64,000 nucleotides of DNA from Lentinus brumalis (Eukaryota > Basidiomycota > Agaricomycetes > Polyporales > Polyporaceae): positions 372,001-436,000 of the forward strand of contig MARA01000008.1 in the NCBI GenBank assembly GCA_001792895.1, in the 5' to 3' direction. The notes below the pieces were generated by a model. The model was not told where the DNA came from. It saw only the letters and a program-made list of their open reading frames with translations, and made no database searches. The position numbers were made by a program, and so were the translations under genes. Shown one piece after another: positions 1 through 64,000 of the stretch. The stretch's first letter is position 1; each line of letters begins with the position of its first letter.

Positions 1-1332
1 CACGGCTGACGGCGGCTCGCAGCGTGCTCATAGGAGAGCTAGACGAAGCAGCCGACAAGGCCGTTGACCTGTCGACCATACGTGCCGAACCCCTGCCCCC
101 AATACGATACTGACGCCGACTTGGCTCATTCTATCCGGCCCATGTCGCCCTTCGTATTGCAAGCGGGACGGAGGGGTGCTCTATGTCACCACGGCGCGCC
201 GTCACATCCATCGGCGCAAGAGATCCCGCCCATCGAGTATATGACAGAAGCCTCCGCACCGTCGGCTAGGCTCCCAGGAGAGGTGCCTCGAGAGAGGACG
301 CCGAGTATGGGACGGAGATGCAAAGCGTGCATGGCACCAGGTGCCGAGGACGATATGGTGCAGTGGTCTTTGTGTTCTGTAAGCAACAACATGAACTCTA
401 CTTCGAAGCAGTTCCATTTCACCGTACTATTCATATGTAGTGATACATCCGCGGGTCTGCCAACACCAGGTAAGGCGGTACATGTCACTTGGTCGTCTTT
501 GATTATCTGAAGGTGCGTACTTCCGCAAAGTTTGCGATAATTATCTCAATAACTGATGTGGACGGATGCAGTGTACATGTTCCGCCGGCGTCGATTCTTC
601 ATTCAACGCCTGTTTGATCATATCTGAGCAAACAACTGCACTTCCATGCCAAGTCTCGCGAACATTGATTCTGCGCGATGCTGAGTCGCAGGTTGAGCTT
701 TCTATTCGTTACGCTCAGGCCTCATCCCGCCCTTCGTTGACCGCTCCCACTGCTGCAACAGGGTACTTACAGTTCCCAGGCTGGACCTGCTCACGGCGCA
801 TTTCGTCCCATGGCAGAGCAGCGCTGCGATGGTTGCTTCTACCCGTCCGAAGCTTCAAGCGCTCCGATAAATATCGGCGTCGTCGTGGTCACTTTGGGAG
901 GAGGACTGGCCAGCGCGGGTCGACGTGTCTTCGTTAGGTATGGTGTAAGCCAGAGTAAGTAGAGAGTCGCTCTTGTATGTGTCAATCGATTAAGTAAAGT
1001 GGGCTTACTACTTAACTTGCGGGCGCTCAAGATGTTCCGAGGTTATCCCGGACGGCAACGTCTTTCGACTTTCCGCTGTCCACGAGTGCTGAGAGAGATA
1101 CGTGGAACAATCTTTCTGTCGCTTGTGCGTCCTTGGCAGTCCCTTGGTAGCCCTGAACGGGCTGCGTACACCGTGTCACAATCCAACCGTACGCGCTGGA
1201 TACCGCTACTTAATAGGAGAGGGTCCGCGAGCTCCACAGAAGAATCATCTACCGCGACCACCACTACGCCATAGCAGTGAGCCTCCTCCCTTTGGTTGAA
1301 GCTGTCGATGTACTCTACTGATCTGCTACAAG
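1..1332. other. left-end region with no recognisable gene
   Basis: Only short open frames without family motifs are seen. No convincing exon chain, tRNA or repeat was recognised. It includes the upstream region of the MFS gene that starts at 1333. Confidence 0.4.
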
Positions 1333-3423
1333 ATGGAAGTCGAACTGCCCACAATCCGCACACGTCCTCCACACCCCGGATTACCTGACGAAGCGGCAAG
1401 CGACAATGTTCGACATCTCAGGAAAAGCCTGGAGGTAGTAGAGACCGGACCAACCGAAAGCTCCCAGTCGGTGGACCCCCCCGCGACGGCCGTGCCGGCG
1501 TTGACCCCTGCGTTTCGGCGGACAGCGCAGTTACAGTTTGCAGTGCTCTGTTGGACGTTGTTCCTCGCCGGCTGGAACGACGGTACGACCGGCCCTCTGC
1601 TGCCTCGCATGCAGAGTGTATACCATGTGCGTCGCTCGCTCTTCACGATGTCAGAGTGCTGCTGACCCCGTCGCTTGGCGCTTCGAATTTAGGTCGGCTT
1701 TGCTCTTGTGTCAATGATCTTCATTGCCAACTGTATCGTAGGTCACTTCGAGGACACGTCTGTCATGAGATACCAAAGGGTACTGACCAGCATACTAGGG
1801 CTTCATAGCTGGTGCAGTCCTCAACGTCTGGCTTACAGACCGGTTAGGCTTCGGCACTGTGAGTGCTCTTCCCGGCGCGTGTATCTTGGTCCACTGTTGA
1901 CAGTCATCATGGGCTTCGCGAGAACAGGTCATGGTAGTTGGTAAGGCTCTCCGTACAGCCCTCCACACGGTTTGCAATCTAATGCGCTGTGGCAGGTTCC
2001 GTGGCGCAAGTAGCTGGTTATGTGCTCGAAATTCCCGCACCCCCGTTCCCGGTGTTCGTCTTGGGTTATGCATTGAACGGTTTCGGTGTAGCGCTACAGG
2101 TTCGTCTGAACAGATAGTCTCACCGTCATGAGCTCACGAGTCTCATCGGATTCGCTTTGTATGATAGGACGCTGGCGCCAACGCTTTCGTAGCCTCTCTC
2201 AAAGATGATGCGGCCACAAAGATGGGCGTGTTACATGCAGTCTACGGTACGAACTCCCATTGTTATCAGAAGATGAGTTGTCACGCTTACAGGAGGATAC
2301 CGATCGGCTGAAAAGGTGCCGGCGCGTTCTGCGCTCCGTTGGTGGCGACGCAGTTCTCGCAGCTCAGTCGGTGGTCGTTCCACTATCTCGCGTCGCTCGG
2401 CATCGCGGTTCTCAACACGATTCTTCTCATTGCGGTCTTCCGGTTCAAGAACCAGGATGGTAGGTCACGACGCACCCTGCGAGCCTCTCACGTGTAGACT
2501 GACCTACGGAACTATCATCCGCAAAGATTGTCTCGCTGAGGCAGGCCAGCCTCCCAGCCATGAAGAATCCTCGACTACTGACAACAGCGGAAGCAAGTAC
2601 AAACAGATGTTCCGCCTGCGTTCTTTGCACTTCCTGGCGTTCTTCGCCCTGCTCTACGTTGGTGTTGAGGTCACGCTAGGGGGTAAGCCGCACCCATCCA
2701 CCCTGCCAGGCGGCCCTCAGTGACATAGGAATTTTCTAGGCTGGATCGTCACATATGTCAAGGACCTCCGTGGAGGAGGCCCCGACGCGGGCTACATCTC
2801 GTCTGGATTCTTCGGTGGTACGTCGCCCGCCAGGAATCCATATCCACGACATTTTTTGATCTCCCTGACACCCTGCAATAGGGCTCATGGTCGGCCGGGT
2901 GGGTCTCTTGTGGGTCAACCAAAAGATCGGCGAAAGGCGCGCCGTATTCCTCTACGCATTGGTCGCCATTGCGTACGTGCACCACTCGACTCACCCAGAA
3001 TTCCCTCACTGACCACGTGCATGTGCGCAGTCTGGAGCTGGTCGTCTGGCTCGTGCCGTCGCTTCTCGGCGGCGCGGTCGCGGTCTCGTTCGTCGGCGTT
3101 CTCCTCGGGCCCATCTATCCGCTCGTCATGAACCACGCCGGCCGCGTCCTTCCCCCGTGGCTCCTCACCGGCGCTGTCGGGTGGATCGCCGGCTTTGGTC
3201 AGGCTGGGTCGGCAGTCTTCCCGTTCATGACGGGCGCGCTCGCGTCCAAGGCGGGTATCAAGAGTTTGCAGCCGCTGTGCGTCTTCTCTGCTATACTTGT
3301 TCGAGAGTTCGTAAACATTTTCGGCTGACGCGCTCTTACATTGCACACAGACTGGTATCGATGATGGGCTTTATGATCTTCTTGTGGGCACTCGTCCCGA
3401 ACACACCGCGACGTATTGAATGA
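1333..3423 (+). CDS. major facilitator superfamily transporter
   Basis: A multi-pass plasma-membrane or organelle transporter; the substrate cannot be told. The ATG at 1333 begins a hydrophilic N-terminus of about 60 residues. The first transmembrane helix follows, with LFLAGWNDGTTGPLLPRM, a motif typical of fungal MFS proteins of the BSC6-like group. Later exons join in frame through introns of about 50-70 bp, for example after codon YH near 1624. They carry helices with FALVSMIFIANCI, GFIAGAVLNVWLTDRLGFG and FVLGYALNGFGVALQ. Further on are the cytoplasmic loop with QPPSHEESS, GPIYPLVMNHAGRVLPPWLLTG, and a last helix ending LWALVPNTPRRIE before the stop at 3421-3423. The gene looks intact, at about 480-500 aa. 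It converges with the SYG1 gene that ends at 3683. The family is clear; the specificity is not. Confidence 0.85.
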
Positions 3424-3682
3424 ATGAGGCTCCTTCAGGAGCAGCTTCTGCGTGAGTAGATAACGGTCGGAGGAGTCGTGCGACATGGTTCGGTAGCCGA
3501 ATACACGCATATTGTCAGCTGGGCTTTGCAAAGCCCGCCACGTGAACAAAAAGGCCGTCATGTCTATGTGCGATGATTACCAGTTGACCGCAAGGACACC
3601 GTGAAAACGTACTATATATCTAAAGGTTTGCCACAACCGGCGGACCGACCAGCGAGCGACCTGAATCTCCCAAATACGATAT

Positions 3683-6600
3683 TCAGTCCTCGTCCACAGC
3701 ACCGGCCTCTGCAGCAGTCGCATCGGCCTCTGGACCCTTCCTCGGGACACGCCACGACCTGCTGGTGGTGCGCTTGTGCATGTTCGAGGGCGCATCCTCG
3801 TCGTCATCGCCGTCGGACTCTGCGTTGGCGTCGTCGTACGAGTACGGCAGCGGCACTTCGCGCGTGACGCGGTACTGATCGATGTTACCGAGGTGCTCGT
3901 TCTCCAGACGCACTATGAGCGCAATCAGTATGTTGGGCACGGTCTGTCCGAGACGCGAGGGACTCACGGAAGTTCCACTGCCAGCGGCGCAGGACTTCCA
4001 GCATCCCGGCGATGAACGTGCGGAGGTAAAAGTTAGGCCCATCAATGGGAATATACAGCACCCAGATGAAACGGATGAAGATATTTGTGACCTGCATGAA
4101 CTCATGAGTATCTAGCTCTCTAGTGCGATTATCGATCTCACGCACGATAGCGAAGTAGTAGAACTGTGGCAAGAGTCACTGGTAAGCACGCGTAGATCAA
4201 CTGAAGGATTGCTGTACGCACTGGTATGTGATTACTGTATAGTATGTTGGGTCGAAGCAGAGGGTAATGAGCGTGAGGACGAAGCAGAGACCAGTCCATC
4301 AGGAGATCCTGTCGAAAAGTTGTCAGGGACATCAACAACATGGCAGAGCCACACACGCGCACCCAAGCACCGGCATAGAGGGAGTAGTTTGTCCCAAGTA
4401 TACACCACAGGACGAAAAGTGGGCCCCGAGAGCCGCCTGAAACGTACCTGGTGAGTTCACAACAGCTCGGGTGACGGCGAACAGGACCAACCTTCAGCCC
4501 TCCATAGGAAGTAAAACAGGTAGTAAAGGATGCCGGAACCGTACTTCCCACCCTGTTGTAACGTCAGCGTTGCACGAAACAATGGCATGCCGGGAGTCGA
4601 CGTACGTTGATCAAGTGAGTGACGAGGCCGGAATCGGCATAACGCTTCACACTCTGCACGAGACGAACAAGCAGCGGCAACGAGCCCAGGAGGAACGCGA
4701 TGCCCCAACGAGGTCCCGGTCCTGAAGTACATCTGTGCCAGCCCGGGTCTATGCCCGTCGCATAGACGCACGCGACAAAGTATAGATTTGAGAGCGTGAA
4801 GACCAGGCTACAGAACTGATCACTGTTGTGCAATCTCGTTGAGCGCATGAACTCATACGCGTAGTTTGCGGTGCTCACCCCATCCAGAAATCTGCGAACT
4901 GGTAGAGATATGAGTACAACCGACGAATCTCCCATTAACTGCGAACCTACCTCGACGTGATGCATTCCGGACGTCAACAACTTGCTGACGTTCCTGATAA
5001 GCCACCACCGAGACGATTTGAACATGATCGGCAGTGGGTCGAACATGACCAGCGCGGCGAAAGCAAGCCACAGAAGGGGCCACGTCGTCGGAGCCACGCT
5101 TTCCGTACCTATTCTCGCAAACGATAACCAGAAAGCATAGCACAGCAGCGAGAGAAGAAAAGCAGGCATCTGTGCAGATAGGCAAAGCGGCATGTGAGTT
5201 TACCTTGATGGAGGGAAGCGCGGATGGGCGAGCCGCACCTCAAAATATACACGATGGTCCATCCTAGTCCGTATATCCAATTCTGCGCAAAAGTTGTCAG
5301 TAGCAATCTCTCTCTCAGAGGGGAGGAGAGGCATACCGAAGATGAAGACGTAGTTGATGCGCGCCCGCGCCCATACAAGCAGATTGACCCCCACAATGAG
5401 GGCGAAGAAGGTCGGAATGAAAAAAATCGCATAGATGAACAACAAGGCGTCCCATCCCGGGATCGCCTCGCGAGTATCTGCTTGGAAGCCTGGACAGTGT
5501 CACCAAAGAGATGCTGTACAGACGACACGAGAGACCCTCACTCTGATAAAGTCCCGCGACCAGAGCGGGGGCCGCCAGTCCGAGCGCCATACCCGTTCGG
5601 AAGGTGCTGAAGTGATGGCTGGTATGCTTCGACCCCCCACGCAAGCGCGCCATCGCCTTCTTTTTGTCACCTTTAGCTGTGCGTATGGGAGACGTCAGTG
5701 ATGTAATTCCTGCAGAGAATTGACCAGGATATACCAAACCGCGCTGCGAAGAGCGCCTCCAGGTCGTGCGTGAGTGCCTCGACAATCGCACCAGACGCGA
5801 ATGCGCTGGGTTCGATCTTCTCTTTCGTATACGCTTGCTGAGCCGGGATCTAGATCGCATATGAGTTGTTGCCCAGGGACATGGTCACTCTGATACGTAC
5901 GTGTGTCACCTTCTCAAACTTCTTGAGAGCCTTCCGAAAGCCGATCAGGTTCAGAGTCTAGGATGATCGTGAGTGCTCATGTGCATCGGGGCAGGCGTAG
6001 CATGCACGCACTCGATAATTATTCAGCACTTCTAGACCCCTACCAACCACAGATCCTGAGTAAGTGCTTCGCGAGCCGCAGATGCATGGAGACGTACCGA
6101 TAGCACTCAAGAACAGCCTTCTTGAGCTGCTTCTTCGCATGCTGATACTCCTCGGGGTCATACTTCGGAGCCTTCGGAGCCTTGTCAGGAGAAGCCGGTG
6201 CACTTTTGCCGCTACCAGAGCTTTCACCTGCGTCCTCGTCTCGCACATCCTCAATCACCGTGGCATCGGTATCACTTCCCCTCTTCTCGGGCGGAGCCAT
6301 AGAGCGAAACGGGAAGAGCGCCTGGACGCTCTTCGATATTGACGTCTCTCCCCAGCGCTGGGAACCAGTCGCTTTGCTGCGGTCCAGTTCGAGACCGGTA
6401 ACTCTACTGGAGTCGTCCCCGCTACCGCTTTCAACGCGGGGCTTGGGCGTCGCGAGTTCAACAGCACCCTTCGCATCGTTAAGACTTGCTGGTCGGGCTG
6501 TCTCGCTCGAGTTCCTCCTGCTGAGAGTCTGCTTCCAATATTGTATACTTCTGGTAGTCGGAGGAGGAAGGTGATGAGTAGCGTTCGAGGGCTCAGCGTC

Positions 6601-7774
6601 CTGGTGTTTCCGGCGATGCGTGAGGATGTGGGGGACCGCGGGGGTAGGAAGGGGAAGAGGCAGCCAAGAATAGGGCGCTATAGCGGCCGGATGCGCCTCC
6701 TAGGCGTACAAATTTTGTCAGTAGAAGCAAGGGAGGAGCGGTCGTGCGACCTGATTTGCACGCACGTAGAACGCTCGTCTGTGGTCTTTCAGCTCTTGCA
6801 GTTGCTCCTTGAGCAGGTTCGCTCTGTACGCAGCTCAGACACGCAGGGGTCGAAAGAAGAGGAAATGCGTACCTGTGCCGCATGTCCCTCTCGCGTTCGC
6901 AGTAGAAACTCTCGACTTTGTCCAGTTCTTCGTCCAGCTTTTCGAAGAACGCGCGCTCCACCGGGGTCAGCTGCGGGATGAGATCCTTGAGTGGGATTGG
7001 GTGCCGGACGTCGAACCTTGGCCCTGCAACTGGACCGCTCGTCGTGCCTTTCGTGGAGCTCGCCCTCTGTAAGGCGCGACCAAGAACCGTCGTCACTGTG
7101 TTGCTGCGCCCTCGACGCATGCGCGGGAGCGCGGCAGCCTCCACCGTCGTCGAACGCGCTGCCAATGACGGGCGTGTTGGGGAGTCAGGATTTCCGTCCC
7201 CCTCGAGTCGCTCAGGACTAGATTCCACTTCCTCTCGGTCGTTCCGGATCTGCCAGTGAGCGTGGTGTTCTCTGTCATGCTCGTGCCCCGGTGTGTCCGC
7301 GCTTTCGGACTGGCGGCGGACAGATGGACCAGATGTTGAAGAGGAGGCATATTCAGAAGGACGTGGTGCGCTGAAGGACACAGGCTGGTCGCGGGGAGAC
7401 GCGGGCGGTATGATGAGATCTTCGTCGCTGCTCGAGGAGGAGACAGCTTGGTGGGCGCGTCGGATGGCGGTGATGCGCTTCTTAAGTCCGCGATAATCAC
7501 TGCGTGATGACAGGTTTGAGAAATAGCTCTCGAGATGTGCGCGCCTTGCTGCGCTGCTGGGGAGTGGGGTATGGAGTGTGTGGGGAAAACATACATGTAT
7601 GCATTCTTCCACTCCGGAGTCTGAGCACAAAGAGCAACCTTCAACATGCGCAGCATGCATACGGGTATGCAGTTCACGAACCTGGGTTTCCTCGAGGTAT
7701 CTTTGGACATGGAACCCATCAGCCCAACTCTGTGCTTCGCCCCCAACAAAGTTCGCGCACCGTGCAAATTTCAT
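3683..7774 (-). CDS. SYG1: SYG1/XPR1-type SPX-EXS phosphate exporter
   Basis: Membrane protein of the SYG1/XPR1/PHO1 family, which senses inositol pyrophosphates through its SPX domain and exports phosphate. The start at 7774 is set by the canonical MKFA opening. Splicing joins MKFAR, YLEETQ, TPEWKNAY and I-DYRGLKKRITAIRRAHQ in frame (introns about 50-90 bp), which is the diagnostic SPX N-terminus. A long low-complexity Ser/Pro/Glu insertion follows within the SPX domain, then helical segments such as ELDKVESFYCERERDM. The EXS half contains several hydrophobic helices and FIRFIWVLYIPIDGPNFYLRTF, close to the family C-terminus. After it come RLENEHLGNIDQYRVTREVPLPY and an acidic tail ending at 3683. 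About a dozen introns are needed, so the exact length is not fixed. It converges with the MFS gene. Confidence 0.88.
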
Positions 7775-8089
7775 GGTATACTCCGAATCCGGTGTTCAAC
7801 AAAACAGCGAAGCAAGCAAGAAGAAAAAGAGATATTTGAACAGAACAGAGAACCACCGAGGGCTTGGGGAGAAGGACGGAGGAGGAGAAGGAGGATGGGG
7901 TGACTTCACCGTGGTGACCGTCCCCCGACTTTCTCGGGATGACTTAGGCGCCGCGACTCACTCCACGCTTAAGCGCGCCCAGCCTCGTGTCCTTAACCAC
8001 AAACGGGACCAGAGACACTTCGGTGTCCCACATGTCCTTTCGACTCTCTTCATGTCAAGCCTAAATCACATCTATCACTTACCAAGGTC

Positions 8090-8342
8090 ATGCCACCTCT
8101 CTCGAGGCTCACCTATGATCCATACGAGGACCACTTAGGATCTGGGTCGTATGTGCGTGAAGTCATCTTCGACTTCTACTTAGTACTCCTGACTCATGAA
8201 CTATAGGCCTACGTATACAAGGCGACTGAGGGTGACACAGGCGATATTTATGCTCTGAAAGTTGTCCGCGTTTCTCTCAAGGTGGCACGGACCATTCTGC
8301 GACACGAGGCCAAGTTTCTGTGTCATTGCTCGCATCAGTAGA
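8090..8342 (+). pseudogene. N-lobe relic of a CK1-like protein kinase
   Basis: The ATG at 8090 gives a short exon ending with a glycine-rich loop (LGSGSY, to 8152). A 54-bp intron with a GTGCGT donor follows (8153-8206). The next exon reads AYVYKAT, then YALKVVRVSLKVARTILRHEAKFL, and reaches a stop at about 8340. This is the N-lobe of a protein kinase: G-loop, beta-3 lysine and alpha-C helix. It matches the intact kinase at 56866-58223 in sequence, intron position, intron length (also 54 bp) and donor. No catalytic loop follows; the downstream DNA is the 3' end of VPS16 on the other strand. It is best read as a truncated duplicate. A short non-kinase protein cannot be excluded. Confidence 0.7.
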
Positions 8343-8448
8343 ACAAGTATGTCGAAGTCCATCATGTCAAATCCCACACAGCAATCACAAGTACATGTCT
8401 CGTATGTAACTCATGCAGGGTGTCTCACATTCTCACGCAGCCAGGCAA

Positions 8449-11400
8449 CTACTTCATGGTCCCAGCCACCTGCTCAAGCTCGCGCGCAATCAACGAGTTT
8501 GGGCACGTCTTCCTCAATTGCCTATAAAAGGAGCACCGTCAGTCGGATCATGATAGACCCCAAACAGGGCGAGGGCAACATACTCAAGCTTCGCCTTGTC
8601 CCCGCGATCCTTGCACTCCTTCGCGGCCGCACGCCAGTCGTTGCACAGAACGTACAGGTCGGCGCGCTTCGGCCCGTCGCAGCGTGCGACGTACGGCAGC
8701 GCCTCCTTCGGGTAGCCCTTCTCGACGAGGTGCTTGACAAACGCCTCGTACCCGATCGGGCTCCGTTTGGACTTCGCGAACAATTCGAGTCCCTCAAAGT
8801 CCCGGATCTCCGTCAGCGCATGAAGCTTGAGATACCAGAAGCTGTTACAGTGCAAGATCAACCTCGGCGCGCGGCAGATACTAACGCAGACTGACCGTTT
8901 GTCCGGGACCTTGAAGTCGTACTTGATCTTGTCTGCGCGCTTCGCCATGCCGTTGATGAGACAGGTACGGATGGTCTCATTCACGCTCTGTCCGAAGAAC
9001 GCGATCTTGCCGTCCGCCTCCTTCTCCAGCGTTTGCTGGAACGTCAGCAAACGGACGTTCTCGTCCATCATCTATACCCAAATGCATGAGCGTGGAAGGC
9101 AAGCTCTTGGGTAAATACTCGAACGAACCTTGGCCTCGAAAGATCGATCCTTGTCTTCAGAGAAGAACTTCTGCGCAGCTTTGACCGATGCGAGCTTCGC
9201 TGCAGGATCCTGCAGACAGCGTCAAATGGAGTCCCAAGCTGCTGTCAGATGCCATCGTACCTGACTGCTCGCAGCATCCTCGAGGCAGAGGACCGCGCTT
9301 TCCACTCTGCGATCGTCCGAGTAGTAGAAGTCGCGCAACATGTCGCGGTTCTGTGCCCGCGCATACACCTGCAACAACCGGCTGGCCAGCGCCAAACGCG
9401 GGCCGCCCTCCTCGATCAGTCGGAAGAACGAGCCCAGCGACAGCCGCTTCTGAAGATGCAGCAGGACGTGATACACTGTGTTCGAAATCAGCTCTCGGGC
9501 CATATCTCATCAGGAGGGGAACGTACCAAGGTCGGTGTCGCCACTTTCCACCGCCTTCGTCAACGCGAGCTTGTCCTCCTTCATGCTGAGCAACAGCGGC
9601 ACCTGGTCCGACGCCTTCGTCTCGTGGTCAAGCAGCTTCGTCGCGAGCGCAGTCCGGCCGACCTCCCATGTGCGCTTCGCGATGTCTGCGTAACTCACCC
9701 TGCCCCCACCCAGCTGCTCGAACTTCTCGACGATCGTCCGACACAGCGCATCGTCACCATCGAGCTCTGCGTTCTTCCCCGTGCCCGTGGCAGAGGGTTT
9801 CGAGCGCAAGATCTTCACAGACGCCCAATGTTTCAGGACGGCGTCAGGCGGGAGGGTGAGGTAGGACGATATGCGGAGGGCGAGCAGATGGAGGTTGCGT
9901 GAGAGCAGACGGGATATGAGGTGCGAAGGCGAGAGCTGGGTATATTGCGCATATGACAGGGGTATGCCGATCTCGTAGAAGCGGACCGCGTTCAGGACCT
10001 TGAGTGCCTGGCCGACATTCACGAAGTCTGAAGGGTCGTATAGGTCCAGGAATGAACGACCGAACTTGGCAGCCTGATGACGATGTCAGCGGGACAGCGC
10101 ACATGCAGACTAGCAATGAAACGCACATTCAGCAGGCGTCGCTGCCAGTACGGCTCCCATTCCCTGGCTGCTGCGTCAATGCATTCGTCAACCGCGGCGG
10201 CGAGTTCGGGGCGGATACTGCGGATACTCTCGTCCGCCTTTGGCGACCGACGGGAGAAGTTCTCCCAAGCGTCGAATAGAATGGCGGACGGCGATGTTGA
10301 ACCCGGACGGAACACAGATGCCGACGATGCTGAAGCCTTGTAAGCGCAGGAGCGTAGGCCGTGAAGGATGCACTTACGCGGAACCTTCTGCACGAAGTCG
10401 CAAGTATCAGGGCCAATGATGCGGATGCCGTCCGGTTCAGTCACGGCGAACGTCGAACCGGTGTAGAAGTACTGCAATGTGTCTCCGAATGGTCCGACCA
10501 GCACTGCGAGGCTCGCCCAGGTCACTAGCACTGCGTCGTTCCCGCACCATTCCACCTGGTGGACGTCTCCGGTCGCGCCCGCAACACTCGTCGTGTCGAA
10601 CTCGGCCAGACTGCGCTGGAAGTCCGTGGACACGACCCACAGCAGTCCGGAAAACGTGAGAAGGGCCAATGATTTCCCGTTCGGGGATGGCGACATGTGC
10701 GAGAACGGCCCGCGCGATATTCGTTGGTCGAGGCTCTCAAGGTTATCGACGCTGTAGATGGTGGACTCAACGGACAAGAGGACTTCGACGTGTCGCGAGA
10801 TGGTCTGGTCGGGAGGGATGACGGTCCAGGATAGTGGGGGTTGGGAAAGACCTTCAACGCTGGATGCATTCGCACTTGAGTTGCGCGCGCGAGCAAGGTG
10901 AACACATACCTGGGTTTGCCAACGTCAGCGGCTTCCCGCCTGTCCACCCCTTCACCTCGAGGAACGTCAAGGATCCTGTCAACGCCACCAGTCCTGTCTC
11001 GTGTACCCGCGCGTCGATGACGCCCATCTCCCCAGCCTCGCTCCCGAGTGAGTATTGTTGGTACTCTCCTTGCAGGTCGTACACGCGATACACCCCTTCT
11101 TCGTTGAGGACTACGAGCCGCTCATCTCCCGTCCAGCCAAAGCGGATGATTTTGCCCTGGTCCCACTGCAAGAATGATCAGTTGGGAGGCGACAGACTAC
11201 AGTGACGAAGTATCCACACTGAAGAGCAAGATACCCTCGCCTGCCGGCGAGTAGACCTGGATTTGGGTCTTGGAGAATGCTGGTGCTGCATGGCCGATTG
11301 CGACCATCTTCGAGGTGTCTCGCATAACAGCTGAACACGTATCAAAAGCTGCTTCTCGAGAGACGAACACTCCTGCGTACCTATCGGCCCTCCATAACGA

Positions 11401-11528
11401 CACCCCGCAATTATGAAGTCCTGCAAGTCGCCCGGTAGCTTTCCCGCGATAGAATACAGCTGGTGTCGCCTGTAGAAGACCGAGCCATCTTGCATAGGCT
11501 CCCAAGATAGCGTTGGATGTTCCGACAT
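8449..11528 (-). CDS. VPS16: VPS16, HOPS/CORVET tethering complex subunit
   Basis: Core subunit of the HOPS and CORVET complexes, which tether endosomal and vacuolar membranes before SNARE-mediated fusion. The start at 11528 gives MSEHPTLSWEPMQDG, followed by the family stretch VFYRRHQLYSI. The N-terminal beta-propeller half is seen in exons with GKIIRFGWTGDERLVVLNEE, GVYRVYDLQGEY and DAVLVTWASLAVLVGPFG. The alpha-solenoid half includes AREWEPYWQRRLLNAAKFG, VLNAVRFYEIGIPLSY, ALRISSYLTLP, LLLSMKEDKLALTKA, GQSVNETIRTCLINGMAKRA, FWYLKLHALTEIRDFEGLE and GYPKEALPYVARC. The C-terminus reads RQLRKTCPNSLIARELEQ, with the stop at 8449-8451. About ten short introns join in frame. No break was seen. Confidence 0.92.
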
Positions 11529-12328
11529 TGCGCGAGTAGCAGAATGGTGGAAGTGTGAGAGATGACCGCAGCGGTAGTCGGTGACGGGGCCAAGGCTGGC
11601 CAAGGGTGCCACAAGCTCAGTTGGGCGTCTGACTTGCCTAACTCGGAATACCACGAGGCTATCAAACAGCGTCGAAATACGTGCGTACTCGCACATTCTT
11701 GGTCGGGATCGGGACTCGAGGAGGAGCGAGTATAGATCGGCTTCATGTATCCCGCGCTCGGTCTTTTCACACTCTGCGAGGAATGGATTGTGACAAGCAC
11801 AGGACGGAAGACTTGCCCTCAGTGCTGCCAACACACATTCGCCGCCCGTGTAACTGGCTCGTAGGGACCACTATCAACCTCCAAGTGGTCTCAAGCTCAA
11901 ACCTCCGCCTTGAGGTACTTGATAATCGAACTTGAGTTGGAGCAGAGTTGTGGGAGCGCTCATCATGAGGAGGCATCTTGAGGCATCTTGCAGGTACAGG
12001 CGCCCGTTCCGGGCCGATCTCCGACGAGTGTGCACTCCGCTCTCAACAACGCATCTCAAACGTTCTTCGTGCCTCTCAGGCTGGCACAAAGACCTACACG
12101 CGCACAGCTGCAGGACGTGCGCGCAGATGCAAAGCCAAGATCATTCGGAGTGAGAACTTGGAGTCCTCATTATTTCAATCAAGGTGCGCGCGAGGGTGTT
12201 CCAACTTCCAAACGAGTCCATGGGCGTATTACATTATATGGTACAACATACTTGCACTCTTCAGTCCTTCTTGATCTTCTCTGCCTTCTACACGGACGAT
12301 CAATGGCATGTTTCAGGTGATATGAAGC
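11529..12328. other. intergenic, no gene seen
   Basis: This lies between the VPS16 start (11528) and the stop of the small gene at 12329; both are on the minus strand. It contains only frames lacking recognisable motifs, and should hold the VPS16 promoter. Confidence 0.4.
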
Positions 12329-12586
12329 CTAGCTCACCTCGGCGTGAACCTCTGTCGGCGAGTTGTCTCCAATGCTTCCCTTCTGGTTGTCGAAGTAGCC
12401 TAGCACCGAGGAAGTGAGCTAAAGTATGTCTGTTCGCGCAGAGAAGTACAGACCTTGTCTCTGCTGTTTGTCTGAGACAGCCGCCGGCTTGTCACCTCTG
12501 ATGTTGGACACGCCCATGGGCTTGTCGTCGCTGGACGCGCCAAGAGGGGGAGACTGGGTGCCAAAAGACTTATCTACGGACGACAT
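12329..12586 (-). CDS. small unknown two-exon protein (67 aa)
   Basis: The ATG at 12586 opens MSSVDKSFGTQSPPLGASSD, followed by a Lys/Asp/Ser-rich segment with KPMGVSNIRGDKPAAVSDKQ. A 54-bp GT-AG intron at 12400-12453 (phase 1) leads to YFDNQKGSIGDNSPTEVHAE and a stop at 12329-12331. The product is about 67 aa, hydrophilic, with no signal peptide, no membrane segment and no cysteine. I do not recognise the family; the composition suggests a disordered stress-type or regulatory peptide, which is only a guess. Splicing from the GTGAGC at the exon-2 end could add a further exon. It is divergent from the MAT2B-like gene, whose start is 229 bp away, so the two may share a promoter. Confidence 0.55.
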
Positions 12587-12815
12587 GGTGATATAGAGGA
12601 TGGTGATGGGGGGTATGTGGGCCGCGTACTGTCTGGGTGCGCCTTATGTATGGCGAGCGAGTGGAGGTCGACTCGTCATGGCTCATGACGTCATGGCATG
12701 GGCGCCACGTGGAAGGATGGATTCCTCGGCCAAATCCGAGCCGCGTTCACAGCTGCTCTCACTTGGCTCCGACTCACTAAGAACATTAACCCCACATTGA
12801 CTTGTTCTGAGAACA

Positions 12816-15054
12816 ATGCGTGTCATTATCACTGGTAAGTCTAGGGATCCTCCTCTGCAATGCGTGTAATGCATGGAAGTAACAAGTCCCTATTCCACAG
12901 GTGCCTCTGGCGTACTCGGGTCTGCTGTCTACGCTGCCTTCAGATCGGCAGGCCATACGGCCCTCGGACTGGCGCGTTCTCGTTCCACAGATGAGCTTAA
13001 GAAGCTTGACTTGCTCGATGCAAGCGCAACCGAGACCTTGTTCTCCGACTTCAAGCCGGACTGGGTGATCCACTGCGCCGCGGAGAGGCGACCGGATGTC
13101 GCTGAGAAGGTGATGTGATTGATTTTTACCACGACTGGCAAAGCGTCGTTTCTACCACGTATGACGGAGTGCTGGCAGAGTACGATTTCCAGGTCCACCC
13201 TACAACACTCCAATTTGTCTGCATAATCCACCAAAACGAATTGGGGAGGCCAAAGTAGCCACGAATTTTCCGAGGCTAATTCTCTCTACGAATCGTTGAC
13301 CCAAGAATCGACGCCTTCCATCGTATTCTGACCCCCCCCCTAATAATGAGAATTGGCCTCGGAAACTCGATGCTACTTCGACATCCCCGATTTGTTTTGG
13401 ACGATTATGCAGACGGATTGGAGTGGTTTAGGGCGGGGACAGAGCGTCAAAACAAGCATCGGCGATTTTTGTCTGTGCAGCGAGTCCGGACTCACTTTGA
13501 TGATTCACCTCGATTCACAGAGAATCGCCCTGAGCGCGCGATTCCCGACTGAATTCGAAGGTCGATCTAGCGCGCGACGGCGATTTGAATCGTCCTCGAA
13601 TCGACCTGAAATTCGTACTCTGAACCCCCCTAATAATTGGTTGAACATCAATCATTAGGGGTGGTCAGAGTTAACGATTGGAGGACGATTCTGCACAGTT
13701 CCTTGGACGATTTCAGGACCAGATGGAATGAAATCGACTGCGACTTTGTCCGACCCAGTGCAGGAACTTTTTGCCATCTGATTCCGGCACTGAGGTCGAG
13801 AATTTACGCTGGAATCGAAGAGAATTGTGGCCCGAACCGTTTTCGCGGAACGTCCGTGAATCGACCTCGAATGAGGTGAAAGTTCGATTCTGAGGCAGGA
13901 TTCTGGGATAGGATTTAAGATGCGATTTTGCCTCCAGAATCGCGCGAGAAACGCGTACCCGAACAGGCTCTTATGATAATCATGATAAATAGCCCGTCCC
14001 ACCAATTTCCTCCGTGGCAGAACAGACCTCTTGCCCGTCGTGTACGCCTATGTGATTGCCTCATACTTTGCACTTAGGATCCCGAGGCTACGCGAGAGGT
14101 TCAATCGCTCCCGCCTTGAATCTCGACCCACTCCACTCATATACAGCCATAGATCAACGTGTCTGTACCAGAGAATCTAGCCAAGCTCTCGAAATCCCTG
14201 AAATTCAAGCTCGTCTATATCTCGACCGGTACGCATATCTCTCCGCATATCCATCCGATCGGAGCTCACGAAGTGCCCAGACTACGTATTCGACGGCACC
14301 TCCCCACCATATACCCCCTCCGCAGCCACAAACCCCTCAACTTGTACGGTCAGACCAAGCGCGACGGCGAGCTCGCTGTCCTCGGCGTTTCGGGAGCGCA
14401 GTCGATTGTGCTCCGCGTGCCCGTCTTGTGCGTGCTTCGACAGCGGGGAGACCGAGTTCTGACATGACTCGTAGATACGGCCCTGCGCCGAAGAACAGCG
14501 ACAGCGCGGTGAATATCCTCCTCGACATCGTGGCCGATCAGAGCGGAAAGACGTACAAGATGGACCACTATGCGACGCGCTACCCGACGAACGTCCTGGA
14601 CATTGCGGACTTTCTCGTCCGTCTCAGCGGTGAGCCTTATTTTTCAGTGAGACCGTATGTTGTCAAGCGAGACACGAACTTCCCACGTCTAGGACTGCCC
14701 GGCTCGCGCGTCATCCCCCCGATCGTGCACTACTCTGCCGAGGAGCCGTTCACAAAGTACGAGATGTGCCTCATCTTTGCGCGCATCCTCGGCGTGCCGC
14801 ATGGGCACATCATCGCGGATTCCGAGCCTCCAAAGGTGTGTCTCCGCTCCTTCTCCCGAGCTCCTTGCCCTGTTCGCTTCACTTCGCGATCCGCTGAACA
14901 CAAGCCTGACATGACTGCGTAGGACGGGACGCTCCGGCCGCAGAACACGCAGCTGTACGTGCATGAGACGGAGGACCTCATGGAGGGCTTTGGCGGACTG
15001 GGATGGAACCCCTTCGAGGAGTGGTGGACGGGCTATTTGAACAGGAAGCAGTGA
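12816..15054 (+). CDS. MAT2B/RmlD-like NAD(P)-binding protein
   Basis: Member of the extended short-chain dehydrogenase family related to the regulatory beta subunit of methionine adenosyltransferase (MAT2B) and dTDP-rhamnose reductase RmlD. Exon 1 (12816-12834) plus exon 2 (12901-13109) give MRVIITGASGVLGSAVY, a Rossmann nucleotide-binding loop, then SDFKPDWVIHCAAERRPDVAEK. After a very long intron (13110-14077) the reading continues DPEATRE, INVSVPENLAKLSKS, FKLVYIST, DYVFDGTSPPYTPS and NPLNLYGQTKRDGE. The last segment contains the catalytic-type YxxxK. The 3' exons give DHYATRYPTNVLDIADFL, EEPFTKYEMCLIFARILG and a C-terminus ending GYLNRKQ. The gene is probably functional despite the insertion, because all splice junctions keep frame. 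A MAT2B-type role in S-adenosylmethionine synthesis is family knowledge, not shown here. Confidence 0.85.
13122..14049. mobile_element. probable non-autonomous TIR transposon (about 930 bp)
   Basis: The 9-mer ATGTGATTG occurs at 13113-13121 and again at 14050-14058, as a target-site duplication would. Just inside, the left end at 13131-13159 and the reverse complement of the right end (about 14013-14041) match at 22 of 29 positions; both contain ACGAC-GGCAA and end CCACG. The interior has no coding frame and is rich in GAATCG/CGATTC words. This fits a non-autonomous element of hAT-like type (8-9 bp duplication). The superfamily is not certain, and the outermost 8-9 bases of the ends match poorly. 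Confidence 0.55.
13618..13671. repeat. C-rich inverted repeat inside the intronic element
   Basis: The left arm (13618-13641) has TCTGAACCCCCCTAATAATT. The right arm (13646-13671) is nearly its reverse complement, ending TTAGGGGTGGTCAGA. A third, direct copy of the arm (TCTGAC followed by a C run and TAATAATG) lies at 13327-13348. Such arms may be ends of a nested or older element. Confidence 0.5.
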
Positions 15055-15412
15055 TCAGTAGGTGTTGTTGCTGTACGATGTCGTGAGTAGTATGCCCGGT
15101 CGGCGCGGGGTAACACCCCGTCAACAGGAAGGCTGATGAGAGCACCCTACGTCAAGGCTCCCGCAAGAACATGTCACAAGTACAGCTCCGAGTCGACCGG
15201 AAGTGCAGAGACGCGAACATCCAGATGTCCCGCAGCACCGTGCCTGGAAGGGGTTTCTATCTGACGCGCGCTCGGATTATCGGATATCTCGCTTACTGAT
15301 GCCACTACGTGGTTCATACATAGCTCTGCCCAGCACCGACTGATGTTCAAGTCAATTCCCCAAGCTGCAGGCTGTCGTCCTACTCACGCTGGCTGAAATC
15401 GTCGCTCATACC

Positions 15413-17178
15413 ATGGAAACTTTCGACTGTGTTGTTGTGGGCGCCGGTACGTCCAGGTCGCTAGACCACGCCGTAATCGTTCTAACATCGCCTTTTCTAC
15501 AGGATGGTTCGGCTTGGCAGCCGCCAAGACGTACATTCAGTTGCATCCAGCGGAGGATGTGGCCGTCCTCGAGTCCGCAGAGAGCCTCGGAGGCGTGTGG
15601 TCGCAGAGCCGTCTATACCCTGGCCTCAAGTCCAACAATGTGGTCGGCAACTACGAATACCCGGACTTCGAGATGGACGAAGCAACCTTTGGTGTCAAGC
15701 CTGGGGAGCACATCCCCGGCACCGTCGTCCATCAGTACCTGACCAAGTACGCTGAGCACTTCGGCGTGTACCGCCGTATTCGGTTCAATACGCGTGTGGA
15801 CAGTGCCGAGGAGAACGAGGAGCTGGGCGGTTGGACCCTTGGCGTGCGATCACTCCAGACCGACCAGAAGTCGCTTCTGCACGCAAGGAAGCTGATCGTG
15901 GCTACTGGCTTGACGTCCGAGGCTAACGTGCCGCAGTTCACTGGCCAGGAGAGCTTCGGCCGCCCTATCTTCCACACAAAGGACTTCGCCAGTCGCGCGG
16001 ACGTGGTCAAGACGGCTCGCACCGTTGCCATTCTCGGCGGAGCAAAGTCGGGATGGGATGCTGCCTACGCCTTTGCTTCGTCCGACGTTCCCGTCGACCT
16101 CATAATCCGCAAGAGCGGGCGCGGTCCGACCTGGATGTCGCCGCCTTACGTGACCCCGTTGAAGAAGTTGCTGGAGCAGCTCGTGCACGTACGCCTTCTA
16201 AGCTGGTTCAGCCCCTGCATCTGGGGCGACGAGGACGGGTACGGGCGCATCCGAAGCTTCCTGCACGGTACCTGGTTCGGACGCAAGGTCGTGGATGCGT
16301 TCTGGCACATCTTAGGAAGCGATGTGCTCACGCTCGTCGGCTACGACCAGCATCCCGAGATGGCGAAGCTGAAGCCCTGGAACAGTCCCTTCTGGACGGG
16401 CAGCGGCCTGAGCATCTTGAACTTCCCGACGGACTTTTTCGAGTACGTGCGCAACGGGACGATCCGCGTGCATGTCGCCGATATCACGCTCCTCTCGGAG
16501 GAGACGATTCACCTCTCCAACGGGGAAGAGCTCAAAGCGGACGCACTCCTCTGTGCTACCGGCTGGAAGGCGCGTCCGCCCATCGACTTCCTCCGACCCG
16601 AAGCTGCCGCCAAGCTTGGCCTGCCTCACTACTCTCCCAAGCCGGACGAGCTCGCTCTGAAGGCGGACGCAGTGATTCTTGAGCGGTTCCCCCGTCTCAA
16701 GGACCAGCCCGATGTCGCCCCCTCCCTCCGGGAGGAGAGCCAGTCGGAGACGGCCAACCAACCATTCCGTCTCTACCGCTTCATGGTTCCTCCATCAATC
16801 ATCCACTCGAGGAACATCGCCTTCGCTGGCATGCTCAGCTCCATCCTCACCTCGGCAACCGCCTCGGCGCAGGCCCTCTGGATCTCGGCCTACTTTGACG
16901 GCAAGCTGGACCGTCTCGCGTCGGACGAGGAGCAGGCACGCTGGGAGACGATGCTGCACACGCAGTTCGGCAAGTGGAGATACCCGTGCGGGTACGGCGC
17001 GAGGCTTCCGGACTTCGTGTTCGACGCAGTGCCGTATGCGGACATGCTGATGAAGGATCTTGGCTTGGAGTCGCATCGCAAGAAGAGCGTATTTGCGGAG
17101 ATCATGGAGCCGTATGGCCCAAAGGACTACCAGAACTTGCCCACTGAATGGGCGCGGAAGCATGGTGTGGAGATGTGA
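15413..17178 (+). CDS. FAD-dependent flavin-containing monooxygenase
   Basis: Two-exon gene. Exon 1 (15413-15446) encodes METFDCVVVGAG. After a 56-bp intron (15447-15502), exon 2 continues WFGLAAAKTY, completing the FAD-binding GxGxxG fingerprint at residues 10-15. A second Rossmann motif, GGAKSGWDAAYA, binds NAD(P)H. FTGQESFGRPIFHTKDF resembles the FMO-type motif, and ADALLCATGWKARPP is the conserved ATGW segment. The product is 569 aa, a normal length for fungal FMO/Baeyer-Villiger-like enzymes. Family reaction: NADPH- and O2-dependent oxygenation of a small molecule; the substrate is unknown. It lies 358 bp downstream of the MAT2B-like gene and converges with the F-box gene. It looks intact. 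Confidence 0.92.
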
Positions 17179-17510
17179 GTTCCTTCGGGGGCGAAGGGAT
17201 ATGTACGAACATGTACCCGCATTCAAACTTGAGCAGCTGATTCAGTCACCGGTGCCAAGACAACAGCGCAATGCACACAGTGAGCACTTACACTAGTTGT
17301 GGCTCGGAGCGGTCAACGCTCGGAGGAACTTCAATGCAGAGATAAATAATGTATCACATCAACATGGATACAGAGGAAGGGAAGAACCCCCTATAACGTT
17401 ACTAGATGCACGAGGTACTGACTTTCAGCAACCCCCACCACGATTTGACTGCACGCACCATGCAAACGGTGCTGCCCCACCACTGGATAATAATAGATAT
17501 TCTCAACAGT

Positions 17511-19996
17511 TCACTCGTCGAGACTGATCCCCGCGCTTTCCTGATTCTCCGTCATGGCCGGTCGCAACTGGAGAACTCGTTTGCGACTCCACCGTTTCCG
17601 AACGGGTTCGAGTCTGGTCCACTGCGTCCCTGAGCTGTCCATGAACGTGATGCCGAGAGCATGCAAATCGTCTATGAGTGGCGTAAGGGCGAAATATTCG
17701 TACTCGAAGCTATTCCCAGTGTTAATCGAGGAGCTATTGTCAGATCCCAGACCTGGGAAGATCAATATGCTAGATGCGCACTGGTTGATGGGCCAACGAA
17801 ACGAAGTAAGCACGCAGAACTCCTTGAGCGCAGGCAGCTTGTCGCGGTACAGGGTGAGATGCTCTACGAACAGGTCCCATGAGGCGTCTACCTCAAGCGC
17901 ACTTCTGTGGTAGAGAGGTGATGCATCAATACATGGATAGAAATGCACGATCTGTGTCTAGCGGACCTTTCAACGATGAGGTTTGGAAAGACAAGTCGCG
18001 ATATGTTCGCATGAGGCTGCGAATGCTTGAGGAAGGGGATATCTGAAGGCTAGAAAGCATTGATTTGAGGGCGGTTCGGTAAGTGACCTACGAGTACGTA
18101 CTGCACGAGTTGATGGAATGCTCATTTCCTTCAGATTCGGGCAGAAGTCAAGCAGAGGGTGCGGCGATTGTCCCGGCTGCGGTTCAGACGCTCCGGTGAC
18201 GCAAAGCGTGCGTAGTTTGTGGCCGTGTACCTCAAGGAAGTTGGCAGCTTGCGCGATGACTTGGGGATTAGCCTCAAATGTGAAAACGCGCAGCAACGGC
18301 AACCTGTGGCAGTTCATCACGGTGCAGAGGATGAATGTAGGAGGTGACCTACTCGGCGGGCGTGAATTTGTCGATCAGATCCCATCCCCAGACGTCCAGA
18401 CTTTCGAGCTTCGGAAAAGCGTCGCGTGGAATATCCTCTGTGATTGTCCCGTACCAGTTATACAACGCCAAGCTCCGGAGGATCGCAAAAGGCTTGAACA
18501 ATCTCGAATCGATGAGACCCTCTCCCAACCATTGTGATGCCTGTTGCAGGATTACAGTCTCCCCTTCTTGAACGAAATTCGCCATATCCGGGAAGACTAG
18601 GAAGTGCTTCGAAACTTGTTCAAGGTTCGGAAGCGGAGCGACAATGGACTTCCGCTGGTGGAACGCTATATCGTCGGGCAGGTAGAGAACACGGACGAGA
18701 TGGGAGAGGTTGTGCTTATCCTCGATGACAGCGATGAATGCGTCGACGCTGTCCTCCTGAGCGAGGTGCGGTATGCTGTACATGTGGCGGAGCCCGAGCC
18801 GCTGCGAGTGGACAGGACGTCAGATCAGACTCCAAAATGGCTTTGTAGGGGACACGTACGTTGAATCTCTTGTTCACAAGAAGGATGGATTTTCTGGTGC
18901 GATTCATGGAGGGCCGAGATAGCCTGAAGAGGGTTTCGTCCATCTCCCGATTGTCTACATGCGTTGCGTAGTCGAGAATCCTATCCCATATCTTGTCCGG
19001 TAAGTCGGGGAGTGGACCAGGGTCTTCCTTGACGGGTTCCACTTCCGGAAATTCCGTCAACTTGACCATGCTGGGTTAAAGTTATTAGGAATTTCGTTAC
19101 GGTGTGACTCGGATGGCGGACACATAGACTTACTCCTTCCCGACGCCGACATACAGCTTTGTCTTAGCGAAGTGATCAATATATTGCAGGAGCTTGATAG
19201 GAGTAGAGGTGTCCAAGTGACGAATATGAATGATCTTGACAGACGCGTTCTTGCCAAGCGCTGCAAGGATGTTCCCGTCGATGTTCATCGTCATGGTATG
19301 ATTACTCATGCTGATGACCTCTAGTGCCGGGGCCTTCGTCAATGCTGGAAGCACCTCCGGCAAAAAGATGAATCTAGGGCTGGTGTCTATCCGTTTCTAC
19401 AGTCGAAAATGAGTAAGCTTTGTGATGATTGCTAGGAGCCCGCTAGCGCAGATATTACTCACGAGCTGCTTCCAGTGGGGCAGAGCACTAGCGACTGCCT
19501 TGCTGAGATTGATCCCCATAGTGGTACTGAGTAGACCGCCATCGACGGAGTCGAGCAGGAGGTGCTTCAAGCTGACCTTCTTGAGCGTCCTCGTCAATTC
19601 AGACATGCTGTCATGGTTCGTGAGGTCGAACCCGAGGTAAAGTGTAGTTATGCCTGGCGCAGCCGTGAGGACATTGATGGCCGCGCCGCCAAAACCTTCT
19701 TCGATGCGAAGCCTGCGGAGGTATCGGCCTGGGGTACGCTGTTTGTCCTTACGGTCGGTGAGCGTCTGCGCAAAGGCCTGAACCTGAGTAGAAGTGCGCA
19801 GGATGGCGGATTCGTAGAGAGGCGACGTCCCCAGCGTATGCCAGCGTTTGGAAACCAGCAATAGCGAGGACACGCCTGAACGGGGGCTGCCACAAAACGT
19901 GCGGTGGGTCCGCCATGCCTCGAAGACAGCGGTTGGGATAGTCAAGGCATGGAAGAGGATGGCCTCGAGAAGCTCGTTGGGTATAGTTTCCGTCAT
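17511..19996 (-). CDS. double F-box protein, possibly damaged in the 3' half
   Basis: The start at 19996 gives MTETIPNELLEAILFHAL, an F-box-like opening, then a leucine-rich-like region (ITTLYLGFDLTNHD, LKHLLLDSVDGGL). The intron after VGVGK-D keeps frame into MVKLTEFPEVEP. A second F-box-like segment follows, LPDLPDKIWDRILDYATHV, then KSILLVNKRFN-RLGLRHMYSIP. So one transcript appears to encode two F-box modules. After DLIDKFTPAE the frame meets TAG at 18349-18351. The next conserved block (CHRLPLLRVFTFEANPQV) is in another frame after about 16 bases. A later block (HFYPCIDASPLYHRSALE) also needs a frame change, before the C-terminus ending ISLDE at 17511. Either splicing is unusual here or the gene is decaying. 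Role by family: substrate adaptor of SCF ubiquitin ligases. Confidence 0.6.
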
Positions 19997-20614
19997 GGGG
20001 TGATAGAAAGGATGCTGAGCAACGGAAGGAGTTATATCAGGACTCGAATTACATATATCCCATGCGGTCCGAAGCACCGTACCTGTATCGAGGTGCCACA
20101 CTCCGCTTGGCCTGGGATCCGCAGATAGATTTCTGTGAAGTTAGGAATCTAGGTTGACTCTAAGTTGCTGTGGACGATGAATTTAGATCTTCTCGTGGTA
20201 CCATAAGTACATGTATAGTACGAATGATAACGCAGGATCAGGCGCTCACTTCCGACCGGCGGCGGCATTCCAGTAGGACAGCGATTTTTGACTGAATGAC
20301 ATCGGAGCCATGGAGAGGATGCAGTCCAAAATCACACATATCGCCTACTCCCATCTTGTTCCGCCCGCCGTGGTCAATGGCCATGGTATGGTGTGCTTAA
20401 TCACAATCGCTGTCCAGTCACCCTGCATCCATACGATTCGCTGTTGTTCATAGCCTATCGTTTGCACGGCCCGCTAGAGCAAGCAAATCAGAGGCTTCGA
20501 AGCATGCTTAGCGAGGCAAAATATCAGATACGTAGCTAGAAATGATACAGCACGGTCGGCGATGACAAGAGATGCAATGTCTGAGAGAAAAAAGGGTCCT
20601 GTCCAGATCACGAA
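19997..20614. other. intergenic, no gene seen
   Basis: A 618-bp stretch between the F-box start and the stop of the membrane-protein gene. No exon chain or repeat was recognised. Confidence 0.4.
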
Positions 20615-22070
20615 TCAAACCTGCGGAAGGCCTCTATAGAAAGATGGCAAAGCTTCGCGCGTCTTTCCGTTGGAACCACTTGAAGCAGTAGCAATTGACG
20701 TCGGAGCACCGACACCGATAGGTGGAGGGTACGTGCGGGGATCGTTCGCATCCTGCCAAGAGCGCATATCAGAACCATCGCGGTCGTCGGAGATACGAAG
20801 ACAAATGACACACATAGAGCAGAGCACCGTTTATGCTCTTCATACTAGTAGGGCTGACCACGTACTGATCGTTGTGTGGGCCACCGATATGGAGGACTGC
20901 GCTGGAATTGGGGGAGTCGCTCTCGTTGAAGGGGGTCTGCGCATCCTTCGGCTTGCGGAAGACGACAAAGTACATGAGCGCCCCAGTGAAGAGAACGCCG
21001 ACGACTCCTCCGATGGTTCCGCCTACGATAGCACCGACATCGCTGTGCTGATGGTTGGGGGCGCTCCATGCGGATGCGGACGCGGACGGCGTGTAAGAGG
21101 TAGATCCTGATATCGTGGATACAGATACTGTAGAAGTTGTAACCGCGGAGGGAGCTGATGCCGACGTCGATGCCGATAAGGATGTGGCTGAGGATGTGGC
21201 CGAGGATGTGGCTGAGGATGTGGAGTTGCTTCTCACATCAGGAGCATCTGTGTACCGTGGAAAGTATCAGCGAGGCGTGAAGCGTGTAGTTGCTGAGTTG
21301 AGCACCTCGTGAAGCAAGCGCCATTGCAGCGTCGATGTCGAAGGTGCTATTCGTCTTGAAAGCAACCGACTGAGCGATATGAATGCCGAGGAGAACACTG
21401 TACCCACGGTCACATCTAGAAATGCCCACGCAGGCACCGCGGTTCCGCCAGGGATCGGCTCTGGGTACCTGAAGTAAGTGTTCTGTCAGAAATGCTCGAC
21501 CAGGCGAGGTGCTAGCCTCACTTCTTCAGGTACACTTGCGTACAGTTCGTGGAGTACGTCGGCCACCTGATTGGCCGAATGAGAATGCGTTATGGGGTGG
21601 CGATAACTTGGCATTGTACTCAACGGATCTATGTTTGCGCCCTGGCAGAGGCCGCACGCCGCAAAGACAGAGTACACCACCGTGTTGCAGTCGCACGGTG
21701 TTGAGTCGAAGTCGTCTTTGGCTTGAGGACCTTCATAAACTTCGTCGGGAGTAAGCGAATCGATGAAGGAACCTTGGCAAGGCAACCGTGCGCTGTCGTC
21801 AGGAGCAGCAGAGACAATGTACGAGGTCTAAGTGGGAGCGCACCGTTTCCCGGGCCATAACATGGTACGAATAGCCACGATGTGACCAAGCACGGGCTCT
21901 GTCCTAGGGAGTTCGCCATCTCCATGGGTTGTCAGACACACTCTCGCGAAGCCAAGATGGAGGACGTACCCAGTCAAACTCCTTGCGACAAACCGCGGTG
22001 GTATCCTGCCCAGTGCCACCGACATGCTATACAGCACGAGCGCGCAGAAGAGATGCACAACTAGCAGCAT
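20615..22070 (-). CDS. single-pass membrane protein with Cys-rich ectodomain
   Basis: The start at 22070 opens with a signal peptide, MLLVVHLFCALVLYSMSVALG. Following exons carry NSLGQSPCLVTSWLF, CDCNTVVYSVFAACGLCQG, WPTYSTNCTQVYLKK and YPEPIPGGTAVPAWAFLD. This chain of motifs belongs to a widespread uncharacterised Agaricomycete surface-protein family. A Ser/Thr/Ala-rich stalk (SATSSATSSATS) leads to one transmembrane helix, GAIVGGTIGGVVGVLFTGAL, with a basic stop-transfer FRKPK. A cytoplasmic tail of about 80 residues ends GLPQV at 20615. Most introns (50-90 bp) keep frame; the junction between exons 1 and 2 could not be resolved. The architecture resembles wall-stress sensor proteins, but no function is known. 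Confidence 0.72.
21181..21225. repeat. 12-bp tandem repeat (about 3.7 copies)
   Basis: The unit GATGTGGCTGAG is repeated with one substitution. On the coding strand it encodes the Ser-Ala-Thr-Ser repeats in the extracellular stalk of the membrane protein. Such repeats often vary in copy number between strains. Confidence 0.85.
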
Positions 22071-23106
22071 GCTGACAGCGCAAATCCTCCACGAGGGGTC
22101 AGAATTGGTGGGGACCAGGGATGCGAGACTGCGAGACTGCTGGGGTTACAAAAGCCGGGTGAGTGGTGGAAACTGGAGATGTTATATTGCACTGTACCTG
22201 GCAACCGCGGACATGGTCGTCGTGCAGTCATTCTTCTTTGATAAAACATCGAAGTGCGGGGGTTGCGAGATGGGAGAGATTGAGTACAGCTCAGAAGGCA
22301 CTTTAACGCGGTTGGTCCTTCGACAATAGCTGTGCCTTACACTTGTGAATGACATACGCATAGGTGGCGTGCGGGATATGCGGGGGCTGCGCAGAGACCT
22401 CAACAGTACTCGCAAAGTTTGAGTGCGTCAAGGAACCATGATGCATGAGAACCACAAGAAGGGTGACGGCCGAAGATGCCAACCGTTCGGCGCGTAGCTA
22501 CCGCGGTGATGAAGCTCAATTGAAGAATGAGCGAGCACCTCATGCGGTCTATATCAGCTGAAAACAAGGAGACACTGGTTTTGGCCCGTTGCAAGAGCTA
22601 TATCCAGAGGAAAAGGCACTCCTCTGGGGCTGCTAGCACATCGAGCGTGCGTTAGCGATGAATGGGGAACTGTCTAGGTGTCAGCAGCGACATTGACGGA
22701 CAGAGACCGCGCACTCACCCATGGTGTGCTCCGTTTGGCTGCAGGTGGTTGTCAACCGTCCGTGGTACCAGCAACAAGATCACCCAACTGCAGTAGCACA
22801 CACTGACTTCAATCCACGCGAAACACTTTGACCGAAAGACTTGCAGCTTCATGAATTCGTCATGCGGCCACAGCCAGATAAGGAGGACGGCGATTGAATA
22901 TTGAGGAGTCGTCCAGTGGCAGCTAGACGCGTGAGACGGCATTGGCAGATACATAGGAATTCGGCTCAAGCTGATTGATAGGTAGTATGAGACTAGACAT
23001 GAACAGAGAAGTACTTAGTTGACGGAGCACAGACATGACGCTGGGAAACATGGAGCGCCCGCTAGTGACCGCCCGCAGCTCGGACCGAGCAGGGATACAA
23101 GCACGT
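22071..23106. other. intergenic, possible membrane-protein remnant on minus strand
   Basis: Minus-strand frames around 22715-22969 contain hydrophobic stretches (IAVLLIWLWPHDE, FAWIEVSVCYCSWVILLL) that could be helices, followed by a GTGAGT donor. No start, family motif or full exon chain could be assembled, so no gene is called. Confidence 0.3.
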
Positions 23107-25047
23107 CTAGCCTCGGCGCATCGCAATCTTCAGGGACGGGACGTGAAGAACACGTTCCTCTCCTTCGCCTGTAAAGTATATCGCGTTGATGGCCTTGTCA
23201 TTCAATACGGGCCAGTTGTCATGCGTAGCCCAGTACGAGAAGCATCCCATAGATCGCTTGCCATTGTACGCGGGTATCCCGACGTCAATACTGCCGCGGC
23301 ACACGGCAGATAGTAGGGCATGTCAGTACATGCGTGATAGTGCAGGAAGAAACAAAAGAACGCACCGAAACTCGTCCTTCCTGGTCGGACGCAGCGCGAC
23401 GCGACCCTCCGCGCCCAACTTCTTCAGTCCATCCACGCCGAGCAGCGTGAACTCGTCGATGTACAGCGTGCCTCTGTCGACAGCGATACGCACGGATGAA
23501 GAGTTGGTGGTATTCGCGTCTTCCCCTGAGGCGACCCAATGACCAGCGTAGAGGGTCTCGGACGCATCGGCGAGCGCCTTGTCCATCGCTGGCTGGAGGA
23601 TCTCGAACGCATCGTAGACAATCTCGGACGCGAAGGGGTAGGCGCTGCTCAGCAGCAGCACGATGCCGTACGATGTTCCAGGGTGGATGGCGATGGCAGT
23701 ATGAAACGCGGCGATGTTGCCCACTGCAGGATATCGGTGGTTAGCCAAGATGCGGATGTACGGACGTATGCACTTACGCTTCCAGTAGATCCTGCGCAAT
23801 CGGTCGTTCGAATCCCGTGCCTTGACGATCTCCCATACGAAACCAAGTTCGGTCCAGTCGTCTTCCTCGAAAGAATGCGCCGGGCGCATCCACTTGTCCA
23901 CGGAGTACTGTGTGAGCAAGCTCTTGGGGCCGCGCGGGTTCAAAAGGGTCTGCATGAGCGTAGCGAGGTCCGCGAGAGACGAGAATTGTCCACCCGCGGG
24001 ATTCATGGTGTCCGTGAAGTCCAGATCCTGGAGATTACATGTTAGCAAGACACCACGGGCAAGGGGCACATCACTAACGACTATGTCCTGTTCGAAGGAG
24101 GGCACGACTACCAGATGCTTGTTCGCATCCATCGCCAGGAAATGACTTCCGTTCAAGCCGAGCGGCTCGAAGATGTCGCGCTTCAGGAGTTCTGCGTAAT
24201 TTAGCTTTGTCCCGTACGCTGCACTGGCGGCCTCCGCTAGCGCGATTCCCAGTACACCAAAGCCAGTGTTCGAGTACGAGGGGTACGCCCACGGCGGAGA
24301 AACGAGATATTGCTCCGAGATGCTGTGGAAGAAGCGTTCGGGAGTTGGGAAAGGCAGGCCATTCTCGGGGGGAGCTCCTCCTCCGGTGAGTTCGTGTGGC
24401 CAGTCGTGCGCCGTCCCGGATGGCCAGTCCCTACCAAGTCCGGACATGTGTGTCGCAAGCTGAGCCAGGGTGATCGGTGCCTCATCTCGAGTTGGGTGGG
24501 GTTGCTCCGGGTCAAGGGCGTCAAGACGATACTTGAATCCCTTGATGTACTTCTCAACGGGATCGTCCCTGCAACAGCTTCGTATCCACGCACAGAAAGG
24601 ATCATATGAGGGAAGTACGCACCATGAGATTATCCCTTTCTGCTCCAATACCATCCCTTCCAGCACCGTGAAGAGCTTCAAGATAGACGCAAGCCGATAC
24701 ATCGAATGGCTGGTCACCGGCGGGGAGTTCGCCTCGTTCGCCCTGAGGACACCGGAATTCCTCTCGTAGAGCATGCCATCGGATGTGACCACCGCGATGC
24801 AGAGGGAGTCGATGCCACCCTCGGCGATGTGGCCGGATATATACTCGTCGAGAACTTTAGTGGCCTCTCGTATAGACGGATGCGTGAGTCTGTCGACGAA
24901 GACTTTCGGGAGGAAAGGCCGACAGCCCCATTTCTCCGAGCCTGTTTTTCTCGTCGACGTTGTCGCTAAGGGTTGCTGTGGGTGCCCAAGGCCGCCGTAG
25001 GGGAATGTAAGAGCAGCAAACGTGAGGCTCGACAATGCCAGGAGCAT
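23107..25047 (-). CDS. secreted beta-lactamase-fold serine hydrolase
   Basis: Serine beta-lactamase/DD-peptidase-like hydrolase (class C and LACTB-related fold). The start at 25047 gives a signal peptide, MLLALSSLTFAALTF, so it is probably secreted. The SxxK catalytic motif is SILK in MYRLASILKLFTVLEGM. The YxN motif is YSN in AYPSYSNTGFGVLGIALAE. Other family blocks are APITLAQLATHMSGLGRDWP, MNPAGGQFSSLADLATLM and SYGIVLLLSSAYP. Several introns read through without stops. The true 3' exon starts after a GTGCGT donor near 23368 and reads IDVGIPAYNGKRSMGCFSYW and WPVLNDKAINAIYFTG, ending MRRG at 23107. The frame ending at 23323 is therefore an intron read-through. The substrate is unknown: esterase, amidase or peptidase. 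Confidence 0.88.
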
Positions 25048-25102
25048 CGTGCTGAGCGACGAGGCCGAGACAGAACATCATGTCCGCTGTTCAGAGAGCT
25101 TG

Positions 25103-25108
25103 TATATA
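25103..25108 (-). promoter_or_regulatory. TATA-like element of the serine hydrolase gene
   Basis: TATATA (in GTTATATACA on the coding strand) lies about 56 bp upstream of the ATG at 25047. Position and sequence fit a core promoter. Confidence 0.4.
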
Positions 25109-25844
25109 ACGCCAGACGTCGGGCGGCGTCGTGGGCGCGGTGAGAGGGCGCGAGCGCAAATGTGGGCGTACCGAGCTCATCAGGGCGAGAAGAAGGAGGA
25201 AGAAGGAGCAGCGGGCACCAGCGTCTACACATCTTAACCGCGATGATCTTCAACTTCAAGTTGGCTCCTCCAGGCACTCTCCAGGCACGCCTCCAGGTCA
25301 CCGTGGTTGCCTGCAGGATCTCTACCTCTCAGACTGCTTGCAATCTATGTCGGCATCTACATAAGAGGGCATGTAAGTATATCTTCATATGGAAACCATC
25401 CGTTAGCATATTGACCGTGGGTATTAAGTAGCTGGCCATTGCGACGGACATGCATGGCGTGCCACTGCCATGCTCGGAGCTGCCACGTACGGTATGACCT
25501 CAGATTTACAGTTTATCTTGAGACGTACTCATGATGGTGCTATGATAGACCAGTGCAATGTTCAGGTGGTGCTGACGGCTGTTCAACCTGCTGGCCGTCA
25601 ACCACGTTCCGACATCAGATGGTCTACACCTGCATTTCGGGCTCTCTAGATCTGGCTCGGACCGAAGCATGGTAGAGACTGCGGTGACTAAGGATTACCC
25701 CCAACATCCGAACGGGAATGACAAAGCTTGGCCAACGCGCTCCGGGCGGCGTCGCACGAATGGCACCAAGCCGACCCCCAGCATCAGACTCGCGCCTCGA
25801 TTATATTTCAAGTTGCCGTGTGCAGTGTCCGGTCGTCGGGGATG

Positions 25845-25850
25845 TATAAG
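25845..25850 (+). promoter_or_regulatory. TATA-like element of the zinc dehydrogenase gene
   Basis: TATAAG lies 83 bp upstream of the ATG at 25933, a usual distance for a fungal core promoter. Confidence 0.4.
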
Positions 25851-25932
25851 ACCTGCCCTCGAAGCTTGGTGTGTCCTCTCATCGATCCAGCGTAGTCGTC
25901 TCCGCGAAATCTCAATCGCACTTTCGGTCACT

Positions 25933-27437
25933 ATGGCAGCTACAACAATGGACGTTGTCTCCTACAAGAAGGTGCGTGTCCGCCGACGTGCGCGACATAT
26001 GCTTTGAACTTGAACTTGACGAGGTTGCTCTACAGCCGCTGGAGTTCTCCATCTCGAAGACCGCGATCCCGAAAGCTCAGGCCAACGAAGTCCTCATCAA
26101 AGGTCAGTACGCAGTTATTAGATCGTGAATGAGTGAGCTAAAAGTTACGCGTATCTACAGTCACCTGTTGCGGTGAGCGGTCCGTCTCTACTCACCCTCC
26201 TACGCTTACACGCGTCCATACCAGGCGTTTGTGGGACTGATGAGCACATCCACCATGGGGACTTTGGGCACCTGGTCTATCCCGTAAGTCCTCGCCTTAC
26301 ACCCATCCTGTCGTGCTAACCTTTGCTCCAGCTTGTTCCCGGTCACGAGGTAGTCGGCGTCATCGCAGAAGTCGGGAGGGACGTCACCGAGTTCGCAAAG
26401 GGCGACCGCGTCGTCGGAGACCCTATCGTCCTGTGCGGCAAGTGCTTCTTCTGCCGCCGCGGCCAGTTCACGCTTTGCGAGAGCCTCGGCGGTCACGGCG
26501 TCTCCCTGCCCGGGGGCTTCAGCGAATACGTCACGTAGTCAGTCATCGAGCATCTCTCGCTCCAGACGTTCCCCGCTAACACGTGAGCTCGCAGCGACGC
26601 GAGGAAGGTGTACAAGATCCATAACATCTCGGACGAGGAGGCGGCTCTGGTCGAGCCCACCGCGTGTGCCATCCACGGAATGGACCGGCTTGGGCCCAGC
26701 GTCGGCATCGAAGCACTTGTGCTTGGTGCGGGCCCTTCCGGGCTTGTCATCGCCCAGCTGCTGAAGCTCAACGGCGCGTCGCGCGTCGTGGTCGCTGCCA
26801 ACAAGGGAACGAAGACGCAAGTCGCGCGGAGTCTGGACGCGGCGGACGAGTACGTCGAGCTCGACCGGGAGAACCCTCAGCCGCAATGGGACACGCTCAA
26901 GGCCGATAACCCATACGGCTTCGATGTGGTGGTGAGTCGCATGCGCTGCGGAGCGTCTTGGGAGCTCGGGCTCATCCCAGCTTCGTCCGGGCGCAGGTCG
27001 AGGCCACGGGATCCGCGTCTGTGGCCGAGCTCGCGATCAACTACGTGCGGAGGGGTGGCACGCTCCTCCTGTACAGCGTGTACGACTCCAAGGCCCTCGT
27101 GAGCTATTCGCCGTCGAGAATATTCACCGACGAGATCAAGGTATGTCCTGTGTCGTGGCTCATCTCATGTCCATCGACGTGCGCGCTGACGGCTGCGCCG
27201 CGCAGATCATTGGTACCTTTGCGCAGGCGCATTGCTTCGCCCGCGCGGTGGCGTATCTCGACAGCGGGAAGATCAGGGTGAAGGGCTTGGTGAGCGCATT
27301 TCTCGTAGTATGCCGCAATTTCAGGGACTGACATTTGCGGGGTTTAGGTGACGGATGTGTTCAAGCTCTCGGAGTATCAGAAGGCCCTCGACAAGATGAG
27401 GAGTCGCGACGCGGGGAAAATTGCTATCAAACCGTGA
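25933..27437 (+). CDS. zinc-dependent polyol/alcohol dehydrogenase
   Basis: Medium-chain NAD(P)-dependent dehydrogenase of the sorbitol/arabinitol/threonine dehydrogenase group. The ATG at 25933 gives [13 protein letters not shown]; short introns then join [39 protein letters not shown] and LVPGHEVVG. Catalytic-zinc motifs are CGTD and GHE. The structural-zinc site shows four cysteines in [15 protein letters not shown]. The Rossmann motif is [13 protein letters not shown], preceded by [12 protein letters not shown]. Later exons read [47 protein letters not shown] and [15 protein letters not shown], ending at 27437. It is an intact gene of about 355 aa with seven or eight exons. The exact polyol or alcohol substrate cannot be told. 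Confidence 0.9.
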
Positions 27438-28042
27438 AGACCGGTGTACCAAAGAATCCAAACCTTACATGTAGAGTGATCCATGCTCCTTGCACGACGA
27501 CGCCCGATGCCTTGCGCGGTCACTTGCTCTGATGGGAAGATGCAGCCATGCATGTCCAGCGACAGGTAAGTCAATGCTCCGGGCTACTGCGTCGTTCCGG
27601 GGAACGCGGTGTTGCTTGGTCCATCTTCCCCTTACCCTGGACATCCCGCGTGGTTCAGTTCTTCGACTGGAGCTCCCCGCGGATACACGTGTGCTAAATG
27701 CCGACGATCCCCTGGCGACGCGCTTCCAGTCATCCGAACGAGGAGAGCACAGAGCTCGTTCAGGCATGCTGACGTCCCCCAGAGGGAGTAGCGGCGCTCG
27801 CAGAAGGTACGTCGACGCGTTCTCGAGCAATCCACCTGTCCCTCAGGTCGGCCCATGCACCCCGAGTAGCAACCAGATGGGCCTTGTTACCACCCGCGCG
27901 TTATCGCCATCCCCGCCGCGACGTCGCGAGACCGCACTACCTTCCCAGCGCAGAGGAATAGCTAAGTAGAGTGCGGCGCACAGCGCGGGCACCTCTGACT
28001 CCTCGGCGACACCCTCCGCAACCTCCTTCACCCATTGCGGCC
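27438..28042. other. intergenic, no gene seen
   Basis: A 605-bp stretch between the dehydrogenase and the seven-TM gene, both on the plus strand. No exon chain was recognised. Confidence 0.4.
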
Positions 28043-29314
28043 ATGGTCCTCTCAAACAACATCGCGGCCCTGCTAGGGTTTGCGTGCGAAGCGGTGCTTT
28101 GGGGTGCGTTCCCTCCTTTGCGTGTACGAGCCAGACTGCGGATTGCTCACGGCGTGCCAATTACAGGAATCTATGCCGTCCTGTTCATCGCTTCGGTCGT
28201 CCTGCTGCTCCGCCGCGTCAGGACGCGCAGCATGAACGTCCCGATCTTCATTGCGAACTTTTTGCTCTTCGCATCCTGCACGGCTCATTTCGCACTCGAG
28301 CTCAAGCATTTCTACGCTGCGCTAGTGAGTCCCCTCAGCGGAATGCTGCACGCGAGCGGGATGACTGACACGCTGAAGGGCTCCGTAGGTGTGGAGGGTT
28401 TCGCGGACGAGACTGCGGAACTCGTCGGCGCGGACCTGCTCATCTCCCTCAGCGACTTCCTCGGCGACCTCGTTCTGCTGTACCGATGCTGGGTCATATG
28501 GGGCAAGAACTTCTGGGTCGTCCTCCTCCCCCTGCTGACCGCAGCTGCCGGCTTTGGTGAGTCCTACATCCATACGGCGGTACCTCGCTCTTCATTGAAC
28601 GCGATCCCCGGCCCTTCGCAGGCTGCATAGTGGTCGTCGCTCACTGGATCCTGACGCTAAGCCCCACCTCGCCCGTGCCGCCAGCCGCGATCGTCCCACT
28701 TGGTACCGCAGGCTACGTGCTCCCGCTCGCGACGAACGTCATGGCCACCGCGCTCATCGTCACCAAGCTCTGGCTCACGGCACGAAGCGCTGAGCAACGT
28801 ATCGGCACGCGCATGCAGGGCACTGCGCGCGCCGCTGAGCGCGCGGTCGCGATCATCGTCGAGAGCGGCGTGCTCTACTTGGCCACGCAGCTGGTGTTTG
28901 TCGTCCTGTTCGCGCTCGGCCACCCGGCTCAGGCGATCCTCGCCGTGGTCGCCGTGCAAATTTATGTGAGTGTCGTGGCTTGGTCGTGGGGACCATCCAT
29001 GCTCCCGGGTGGACCGTTACGCTGACTCCTCGCGTCCTTGATAGGGTATTGCGCCAACGCTGATCGTCATCCGCGTCGCGCTCGGGATCTCGAGCGACTA
29101 CACCATCCCCGCCAAAGGCGGGTCTGGCGGCGACCTCTCTCTCAACTCGGACGACGTCAGCATGATGCGTCCGGGCTTCCTTCCTGCCATCCATTCGATC
29201 GGGGGTACGGAGGAGAGCGGACGCACGACTCTACACCCAGACGGAGAGTCCCATGAGATGAAGTCGTTCGACGTTGACTTTGAGAGCTGCAACGGTCACG
29301 CTGTTGCGGTCTAG
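28043..29314 (+). CDS. uncharacterised Agaricomycete seven-TM protein (module 1)
   Basis: The ATG at 28043 gives MVLSNNIAALLGFACEAVLW; a short intron leads to GIYAVLFIASVVLLLRR. Further exons give NVPIFIANFLLFASCTAHFA, GADLLISLSDFLGDLVLLYR and CWVIWGKNFWVVLLPLL. Then come LGTAGYVLPLATNVMATAL, IIVESGVLYLATQLVFVV, GHPAQAILAVVAVQIY and GIAPTLIVIRVALGISSDY, with a hydrophilic tail ending at 29314. About seven hydrophobic helices are seen, with the C-terminus probably cytoplasmic. The family is common in polypores and mushrooms and has no known function; receptor or transporter are both possible. A close paralogue lies at 62393-63626 in inverted orientation. It converges with the UstYa gene, 259 bp between stops. 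Confidence 0.85.
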
Positions 29315-29573
29315 TTCGTGGACCGTGGAGAATTGTTGACGCAAACGTTATATCTTGGCATAGAAAACGGGAGGCTGCTTGTACATTGTGTCGTTCGTTG
29401 CTTGATCTGTAGTCTACCAGTAGTTCTGACCTCTTGTCGCTCTTTCTTGTCACTCCGCTCGTTTTGTTGTATGATCAGTCTTTCTTTATAAACCCGGCGG
29501 CATCATTGACCTTGGAAGCGGTACAGTGGTACGGCATTTTATGTACATCGTATGTACGACGTCCGAAAACAAT

Positions 29574-30231
29574 CTACAGGTGAGCAGGACCCGCAGGGTG
29601 CTCGTCCAGATACTTCCGCAGCGCAGTCCAGTCCTTACACTCGCGCACCGACCCGATCCCCCAGCGGCATGCTCCAGTCGTCCATCGCGTATGCCAGGCT
29701 CGTCGGCCTCGAGCGTCGCGTCGGCGTTGCACAGCACCATCTGCAGCATGTACCGCAGGCAGTGCTCGACGTGGTGCGCGTAGCCCGTGCGGTTGGTCAC
29801 AAATCCGACGCGGAAGACGTCGAGACAGTGCAGCTGGTGCACCATCGAGACGAGGAACGTGCGATTCTGGGGCCCGAGGTCGGTGAACCCATCCGACGCA
29901 GGGAAGAGCGTGGCCCAGTCGTCGTCGGCGTACAGGGAGAAACCCGGCTCGCCGGAGCCCAGAGCGTGGTAGGAGGTTGGGAGGTTGATCGGGAGGCGCA
30001 TGGGGTGGTCCGTGCCAATGTACGCTGCGAGAGGATGATGTGTCAGCAAATGCACTGAGGTGGGTCGGGATACTGCTCACTGTACTCGTGCTCGCTATAG
30101 TAGCGGGTCACCAGGAGGAAGTGCGAGATCCTCGGGGTGACGACCCACATCAGGGCCACATTGAGCAACATGAAAGTGGCTACCGCCACGTTCCAGGGGA
30201 CGGTGAGCGTGATGCTGCGAGCAGCTGACAT
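29574..30231 (-). CDS. UstYa/DUF3328-family oxidase with 1-nt frameshift (module 1)
   Basis: UstYa-family proteins are membrane-anchored oxidases that act on ribosomal peptides in fungal RiPP pathways. Exon 1 (30231-30081) encodes a TM anchor (VAVATFMLLNVALMWVV) and ends EY. A 56-bp intron (30025-30080) leads to YIGTDHP, then FSLYADDDWATLFPASDGFTD. The family's paired HxxHC motifs appear as HQLHC (in VHQLHCLDVF) and HVEHC (in HHVEHCLRYM). Near the C-terminus the frame breaks: relative to the paralogue at 61541 the copy is one base short at a run of five C at 29658-29662. The conserved tail (CKDWTALRKYLDEHPAGP) is in the next frame, ending at 29574. Without correction the frame runs to 29486 with an unrelated tail. 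It could be a real mutation or an assembly error. It is divergent from the peptide gene at 31288. Confidence 0.8.
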
Positions 30232-31287
30232 GGCGGGTAGATGGCGGACGAGGTGAGTTGCTGGCAATGGCTTGCTGGCGGTGGGCAGAAGAGCAGCGAG
30301 CCGCCGCAAGACCCCGTACATGACACGGGACGCCCGCCCCGCCAAGGTCGTTTGCACGTCCTCGCGACCCAGTCGATTATTCCATCCTCGGGGAACGTGT
30401 TGTCGTCCCGTCCTACCTGGAGCACGCATAGCCCGAAAAGAATGGTCGCTAGCCTAAGTGAGGGACGGTCAATCGCGCCATACGCGTCCCAGCAGGCACC
30501 CGCCAAGAAGCGAATAGAATTGGGGAGTCCGCATACCCCAAGGTCGCCGGTCAGTCTGAAGAGGCGCGCTAAACCGCCGCGTGCAAGGCGTTCTCCTTGG
30601 GAATTGCAGTGGGTAGCCCGTGGTGGATCATCGCACCGTCAACGAGGTAAATGAAGTGCGCAATCTTGGCTCAACAGAGGAAATCGGGGTATTGCCCATG
30701 ACCTGCCCACAAGCAGCCTGTCCCGGGAGAAGACCTGCATGCGAGGTGCCCATTGGTGGATACGGCCCCGGTGTGCCATCCGCTCGCCGACGAAGCTGCG
30801 GACGAAGATCATTCCGACACCCTCTGCAATAGCTGCAGAACATCGTCAGAACTCGTCAATCCTCGCAGCACGCTCACTCACATTCTGTCACTACGCGGTG
30901 TCTATACCTTATCACTGGACAGGGCCAGAAGTCCAAGGGCCAGGAACGGTAGCGTTCTAGTGTCCGGTGGAATCCATTGTCGAAGTCCCGGCGTTCCAAC
31001 CGACGTTGCATACGTCAATGACCAGCAGAGACGTTCCCGAACGCATGGCTATATGTCAATCAGGAGTACGGTGAGTTCCAGACCGATTCTCCGGACAGCA
31101 GAGAGGGGTAGCTTACCGACCATACATGCATATCGTACATGATCCGACGAATGGCTAGAAGGTTTGCTCATGCGCCTCGTGTCTGCCGAGCGACTAAGCC
31201 AGCATGTTTATACCTAGGCGACTAGACGAAACGCAGGCACTCGCCCGCGTCTTGCCCAAGCTGTAGCGAACCCTTGAGAACCCCACC
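30232..31287. other. divergent intergenic region of module 1
   Basis: A 1056-bp region between the UstYa start and the peptide-A start. No gene was recognised. The matching region in module 2 is 1129 bp. Confidence 0.5.
31207..31213 (+). promoter_or_regulatory. TATA-like element of peptide gene A
   Basis: TTTATAC lies about 75-80 bp upstream of the ATG at 31288. The distance is much like that of the TATA-like element of peptide gene B. Confidence 0.35.
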
Positions 31288-31567
31288 ATGCGTGTCCTTT
31301 TCATCCTCGTCGTACTCGTATCCTTCACGTCGTCTATGCCCTTGATCGCAAGCCGAGGTTAGTCCTGCTGGACGATGGGATGCTGCACATGTACTCACCG
31401 CGGATGTCGGTCCATAGATAGCGACAAGGGTCTGCTGTGGAGGGGTTGCGCTCATCAACGAATCGACGGTGAGTTGCCCATCTCATCTGAGCCGGAGTCG
31501 CATGTGCTGACGGACGTCCCCAGCCACAGTCGACGGAGGATGCATTCCACCTCCCGCCGCTGTTTGA
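31288..31567 (+). CDS. small secreted peptide A (54 aa), W-R-x-x-A-H family
   Basis: Three exons: 31288-31357, 31418-31468 and 31524-31567. Both introns (60 and 55 bp) are phase 1 with GT-AG ends. Exon 1 is a signal peptide, MRVLFILVVLVSFTSSMPLI, followed by ASR. Exon 2 gives DSDKGLLWRGCAHQRID; exon 3 gives ATVDGGCIPPPAAV and the stop at 31565-31567. The mature peptide would be about 35 residues with two cysteines. The core L-W-R-G-x-A-H-x-x-I-D recurs in the peptides at 59399-59691 and 60135-60411, with identical intron phases. It is divergent from the UstYa gene. The small size and the splice reconstruction are the main doubts; the match to two other loci is the main support. Function unknown: RiPP precursor or secreted signal are inferences. 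Confidence 0.68.
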
Positions 31568-32040
31568 GTCATCGCCCGTAGGTGGATGCCGTGCTTCCTT
31601 GGCACTCTCACCGAGCTGACTTCGCTGGTAGGGCTCTGAACGCGCTCCATCTTAGAGCTCCAGTCGACGTGTCTGTATGATTATCCGGACTACTGTATAA
31701 CATTGTTGTATTCTCTATGACCCGTTTCCATCATTAGTATATGTTCGAGCTCGGCGTTGAGTGGCTTGTGAATGAAGACGTACATGTAATATTCACCTAG
31801 ACATCCGCGCAGGTTTGCGCATTCGCAAATTCCAATCCAGATATTATCGAGAGAACGAACCTGTATGTAACAAAAAAATGTAGTGTGGAGAATCGGGAGA
31901 GAGAGAAGTAGACAAAAGTAGACGGAGTCATAAGCGCCAAAGCATGACGCAATCACAAGGGGGATGTGAACGAAGGGTATCCGCAAAGCCAGTCCGATAT
32001 TTTTCCGATTTCGAGCACGACCAAGTCGGCTATGGACGCC
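31568..32040. other. intergenic, no gene seen
   Basis: A 473-bp stretch between the convergent peptide A and HMG-box genes; AT-rich in part (about 31670-31930). No feature was recognised. Confidence 0.45.
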
Positions 32041-33478
32041 CTACGCGGCAGCGCCATCCATGTTCAACCAGTCGTCTAGCCCTTGCGTCCACAGGTGACG
32101 GGGAGAAAGCGTCTGCGACGAGTCCTCTTCGCTCACATCGGCCGGAGAGAGGCCGGAGAATGATGAAGATGCGGTAGACGAAGGTTCGAAGGACACGTTG
32201 ATCGAAAGCAAAAATTCCTCCACCTCCACGTCCAACGATGCAGCAGGGGCGGATTCGATGGACGCCGCTTGAGCAGCCGAGGACGTGCACGACTGCGGCT
32301 CGTGCATTCCATCTGAAGGGGAGATGGGTCGCACCGAAGACATATCGAGCAGGTCGGGCATGGACATCGGAGCTTGCGCGGGGCTTTGGGTGACGCTGGT
32401 GGCATACTCGGTGCCGCAGTCGTTGTTCGAGCTCCAAGGGGCGGTCCAAGGCTCGGCTCCATCTGGAGCTGGCGTGAGACTCCCAGCGTCGGGGAAGTAG
32501 CAAGCTCGCTCGTCTTGGGGGATAGGTGAGGCGAACGGATTGGAACCAAAGTCGACGTCGGAAGGCTGGGTCCAGCCTGGATGCTGCATGTCTGACAGGC
32601 CCAACTAGAATACAAGACCCATGAGCGAGAGCATAGAAGTATGAGGGCGGATCACGTACGTTTACCATGCCAGGGTGGAAGGTGCCCATCGGAGGCAATG
32701 TACCATGAGGGAATGTCGACGGCGGGAATCCCTGAGGAGTCATGACAGTATCGTGATAGTGGTAGCTCGGCAGCATGCCGTGCTGGGTCCCCCCGTGGAC
32801 ACTGGTAAGTCCGTATCCCATCGACGAAGCGAGACCATACAGCAGTTGTGTACGGCGCATCAATTCCGAACGATCATCGAGGGGAAGCTGTAAGCACGTA
32901 GTGAGTATAGGTCGGATGGTTGTAGCCCGTAGAAGACGCACCTGGTTGAGCGATGCTGGACACGGATGCGAGAAACCGCTAAAACCAATAGGTGCCACTG
33001 GCGCCGTCAGAGGCGGTGTAGGGATGGGAGAGGGAGACAGCGACGACGTTGACGAAAAGCTTGACGTCGACGACAAGGAGGGAGTCGACGGAGACGGAGA
33101 GCACGATGAGAGAGGTGGTTCAGAGTGATAAATAGTGGTGGCCTTCCGTCCCTTCCTCGCAATCTTGGCTGCGTTGTTTGCGATCCTATTCCGGGTTCTC
33201 GTACGTTTGGCACCAGCAGCAGCCTTCTTGGCCTTCTGCGGCTTGTAGCTCCATTCTGGATACTTGAGCTGGTGTTCTTTTTTAGCCGCATCGGCCATGC
33301 GAAAGAACACCATCTTGGCCTCGATCGGTTCCAATGCCCAGGCGCGGCCAGCAATGATGGAGACTACGCTCCCTGGAGGAGTCCTGTTGTACATAAGTCG
33401 TAGCGTCTTGAGCGTGTTGTTCCGGTAAAAGATGAACGCATTGGGCGAACGCGGAATCTTGACGGTGTCGCCGGGCAT
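32041..33478 (-). CDS. HMG-box transcription factor (442 aa)
   Basis: Nuclear DNA-binding protein with a MATA/Sox-type HMG box. The start at 33478 gives MPGDTVKIPRSPNAFIFYRN, the first helix of the box. GSVVSIIAGRAWALEP and AKKEHQLKYPEWSYKPQK complete it (box about residues 6-76). A strongly basic stretch, AKRTRTRNRIANNAAKIARK, is a likely nuclear localisation signal. Exons are 33478-32942, 32887-32660 and 32604-32041, all phase 0, giving 442 aa. The rest is Ser/Pro-rich with an acidic, Ser-rich C-terminus that may be an activation region. Its place between the peptide/UstYa module and the P450 raises the possibility of a local regulator. HMG factors in Agaricomycetes also act in mating and fruiting. 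Confidence 0.88.
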
Positions 33479-34804
33479 TGGAAGTCGTGTGGCCGAGGAA
33501 GTGAAGGTTATGGCTTTGGGAGGGAGCGAGTCGACGAGGAAGATAATGGTGGACGGACAAAGCTGGAGCTGTGAACAGATAGGCAGGGGAGTGGCTCGCA
33601 GAGGAGAGGGGCGGGGGAAAGGTGATAGTGGGCAAGGGATAAAAGCCTGCTCAAGATATATGCAGTGTGGCACACGCTTTGGCTCGCGAGGAAGTCAAAG
33701 CGTACCCGCGTGCATACCCTACCTCCGCTCGCGACAGTCCAAGCTGTTTCGTCGTCTCAGCCAGCACATACAGAGGCCTATAGGTGAGTAGATCATGTCC
33801 TTCCACCAGTCGTCGAGTTCCTGCGTTGCGATGAACTTCTGGAGTCGCTGTAACGCATAGTGCGGTAGCGCGCTAAGTACGAGGCCGGCAAAGCGACCTG
33901 GAACAGCCACACCGGAGCTTGAAATGAGGGAAGCCAAAGCGTTGACTTGTCGACATGAGGCTCCAGCGGTGAGCACTTCGACTCGAGACCGCCTGGCACC
34001 TGCTATAGCGTCCCTCGGACATCAACAACGGACTCGTGAGGCGCCCTCGTGCGCTATGGCCGCTCGTACGGTATGCATCACGATGGCGAAAATCAAGGAA
34101 TGCGCGAGCTGTCAATGAGAGATTCAAGCTCATGAGCATACAAACCAGGTCAGAGTGAATCACTCACTACGTACAGCGAGCGCATCGCTGGCTCAAGCCT
34201 CATGCTAATCTGCGCGAAACTGCTCCAGTGCGTATCATCGCAACACCAGTATCATGTTCTATATCTCAGGGACGTCAGTCTGTGGCATAGACTCGCAGGA
34301 CGTTGCAATATATATACCGCACCGGCATCATGTCGCATGAGTGCGACGTGGAGAGGACATTAAGGTGCATCGGGTCGACAGCTACGGCGGCCAAAGCTGT
34401 GAGCGCCTGTGAGTGGCGCGTCGGGCGTCGGGGGGCGCCGACCTGCCCTAAACTCACCGCCGTATAAAAATTGGCCGCCCTGGTATGTTGTTTCTTCAGA
34501 ACATACTCAGCTAGGATCTATTTTATAGGTACTAACTCGAGTCTCGCATGTTTACACATGCCACATCCTTCATATCCAGTCGATGACACCCCCGTCCGCT
34601 CGTATAACCGAGAACATGGCCGCCTCGTTGCGGTCTCGAGGACGTTTGGATCGCGTCCTCTCTCCCTCTTCGGAGTGGTTAGAGGCGCGAACCAGCGAGT
34701 TGGACGTATGTCTGATGGATTACGACACTTGTCGTTGTTGTTGTATGCTCCAATGTATTAGCTAGTTCAATCCAACTCTCATTCTCATACCTCTCGCGTG
34801 GCAT
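33479..34804. other. intergenic, no gene seen
   Basis: A 1326-bp stretch between the HMG-box gene start and the P450 stop. Only short frames without motifs were seen. Confidence 0.4.
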
Positions 34805-37220
34805 TCACAAAAAGTCGCTATTCCGTACGAGCCTGATGTCCAAGGGACACTGCATGGTCTTCAGGTCGCCATGAGGCGGACGGACCACTGGGACCTGCAG
34901 ACCGTCCATTCGCCAGTACACTTCCTTCTTCACCCCGTCGCAATTTCCAGCCGAGGGGAGAGAGAAGTGCAGTTGGCATATTAGCGTCGAGATGATTTGC
35001 TCTGCAAAGTGTAAGTATGGCATACCAGGAAGGCAATGGATGCTACGCACTCATTTCCATCTCGGCGAATTTGAAGCCGCTGCACACCAGATGAGTGGCG
35101 TGTTGCACTCAAAAGGCAGGCATGGTACTCACATACACGCTCGTCCACCGCCCAGGAATGTCATCCTGCGACGGATGTGAGGTCAGGAACATGCAGCTCG
35201 AGCACAGCAAAAACTCACATCGTCGCATATACGCCCGGATACTTGACCCCATTCTTGAATCCTGGAGAGCCCTCTACGTCTTGTCCCACACTCTCCTCCC
35301 CAAACGCGAGATCGACGTTCTTCCCGAACCCGATCCGCTCGCCGTTAGCGTTGAGCCACCGTTCCGGACGCCACTCTGACGCGTCCTCGCCCCAGACACG
35401 CTTCTCGTGGTTTGAGCCGAGGATGGACATGATGATATTCGTGCCGGCGGGAACGTGTATCGCCGTCACCTCTTCTCCGGTTGTGGACCGTACGGGGAAC
35501 TGCAGCGGGAGGATGGCGTCCTTTGTGCAAGTGCGGTTGAGCATGCTCGTGGGAGGATGGACGCGCAGGGTCTCGCGCACTACTGCATCGAGGAACGGGA
35601 GATGCACAAGGACGTCGTAAGGGAGGTTCACTCGTTCCCAATCTTCCTCGAGACCTTGCTCCGAGGCATACTGTTTCTTCGCCTTGCGAATTTCGGTGCG
35701 CAATCGGGCTTGCGCATGGGGTTCACGAGCGAGGATGTACAAGATCCGCGCGAGGGCAGTTGTAGTAGTCTCTTGACCCGCGAGAAGGAACGTACTGTCG
35801 TAAATGTAAGGTGCATCTGAGAGCGCAAAAGTAGCGTAGACATACTTGATCTGTCCCACGAGCTCGTCCTCGCTCATCCGCTCATGCTCTGACGTGGACA
35901 TGTTCGCGTTCACTAGACAACGCAGTCAGTGAATACATGCTACTCTCTCGTCAAAGAGAGACTTCAGCTCACGCATGATGGTCATCAGATCTCTCTTGTC
36001 CCCGACGTCACTGTCCAGTTCATCCTGCATCGCAGCCTTGCGCTCGAGGAAAACCTTCCTGGCGGACCTGTCCAATACGTACGAGATCTCGCGCAGCTCC
36101 CGTAGAGCCGGGAACGGCAGCCAGTCCACGAGCTTGTTCCGCCAATATGGCGAAAGGTTGCGCATAGCCATCGGTACAAGCGGTCGGAGGAAGAACACCT
36201 TCAAGCCTGTGTGCCTGCGTCGACGCCAACATCGTTAAGCTCGCAAACCTACGCATGACAAGCTTATCACGCACGCGACAGTACGGATGGCGTCCGCATA
36301 TTCATCTGACTTCATGGTGTCCAGCATGTCCAAGGATATGCCTAAGACGGCACGACCTACGTACTCTAGGGTACCGCGCGCCATCCAAGGGAGGATGTCG
36401 ACTTCCTTGGTGCCTATGAAAAGTAACACGGTTGAATCAATATGCGAACATCCACACGCAAGGAAAGAATGGGACACACCTCCGTCCTCCGGGAGTTCGC
36501 CGCGGAGATGCTCAAAGAGGGTGTCCGCGATCGGTTGGATGGTAGGCAGCAGAGACCGCATATTCGCCAAGGAGAAGACCGGGTTCAGCATCTTTCGCTG
36601 CTTCCTATGCTGCCCCCCTGCGCGGCTTATCAGCGACGTCGTGATGAGCGGACGAAGAGGGGCAGCGCACCCAGTGTTGAGATGAGACCTTCCCCAAACA
36701 GCAACCTGTTCGTCCTACAACGCCAAATTAGCCCAAGCTCGTTACGCTGAGAGACAACAAGGCATGTTCCTTGCTTACATGATGAACATATCGCTCTCCT
36801 GGTAGACTTCCTGATCTTTGAGGAGGATATGGTACAGCGCTCGCGGGTCGGAGACCAACAGCTGATCAGCCTATTCGAGACGGAGATATCAGCTCAGATC
36901 GTACAGCAAGCTTGCCGCCGCTCGGACACGTACCCCAAGCACGCCATGCACTTTGATCACGCTGCCATATTTGGCGAAGAGGTCGAAACTGTACTCAAGA
37001 CCATCCTTGAACAGACGATGAAGGTTGCCTGACGAATCGGTGAGCTCAGTGCGCACACTTCATGTCGAGATGATACGTGGGACTTACCGGTCAGCCAGTG
37101 GTCTTTCCGAGGCCCTGAGACACTCGATAAGGGCGATCGAGTCGATGAGAGTCGACTGGAGACCAGTGTCCACAGCAGGGACGCAACGACAAAGGCGCCT
37201 ATGTATGCTTGCACTGACAT
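34805..37220 (-). CDS. membrane-anchored cytochrome P450 monooxygenase
   Basis: ER-bound heme monooxygenase. The start at 37220 gives MSVQAYIGAFVVASLLWTL, the N-terminal anchor. Exons follow with GNLHRLFKDGLEYSFDLFAK, RKMLNPVFSLANMRSLLP (C-helix region) and LPWMARGTLEYVGRAVLGI. The I-helix oxygen-binding motif is AGQETTTTALARIL. ExxR is ETLR in VVRETLRVHPPTSMLNR, and the PERF-like segment is WRPERW. The heme-binding loop, split by an intron, reads FLGGGRACIGFKFAEME with its cysteine ligand. The C-terminus ends NSDFL at 34805. About ten introns join in frame and all P450 signatures are present, so it looks functional. The motifs resemble basidiomycete CYP5150-like enzymes, but the subfamily is a guess and the substrate is unknown. 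Confidence 0.9.
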
Positions 37221-38096
37221 GGCAGTCAAAGAAGCCCGAGGGAACGGCGGAGGCGAATGACTTCGCAAACTCTGGCTTTAAGAGACAAACGGCGCAAAAC
37301 TGCGGCATGGAAGAGCTCGCCGCGTAGGGACCGTGCCGGTTTGAGGCGGCAACGACAGAGAAACTCTGAGGATCAAACCCTGCAACCGCGTGTTGTTGTT
37401 GCTCGAGCGGTCGGCGCTGACCAGAGGGCCGTCATCCTCGAATAGAACAAGGATCACGATGTATGTATGTGGTTGGCAGGAGATAGTGCGCCCTCCGGCG
37501 CATGATGAGAGGACGTGCACCATGTGGAAGCGCTGCGTTGTCAAGATTACGTCGCCTTCAGGATTAATTCCTGCGATTTCGAGTCCGACATAGGAATTCG
37601 CCCTACTGCAATACGTCCTGTCACCGCGTCAGTACTAGGGCCACACAAGGCGCGTGTCTTGGTCTGCGTACTCACGAGTCCCAACTGATGATCGTCCAAT
37701 TCACATAGAGTGGCCGCGCACGTTCAACAGTAGGTCGGTAGCTCACAGGGTCCTGGCGACGCGCATGTTGATGATGGAAGAGAGGGAGAAGAGCTCCGAA
37801 GCGCCCGTGCTGGATTCCCCGCCCGGCGACTATCGACTACCGTTTGGACCTCGAAGCTTGAGCTTGTGCCACCGTCAGCTCATGGGCTATCCTGTTATGA
37901 TAGTATATTCCTCGCCACCGAGATCGCTCTACGAAAGGCTCATACGCGGTTCCTGTTGAAGGCCGCCGTCGTCGAATGCGTGGACATGTCTACCGGAGCA
38001 GGTACCTTGTGTCATCCTTGTATGCACGACTGACAGTGCACATTCTCCGCCGCTTTGTACAACACACATGGTATATGGTAAAGACAGATACTGCAA
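37221..38096. other. intergenic, no gene seen
   Basis: An 876-bp stretch between the P450 start and the stop of the third seven-TM gene, same strand. No exon chain was recognised. Confidence 0.4.
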
Positions 38097-39171
38097 TCAA
38101 ACATCACAGTCGAAGGCCCTGAGGACAGCGCGCTCCACTGCTTTGGCCTGCTCTTCTTCCTCGGCAGTCAGCTCACGCGTCTCAAGTTCGACATCAACGT
38201 CAGGCATGGTATGGCCGAGTCCAGTTCGCACCAGCCCAAGCGCAGACAAACAACCCTACAGAGAGGCATGTCAGACAGGATAGTCGTGATGCCATAGGCC
38301 CGACGTACGAAGATCTGGACGACCGCCGCGCCGACGGCGTACTTGAATGGATGTTCCAACACCACAAAGAGGAACAGCACGGCCTGGGCAAGCAGGTGGA
38401 GGAGTCCACATTCGACGAGAACCGACGCGGCGGACACGAATGTCTTCTTTTCCTGGGGATTATCCAAGCTGAGGAAGTATGAGCGCCGGTCCAATCCGGC
38501 GGCAATGAGGGGAATTGTCGATAAGTTCGAGTAAAGAAGGAACGAGTGCCCGATGATGGATAGAATTGTGCTCAGAAGGCGGTCGGGGTCGGACGGGTTG
38601 AATGTGAAGTTGGTGGCCAACACTGCCGGCAGTTAGGGGTGCGCACGGCGGGGAGGGAAGGAGACACAACGTACCGAACCCGAGCAGGGCCGCGGCACCT
38701 GCGGGGAGGACCACCCATGTTTCCTTTCCCCAAACCTTCCAGCAACGGTTGACAAGTAACAGGAGTCCGATTGCGTTGCAGAGGGGGATGAGGATGTCTC
38801 CAGGACTTCCTGAGATGGCGTTGACACCGACATTCTGCTGGTTTTATCAGCTATCCTGACAGTGACCCGAGACGACTATGTAGTAGAGATGACCAACCGT
38901 CACAGCCCATACGGCATCAATACCTGACATGAGGTGCATGGTGCAAGCCACAAAGAGCAGACCGCTCATGACGAAGACTGGCCGGGGCGGCCTTTCATGC
39001 TCGGCACGGCGGTAGCAGAGCGCAATTGACCAAAACAAAAGGTGCAGGTATACGCCTAGAGGGTTGTATCAGAGGTGTGGCGCGAGGGCAGAGCAATATG
39101 TGTCACATACCCCACAGCGTAGACTCCACGGCGAGCCCGACCAGAAGCGTGGAGGAGGCTGGAGCAGGCAT
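38097..39171 (-). CDS. third seven-TM paralogue with acidic tail
   Basis: The start at 39171 gives MPAPASSTLLVGLAVESTLW, and a short intron leads to GVYLHLLFWSIALCYRR. Further exons read FVMSGLLFVACTMHLMSGID, NVGVNAISGSPGDILIPLCN and LLLLVNRCWKVWGKETWVVL. Then come LLSTILSIIGHSFLLYSNLS and VLVECGLLHLLAQAVLFLF, GHPFKY-like EHPFKYAVGAAVVQIF, and a last exon starting GCLSALGLVRTGLG. Helix order and intron positions match the genes at 28043 and 62393, though it is clearly more diverged. The last exon continues into a charged tail with TRELTAEEEEQAKAVERAVL and stops at 38097-38099. Unlike its paralogues it has no UstYa or peptide gene beside it. Confidence 0.78.
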
Positions 39172-40228
39172 ATTCAGTAGCAGCTGCGCTTGGGGAAGGG
39201 TTGCGAGAACAGATGCAGCTAGGTACGACCGCTACTGCCTCGGTCATATACTGTCGAATTTGATGAGCACGGGAAGCACATCAAGGACACCCACAAACTG
39301 AGCGCGGTAGAAGCAGAGACCGGTCTTGCACTTCGTCCTATCAACCACCCGTCGCCCACAACGTCACGATCGCACCGCTTGGCGAGAATTCTGCTGTAGC
39401 TGCAGCGCTGCCTCAGCGCATACAAGACGTCCTGTATGCATGATAGACATACGTACGAAGGATAGCACGAACAACATATGACGGTCTCGGTCACAGTCCC
39501 ACAGCTGCATACCAGTTGACGTTGATGTCCAAAGAGCCCGCGCTGTGGATGAGACGCGATCAAGCAGAAGGCCTGGGCGGCAGGCGCTGCATGCCACGGT
39601 AGGCTCCAGCGTACCGCCAAGCAACAACTCCATGCCAGTGTAGTGAGAAAGGAACACACGATGGGTGGGACTGTGGTAGAGAAGAACGCGCTTTACGGCG
39701 CCCTGGTTAACGGCGGTCGATGGTATGCTGTGGTAACGCGATGAGTACAGCGCCCTCAAGGTCACACGGAGATGTACTCAAGACCAAAAGTGTTCTTCTT
39801 GTTCCTTTGTGGGTCCATGCGCGCTCCTACTTCGTTGGTCTGCTGAGATGGTCAGAAAGCACAGAGGAACCTGCGAGGGACGGCACAAGATAAGTAGCAT
39901 CTCGTCAGGTCGCTCATCTTTCAGCACTCGGCTTCTTGCTGAACACTGATGCTTCCAGATTACACCACGAGCTGGCACGGTACTTCGTGTGACCCTCAAG
40001 CTCGGGTGACACAGTCGAAAACACGCCGACCGTTTCATGCGGAGTCAAGCAAAACTGCGTGATTGTACCACTGACAGAGAACCATGGTCAGAACGACTCA
40101 AGAGGCGTGGCGCAAGGTGGGGCGATAGCCGCGATGCCTTCTCTCAACAATACCTGAAACTGGTACTTCCGAAAGAGATGGTTCCACGCTAGGATGAGAC
40201 TGACGAATGCAATTGAGAGCAAGCCGGT
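39172..40228. other. intergenic, no gene assigned
   Basis: A 1057-bp stretch upstream of the seven-TM gene and downstream of the PITH gene. Minus-strand frames near 39364-39765 are open but have no family motif. Confidence 0.35.
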
Positions 40229-41077
40229 TTATCTCGCGGTAGTCTGTTGTCCGCCAGACTTCTCCTGCAGCCGGTCTATTAGCTTTGCATCGGGAGCGAC
40301 CGCAGCCGGGATCTCCAACTTCTGAGTGCCATCCTTGCGCTGTGAGCGGCTGTCACCTTTGAACCCGATAAAGTACAAGCGCAAGGACTCTCCACCGACG
40401 GAATCGCTCTGTAATGGCTACGTCTTAGGATGCTCCGGGGAAGACCACGCAAAGGGACGTACGAAGAAGAGGGACAGCGAGTGCACGTTTGCGAAGGACG
40501 CTGCCCGTAATGGGTATTCTGAGACGGATGTCTCGCCCTCGAGGAGACTGATGTTGAGCTGAGGAGTAATATCCTCGACTTCGGAGAAGTCGACGATGTT
40601 GGTGCGATTTGCGTATATCCTCAATCGCCGCGGTGTGAGCTCGCCTCTCCCTAGATAGAACTGATGAGCGGCGACTTGCGTCTTCCCCGGTAACAGAGAC
40701 GAACCTGTCTTGAGAATAATGGAGCGCAAACGGACGTTCTGAGTGAACGGGACATGGATAATGATCTACAGGCACGGATGGTAAGGTTCTTAGGGCCTTC
40801 ATTTCACGGTGGTGGAGGGTTTCGCACCTGATCGTCTACTCCAGATTCAGCGAAGTGTTGTGTGTCTTCCCGTTCATCCCAGGGCTTGATGAGAGCCTGC
40901 GCATCCTCTGGGACAGTCAGGTTCAAGCCGTGCACACTTGACTTGTTATGTTCGTCGCTGTATGCGCATGTGCGGACCATCGCATGCTCACTTTTGCTTG
41001 TCTATGCAGCCGTATAGATTCCCGAGGTCTAGCGCAGACAGTTGGGCAGAAACAGAGTCCTCGTCATTGTGCGACAT
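40229..41077 (-). CDS. PITH-domain protein (PITHD1-like)
   Basis: PITH domains are about 150-residue beta-rich modules, also found at the C-terminus of thioredoxin-like protein TXNL1, which binds the proteasome. The start at 41077 gives MSHNDEDSVSAQLSALDLGN, then LYGCIDKQK. Exons follow with VHGLNLTVPEDAQALIKPWD, IIIHVPFTQNVRLRSIILKT, LRIYANRTNIVDFSEVEDIT, PQLNISLLEGETSVSEYPLR and AASFANVHSLSLFF. The last exon reads GGESLRLYFIGFKGDSRSQR and ends QQTTAR at 40229. The whole PITH fold is covered, so this is a stand-alone PITHD1-type protein of about 215 aa. It is divergent from the MRPS5 gene, 181 bp away. Confidence 0.88.
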
Positions 41078-41258
41078 ACTGGCCGATGGTGGTGGTTTGA
41101 GTGTAAGAGTGCCCTCCTCCGCCTTGCCACCCGTTGTGAGCTTGCCGCTTGCGCGGCCCGGCATAAGCGGCCGGCCTAGCGCCTAAATTTCGCGTTCCAG
41201 ACAGCGCGGACGGTCGACGTGCAGGTCGCACCGAACCTCCTCGTCGCCGTCCTAGACG
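41078..41258. promoter_or_regulatory. short bidirectional promoter region
   Basis: Only 181 bp separate the start codons of the PITH gene (-) and the MRPS5 gene (+), so both promoters must lie within or overlap this segment. No clear TATA element was seen. Confidence 0.5.
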
Positions 41259-42218
41259 ATGAGCTCAAAACTTGCGCGGACGCTCCTTGCTGCGTCCTCG
41301 AGACGACCATGCTGCTCTGTCCCCTCCATTGCGTCTCGACACTACTCGACGCCAACGACGCCGCCCAATGATGACATGCGACGAATAGCAGAACAGCAGG
41401 AGTTCGCAGAGGCGTTGGCCCAGAGCCAACACTTCCCCAATCTCATGACCCCCGATGCTCTGCTCGACATTCACGAGAGCAAGACGTTCCCTCCCAACCG
41501 TCACACTCCCTTCGCGAACACTGTCGTCGTCCGCAATAACCCTTCCATCTTCCGCATAGCGCGCGAGATCGAGCGGGGCGAGAAGGACCATGCCCTCGTC
41601 GTCGACGAGGTCGAGAGCTCGACGGACGCCATGAAGCCCATCAAGTTCCTTCACCTTCCTCCATCCGAGCTGCAGAAGCTCCACCGCGCACAGCTCCTCC
41701 GATTCGTCAAGCAGCAGACGGGGAAGGGCAAGATTGAGCGCATCGCCATCCTCATGGTTGTTGGGAACGGGAGGGGATTGGTAGGGCTGGGAGAGGGCAA
41801 AGGCTCGGACTACCAGACCGCACTGGGCAAGGCGTTCCCGCAGGCGGTCCGCAACATGGACTACATCGAGCGATTTGAGGACCGCACCATCTGGACGGAG
41901 ATGGAGAGCAAGTTCGGGGCCACGCGCATCATACTTCGTCCGCGTCCCGTTGGTTTTGGGCTTGCGACGAACCCCATCATCCACGAAGTCTTCAAGGTCG
42001 CGGGTATCAAGGACGCTAGCGCGAAGGTGTGGGGGAGCAGGAACCCGTACCAGGTCATGAAGGCAGTGGTGCGCATGCTCCTTCCGGGACATATGCCTGC
42101 GCTCATGGGCAATGGTATTGGAGGCGAGGGGCGGACAATGGAGAAGGGCAGGGAGATGCGGTCAGCCATGGAGGTCGAGAGGGACCGCGGCAGGAGGATC
42201 GTCCCGCTCCACACTTGA
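41259..42218 (+). CDS. MRPS5: mitochondrial small-subunit ribosomal protein S5 (bS5m)
   Basis: An intronless gene of 319 aa. The N-terminus, MSSKLARTLLAASSRRPCCS, is Arg/Ser/Ala-rich without acidic residues, as in mitochondrial targeting peptides. The S5 RNA-binding domain is seen in KGKIERIAILMVVGNGRGLV, GLGEGKGSDYQTALGKAF and QAVRNMDYIERFEDRTIW. The C-terminal S5 domain has RIILRPRPVGFGLATNPII and FKVAGIKDASAKVWGSRNPY, with QVMKAVVRMLL. A fungal C-terminal extension of about 45 residues follows. It is part of the mitochondrial translation machinery, located in the matrix. No anomaly was seen. Confidence 0.93.
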   Translation: MSSKLARTLLAASSRRPCCSVPSIASRHYSTPTTPPNDDMRRIAEQQEFAEALAQSQHFPNLMTPDALLDIHESKTFPPNRHTPFANTVVVRNNPSIFRIAREIERGEKDHALVVDEVESSTDAMKPIKFLHLPPSELQKLHRAQLLRFVKQQTGKGKIERIAILMVVGNGRGLVGLGEGKGSDYQTALGKAFPQAVRNMDYIERFEDRTIWTEMESKFGATRIILRPRPVGFGLATNPIIHEVFKVAGIKDASAKVWGSRNPYQVMKAVVRMLLPGHMPALMGNGIGGEGRTMEKGREMRSAMEVERDRGRRIVPLHT

Positions 42219-43438
42219 AGAGCTCCCGGTAGAGTGGTCGACACATACGTGTATTTTCGACTAATCATGCGCTTGCTCTCGAGATCTCATGCTGCTCTCC
42301 TGCATACGTTGCTTCATCCTACGCCGCTCCTGCCAGCAGACGTCTGCCAAATCATTCTGTTCTGCCTCGCCGGCTGGTCAACACCGGGACTGCTTGCAGC
42401 TAGTTCATCCAATGAAGCCACTGGCAGTGTCCTTCACTGATCCCTCCTCACTTCTACATGAGCTCCCGTTTGGTCTGACTCCGAATTAGGCACTGTCCCT
42501 CGAACTCACTTGGAAGAGGCGGGCTCCGGGACCAACGTTCCTGCTGCATCTAACAACTTCGGACCCCTTTCGAGCAGAGTGAGTGCACGATCGTCAGGCT
42601 GGCGCATGCTTGCCAACTTTAAAGAAAGCAGGTGCGTGGTGGACTTGCATGAGCGGTCAAACTGACCAACTTGAGAGTGTCAGGTGGCAGCGGAGGTCGG
42701 CATGCGTCATGCAGGAGTGGACTTCAGCACTGTGTGGCAGCGGACCACCAGACACTCAACACGCCATTCACAGCCCTCCCGTCCGATGGCTTCACGAGCA
42801 CAGTCTTTAGCGACGATCTCCGTACTGACGGCGAAGCAGTATGAAGACAACAAGTTTCAAACGAGTTCGACCCCTACTTGCGGAACCTTGACTTCTTATG
42901 TTGCTTTGAAAGTTGCGCACGACGATCGCAACGAATGCAGATTCTGACACACGAGAAGAATGTGGGTGCAGCATAGTGGCATATGGCATACAACAGATGT
43001 GAGGGGAGCATACATGAGGACCGCTGGCCCCGAGGGTACGTATAGTGTGGTACAAACAACAGATGCTGCGCGGGTCCAGTCCGAGCGCGATAGGAACGTA
43101 CACGGCTCTACCGAGATAAAGATATGCAACGACACAAGTACAGTTTTGGTACAAGATGCGGTGAGAATGCAGATGAAGATGCAGATATGCAATGCTAGAC
43201 GGTAGTGCCTGCGATGGAAGAATCGAAATGGAATGCAATGCGAGGGATGCGTGTGGTATGTATGTGGATGTGAGATGCAGGATGCGGGATGAAGAATGCG
43301 AGTGGTCGTGACGATGCGTCGTGAGGAGGTATGCAGGTGTGGATGCGAGAAGAATACAAACAATGCAGATGCAGATAAGTTACCGTTACAAATGTACATG
43401 CGCGTGCGCCGCGCCAACGATCAGGAAACACGCGAAAG
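42219..43438. other. intergenic, no gene; imperfect GATGCA-rich tract
   Basis: A 1220-bp stretch between MRPS5 and the kinase stop. From about 43150 to 43380 there are many imperfect ATGCAG/GATGCG words, a degenerate microsatellite. No exon chain was recognised. Confidence 0.45.
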
Positions 43439-45902
43439 TCACGAAGAGGGCAAGACCGCAGCGAAGAGCTTCCGGCGAGAACCAGTCGCGCGCAGACCGG
43501 AGCCGCTTGCGCCGCGGGCGCGCGTCCTCCGTGAGTGTCGAGTGCGTCGGGTGCACTGACTCCTTCTCTCCACGCGTCTCCACGCGGACGTGCGTCGGCT
43601 GGACGAGGCCCGTCGTCTGCGGGAGGCAGAGGTAAGGCTGGGGCTCGGGGACGCGCTCGTCGACGCGGAGAACACCCAGTTCGTGGCGTACGCCTCGGGC
43701 GCAGACTCGGTTTGGCGGGTCTTGCCGCGACCACCGAGCCCATGACCCGGGGAGGGAGAGAAAGGCTCGCGCCGCAGGGGAGAAGAAGATCGACGCGGGA
43801 AAGCGAGGCGGATGGGACGGAGGAAGCTCGAGGTGTGCGTCTTCCTGTCGCTGCGGGCGGTGGGTATCAGCAGAGGGCGTGTGGTGCGCGGCGGCGAGGT
43901 CTGAGGGGGAGGGGGGAGCTTCTCGGGCATGGACTGCGGGGAAGAGGGCGTGGCAGAGGTGCCAAAAGAGAATGCCGGCCATGCGACAGGCTCGCGCGGC
44001 GACGGCTGTCGTGATGGCGCGGGGGTCGCCTGGACCGTAAAAAACGAAAAAGGCGGAGTTGTGTTGCCGCTGGTGGCCTGCTTCGAGGGGTTGAGCCATG
44101 AGCAGATGCGGTCCCAGCTGTAGTTCGACTGCGAGTCGTCCGCGACTTGATGACGTGTTTGACCTTCGGTGGCGCCGAAGTCGAGACCGAGGACTGGTGA
44201 CTCCGGGCGCGCAGAGGGGAGCGAGTCGTACGTGTCAATCTCGGGATATTCGTCCTCGTCCATGTCGTGGTCTTCGGTAGCAGACGTGATGATCATGCCG
44301 ATATCCTCGCGCAAGTCGTCGTACGGCGAAGGCTTCGCGGTCGGGATGGAGCTCGGCTCAAGAGGCGAGTACATGTACCCCTCGCCCCAGGTGGACTCGA
44401 GCGCGGTATGCATCGTCGACGGCGTCGCGGAGAGCATCGTGATGCTGTTGTCGTAGTACTCGGGCTTGAACGTGTCCGTGTCGACCGTGAGGACGAGTTT
44501 CGGACGCGTCTGGTGGCCCTGATCCCATGCATGCGGCGTCACCGGCGGGGATGGGATGGACGGCGAGGAAGACAGAACAGAGTACGCGGATGCTGGGCTT
44601 TGTCCGGGGGTCTGTAACGCCTCGAAGAGCTTCGTTGTAGTATAAACGGGCGAGGCGTCGGGGCTGGGGGACATGGAGCGGGAGTACGAGGAAGAGGCGG
44701 GGGCGGACTCGTCGCGGCGCTGAGGACCGAAGGAGTCAGACCAGGACGACCCCTTGGCAAGGGAGCTCTCGCGGGCGAAGACCATCTCGGCGTCGGATCC
44801 GTCGCTCCAGGCTGAAGCGAAGTCCTCCTGAGGTTCCTGCTGCTCCGGAAGGTCCTGGGGCTCAGGTTCCGCCTCGGCAGAGGAATCGCTGTCTGCGTCC
44901 ACATTGACACCGGCTTCCCAGGGACAGCGCGCCATGCTTTCCTCGAAGAGGACGTCGGGTGAGTAGAAGTTGTCAATCGCGTTGAACGCGATGCGCATCT
45001 CGCGGAGAGTGATCCGCCGGCGCCAGTCGACCTCGAGCGTGCGCGTGAGCAGGGCGTTGACCTCCTCGGAGATAGGGAGGACGGTGGGAAGGAAGTGACG
45101 GGGGTCCTTAAGATACGCCTGGAACGTGCAGTCGTCCGCCGAGGCTGACTTCCACGGATTCCGGCCGGTGATGAGGTTGAGAAGGATGATTCCCAGCGAC
45201 CAGACGTCGTTAAATAGAGGGGAGTAGCTCCGCGTAGGTGCGAAGTATCCGCCTTGGCACTCTAGACCGGAGATGAGAGACATGAACGGAGGTTTAAGTG
45301 ACATGGGACATACCTGGGCTCATATGATAAACGCTGCCAGTGCGGAACTCGGTGCTCATGCGCTCCGTAGTCGCGAGCCCGAAGTCAGTGATTGCGAGCT
45401 TAAGCCCGTCCTCGAAGCAGAGGATGTTCTCGGGCTTCAAGTCGCGGTGATAAATAGTGAGGGAGTGGCAGTACTCAACCGCGTCGAGCAGCTGAAGAAA
45501 GACCTCCTTAATGAGGGCATTGTTGCCAAGATAGCGCCGCCGGTGCAAGATCTGAGTAAAGAGGTCGCCGTCAGGACAGTAGTCCATGACGATGAAGGTG
45601 TATTGGTAGTCCTCGACAACGCGGTGTAGCGTGACGACGTTGGGGTGGCCCGATGCAAGTTGGTGGAGGGTGATCTCGCGGATGTGTAGTTGGCGCTGGC
45701 GGGTGGCGTTGCGTTTGTTGGAGTGGGGTAGACACTTGACGGCGTAGGACGTCGGGCTGGAGGAGAAGGTGTCGATAGCACGGTAGACGATACCATACCC
45801 GCCGTACCCAAGAATCTCGACGAGCTGCAGAGAGCCATTGTCGATAAAGGTTCCAAGTGCCGGTGGCGTAGGTGACGCGGCGGATTGAGGAGAGGTGACC
45901 AT
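43439..45902 (-). CDS. Ser/Thr protein kinase, Ran1/Sks1-like, long Ser/Pro tail
   Basis: The start at 45902 gives MVTSPQSAASPTPP, then the kinase domain. The glycine loop is ILGYGGYGIVYRA and the beta-3 lysine is in SYAVKCLP. The catalytic loop is YHRDLKPENIL and the metal-binding DFG is in ITDFGLATTER. A ~52-bp intron inside the activation segment joins SVYHMSP to ECQGGYFAPTRSY, and DVWSLGIILLNLITGRNPW follows. This matches the fungal Ran1/Pat1/Sks1 group. A Ser/Pro/Glu-rich tail of more than 450 residues follows. The annotated frame ends with an Arg/Ser-rich stretch at 43439. An overlapping frame to 43386 instead ends with a hydrophobic helix (LALFVTFACFLIVGAA), so the last exon is uncertain. 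Confidence 0.85.
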
Positions 45903-48501
45903 GGTGGCCAGCGAGAGGGAGAAGAGGGAGGGAGAGCGGAGAGCGTAAGTGCTCGCAAAGAGCTCGCAGAGCGTTGAGGAGGACCCAGGGGAAGGGTTCC
46001 AGAGTCGGGAGGCTTTATTAGAGACCCGGGGAGAACGTGACAAAGGGCTGGCTCGAGCGTGTACACCATGAGGCAGAGGTGATCGCCTAGGGTGCACGAA
46101 GGCAAGCGAGCCGCTGTCCGATTGAGCTAGGAAATAGGAAGCGGCCTCGAGGACTCCGAAGGTCAAAGATACGGGCTGGTGATCCTGCCCTTCTCGCGGC
46201 ACAACGCAGAGCTGCGTTATGAAGGTTTGGCTGCAGCGTGTGATCGATGTGCTTCAGCCGGGAAACAATACCTGACGCGGGCGCGGGCGTCGGGATCCCG
46301 CCTGCATTCCAGCCAAGGCCGTGCCTGTCGCTTCGGGGTGCGTTGCCATGAATCTGCGTAAGAAATGACCGCGACGGAGGACGGACAATAGGGGGTCTTC
46401 ATCTTCGGTGTCCATACTGATGTCGGATCGGGCGACCGCGCCTCGGCCGACTCGCACGTTGCCGGCCCGGGAGAGCGCTGCAGCACAGCATTGAACTTGC
46501 TGCCCCTTCCGAGGTGCGGTTCTGGGGCTCGACGGGGGCATTCGGGGGTGCAATCAAGCTCTTGAACCCGCACCGCCATCCGCGAGGGTCGAGGAGGAGG
46601 GACTTTGCATGCGCTCCGGGACCTCGTGTTGCTGAGAGAGCATCACTAGGGCCTCCATTCCAGCTCGGGCTTCCATCGCGCCACTGCGTCGAGCGTAAGT
46701 ACTGTAATGCCGAGGCTGACAGTGACCGAGATAAGACACATACGTTGTGACTGCATCATTGGTTACTCGGGCTGCAATGAATGAAGCCACTCAATAGTTA
46801 CGCCGCCAGAACCGCAGCAGGGACGAAGAAATACCTAAACTATACAAACCGCTATCAAAAGAAGCGGGTGCCTGTCGGTGTTGACGTAGTCAGCCTGTCT
46901 GTTTACTGCCTAGTGAGATTAACGTCGAGCTCCATACCTCTGCGGTTGTCATCCATTTCAAGGCTCTGAAGCACCATTACAAGGTGCTCGGTAGGCTGAC
47001 TGAAGGCCACAAGCCTGTGCGGTGCTCCGTCGCCTGAACGTAATATATCGCAGATAAATTGCGCCCGTTGGGATGTTCACATCACAGTGGTTATGAATGT
47101 TGCGACACCGTCGAGGAGGATCCTCGCGCTGCGCCTCCTGGCGATCCCTTGGAGAACAACGTCACCCTGGCTCACGAATGCGCCGCCAAACAAGACTGGT
47201 CAGTCATGCGGGGAGCTCCTGATGCGTGTGTCCGCTACGTACGAGCTTGCCTCCACGTCTCACCTTAGCCGCCGGTCACGACATCGCCTGCAAGAATGTT
47301 CCTGCAGGTACCGCAGTGGATCGCCTCCTGCCGGACCTCAGACACGGCGTCTACATAGCACAAGGTCCGAGGGTCTGAAGTGCAAAGCAGCGATAAGACA
47401 TCCAGAAGCATCGTGTGTATGCGTGTGTAGCGACTGACCTCGATCGGTGACGCATCTCGACGCTCGTTCGTGTCCTGCGTTGGTCTTGTGGCTCTGGCAC
47501 TTCATATCCGCGAATTGGCCGTGCCGCACGCCGCGATTCTAGATATCCATGCACGGTGTGTCCATGGGAAGCGGCGTCTTCGTGCTGGGTCACTGGATAA
47601 GGTTGCGGAACGCATCGAAATGGGGATCCGGATGAAGGAAGGACACTCGGATGGAATCCTCCGTCGCGTGAGATACCGATACACATCGTAGCTCGGAGAC
47701 GCCAGACATGTCGCCCATATCGCCACTTCGCGCACGAGGCTCTGAGGTGGTGTGTATAACGCATGATAGCGGGGCTGCGCACGTCGCTTTAGTGGCTGCA
47801 ATACAGGTGGTGCAATGTACGACGACTCACCATGCGCTATGCGAGATGCGCGCCGCAACGCGTCCGCTATGGCAGGCCGCAGAGGTCGTGTCGGCAGCGT
47901 GCTTTACATACCCAGGCGCTGCTATCCATGAGTTGTATGTAAGCTGTAATCAAAATGACTGAAGACGCGGTGGACGATATGTGTGAAGGGCATCAGGTGG
48001 CAAGCAACGGAGCGTGGATAAAAGGCAAGCAGGCTTGGCTGTCCTGTGAGGCGGACGTGCTTGGATGTCTCCTACGGTGACCATGTTGGAGTTCGCGATA
48101 CGAGGAAGCCGGACCTAGTACTTGCAAGTTCAAGTCACACAGTCTAGGACGGTGAGCGAAGTGGGACCCATCCGGCACGCAGGAGCAGGCCGACAACGCA
48201 ACTTCTGCTTGACCATTGATTCTCTTGCCCGAACGACCGTGGCATCCAACGATCCCAGTTGATTCAAGCGACAGAGAAGCACTATTGAGCTCCCAGAGAG
48301 TCAGATAAAGGATGCTTTGTGCAGAAAGAGAACTGCGGGATTGCCAGTGGTTAGAAGACCACTTGGCGACGCGCCAAACTGCAAGTTCACCGCTGCCGGC
48401 CCTAAACACGACGCGTCGTAGCGCACGTGACCGCCACCTTGCCCTGCGCTCGCGGAGACTCTCGAAGTCGGCGCTGGTCTCCCTCCTCCTGGTAGAAAGA
48501 C
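45903..48501. other. long intergenic region, no gene recognised
   Basis: A 2599-bp region between the divergent kinase (-) and ATP10 (+) genes. Several short frames exist on both strands but none carries a family motif or a convincing splice chain. It may hold promoters, long UTRs or a non-coding transcript. Confidence 0.35.
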
Positions 48502-49855
48502 ATGCGATCTGCTCTTACCTCTCTGCGTCCTACTCGCGTGGCTTTCTATGGTCCAGCTCGACAGTCGTACCGACTGCAGTGGATGAGCACTTCGCCACCA
48601 TCTCCGGACGCTCCCGTTACACCCGACATTGAGTCTAAGGAGAAGGGCAAGGAGAAGGCGCAAGCTACAGCGGAACCCTCGCCGAACAATACGAAGACTG
48701 CGAAAACAGATGACACTTTGCCACTTTTGCAGAGGCCGCTCGGTATCAGGGAGAAGCCAAAAGCCCGGGTGAAGTCATGGGCGGATACGAAGGAGAAGTT
48801 CCTCGACCGGGACAAGCAGCTGGAGGAGCGGACACACTTGTATGTTCTGTCTTTTAGCTATAGCGCACTCGAATGAACCGTGTGCTACAGGGCGAGAGAG
48901 GCGACACGAGGCTACTTCTATGACTTGAATGCTACCCGGCGTCATGGAGGGAAGACTTGGATCGCACCGAAGGTCATGATTCGAGAGGACGTGAGTTGAG
49001 TCCTATTGTTGCTCCACTTTGATACCCATCTGGAAATGCATTTGGCCGGCACAAACATCGCCTCCGCGTACCATGGAAGAGGTGTAGGAATCTGCGCCGT
49101 ACATCCTCATACTCTTGCCCTCCATACCCACATTTGGCGGGCTTATGCATACTCCTGTGCTCGGTGCTGTGCTCAATGACTTGCCCAGAAAGCGCTGTAC
49201 TTTCCAGACATACATGGCACTGCGCTAGCCGGCAGCGAGGAGAAGATTCACACAACAAATCTTCTTAAAGATAAGGTCTCTGTTGTTGCGTTGCTCACGA
49301 CACGAATATCGGAGGTGCGTTGCCTTTTGTCAGAGAGAAACACTACCGCTGATACCTAGTACGCAGATACAAACTGCGCAATTCTTAGAACCGACATTGG
49401 AGGCGTTCTCCTCAAATCCGCTCTTCCAATTCGTGCAGATCAACCTGCAGGACAACCTCCTGAAGTCGTTCCTCGTCTCTCTGTTTGCCTCCGGCATCCG
49501 CAAGACAGTGCCCGAGTCACTATGGCCGACGTACATGATTTCCAGCCAGAACATGGAGTACGTCCCTGGTATCGCCTTGCAACCTCCTCCGTACTGACGT
49601 TGTCTTATCTGAAGGTATCTCCGCCAACCACTGGGTATCGCGAACAAACACATCGGATACGTGTACCTCGTCGACCCGAATCTCAAGATCCGCTGGGCTG
49701 CGTGCGCGGACCCCAAGGCGGAAGAAGTTTCCGCGCTCAAAACCTGTACCACCGTTCTTCTCGACAGGCTGTCGAAGCAACAGGAGCCGCCTGCAGAGTC
49801 TGCGTCCAACTCTCCCCCGCCACAGGAAACATCTCCGCAGACGACTGCGCCGTAG
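48502..49855 (+). CDS. ATP10: ATP10, mitochondrial ATP synthase assembly factor
   Basis: Inner-membrane chaperone needed for incorporation of subunit 6 into the Fo sector. The ATG at 48502 gives MRSALTSLRPTRVAFYG, a mitochondrial presequence. A Lys/Glu/Pro-rich linker leads to LLQRPLGIREKPKARVKSW and KEKFLDRDKQLEER. Spliced exons give AREATRGYFYDLNATRRHGG, KTWIAPKVMIRED, ALYFPDIHGTAL and KVSVVALLTTRISE. Then come FLEPTLEAFSSNPLFQFVQI and NLQDNLLKSFLVSLFASGIR. The C-terminal exon reads LGIANKHIGYVYLVDPNLKI and RWAACADPKAEE, ending TTAP at 49855. These match the ATP10 (PF05176) pattern throughout. About five exons; looks intact. Confidence 0.9.
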
Positions 49856-50404
49856 GCTCAGACTGCCCACCCTACGACCATCTACGACCCGCGGGTACGG
49901 TCGCGTTTTCAGCCTATCCGGCGTTCTGTCGAAGTCTGCCTTCAACCTGGGCCAGTTGTACACTCCGGATGTTAGAGTACACTTGCTTCATCTATGTAGT
50001 ATACATAGCGATTTCGGTCATTCGATTGCGCCCCAGGCCTGCATTTGGTGCAATCTGTGACTCCGCGAATAGATTCTATGCAACTGTAAACGAGTGATCG
50101 GGATGCAGTAAATATGGGTCCGCGGGCAGGCGAGGCGCCTGGACCTGGCTTCCTGCCGGACTGCGACCATCTCATCTTCCTGCACCCTTTGCTGGGCTGC
50201 CTTGAGGGCTCTAATCTTCTACCCAATTGCGCTGTTTGTGCGGACAAAACATACGTCACCCGGCGTACAGTAGAGCCTCACCGCCCAGAAGTCGGATATA
50301 CCGCGACTGCCAACGCACCCGCTTGCCGAACGCCGCTCTACACGCTTCATTGCTATCTGGCAACGTCAAGTATACCTTGTCGTGACCCGGACTGAATACC
50401 CCTC
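49856..50404. other. intergenic, no gene seen
   Basis: A 549-bp stretch between the tandem ATP10 and GT61 genes. Nothing else was recognised. Confidence 0.45.
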
Positions 50405-52599
50405 ATGCGAAGCTGGACGGCACCCCCGACGCGGCGCGAGGTCACTCTCCTCCTATTCTCGCTCACCATCTTCGTGCTCTCGTACAACCTTGAGACGTCT
50501 CTCGGACTCGTCGGTGTGCGCCCGCAGAAGCTCAGCTCAACGTATCTCTCGAGTATAGGTGCGTCCTTCGTCGCGATTCTGAGTGTCTACGCTGACGGCG
50601 CGGAACCGGACTAATCAGGCCTCGGGACGAAAGACCCCGGGTTCGACGCGGACGGGCGGCGGCCGAAGCAGTGGCGCGATGAGCTCGAGGACATGATTGT
50701 TGGCGACTGGGAGTGGCGCGAGGGCGAGGTGGCCGGGTCTGCGAGGAGCCAGTCTGCGCCGAGGGGCACCGGGCGGTATGGGCTCGTATACAACTTCGAG
50801 TCGGGCAGGAAGGCGCGCCGGAGTGCGGAGAAGGGCGACAGAGGCGTGAGCTTGAGCACCGGCGTGACGGTGAAGGACCAGTTCGTGAAGTGGGGGAAGG
50901 AGGTGCCGCAGACGACTGTCGTTGCCCATACTCCAGGTGCGTCGTTTGGTCATATGCCCGCGGGATACTCACGAACGGTCCCTCAGGGTTCACAATACTG
51001 GAGAATGTGGTCTGTGTGAATGGCACACTGTTCGTCGTGGCGAACGACTGGGAAAAGGTGCCGAAGCTGGGCGACATTGCTTCCTCGTCTGTGGACCCAT
51101 CAAGACCACCACGGGTACAAGACTGGCACATCCTCACCACGAGCGACGCTAGCGAATGGTTCGGTCCGTATGCCGCAAAGTGAGTTTTGCATGCCCGTCT
51201 GGATATCGCTCAGCACGCTGAGCATACGCAGGATCCACGGCACATCATGGCTTGCTCTCGACGTAGCAGACGACCAAGATCCTTATCTTCTCCTCTCGCT
51301 GTTCCGCACACATGCCTCCCTCATGTCCTCAGGGCCTTCGTCCTCCTTCACCACCCCTGGCGGCCTCCACATCATCTCGCCTTCGACGCCCTCTCGTCCT
51401 GCAAGCTCCGTCCCCGCCCCTCTTCGTCTCATCTTCCCGCACATCCCCACCTTCTCCACCCCGAATGTTCCTCCACCGGTGGGACAAGACAAGGCCCACC
51501 CGCCGCCGCGCGAGCGCGCCTACTTCGGCATCCACCCGCTCCTCCCGAAGGCCGTCCTGCCCACAGTTGGGATGTGGTTCGAGGAGGATTGGAAAGATCT
51601 CGCAGACATGCACGTACCCTTCCTCCTCGAACGCGTCGTCATCGCCGACCGGGGCGCTGCTGAGCGCGGGCGCGCGAACTGGCGTTCCGCCGCACCATCA
51701 AGCTCTGAGTCCCAGTCAGGGGCTCCTGCCATGAGCAAACGCGCCCCAGGGGAGGAAGGCGAGCCCGCCTGGGCCGCGCCGTTCGTCGGCCTTAACGCGC
51801 CAGACGGGTGGTGGGCGCCCATGCGCTCTGCGCTGTTGCGCTTCTTGCATATCGCGGATATGTCGTTGCACAAGCCGAGCTCGCATGGTGGTGGCTTCTG
51901 GGGCAAGAGCAAGCAGGTGCGCAAGCCTGTCGTATCGTACGTGTCGATGCAGGGCCAGCCTGCTGTCGCGGGACCCAGGCTGTCCGTGGAGGACCACGAG
52001 AGGCTGGTGAGTGGCTTGCAGAAGCTCGAGCAGGATGGCTTGCTTGGGGAGGTGCATGTACTCAGTGGGAATGGGAGTGTGTCTGCGACGGAGTGGGAGG
52101 AGCGCATGAGCGCGATCGCACGGTCCACAGTGAGTGTTCAGATCGCTTTAGGTCAGGATTATTGACTCAGTTCATGGATACATAGATCGTCATGGGCCCG
52201 TACGGAGGCCATCTCGCGGACGGCATCTTCATGCGTTCGCCTTCGGCTGATGGCTCGCCCGCTGTGTCGCCTGCTGGAGAAAAAGAGCAGCCGGGCCCGC
52301 GCTCTCTGCCGCCGATGCTAATGGAGTTCTTCCCGCCCGGCACATTCGTGCGCGACCAGGAGTATGCGATGCAGGCACTCGGGATCGACTACATGGCATG
52401 GTGGAAAGAGATGTGAGTGCCTTGTCGAGTTGTCCTGCGCGATGTCAAGATGCTGATACTTTGTAACAGGAAATTTGCGGGGAGCAACTTGCCCTCTGTC
52501 AGCGTACCCTCGCCATCTGCCTGGAACACGCCGATTCCCTTGGACGTCGAGGCCGTGCTTCGCGTCGTACGAGAAGAGGCGCCGCGACGCGTGGTATGA
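50405..52599 (+). CDS. GT61/DUF563-type glycosyltransferase, type II membrane protein
   Basis: The ATG at 50405 gives MRSWTAPPTRREVTLLLFSL and a hydrophobic TM segment to LSYNL, so a Golgi or ER type II protein is likely. Exons then carry FTILENVVCVNGTLFVVAND, HGTSWLALDVADDQDPYLLL and AYFGIHPLLPKAVLPTVGMW. Further on are LLERVVIADRGAAERG and KPVVSYVSMQGQP. The family signature near the end is IVMGPYGGHLADGIFM, followed by EFFPPGTFVRDQEYAMQALG and IDYMAWW. This resembles the GT61 family, which includes EGF-domain O-GlcNAc transferases and plant xylan-modifying enzymes; the fungal substrates are mostly unknown. About 650 aa, in six or seven exons ending at 52599. No break was seen. Confidence 0.82.
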
Positions 52600-54010
52600 A
52601 GTGAACACGGCTTTTGGTCAGTGGTCACTACGGACAGCAGATCGCGTACCGCTGCTTTCGTTTGCGCTTTCGCCGGCTGGATATGCTAGGACACCTCTGG
52701 ACGTTCTCTCGCTACGCAGAGTAATACATACACACGGTGACATAGGTACCGTCCTCGCCGCATAACATAGAACTTGCATGACTCCCGTATACAGGTACAG
52801 CATGTCGTAGATACAGTATTGCATACGTGAAAGTGAACATAGGTCGAGGGCCCTTCGTCCACGTCAGTGTCGAAATTCCAGGCCTCCCTCGAGTGCACCG
52901 AGCTGAGTCGATATTCCACTCCAAACAGCTGTTCACACTTCTCCAGCGCAACCTCGCTGGTCAAATGTAGAGTACTGGAGTTTGACTGCATTCAGCTGCT
53001 TGGCGACGACGTATCCGACTTCCCGAGCTGGGGTGCGACCATTGCCGGTCGTAGGGTTCAGGCTGGTGTTCCGCTCGTCGCTTCATACCGTACCCGTCTG
53101 ATCGTCCACTGACAAGGAGAAAACCATACTTAGGGGGTACATAGCGGCGTTGCTAACCCGTCCGTCGGCGACGTGTGCTCACTCATCAGCAGTCGCCGCC
53201 GCGGTGTCTTCCACGTAGTATGACGCGTGCTGCAAGCTTGAAGCAGAACATGGTATTCAGATACAAGACAGTGTGCCCACGGCGCACGTACGTCGGACTC
53301 ACAAGACGCACTCATGTGCTCATACGCCTGCTGCGTTCCCCACTTCTACCAGACACCCGTGAGCCGACATAAACGCGGATACTACGTTGAGAGTGGTTCG
53401 GGTACGCAGCATGTAAGCTCACTTGTGCTACCGGCGCGTTCTATGACGTTTTGAGCAGAAGGTCGTGAAGTGGGGAGTTGCATACTGATTATGGTCGACG
53501 CACCCAGGAATTAGGCTGCCCTGCGTGTCCGAAAACGCCTGCATGCATGGACGGAGGAAGAGCGTTCAGTATAGCAAACCTATTTCTAGGAGCGGATCGA
53601 GATCTTGACCACAAGACCGTGCGGCAGAGCGGATGCACTTCGCGGCTTCTCGGTCGTGTATGCCGACCCCGCGGATGTTGTACTCTCTACTCGTCGCCGC
53701 TGTCGAATATGTCCTCGTCGACGCGCTGGGCAGCGAGCTCGTTATCGGGGATGCCGACGGACATGGCGGCGGCAGGATTGGGGCGTGGGAGAGCAATTGA
53801 TGAGGGGAGAAACGGCCGTCGGCGGGAGAGCGCTGGCTCCTGCTTGCCTTCGTCCGTCCTCGTGTAAAGTCTTAGCTCGGTCCACCGACCCCAGTCTCTC
53901 CTTTCTATCCCCATCCTTGGCCCCTCCACACCCGCCTCCTTCGCTGCCGTCCTCGTCCCAGACGCTTCCAGCTTTCTTCCTCCACACGCACTCACATAGA
54001 CGCATCCGCC
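52600..54010. other. intergenic, possible short minus-strand ORF
   Basis: A 1411-bp stretch between the GT61 and TPT genes. A minus-strand frame from 52991 (opening MQSNSSTLHLTSEVALEKCE) has protein-like composition but no recognised family, so no gene is called. Confidence 0.35.
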
Positions 54011-56032
54011 ATGGCCCCCGTCGACGAGAAGATGAACGCGACCGCGGAGGAGCAGGTCCAGATGCTCGACGTCCACGAGAAGGACAACGACGACCTCCTC
54101 CCCTCTCCCGTCTCCGCCACCCTCCCCCGCCCCGCCGCCAGCAAACCCAAGCTGTCTGCGGCCGCGATCATTCCCATATGGATCGTCCTCAGCTCCGCCG
54201 TCATCATCTACAACAACTACCTGTACAACACCCTCCAGTTCCGCTTTCCTGTCTTCCTCGTCACCTGGCACCTAACGTTTGCTGTGAGTCTCATCTGCTT
54301 TCCGTCGTGGGTTGCGAGGGAGCACTACGCGGGCGGGGGCGCCCGTGCGCGCGTCGGCACAAGGTGCGGGAGAGATAAGCCGTGCCCCTCAAACACCGGG
54401 CTCGACCTTCGTGGTGGCGGCAGCAATCGCTTACGGTGGTAGAGAGCCGGGGTGCGTTAGAGCGTTCGTTCCGCCGGGATGAGCCTGTGCACGGTGACGC
54501 GGATGGGATTTGGACGGTGCTCGGCCGCGCGCAGGAGAACTGTCATGCGCACGGTCGTACATCGCTCCCGCGCTCCAATTCATGAACCAGCGGCAGGTCC
54601 TGTCTACGGTTTTTCCAGTAAGGCGGCTCAATTCTCATGGACGCTGGACGTTGGACGCACTGGCGATGGCCAGAAGCGACAGTAGATTCACAAGCACACC
54701 CCTTTTTTGCGTCTCCCGCTGTTCATCTCGAGGTGTCATGCAGTGTTTCGTCGAGGCTGCAGCGCGCAAGCAGCGAGGAACGGTGTATGGAATTGTGGCG
54801 GGTTCGGATTCCCTCATTCTGACGGGACGTGCATGATCCGCTGTGGTGAGTCGTGGACAGCGGGAATTGGACGCTGCTCGGCTCGACGCATGAGAGATAC
54901 CATGCGCACGGTCATACATTGCTGCCGCTGGGTGGATCCGACTTGCGGCCCATCTCTCCCAAGGTCCGCCGTTGGAGCGTACAGACCGGCGAGGGCACAA
55001 CCCATTCAGACGCATAACTGTCGATGCACATGCTGACGCAACACACAGGCTATCGGCACACGCGTCCTGCAACGGACAACACACCTCGTCGATGGCGCGA
55101 AGGACGTTAACATGTCGAAAGACGTGTTCCTCCGGAGTATCCTCCCCATCGGCCTCCTCTTCAGCGCATCCCTCATCCTCAGCAACACTGCGTACCTGTA
55201 TCTCTCGGTCGCGTACATTCAGATGCTGAAGGTACGTACACGTTTAGCTCCTCAGTCGAAGCAAGTACTTATACTTCGCGCGCAGGCATTCACGCCCGTA
55301 GCGATCCTGCTCATCTCATGGACGTTCCGTATTCAAGACCCCAGCAAGCGTCTCGCAGTCATCGTGTTCATGATCTCGTCGGGCGTCGCACTCGCATCGC
55401 GCGGCGAGCTCCGCTTCAACCTCGTCGGCTTCCTCACGCAGGCTGCGGCCGTTGCTGTGCGTGACGTCCCATGTAATCTCCTAGATGTGATTGCTGACTG
55501 TCGCACAGTTCGAGGCATCGCGGCTGGTCATGATCCAGATCCTCCTGCACGGCATGAAGATGGACCCGCTCGTCTCGCTGCACTACTACGCACCGGTCTG
55601 TGCGCTCATCAACCTCGCAGTGCTGCCCTTCACGGAGGGCTTCGCGCCGTTCTACGAGGTCATGCGCGTCGGGTGCGTCTCTCCCATGTTGGGTAGTTCT
55701 GAATTCCCCACTGACACGTAGTTGCAGCCCGCTGATCCTGATTTCGAACGCTGCGATCGCGTTCCTGCTCAACATCGCGGCCGTGTTCCTCGTGGGCGCC
55801 GGCAGCGGCCTCGTCCTCACGCTCGCGGGCGTGTTCAAGGACATCCTGCTCATCACCGGCTCAGTGCTCATCTTTGGCGCGCAGATCACGCCACTGCAGG
55901 TCCTCGGTGCGTCCTCTCCCTCCCGTGTCCGTTTCGTGTGTCGCGTCGAGTGCTCATGCGCACACGTACGCCGCAGGTTACTCGATCGCGCTCGTCGGCC
56001 TTGTCCTGTACAAGACTGCAGGGAGCAAATGA
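54011..56032 (+). CDS. TPT-family nucleotide-sugar/triose-phosphate translocator
   Basis: Drug/metabolite-transporter superfamily, TPT/SLC35E-like, probably in the Golgi or ER membrane. The ATG at 54011 gives a hydrophilic tail of about 50 residues, then AAAIIPIWIVLSSAVIIYNN and FPVFLVTWHLTFA. A 765-bp intron (54284-55048) follows. The gene continues AIGTRVLQRTTHLVDGAKDV, NMSKDVFLRSILPIGLLFSA, SLILSNTAYLYLSVAYIQML and AFTPVAILLISWTFRI. Then come RLVMIQILLHGMKMDPLVSL, ISNAAIAFLLNIAAVFLVGA and GYSIALVGLVLYKTAGSK, with the stop at 56030-56032. The order and length (about 390 aa) match intact fungal TPT proteins. A truncated copy of its middle and 3' flank lies at 58.6-59.5 kb. Confidence 0.88.
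54284..55048 (+). repeat. long TPT intron 1 with internal duplicated segments
   Basis: The donor GTGAGT at 54284 and acceptor CACAG at 55048 are fixed by frame. Inside, a segment near 54509-54575 (GGACGGTGCTCGGCCGCGCG and on) recurs at about 54868-54935 in diverged form. It recurs a third time outside the gene at about 58622-58690. Confidence 0.6.
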
Positions 56033-56388
56033 TTTGCTTCGTCGGTGGCTTCGGCCTCGTCCGGCGCTTGTCGACGCTTGTGATGGGTTTCTCTCGCTGT
56101 GGGGATTTCGCTCGTCCTGTTTTTTTCTTGTGTTCGCCTGGTGTACATCCGGACTTCCTAATTCTAGATACATATACAGCCTACAATAGATCTAAGATGC
56201 GGTTTCCAGTGTGTGTTGGCACCTTCTCAACGTTATAGCGTCCGAGTCCTATTACCCAGTGCAACCGTAACCGTTCTTCTCTTCCTGCCCCGTATAGACT
56301 TTGAGTTGACACAATCGACAGGCCGACTGTTCTGCCGATGGCTGAGCGTCGCATCGCTGCACTCCAAGTATGCCGGGACGAGATCAGG

Positions 56389-56492
56389 CTACTTGTCCGC
56401 AGATACGGCGGGTTTTTATCAGTGCTGCACTCGCCGGATGCAGGTCCGCTCACCATTGGTATCTTCAGGTGCGCTCGGTTGCGCCATCATTT
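56389..56492 (-). pseudogene. relic of a small secreted peptide gene (exons 2-3)
   Basis: On the minus strand TGGCGCAACCGAGCGCACCT encodes W-R-N-R-A-H-L and is identical to the same part of peptide gene B (59399-59691). The following intron-like sequence starts GTGAGC, and the exon-3 end GACAAGTAG is retained. The preceding codon has become TGA and no signal-peptide exon is present. It sits in the TPT 3' flank that was duplicated to 59.1-59.5 kb. Confidence 0.65.
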
Positions 56493-56710
56493 CTTTTGGG
56501 GAAGATCCCCTCTCGCACTTCAGGACTGCCGAATGTCGCAGAATATGTGACGCTGTAGACCTGGTCGTATCGACCGAAAGTACTGAGTTCGATGGCGATG
56601 TGCTGGTTGATTCTGATGGTCACCAGTCGGTGAGGAAAAGTATAGTAGCCTGCAAGGCGCAGAAATGGACTCACTTTTGTTGGGTGCTCCCCTCTGAGTA
56701 CTTAAGTACT

Positions 56711-56717
56711 TATATAT
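56711..56717 (+). promoter_or_regulatory. TATA-like element of the CK1-like kinase gene
   Basis: TATATAT lies about 149 bp upstream of the ATG at 56866, next to the palindromic AGTACTTAAGTACT at about 56697-56710. Position is plausible for a core promoter, but nothing confirms it. Confidence 0.3.
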
Positions 56718-56865
56718 CGCCCAGTCGTTGGATCAGTGAGCGCGGCGGGCGCATGCGCACCGGGAACTCCGGAGTTCAAAAGGGGAGACGGCCGCTCAGG
56801 AGCACGGTGACCTGGGCGCTCACAGTGTCACTACAGCTTCCTCATGTTCTCTGTTCTCGCATCCC

Positions 56866-58223
56866 ATGCTTTCGAAAATCGTCTACTTTCGGCATAATGT
56901 CTTGGGGAGCGGTTCACATGTGCGTGCTCTATAACCCTCGATGTAGTCGCCACGTCTCAGACGCGTCTTATAGGGGATTGTGTACGCTGCCGAGGAGGAA
57001 GGTACAGGTCGGACTGTCGCGCTCAAGGCTTCGAGGGTCTCTTTGAACGTTGTTCGATCATCTCTGCGTCACGAGGCAAGGGTTATGCAACTCCTCCAAG
57101 GTCACTCTGCTGTACCAGTTCTTCTCGGCTACGCTCGCCGCCCGCATTTCGAGTACATGGCCATGGAGCTCCTGGGCCCGAGTTTGCGCCGCCAAGTCAA
57201 GTCTGGGTGCGCCTTGAGCCTTGGTACTGTCGCCAGGGTTGGCGAGCAAATGGTCCGTCCTGCACTTCTCCTACTTGGACTCTTCGGCTCAGTCGTCTGT
57301 TGACACCATGCAGCTTTCCGCGTTAGGACACCTTGCATCGCATCGCATTGTCCATCGTGATATCAAGCCGCACAACATCCTCGTATCCTGCGTCGATAGC
57401 GCGCGCGTTGTTCTCGTGGACTTCAGCATCGCCCACCACCTTTCATCGGTACAAGCAACATTGGCATGCAACGACGGAAAGTCCCCACTCGCTTTCCCGA
57501 GCGGCACCACACAGTTCTGCAGCCTAGAAGCTCATACCGGTGGTGGTACGTGATAATGTGTTCATGACTTAGCGATCGCTGATTATGAGTCCCCCAGCTC
57601 CTGATCCCCACGACGACCTCGAGTCCTTGGCCTACGTTCTCTTGTTTCTCTGCTTGGGCGACCTCCCGTGGCATGTCGCGGACCCCTATCGTTCTTCCAC
57701 GGAAGTATACAAGCAATCGGTCATGGATACCTATCTCGCCAAGCAAGCACTCACCAGTTCGACATTTCCTGTCTCCATCCCACTCGAAATCGCGAACATG
57801 CTTGAGAGCGCCAGACGTCGTCAAAACAGCGATCTGTTCAGTTCCTCGATAACGAAACTGCGGTCGCAGTTTTGCAGGCTGGTGTCCTCCCTCGGAGAAT
57901 GCAACAAGAATCCTCTCGATTGGACGCCAGTCCTCCCACTCGCATCTCCACCGCTATCTACCGCGCGACCGGACTCTGGGGACTGCGCGCCTAGGCAGTC
58001 AATCCACCTGCTGGATCGGCTGGACACGTACGATAACGAGGAGCCCATCAACGAGTACTTTACAGACAGCTACTATGGCTCGGACCTCGGCGACTGGTTA
58101 GGCCCCGCGTTTGGACGTCTGCTCTCTTTGACTCTGCCCGCGGACGACACCGAGTTTCTGGACGGGCAGCTCCCAGAGATCGCTGAAGTTCAGATGTGCA
58201 GACTACCTCCTCGGACCTGGTGA
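56866..58223 (+). CDS. CK1-like protein kinase with DFS in place of DFG (396 aa)
   Basis: Four exons: 56866-56919, 56974-57252, 57314-57545 and 57598-58223. Exon 1 ends in the glycine loop (LGSGSH) and exon 2 starts GIVYAAEEEGTGRTVALK, with the beta-3 lysine. The hinge region is FEYMAMELLGPSLRRQVK, the style of casein kinase 1. The catalytic loop is intact (VHRDIKPHNIL). The metal-binding motif reads VDFSIA, so the usual glycine is serine. GTTQFCSLEAHTG and DDLESLAYVLLFLCLGDLPW are CK1-type activation and alpha-F segments. The C-terminal ~100 residues are acidic and lack the usual CK1 tail. It may be active or a scaffold. A relic of a paralogue lies at 8090. Confidence 0.85.
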
Positions 58224-58453
58224 GGGCAAGCACCGAAGCCGGCGACGATGCGGTCGAGGACGGCAGGACGGCAGATGCGTCAAGCAGAAGTTCGACGACA
58301 TCGACGTGCAGACATGGTTCATATCCTGTTTGGAAGTAGTCTTGTACGTAGACCTCTTTTTCTCGACCGACAGCCTCTTATTTTCACACGGCTATCCAGG
58401 TTCGAACCTGTCGTCGCCCGTGTACTCACGGGTTTCGTGTGTGGCTCTCGTTG

Positions 58454-58582
58454 TCACTTGGCGACATCTGTTGCAGCTGCTCCTGAATGATGCCACAATT
58501 CTGTCTCGCCAAGTTTATCACCATGCACGGCTGACCAGCGTGCGTACGACACGAGCCACGCCTTCGATAGGAAGCCAAGGTC
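58454..58582 (-). pseudogene. second relic of a small secreted peptide gene
   Basis: The minus strand shows GACCTTGGCTTCCTA (D-L-G-F-L), similar to exon 2 of peptide C (60135-60411), but the W-R-G core is altered. After an intron-like gap come GCAACAGATGT and the stop AAGTGA, matching exon 3 of peptide C (A-T-D-V-x-K). No signal-peptide exon is present. It is a decayed copy. Confidence 0.6.
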
Positions 58583-58619
58583 AACACATTGAGGCGAGGT
58601 GTAGTTCAGCTAGCTGCGC

Positions 58620-59100
58620 TCATACGGTGCTCGGCCGCGCGCAGGGGACTGTCATGCCTACGGTCATACATCGCTCACGCTGGGTCAATTCGACTTGCGG
58701 CCGATTTTTCCAAGGAGCATACAGACCGGCAAAAGGCGTTAGAGCGCAATCCTTCGGACGCACGAACCCTCGATGCACATGCTGACGCCACCACACAGGC
58801 TATCGGCCGCGGCATGCAACGGACAACAAACATGGTTGAGAGCGCGAAGGACGTCAACATGTCGAAAGACGTGTCGAAAGACGTGTCGCTCCTGAGTATA
58901 CTCCTCATCGGCCTGCTCTTCAGCGCATCTCTGATTCTCAGCGACACGGCGTACTCCTATATCTCTCGGTCGCGTACATCCAGATGCTCAAGGTATGTTC
59001 GCGTTCGGCTCTAGGTCGAAGTGTGCGCTGACCCCGCGCAGGCGTTCACGCCCGTCGCGATTCTGCTCATCTCGTGGACGTTTCCTCGCTGTGGTGAAAT
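58620..59100 (+). pseudogene. truncated TPT transporter copy
   Basis: Sequence from about 58620 to 59075 matches TPT positions 54872-55327 (intron 1 end plus one exon). It encodes KDVNMSKDV, a duplicated SKDV, then LLIGLLFSASLILSDTAYSY. A one-base insertion in the following YLYLSVAY segment shifts the frame. After VAILLISWTF-like sequence the DNA jumps to TPT 3' flank (matching about 56088), so some 760 bp of coding sequence are deleted. No first exon is present. Clearly non-functional. Confidence 0.8.
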
Positions 59101-59530
59101 CGCTTGGTCTGGGTTTTGTTGTGTTCGCCTGCTATACATCCGGACTTTCTAACTCTAGATACATACAGCCGACAATACATCTAATACGCGGTTGCAGTGT
59201 GTGTAGGCACCTTCTCAACGTTATCGCGTCTGAGTCCTGTGCCGTCAATGGGAGACTACCCAGTGCGACCGTTCCTCTCTTTCTGCCACGTATATAATTG
59301 GAGTTGACACAATCGACAGGCCGACTATTCTTCCGACGCTGAGCTTGCATCGCTGAGCGCTGAGAACCAAGTATGAGGAGGTACTCCAGGACGAGATTCT
59401 ACTTGTCCGTTTCTGCGACAGACACGGCGGGGTTTATCAGTGCTGCTAAGTCTACTGGACGCCGGACGCAGGTTTGCTCACCACTGGCATCAATCTTCAG
59501 GTGCGCTCGGTTGCGCCATAGTTGGCCTTT
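59080..59530. repeat. duplicated TPT 3' flank (copy of about 56090-56500)
   Basis: Long stretches match the segment after the TPT gene, for example GAGTTGACACAATCGACAGG and CAGGTGCGCTCGGTTGCGCC, with scattered substitutions and small indels. The copy overlaps the 3' half of peptide gene B, so that gene and the 56.4-kb relic are products of the same duplication. Confidence 0.8.
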
Positions 59531-59691
59531 GCTCGGAACTGTATGCAGGCCAATACACGAGGTGAGTATGCTTGCTGTCCTGGAGGTCTCGTCCGTGTCA
59601 CGGTGGGCTTACAGTCTGCTTCCTCTTCGGCGGCTGCGACGAACAGTACGAGGTAGAGCACGAGAAGAGCGAGTTGGACGAGTGAGCGCAT
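59399..59691 (-). CDS. small secreted peptide B (45 aa), W-R-x-x-A-H family
   Basis: Exon 1 (59691-59613) gives a strong signal peptide, MRSLVQLALLVLYLVLFVAA, then AEEEAD. An 86-bp intron (59527-59612) leads to exon 2 (59526-59482), encoding C-QLWRNRAHLKIDAS. A 69-bp intron (59413-59481) leads to a short exon 3 (ETDK) with the stop at 59399-59401. Both introns are phase 1, as in peptides A and C. The mature part is only about 23 residues with one cysteine. A TATA-like element lies about 70 bp upstream. The third exon is short, so its acceptor is the least certain point; an earlier acceptor would lengthen the tail in the same frame. Function unknown. Confidence 0.62.
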
Positions 59692-59759
59692 CGTGTGCAC
59701 TTGTCGAGATGAGGGACGACGAGGAAGATGGAGGTGGAGACGAGAGGGTGAGAGTACTG

Positions 59760-59765
59760 CTTATA
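59760..59765 (-). promoter_or_regulatory. TATA-like element of peptide gene B
   Basis: TATAAG on the minus strand lies about 70 bp upstream of the ATG at 59691. This supports a real transcription unit. Confidence 0.4.
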
Positions 59766-60134
59766 TTTCCCCACCATGACCAGCGCTGAATGTTTGAACG
59801 TTTAAACGCCGGGATGCCCGCAGTTCGTTGCGGTGGCTGGCACTGAACCTGAGGAAGCTTCAATCGACAAATCAGCGTTCGCAGCTAGATGCCGGGGCTG
59901 CCTTGCGTTCCATGGCCGCGCGGGGAAGATTGTTTAGAACTGTCGGCCCCCAGGACGGTCGTTCGAACTGTAACTATAGGACAATACCGAGTCGCTTGTC
60001 TCGTCTCGTCTCATAGTACATTTCGTAAGCTCTCCGAATACCCTCATAGTACAATATACCCCCTAATACCCGCTCTCCAGGTGTCGGTCTCTATGTTTGT
60101 CCCCGCGTATGCGTCTCGTATGCGGCCCACGTCG

Positions 60135-60411
60135 TCACTTGCCGACATCTGTTGCGGTTGCTCCTGAACGATGCCGCATTTCCAGGTGTCAACGTACTCA
60201 TCATCATGCACGACCGGGCGTACGCACCGTCGACACCGACATGAGCCGCGCCTCTCCAAAGGAAGCCGAGGTCTGCGGCTGCAACAAGCTGAGGTGAGTG
60301 CGGGTTCAGTGGGTGCACGGCCCTGCGCGAGCGGTCCTCACCATCTTCCGTAGGCTTGGCCTTGGCGAGAAGTAAGAAGGCGAGCATGGCGGCGATGGTG
60401 GCGAGACGCAT
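60135..60411 (-). CDS. small secreted peptide C (49 aa), W-R-x-x-A-H family
   Basis: Exon 1 (60411-60342) gives MRLATIAAMLAFLLLAKAKP and TED, a signal peptide. A 63-bp intron (60279-60341) leads to exon 2 (60278-60228), encoding AADLGFLWRGAAHVGVD. A 64-bp intron (60164-60227) leads to exon 3, giving ATATDVGK and the stop at 60135-60137; an acceptor three bases further on changes one residue only. Both introns are phase 1. The core F-L-W-R-G-A-A-H aligns with peptide A (L-L-W-R-G-C-A-H) and with peptide B. It has no cysteine. It is divergent from the UstYa gene at 61541, 1129 bp away, mirroring module 1. Function unknown. Confidence 0.65.
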
Positions 60412-61540
60412 TCTGATTCGAGATTGGTTAGGCCGCGGTAACTGGCGGGGAGTGGACGAGCGAGCTTTAGACTATCGGTGGGTTCCGTCCTGCCTTGCCT
60501 GCCCTGCCCGCCGACTTAAAATGAATCCGAGTCCCTCTGCCACAGCTTCTCACAGTCCATGCGCACCGCCAGACTGTCACGGTGCGGCATTCAGTCGCAA
60601 TTGTGAGTGCGTGCCTGTGTCGTTGATCCTCCCGCGCTGACACTCTCGCAGCTTGTCGTAGTCGTAAATGACCGAGGGACCGTTGAGATGCGCTCACAGT
60701 CGCGCGCCCGCGCCGATTGAGGGCACTTAGGTGCACGGTGAGGCCTCAAATCTAGAACGCCGGTCATCACCGCTCGCAGGTCTTGGACAGTTTGCTCCGG
60801 AGCAATGAGAACCGGAAGATCAACAGCAATCGCAGCATGGCCGTGTTGCACTGCGCCGCCACGTCTCCAGCTTGCTCGTTGTTGCGCACGCTTTTAGTCT
60901 GGTATCATTTTGCACCGTTGTCACCATAGGACTCCGACGACCGCGGTATATGCGAGGGTATCGCTTCCATTGAACCTCTCCATATCCGTCGTGTGTTGTC
61001 TCCATTACTGTAGCGCACGCAGGGTCTGCTATCAATGACATGACAGGTACGCAGGCGATGGGTTCTTGCCTCACATACTCGTACTTAACGGCGCATTGCA
61101 CCCCTCAATCAGCGTGCCTTACTCCGGAGGAGTGTGATTTCAGCTCGTAACGGCTCACAAACTGCGGTCTGGGGCCCTGATCGCAGAACCCACTCAGCCC
61201 CGCTCATCAACGAGGGTGCTAGGTGCCTTCCCATACAGAAGAGGGATGTCCACTCCCGATCTCAGGCTGCGCCACAGCCCTGTCTAGGTGGCTCACGGCC
61301 TGCTGCCACCAACGATGGGCGCGACAGAGAAGCATGTGGAGGCGATGTGGTATTGTCCTCAGCGACGCGCTGCAATCGCAGCTGCGTGTCTTCGCAGCTC
61401 CCTAAGCAGTTCCATCGGGCTTCAACAGCAGCATTTGAGTATCATCCTCGGTTGCTAGAGTGAAGACACACTCCAGGTACGCTGAAGGGCAGAGATACTG
61501 ACACGCCTCTTCGTCCCTCATGTCCCATTGCTAGAACAAG
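60412..61540. other. divergent intergenic region of module 2
   Basis: An 1129-bp region between peptide C (-) and UstYa (+). A marginal further peptide-like minus-strand frame starts near 60838 (opening MLRLLLIFRFSLL), but it lacks the W-R core and is not called. Confidence 0.4.
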
Positions 61541-62168
61541 ATGCAAATATCCTCTCGCATATTGGTGTTCGCCTTGATGGGGGTCACGGTCCTCAATATG
61601 ACATTCATCCTATGCCTCCTCAATGCACTGGAGGCCTTACTTCCTACAGAACACCAGTACAGTCCGTCTTGCACCGTCATTTTAATAGCACAAACTGATA
61701 GAACGTGCCTCAGCATACGTAGAAGATGACTTTCCCTCTCAGCTACCCCTCCGGCTCCCCTCAGTCGGACTCGTCCTCGCGAACGGGGCCCCGCACTTCT
61801 CGCTATACGCCGACGACGACTGGGGCACTCTCTTCCCGGAGTCGGACGGCTTTACCGACCTCGGCCCCAAGAACCGCACATTCCTCATTTCATTTGTGCA
61901 CCAGCTGCACTGTCTCGACGTCTTCCGTGTCGGCTTCGTGACGAACCGCACCGGGTTTGCGCACCACGTCGAGCACTGTCTGCGCTATATGCGGCAGGCG
62001 GTGCTGTGCTACGCCGATACGACGTTGGAGGTCGATCACCCGGGGCTGCTGGATGGGAAGTGGGAGCATGCGGCAAATGGAGTGGGGTCGGTCCATCGTT
62101 GCAAGGACTGGACGGTGCTGAGGGAGTACATGGACGAGCATCCAGCTGGGCCGATAGAACAGCGCTGA
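61541..62168 (+). CDS. UstYa/DUF3328-family oxidase, intact (module 2)
   Basis: A 191-aa membrane-anchored member of the UstYa family. Exon 1 (61541-61661) has a TM anchor, LVFALMGVTVLNMTFILCLL, and ends QY. A 52-bp phase-1 intron (61662-61713) leads to YVEDDFPSQLPLRLP, then FSLYADDDWGTLFPESDGFT. Both HxxHC motifs are present: HQLHC at residues 103-107 and HVEHC at 125-129. Between them is DVFRVGFVTNRTGF. The C-terminus reads DLRx-like GSVHRCKDWTVLREYMDEHP and ends at 62168 without a break. In known pathways such proteins cyclise or oxidise core peptides; here the substrate is unknown. It converges with the seven-TM gene (224 bp) and is divergent from peptide C. The paralogue at 29574 has a frameshift. 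Confidence 0.87.
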
Positions 62169-62392
62169 TGTCCATAGACGCACCCACCACGGGGCAACTT
62201 TTACATTGTATCCTCTCAGAGTCTGAGAACTGAGACGATAACGAATCCGCACTGCGGTACAACGAAGATACAGGAAGCACAAGCAATAGTGAAGTGTTCA
62301 AAATACTACGCACCGCCCTCAGTTGCGGTCACTGTGCAACACCACCTAATCGCGCTCCGAGGATCGCCACCAAATGTCGAACTCGCGCGGTC

Positions 62393-63626
62393 TCACACCG
62401 CATGACCGCGCCCTGTGCGTCCCGGACCGTCGAACACCTTCATCTCCGCACTGTCTCCATCGCCCGACGAGTGGAGCGTCTCCTCCGTGCCGTGCGAGCG
62501 AATACCAGGGAGGCCGCTCGGCCTTGGGCCACCAAGTGAGCTGGATTGCCACCCGGAGCCGCTCCGAGCAGTAGGAGTCTGCTGAATTGTGTGCTCGCTC
62601 GTGATCCCGAGCGCGACCCGGATGATGATGAGAGTAGGAGCGATGCCCTTCATGAAGTTGAGGTAAGTCGACTGCCAGACTGGAGGAGACAATCGAACAC
62701 TTACGTATATCTGCACAGCGACGACTGCAAGAATTGCCTGAGCAGGGTGTCCCAGGGAGAAGAGAACGACGAATATGAGCTGCGTGACGAGATAGAGCAC
62801 CCCGCTCTCGACGATGATAGCGACCGCTGTCCGACCAGTGTTGCGTGTACTTCTGTAGAGCCCCGCGACGGGTCCTGCTCCGGTGCGACCCATGATTGAC
62901 CAGAGCTTCGCTACAATTAGGATCGTGGCCATGAAGTTGGTCGCGAGCGGTAACGAGTATCCCGCAAGACCCAGAGGGACCAGCGCAACTGGGACAACTG
63001 GGTCCGTATGGTCGAGCGTCATGACGATGTGGGCGACTCCCATGACGCAGGCTTGAAGGAGTAGATACGCAAGTCAGGGATGAAGCTGGTCGAGGAGAGA
63101 CTAACATGGGATGCTCACCAAAGCCCGCAAGTGCCGTCAGCGCGGGGAGGATAATAACGCAGTATCTACGCTCCCATACAATCCAGCAGCGATATAGGAG
63201 GATGAAGTCGCCGAGGAGATCGCAAAGCGATATGAGAATGTCCGCTCCAAGTAATGGCTTGGTCTCGTTCGCGAAACCATTTACACCAGTCGATACCTGC
63301 CATCGTCTGTGTCATGACTTGGGCGAGACGCATTCTGAATAATGAGAACTCACCAGAGTGGTATAGTAGTGATTAAATTCGAGGACGAAATGCGCCGTGC
63401 AGCACATATAGAGCAGACAGATAGCGGCAAGAGTATTCACGTTGACGCCATTGGTCGGAAGGCGCCGTATGAGGAGGAAGACAGCCGCTAGGAATAGGAC
63501 AGAGTAGACCCCTTTAGAGCCTCGATGTCAGCTGCAACGGAGAAACGCGTATCCAGAGCACATACCCCAACAGACTGCCTCACAGGCAAACCCAACGAGA
63601 GCGGCAAGGTCGTTAGTGAGGGCCAT
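62393..63626 (-). CDS. uncharacterised Agaricomycete seven-TM protein (module 2)
   Basis: The start at 63626 gives MALTNDLAALVGFACEAVCW, nearly the same as the gene at 28043. Exons follow across 63.5-63.1 kb for helices 2-4. A long 3' part has HIVMTLDHTDPVVPVALVPL and GLAGYSLPLATNFMATILIV, then IIVESGVLYLVTQLIFVVLF, GHPAQAILAVVAVQIY, GIAPTLIIIRVALGITSEHT and a hydrophilic tail ending RGHAV at 62393. Several helices differ from the module-1 copy by single residues only, so the duplication is fairly recent or constrained. Function unknown; repeated pairing with UstYa and a secreted peptide suggests a linked role. Confidence 0.84.
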
Positions 63627-64000
63627 CCAACTTGGCCGTAGAGGGCAACTTCTCAGGGAGGTCAAAGCGACGTGGCGTTGCTCTTGAGCGTCGTGCTCTC
63701 GTGAGCCGTATATCAGACGCCACCGTCCTGTTGCGCAGCCTGAGTTCAGGAGCATGCGTTCTTCAACTCTAGATGAAATATTGGGACGTAAACTGGTGAT
63801 AGAGAGCGCGAATACGGACATAGTGCGACAACTCTACATGACTGAAGTCTGAGCAAAAGGTAATCAGCAACGGCACTATCATCGGGCACAGGTTACGTGT
63901 GAGCGGTATGCAAGCTGCATGGGTAGGAAAGATGCGACATACGTGGGCTGCAGAAAGATCCTGAGCGTCAGCCCTCCCATATCGCCGCTCACTACCCACT
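63627..64000. other. right-end region, no gene seen
   Basis: A 374-bp stretch upstream of the module-2 seven-TM gene. It includes the promoter of that gene; nothing else was recognised. Confidence 0.45.

Follow-up and report, generated by a model that had tools for sequence, protein, structure and literature searches.

The window, the whole 64,000-nucleotide stretch of Lentinus brumalis DNA that was analysed, contains a three-gene module twice in mirror image. Each module consists of genes for a seven-helix (7TM) protein, a UstYa oxidase and a small peptide. All six trio genes were rebuilt as spliced models with GT-AG introns, and the models bear out the arrangement and coordinates given in the first-pass annotation, as well as the exact spacer sizes of 259 and 224 bp between the convergent stops and 1056 and 1129 bp between the divergent starts. 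Module 1 runs 7TM1(+), UstYa1(-), PepA(+), and module 2 runs PepC(-), UstYa2(+), 7TM2(-). A third peptide gene of the window, PepB, lies 0.4 kb from PepC and was absent from the trio of the earlier annotation. The features are as follows:

28043..29314, + strand: 7TM1, seven-helix protein; spliced from 5 exons (28043-28103, 28167-28324, 28379-28556, 28622-28965, 29045-29314)
29574..30231, - strand: UstYa1; 2 exons (30231-30081, 30024-29574); PF11807 E 1.9e-9
31288..31567, + strand: PepA; precursor of 54 residues, spliced from 3 exons with two phase-1 introns; core KGLLWRGCAHQRID
56460..56510, - strand: degenerate copy of PepB's core exon; an in-frame stop precedes WRNRAHLKI
59399..59691, - strand: PepB; precursor of 49 residues, spliced from 3 exons with two phase-1 introns; core KGQLWRNRAHLKID
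60135..60411, - strand: PepC; precursor of 44 residues, spliced from 3 exons with two phase-1 introns; core LGFLWRGAAHVGVD
61541..62168, + strand: UstYa2, intact; exons 61541-61661 and 61714-62168; PF11807 E 2e-16
62393..63626, - strand: 7TM2; spliced model with 5 exons, the fifth (62647-62393) preceded by a 57-nt intron

The two modules agree in sequence at several levels. 7TM1 matches 7TM2 at 58% over 341 columns, UstYa1 matches UstYa2 at 72% over 125 columns, five matching DNA pieces of 26-356 bp are found at 74-92%, and the intron phases are identical. Judged by their sequences, the two modules are homologous rather than alike by chance. A third trio, with PepD as its peptide gene, lies outside the window and is broken across contigs C87 and C104 within an intron of its 7TM gene. 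Together with the two window trios, all three of the close 7TM paralogues found thus have a convergent UstYa gene and a peptide gene. The trio is therefore duplicated into at least three copies in this genome, and the peptide genes of all three trios follow one plan, in which two phase-1 introns separate three exons. In the third trio, the 7TM and the UstYa were placed in clades that do not match between the 7TM tree and the UstYa tree, the latter made by a quick method.

The peptides share a conserved core with the consensus G-x-L-W-R-x-x-A-H-x-x-I/V-D, present once per precursor, and the window peptides have no Pfam match at E<=1. PepD has Tyr-Leu in place of the Trp-Arg of the other peptides, so it could not carry a modification based on Trp. 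The motif W-R-x-x-A-H-x-x-[IV]-D occurs four times in the 53.4-Mb assembly, three times as PepA, PepB and PepC, and the reversed pattern, used as a control, gave one match. The fourth match (C50:412598) was dropped as the gene-structure scans covering its short locus did not yield it. Two further candidates of these scans, C104:980611 and window position 41591, were also dropped, and WKRVAHF on the + strand of C104 was rejected because it is the opposite strand of the PepD first exon. A protein search with the three-peptide alignment, a poor means of finding relatives, returned three candidates and one match, P0234, which is PepB read unspliced from another deposit, and no peptide beyond this lineage. 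Tiny three-exon precursors are easily overlooked by gene prediction.

The oxidase assignment rests on a family profile and on metal-site motifs. PF11807 (UstYa/DUF3328) scores above the cut-off of 25 in both proteins, with 38.1 bits for part of UstYa1 and 61 bits for UstYa2, and both halves of the HxxHC(x)nHxxHC copper motif are present in each. UstYa2 is 99% to P0122. UstYa1 is not one open frame: both HxxHC motifs are in frame, and a conserved 25-residue C-terminal stretch follows in another frame, so that either the gene is broken or the assembly is in error here. The UstYa alignment gave 91 pattern matches in viral_contigs and 69 in genome_contigs, with no relatives among them, and the UstYa profile found one weak match (E 0.35) among solved structures. 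UstYa genes are common in mushrooms, with 16 in Pleurotus ostreatus according to an excerpt of PMC8893723. As excerpted, a survey of repeat-type precursors found a DUF3328 gene nearby for just 103 (6.1%) of the 1680 from basidiomycetes (PMC7329392), and hence the substrates of mushroom UstYa proteins are mostly unknown.

What is the role of the 7TM protein? 7TM1 is 99% to P0001 of Polyporus arcularius, for which seven helices are predicted. The best solved match of the predicted 7TM fold is the Ste2 pheromone receptor, with other GPCRs and rhodopsins close behind; the model has a pLDDT of 71, and no Foldseek match reaches E 0.001. Of the roles suggested in the first-pass annotation (export, sensing or localisation), the predicted fold favours sensing. 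At the sequence level, a profile search found no relatives among solved structures at E<=10, and Pfam gave no family at E<=1 for 7TM1 or 7TM2 other than a chance-level viral one in 7TM1 (E 0.22). The Ste2 profile PF02116 has no match in either protein at E<=1 and one among 19 relatives (E 0.012). DUF6534 (PF20152) has no match in the window 7TMs and weak ones in four of the 19 (best E 0.026), and the EXS membrane family weakly matches two (best E 4.5e-4). Many Agaricomycete 7TM proteins are orphans. A precursor beside a UstYa gene and a receptor-like 7TM gene would settle both the question of UstYa substrates and that of orphan 7TMs, and would make it testable which peptide, modification and receptor are involved.

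The linkage of 7TM and UstYa extends to other Agaricomycetes, as the first-pass annotation had proposed to check. Of the 31 other named genomes that have entries for 7TM as well as UstYa, 24 show them on contigs of equal length (~1.1 expected), linkage being read from these matching sizes; the remaining seven have no shared contig. Could the genes simply stay together through duplication of one segment, with no joint function? Because the trios of this genome arose from one another, they are not independent, and 7TM and UstYa are apart in some genomes, both in keeping with this idea. Nevertheless, we regard it as very unlikely, given that the species with equal-length contigs spread over Polyporales, Boletales, Gloeophyllales and Russulales, and that three more UstYa genes show the same convergent pairing with genes of a distantly related 7TM family.

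The latter pairs bear on a further alternative, in which the working unit is 7TM plus UstYa, with the peptide as a bystander. The 7TM would then be a partner of UstYa, for localisation or reductant supply, or the receptor of another UstYa product. A spliced-peptide scan near other UstYa genes recovers PepA and PepD and found no peptide of the PepA-PepD kind beside the three distant pairs, and many genomes show the 7TM-UstYa linkage, with the peptide found only here; moreover, UstYa enzymes require electron input according to an excerpt of PMC12435403. However, the scan is coarse and would miss peptides that differ in sequence. In addition, a peptide gene of identical intron plan accompanies each of the three close 7TM paralogues. 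Proteins of the b561 kind are haem electron carriers, and the single invariant His in the 19-protein 7TM alignment argues against such a role. We consider a bystander peptide improbable. Three candidate spliced peptides near the C46 UstYa pairs were rejected as weak and unrelated.

We propose, giving it an even chance, that each trio forms a polypore peptide-signalling cassette that is complete in itself, its peptide being matured by its own UstYa and sensed by its own 7TM. The short precursor would enter the secretory pathway via its N-terminal hydrophobic segment. UstYa, presumably a membrane-anchored, lumen-facing copper oxidase, would oxidize or cross-link the single conserved core, most plausibly at its Trp and His. 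The released peptide may then bind the co-encoded 7TM and signal through it as a GPCR-like receptor. Counting against this cassette are the Tyr-Leu of PepD, the broken frame of UstYa1, the non-matching clades of the third trio, the seven unlinked genomes and the failure to find the peptide beyond this lineage by poor means, as well as the fold model's modest scores, the other GPCRs and rhodopsins close behind Ste2, and the weak hits of some 7TM relatives to other membrane families.

The same genes might instead form a small RiPP defence cluster, in which UstYa matures an antimicrobial or repellent peptide, with the 7TM shielding its producer or assisting with the product in the membrane. Excerpts of PMC9233826 and PMC12435403 connect UstYa proteins with peptide natural products, most of them toxins, and the twin modules and decayed peptide copy fit birth-and-death evolution. 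Such a cluster seems unlikely to us because no other tailoring enzyme, protease or transporter gene was seen between the three genes of a trio, the predicted 7TM fold is nearer to receptors than to transporters among the solved matches listed, and the 7TM-UstYa linkage appears broad and old, whereas toxin clusters are patchy.

The signalling cassette can be extended, with rather more doubt than belief, to an undescribed modular peptide-recognition system of Agaricomycetes. Each module would combine one modified peptide with a single core, a dedicated copper oxidase and a dedicated Ste2-like receptor, and the modules would duplicate and diversify as sets for self/non-self or developmental signalling. 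Two 7TM and two UstYa genes are likewise listed for a 59.8-kb Cubamyces contig. Such a system, if real, would link a receptor and a RiPP-type maturation enzyme at the genetic level.

Literature searches gave no description of a peptide, UstYa and 7TM trio, in agreement with the first-pass annotation. The dikaritin-type link that it drew holds in part. As in the dikaritin RiPPs (ustiloxin, phomopsin and asperipin), a UstYa/DUF3328 oxidase adjoins a gene for a precursor that is secreted, here putatively. Known dikaritin precursors, however, carry repeated cores between Kex2 sites in excerpts of PMC7329392 and PMC9233826, whereas PepA-PepD have one core each and no KR, RR, KK or RK. Thus, only the enzyme family fits that pathway, and a 7TM gene is additionally within the unit here. 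The window enzymes resemble DUF3328 copper enzymes of the CctR, ApnU and AprY type in the HxxHC(x)nHxxHC motif, a single N-terminal hydrophobic segment and PF11807 (PMC12435403, in excerpt). They differ in belonging to another clade and in a substrate that is only putative; CctR acts on a non-ribosomal peptide. In moroidin-type burpitides of plants, a copper cyclase acts on a short core, as proposed here for UstYa; this core carries W-R-G-H in moroidin, but the enzyme is a BURP-domain protein and the Trp-His spacing differs.

On the receptor side, the predicted 7TM fold and a putatively secreted peptide as its likely ligand recall Ste2/alpha-factor of Ascomycota. An excerpt of PMC12842992 reports the STE2 class only from Ascomycota and proposes the DUF6534 orphan 7TMs of Agaricomycotina as GPCRs; the window proteins are likewise orphan 7TMs of the same fungi, but lack a DUF6534 match. 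Alpha-factor, by contrast, is cut by Kex2 from precursors built of repeats, its system has no oxidase, and the window 7TM is without a sequence relative among solved structures at E<=10. Basidiomycete lipopeptide pheromones end in a C-terminal CaaX box, which none of the four peptides has (ends PAAV, ETDK, DVGK and RNFE), and the B mating locus is not known to contain an oxidase. That locus holds Ste3 receptor and lipopeptide pheromone genes side by side in duplicated sub-loci, and it thereby resembles the present modules, in which receptor-like and short peptide genes also sit together and are duplicated.

The window carries two mirror-image copies of a module that consists of a seven-helix membrane protein (7TM), a UstYa-type oxidase and a small peptide. 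All six genes were rebuilt with GT-AG introns where the first-pass annotation had placed the two trios, and its four gap lengths (259 and 224 bp between convergent stops, 1056 and 1129 bp between divergent starts) are exact on recomputation. The intron structures of the two copies agree for all three genes: the 7TM introns follow residues 20, 73, 132 and 247/248 in phases 1, 0, 1 and 0, each UstYa gene has a single phase-1 intron, and the core exon of each peptide gene is flanked by two phase-1 introns. Identity is 58% between 7TM1 and 7TM2 (341 columns) and 72% between UstYa1 and UstYa2 (125 columns). Among database relatives (P-numbers), P0001 of Polyporus arcularius HHB13444 is 99% identical to 7TM1; the aligned parts of UstYa2 share 99% of their residues with P. 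arcularius P0122 and 97% with Lentinus brumalis P0121. Both UstYa of the window match PF11807 and carry the two HxxHC motifs, and one copy changes frame:

29574-30231, minus strand: UstYa1, with a frame switch after both copper motifs

The two copper motifs of UstYa1 share one frame and the conserved C-terminal stretch lies in another, reflecting either damage or an assembly error. Directly beyond PepA is an HMG-box gene (32033-33694, minus strand; PF00505, E 2.5e-7). Between the modules are a P450 piece (35218-35925, minus), a distant 7TM relative of ~30% identity with an interrupted reading (38231-39056, minus) and a protein-kinase gene (43442-46253, minus).

The peptide family extends beyond PepA and PepC:

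59691-59399, minus strand: PepB, a third peptide gene, 0.4 kb from PepC
56460-56510: decayed PepB-like core exon
C104: PepD, divergent from 7TM3 and 889 bp upstream

Genome-wide, the motif W-R-x-x-A-H-x-x-[IV]-D gives four matches, three of which are PepA, PepB and PepC, versus one for a backward control pattern. Codons differ at 7 of 8 shared core residues between PepA and PepB, 4 of 8 between PepA and PepC, and 5 of 7 between PepB and PepC, which argues that the cores are probably coding and under selection. PepD opens with MR, contains a hydrophobic segment and two phase-1 introns, and has TTHGGKLYLGHTHMTIA as its core exon. Its Tyr-Leu stands where the other three have Trp-Arg, so the motif widens to G-x-L-[W/Y]-x3-[A/T]-H-x-x-[I/V]. 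A gene-structure scan of 274.5 kb returned these four genes and one weak extra. PepD adjoins the 7TM start, whereas PepA and PepC adjoin the UstYa start. The hydrophobic character of the peptide N-terminus is a reading of the sequence itself.

PepD belongs to a third trio, recognized in searches with 7TM1 through a third close paralogue, 7TM3, which is split between two contigs of the 53.4-Mb, 136-contig assembly:

C104:979486-980392: 7TM3 exons 1-4
C87:197405-197166: candidate 7TM3 exon 5, 80 residues
C87:196374-197017: third UstYa, convergent with that exon, 142 bp apart
C104:980413-980432 (L051) and C87:197466-197485 (L022): 20-base repeat at the 7TM3 breaks

The C104 stretch examined showed no exon 5. 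L. brumalis P0031 matches both parts of the split gene, and its end is 85% identical to the C87 candidate. The third UstYa is 96-97% identical to P. arcularius P0142. Both broken ends fall within intron 4, each with the same 20-base sequence, which occurs at six places in the assembly; the split reflects either a rearrangement linked to this repeat or a misjoin there. With this trio, each of the three close 7TM paralogues is accompanied by a peptide gene and by a UstYa in convergent orientation.

Convergent UstYa-7TM pairs account for 6 of the 14 UstYa matches in this genome, two on C115 (the contig whose positions 372001-436000 are the window), one on C87 and three on C46, where the partners belong to a distantly related 7TM family:

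C46 (L013/L014): UstYa 714771-715208, 7TM 716874-715740
C46 (L017/L018): UstYa 796257-795850, 7TM 794203-795471
C46 (L017/L018): UstYa 803190-803606, 7TM 805060-803946
C46:802411-801207: fourth distant-family 7TM, no convergent UstYa

Gene-structure scans found no peptide of the PepA-PepD type beside the C46 pairs. A functional 7TM-UstYa pair that works without a peptide is an unlikely account of the modules. Convergent UstYa-UstYa pairs also occur, at C1:927466-928561 and C46:776080-777769.

Is the 7TM-UstYa linkage found in other genomes? The protein search gave the best 120 of 124 7TM relatives and 113 UstYa relatives (87 and 58 species-named rows), and linkage was judged by contigs of equal length, strong but indirect evidence of a shared contig. 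Among the matches listed from other Agaricomycetes, 24 of 31 named genomes with both proteins have them on equal-length contigs, versus ~1.1 expected by chance assuming 40-Mb genomes. The exceptions are L. brumalis, Multifurca, Phanerochaete sordida, P. arcularius, Suillus lakei, Trametes elegans and T. pubescens; short draft contigs are involved in several, though seemingly not in S. lakei and P. sordida. If numbered serially, the locus tags place the two genes near each other in four genomes (GSI_14644/14645, J3R83DRAFT_12284/12285, A0H81_12649/12651, ONZ51_g1251/g1248) and a long way apart in two (PsYK624_015650 versus 138020 and 138070; TRAPUB_262 versus 980). In Cubamyces sp. BRFM 1775, two 7TM and two UstYa are listed for a single 59.8-kb contig. 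Among the 7TM relatives (P0001-P0120), the C-terminal tail is unconserved, yet the final residue is Val in 56 of the 84 proteins of 300-360 residues.

Paralogue pairing was read from trees, the UstYa tree by a quick method. All six members of one UstYa clade (P0171, P0181, P0187, P0191, P0199, P0219) have equal-length contigs with one 7TM clade (P0040, P0075, P0025, P0086, P0104, P0057). The UstYa1 clade has four database rows, of which P0158, P0168 and P0178 pair likewise with module-1-group 7TMs (P0007, P0004, P0008); P0134 has no such partner among the matches listed. The UstYa2 clade also has four, and the two from L. tigrinus (P0123, P0125) pair in this way with module-2-type 7TMs, P0015 in one case and P0018 and P0022 in the other, where module-1-type P0002 also lies; P0121 and P0122 share equal-length contigs with no listed 7TM. 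As a counter-case, the 7TM and UstYa of the third trio (via P0031 and P0142) fall in non-matching clades. An inherited neighbourhood with no joint function is a distinctly improbable explanation of this linkage.

CctR, a characterized UstYa relative, is a membrane enzyme that faces the lumen, uses oxygen and has a dinuclear copper site (PMC12435403), which by analogy would place UstYa where a secreted precursor passes. Conservation of Trp and His in three of four cores suggests that UstYa may modify these residues. We favour, with about an even chance of being right, a signal peptide: UstYa would mature the putative peptide, and the 7TM protein would sense the matured form. A defensive ribosomal peptide with a protective 7TM is improbable. 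The first-pass annotation knew of no described system with this trio, and the literature searched, with bioRxiv and most subscription journals outside its scope, likewise yielded no description of a UstYa-7TM-peptide unit; its parts are each of a known kind, the combination is not.
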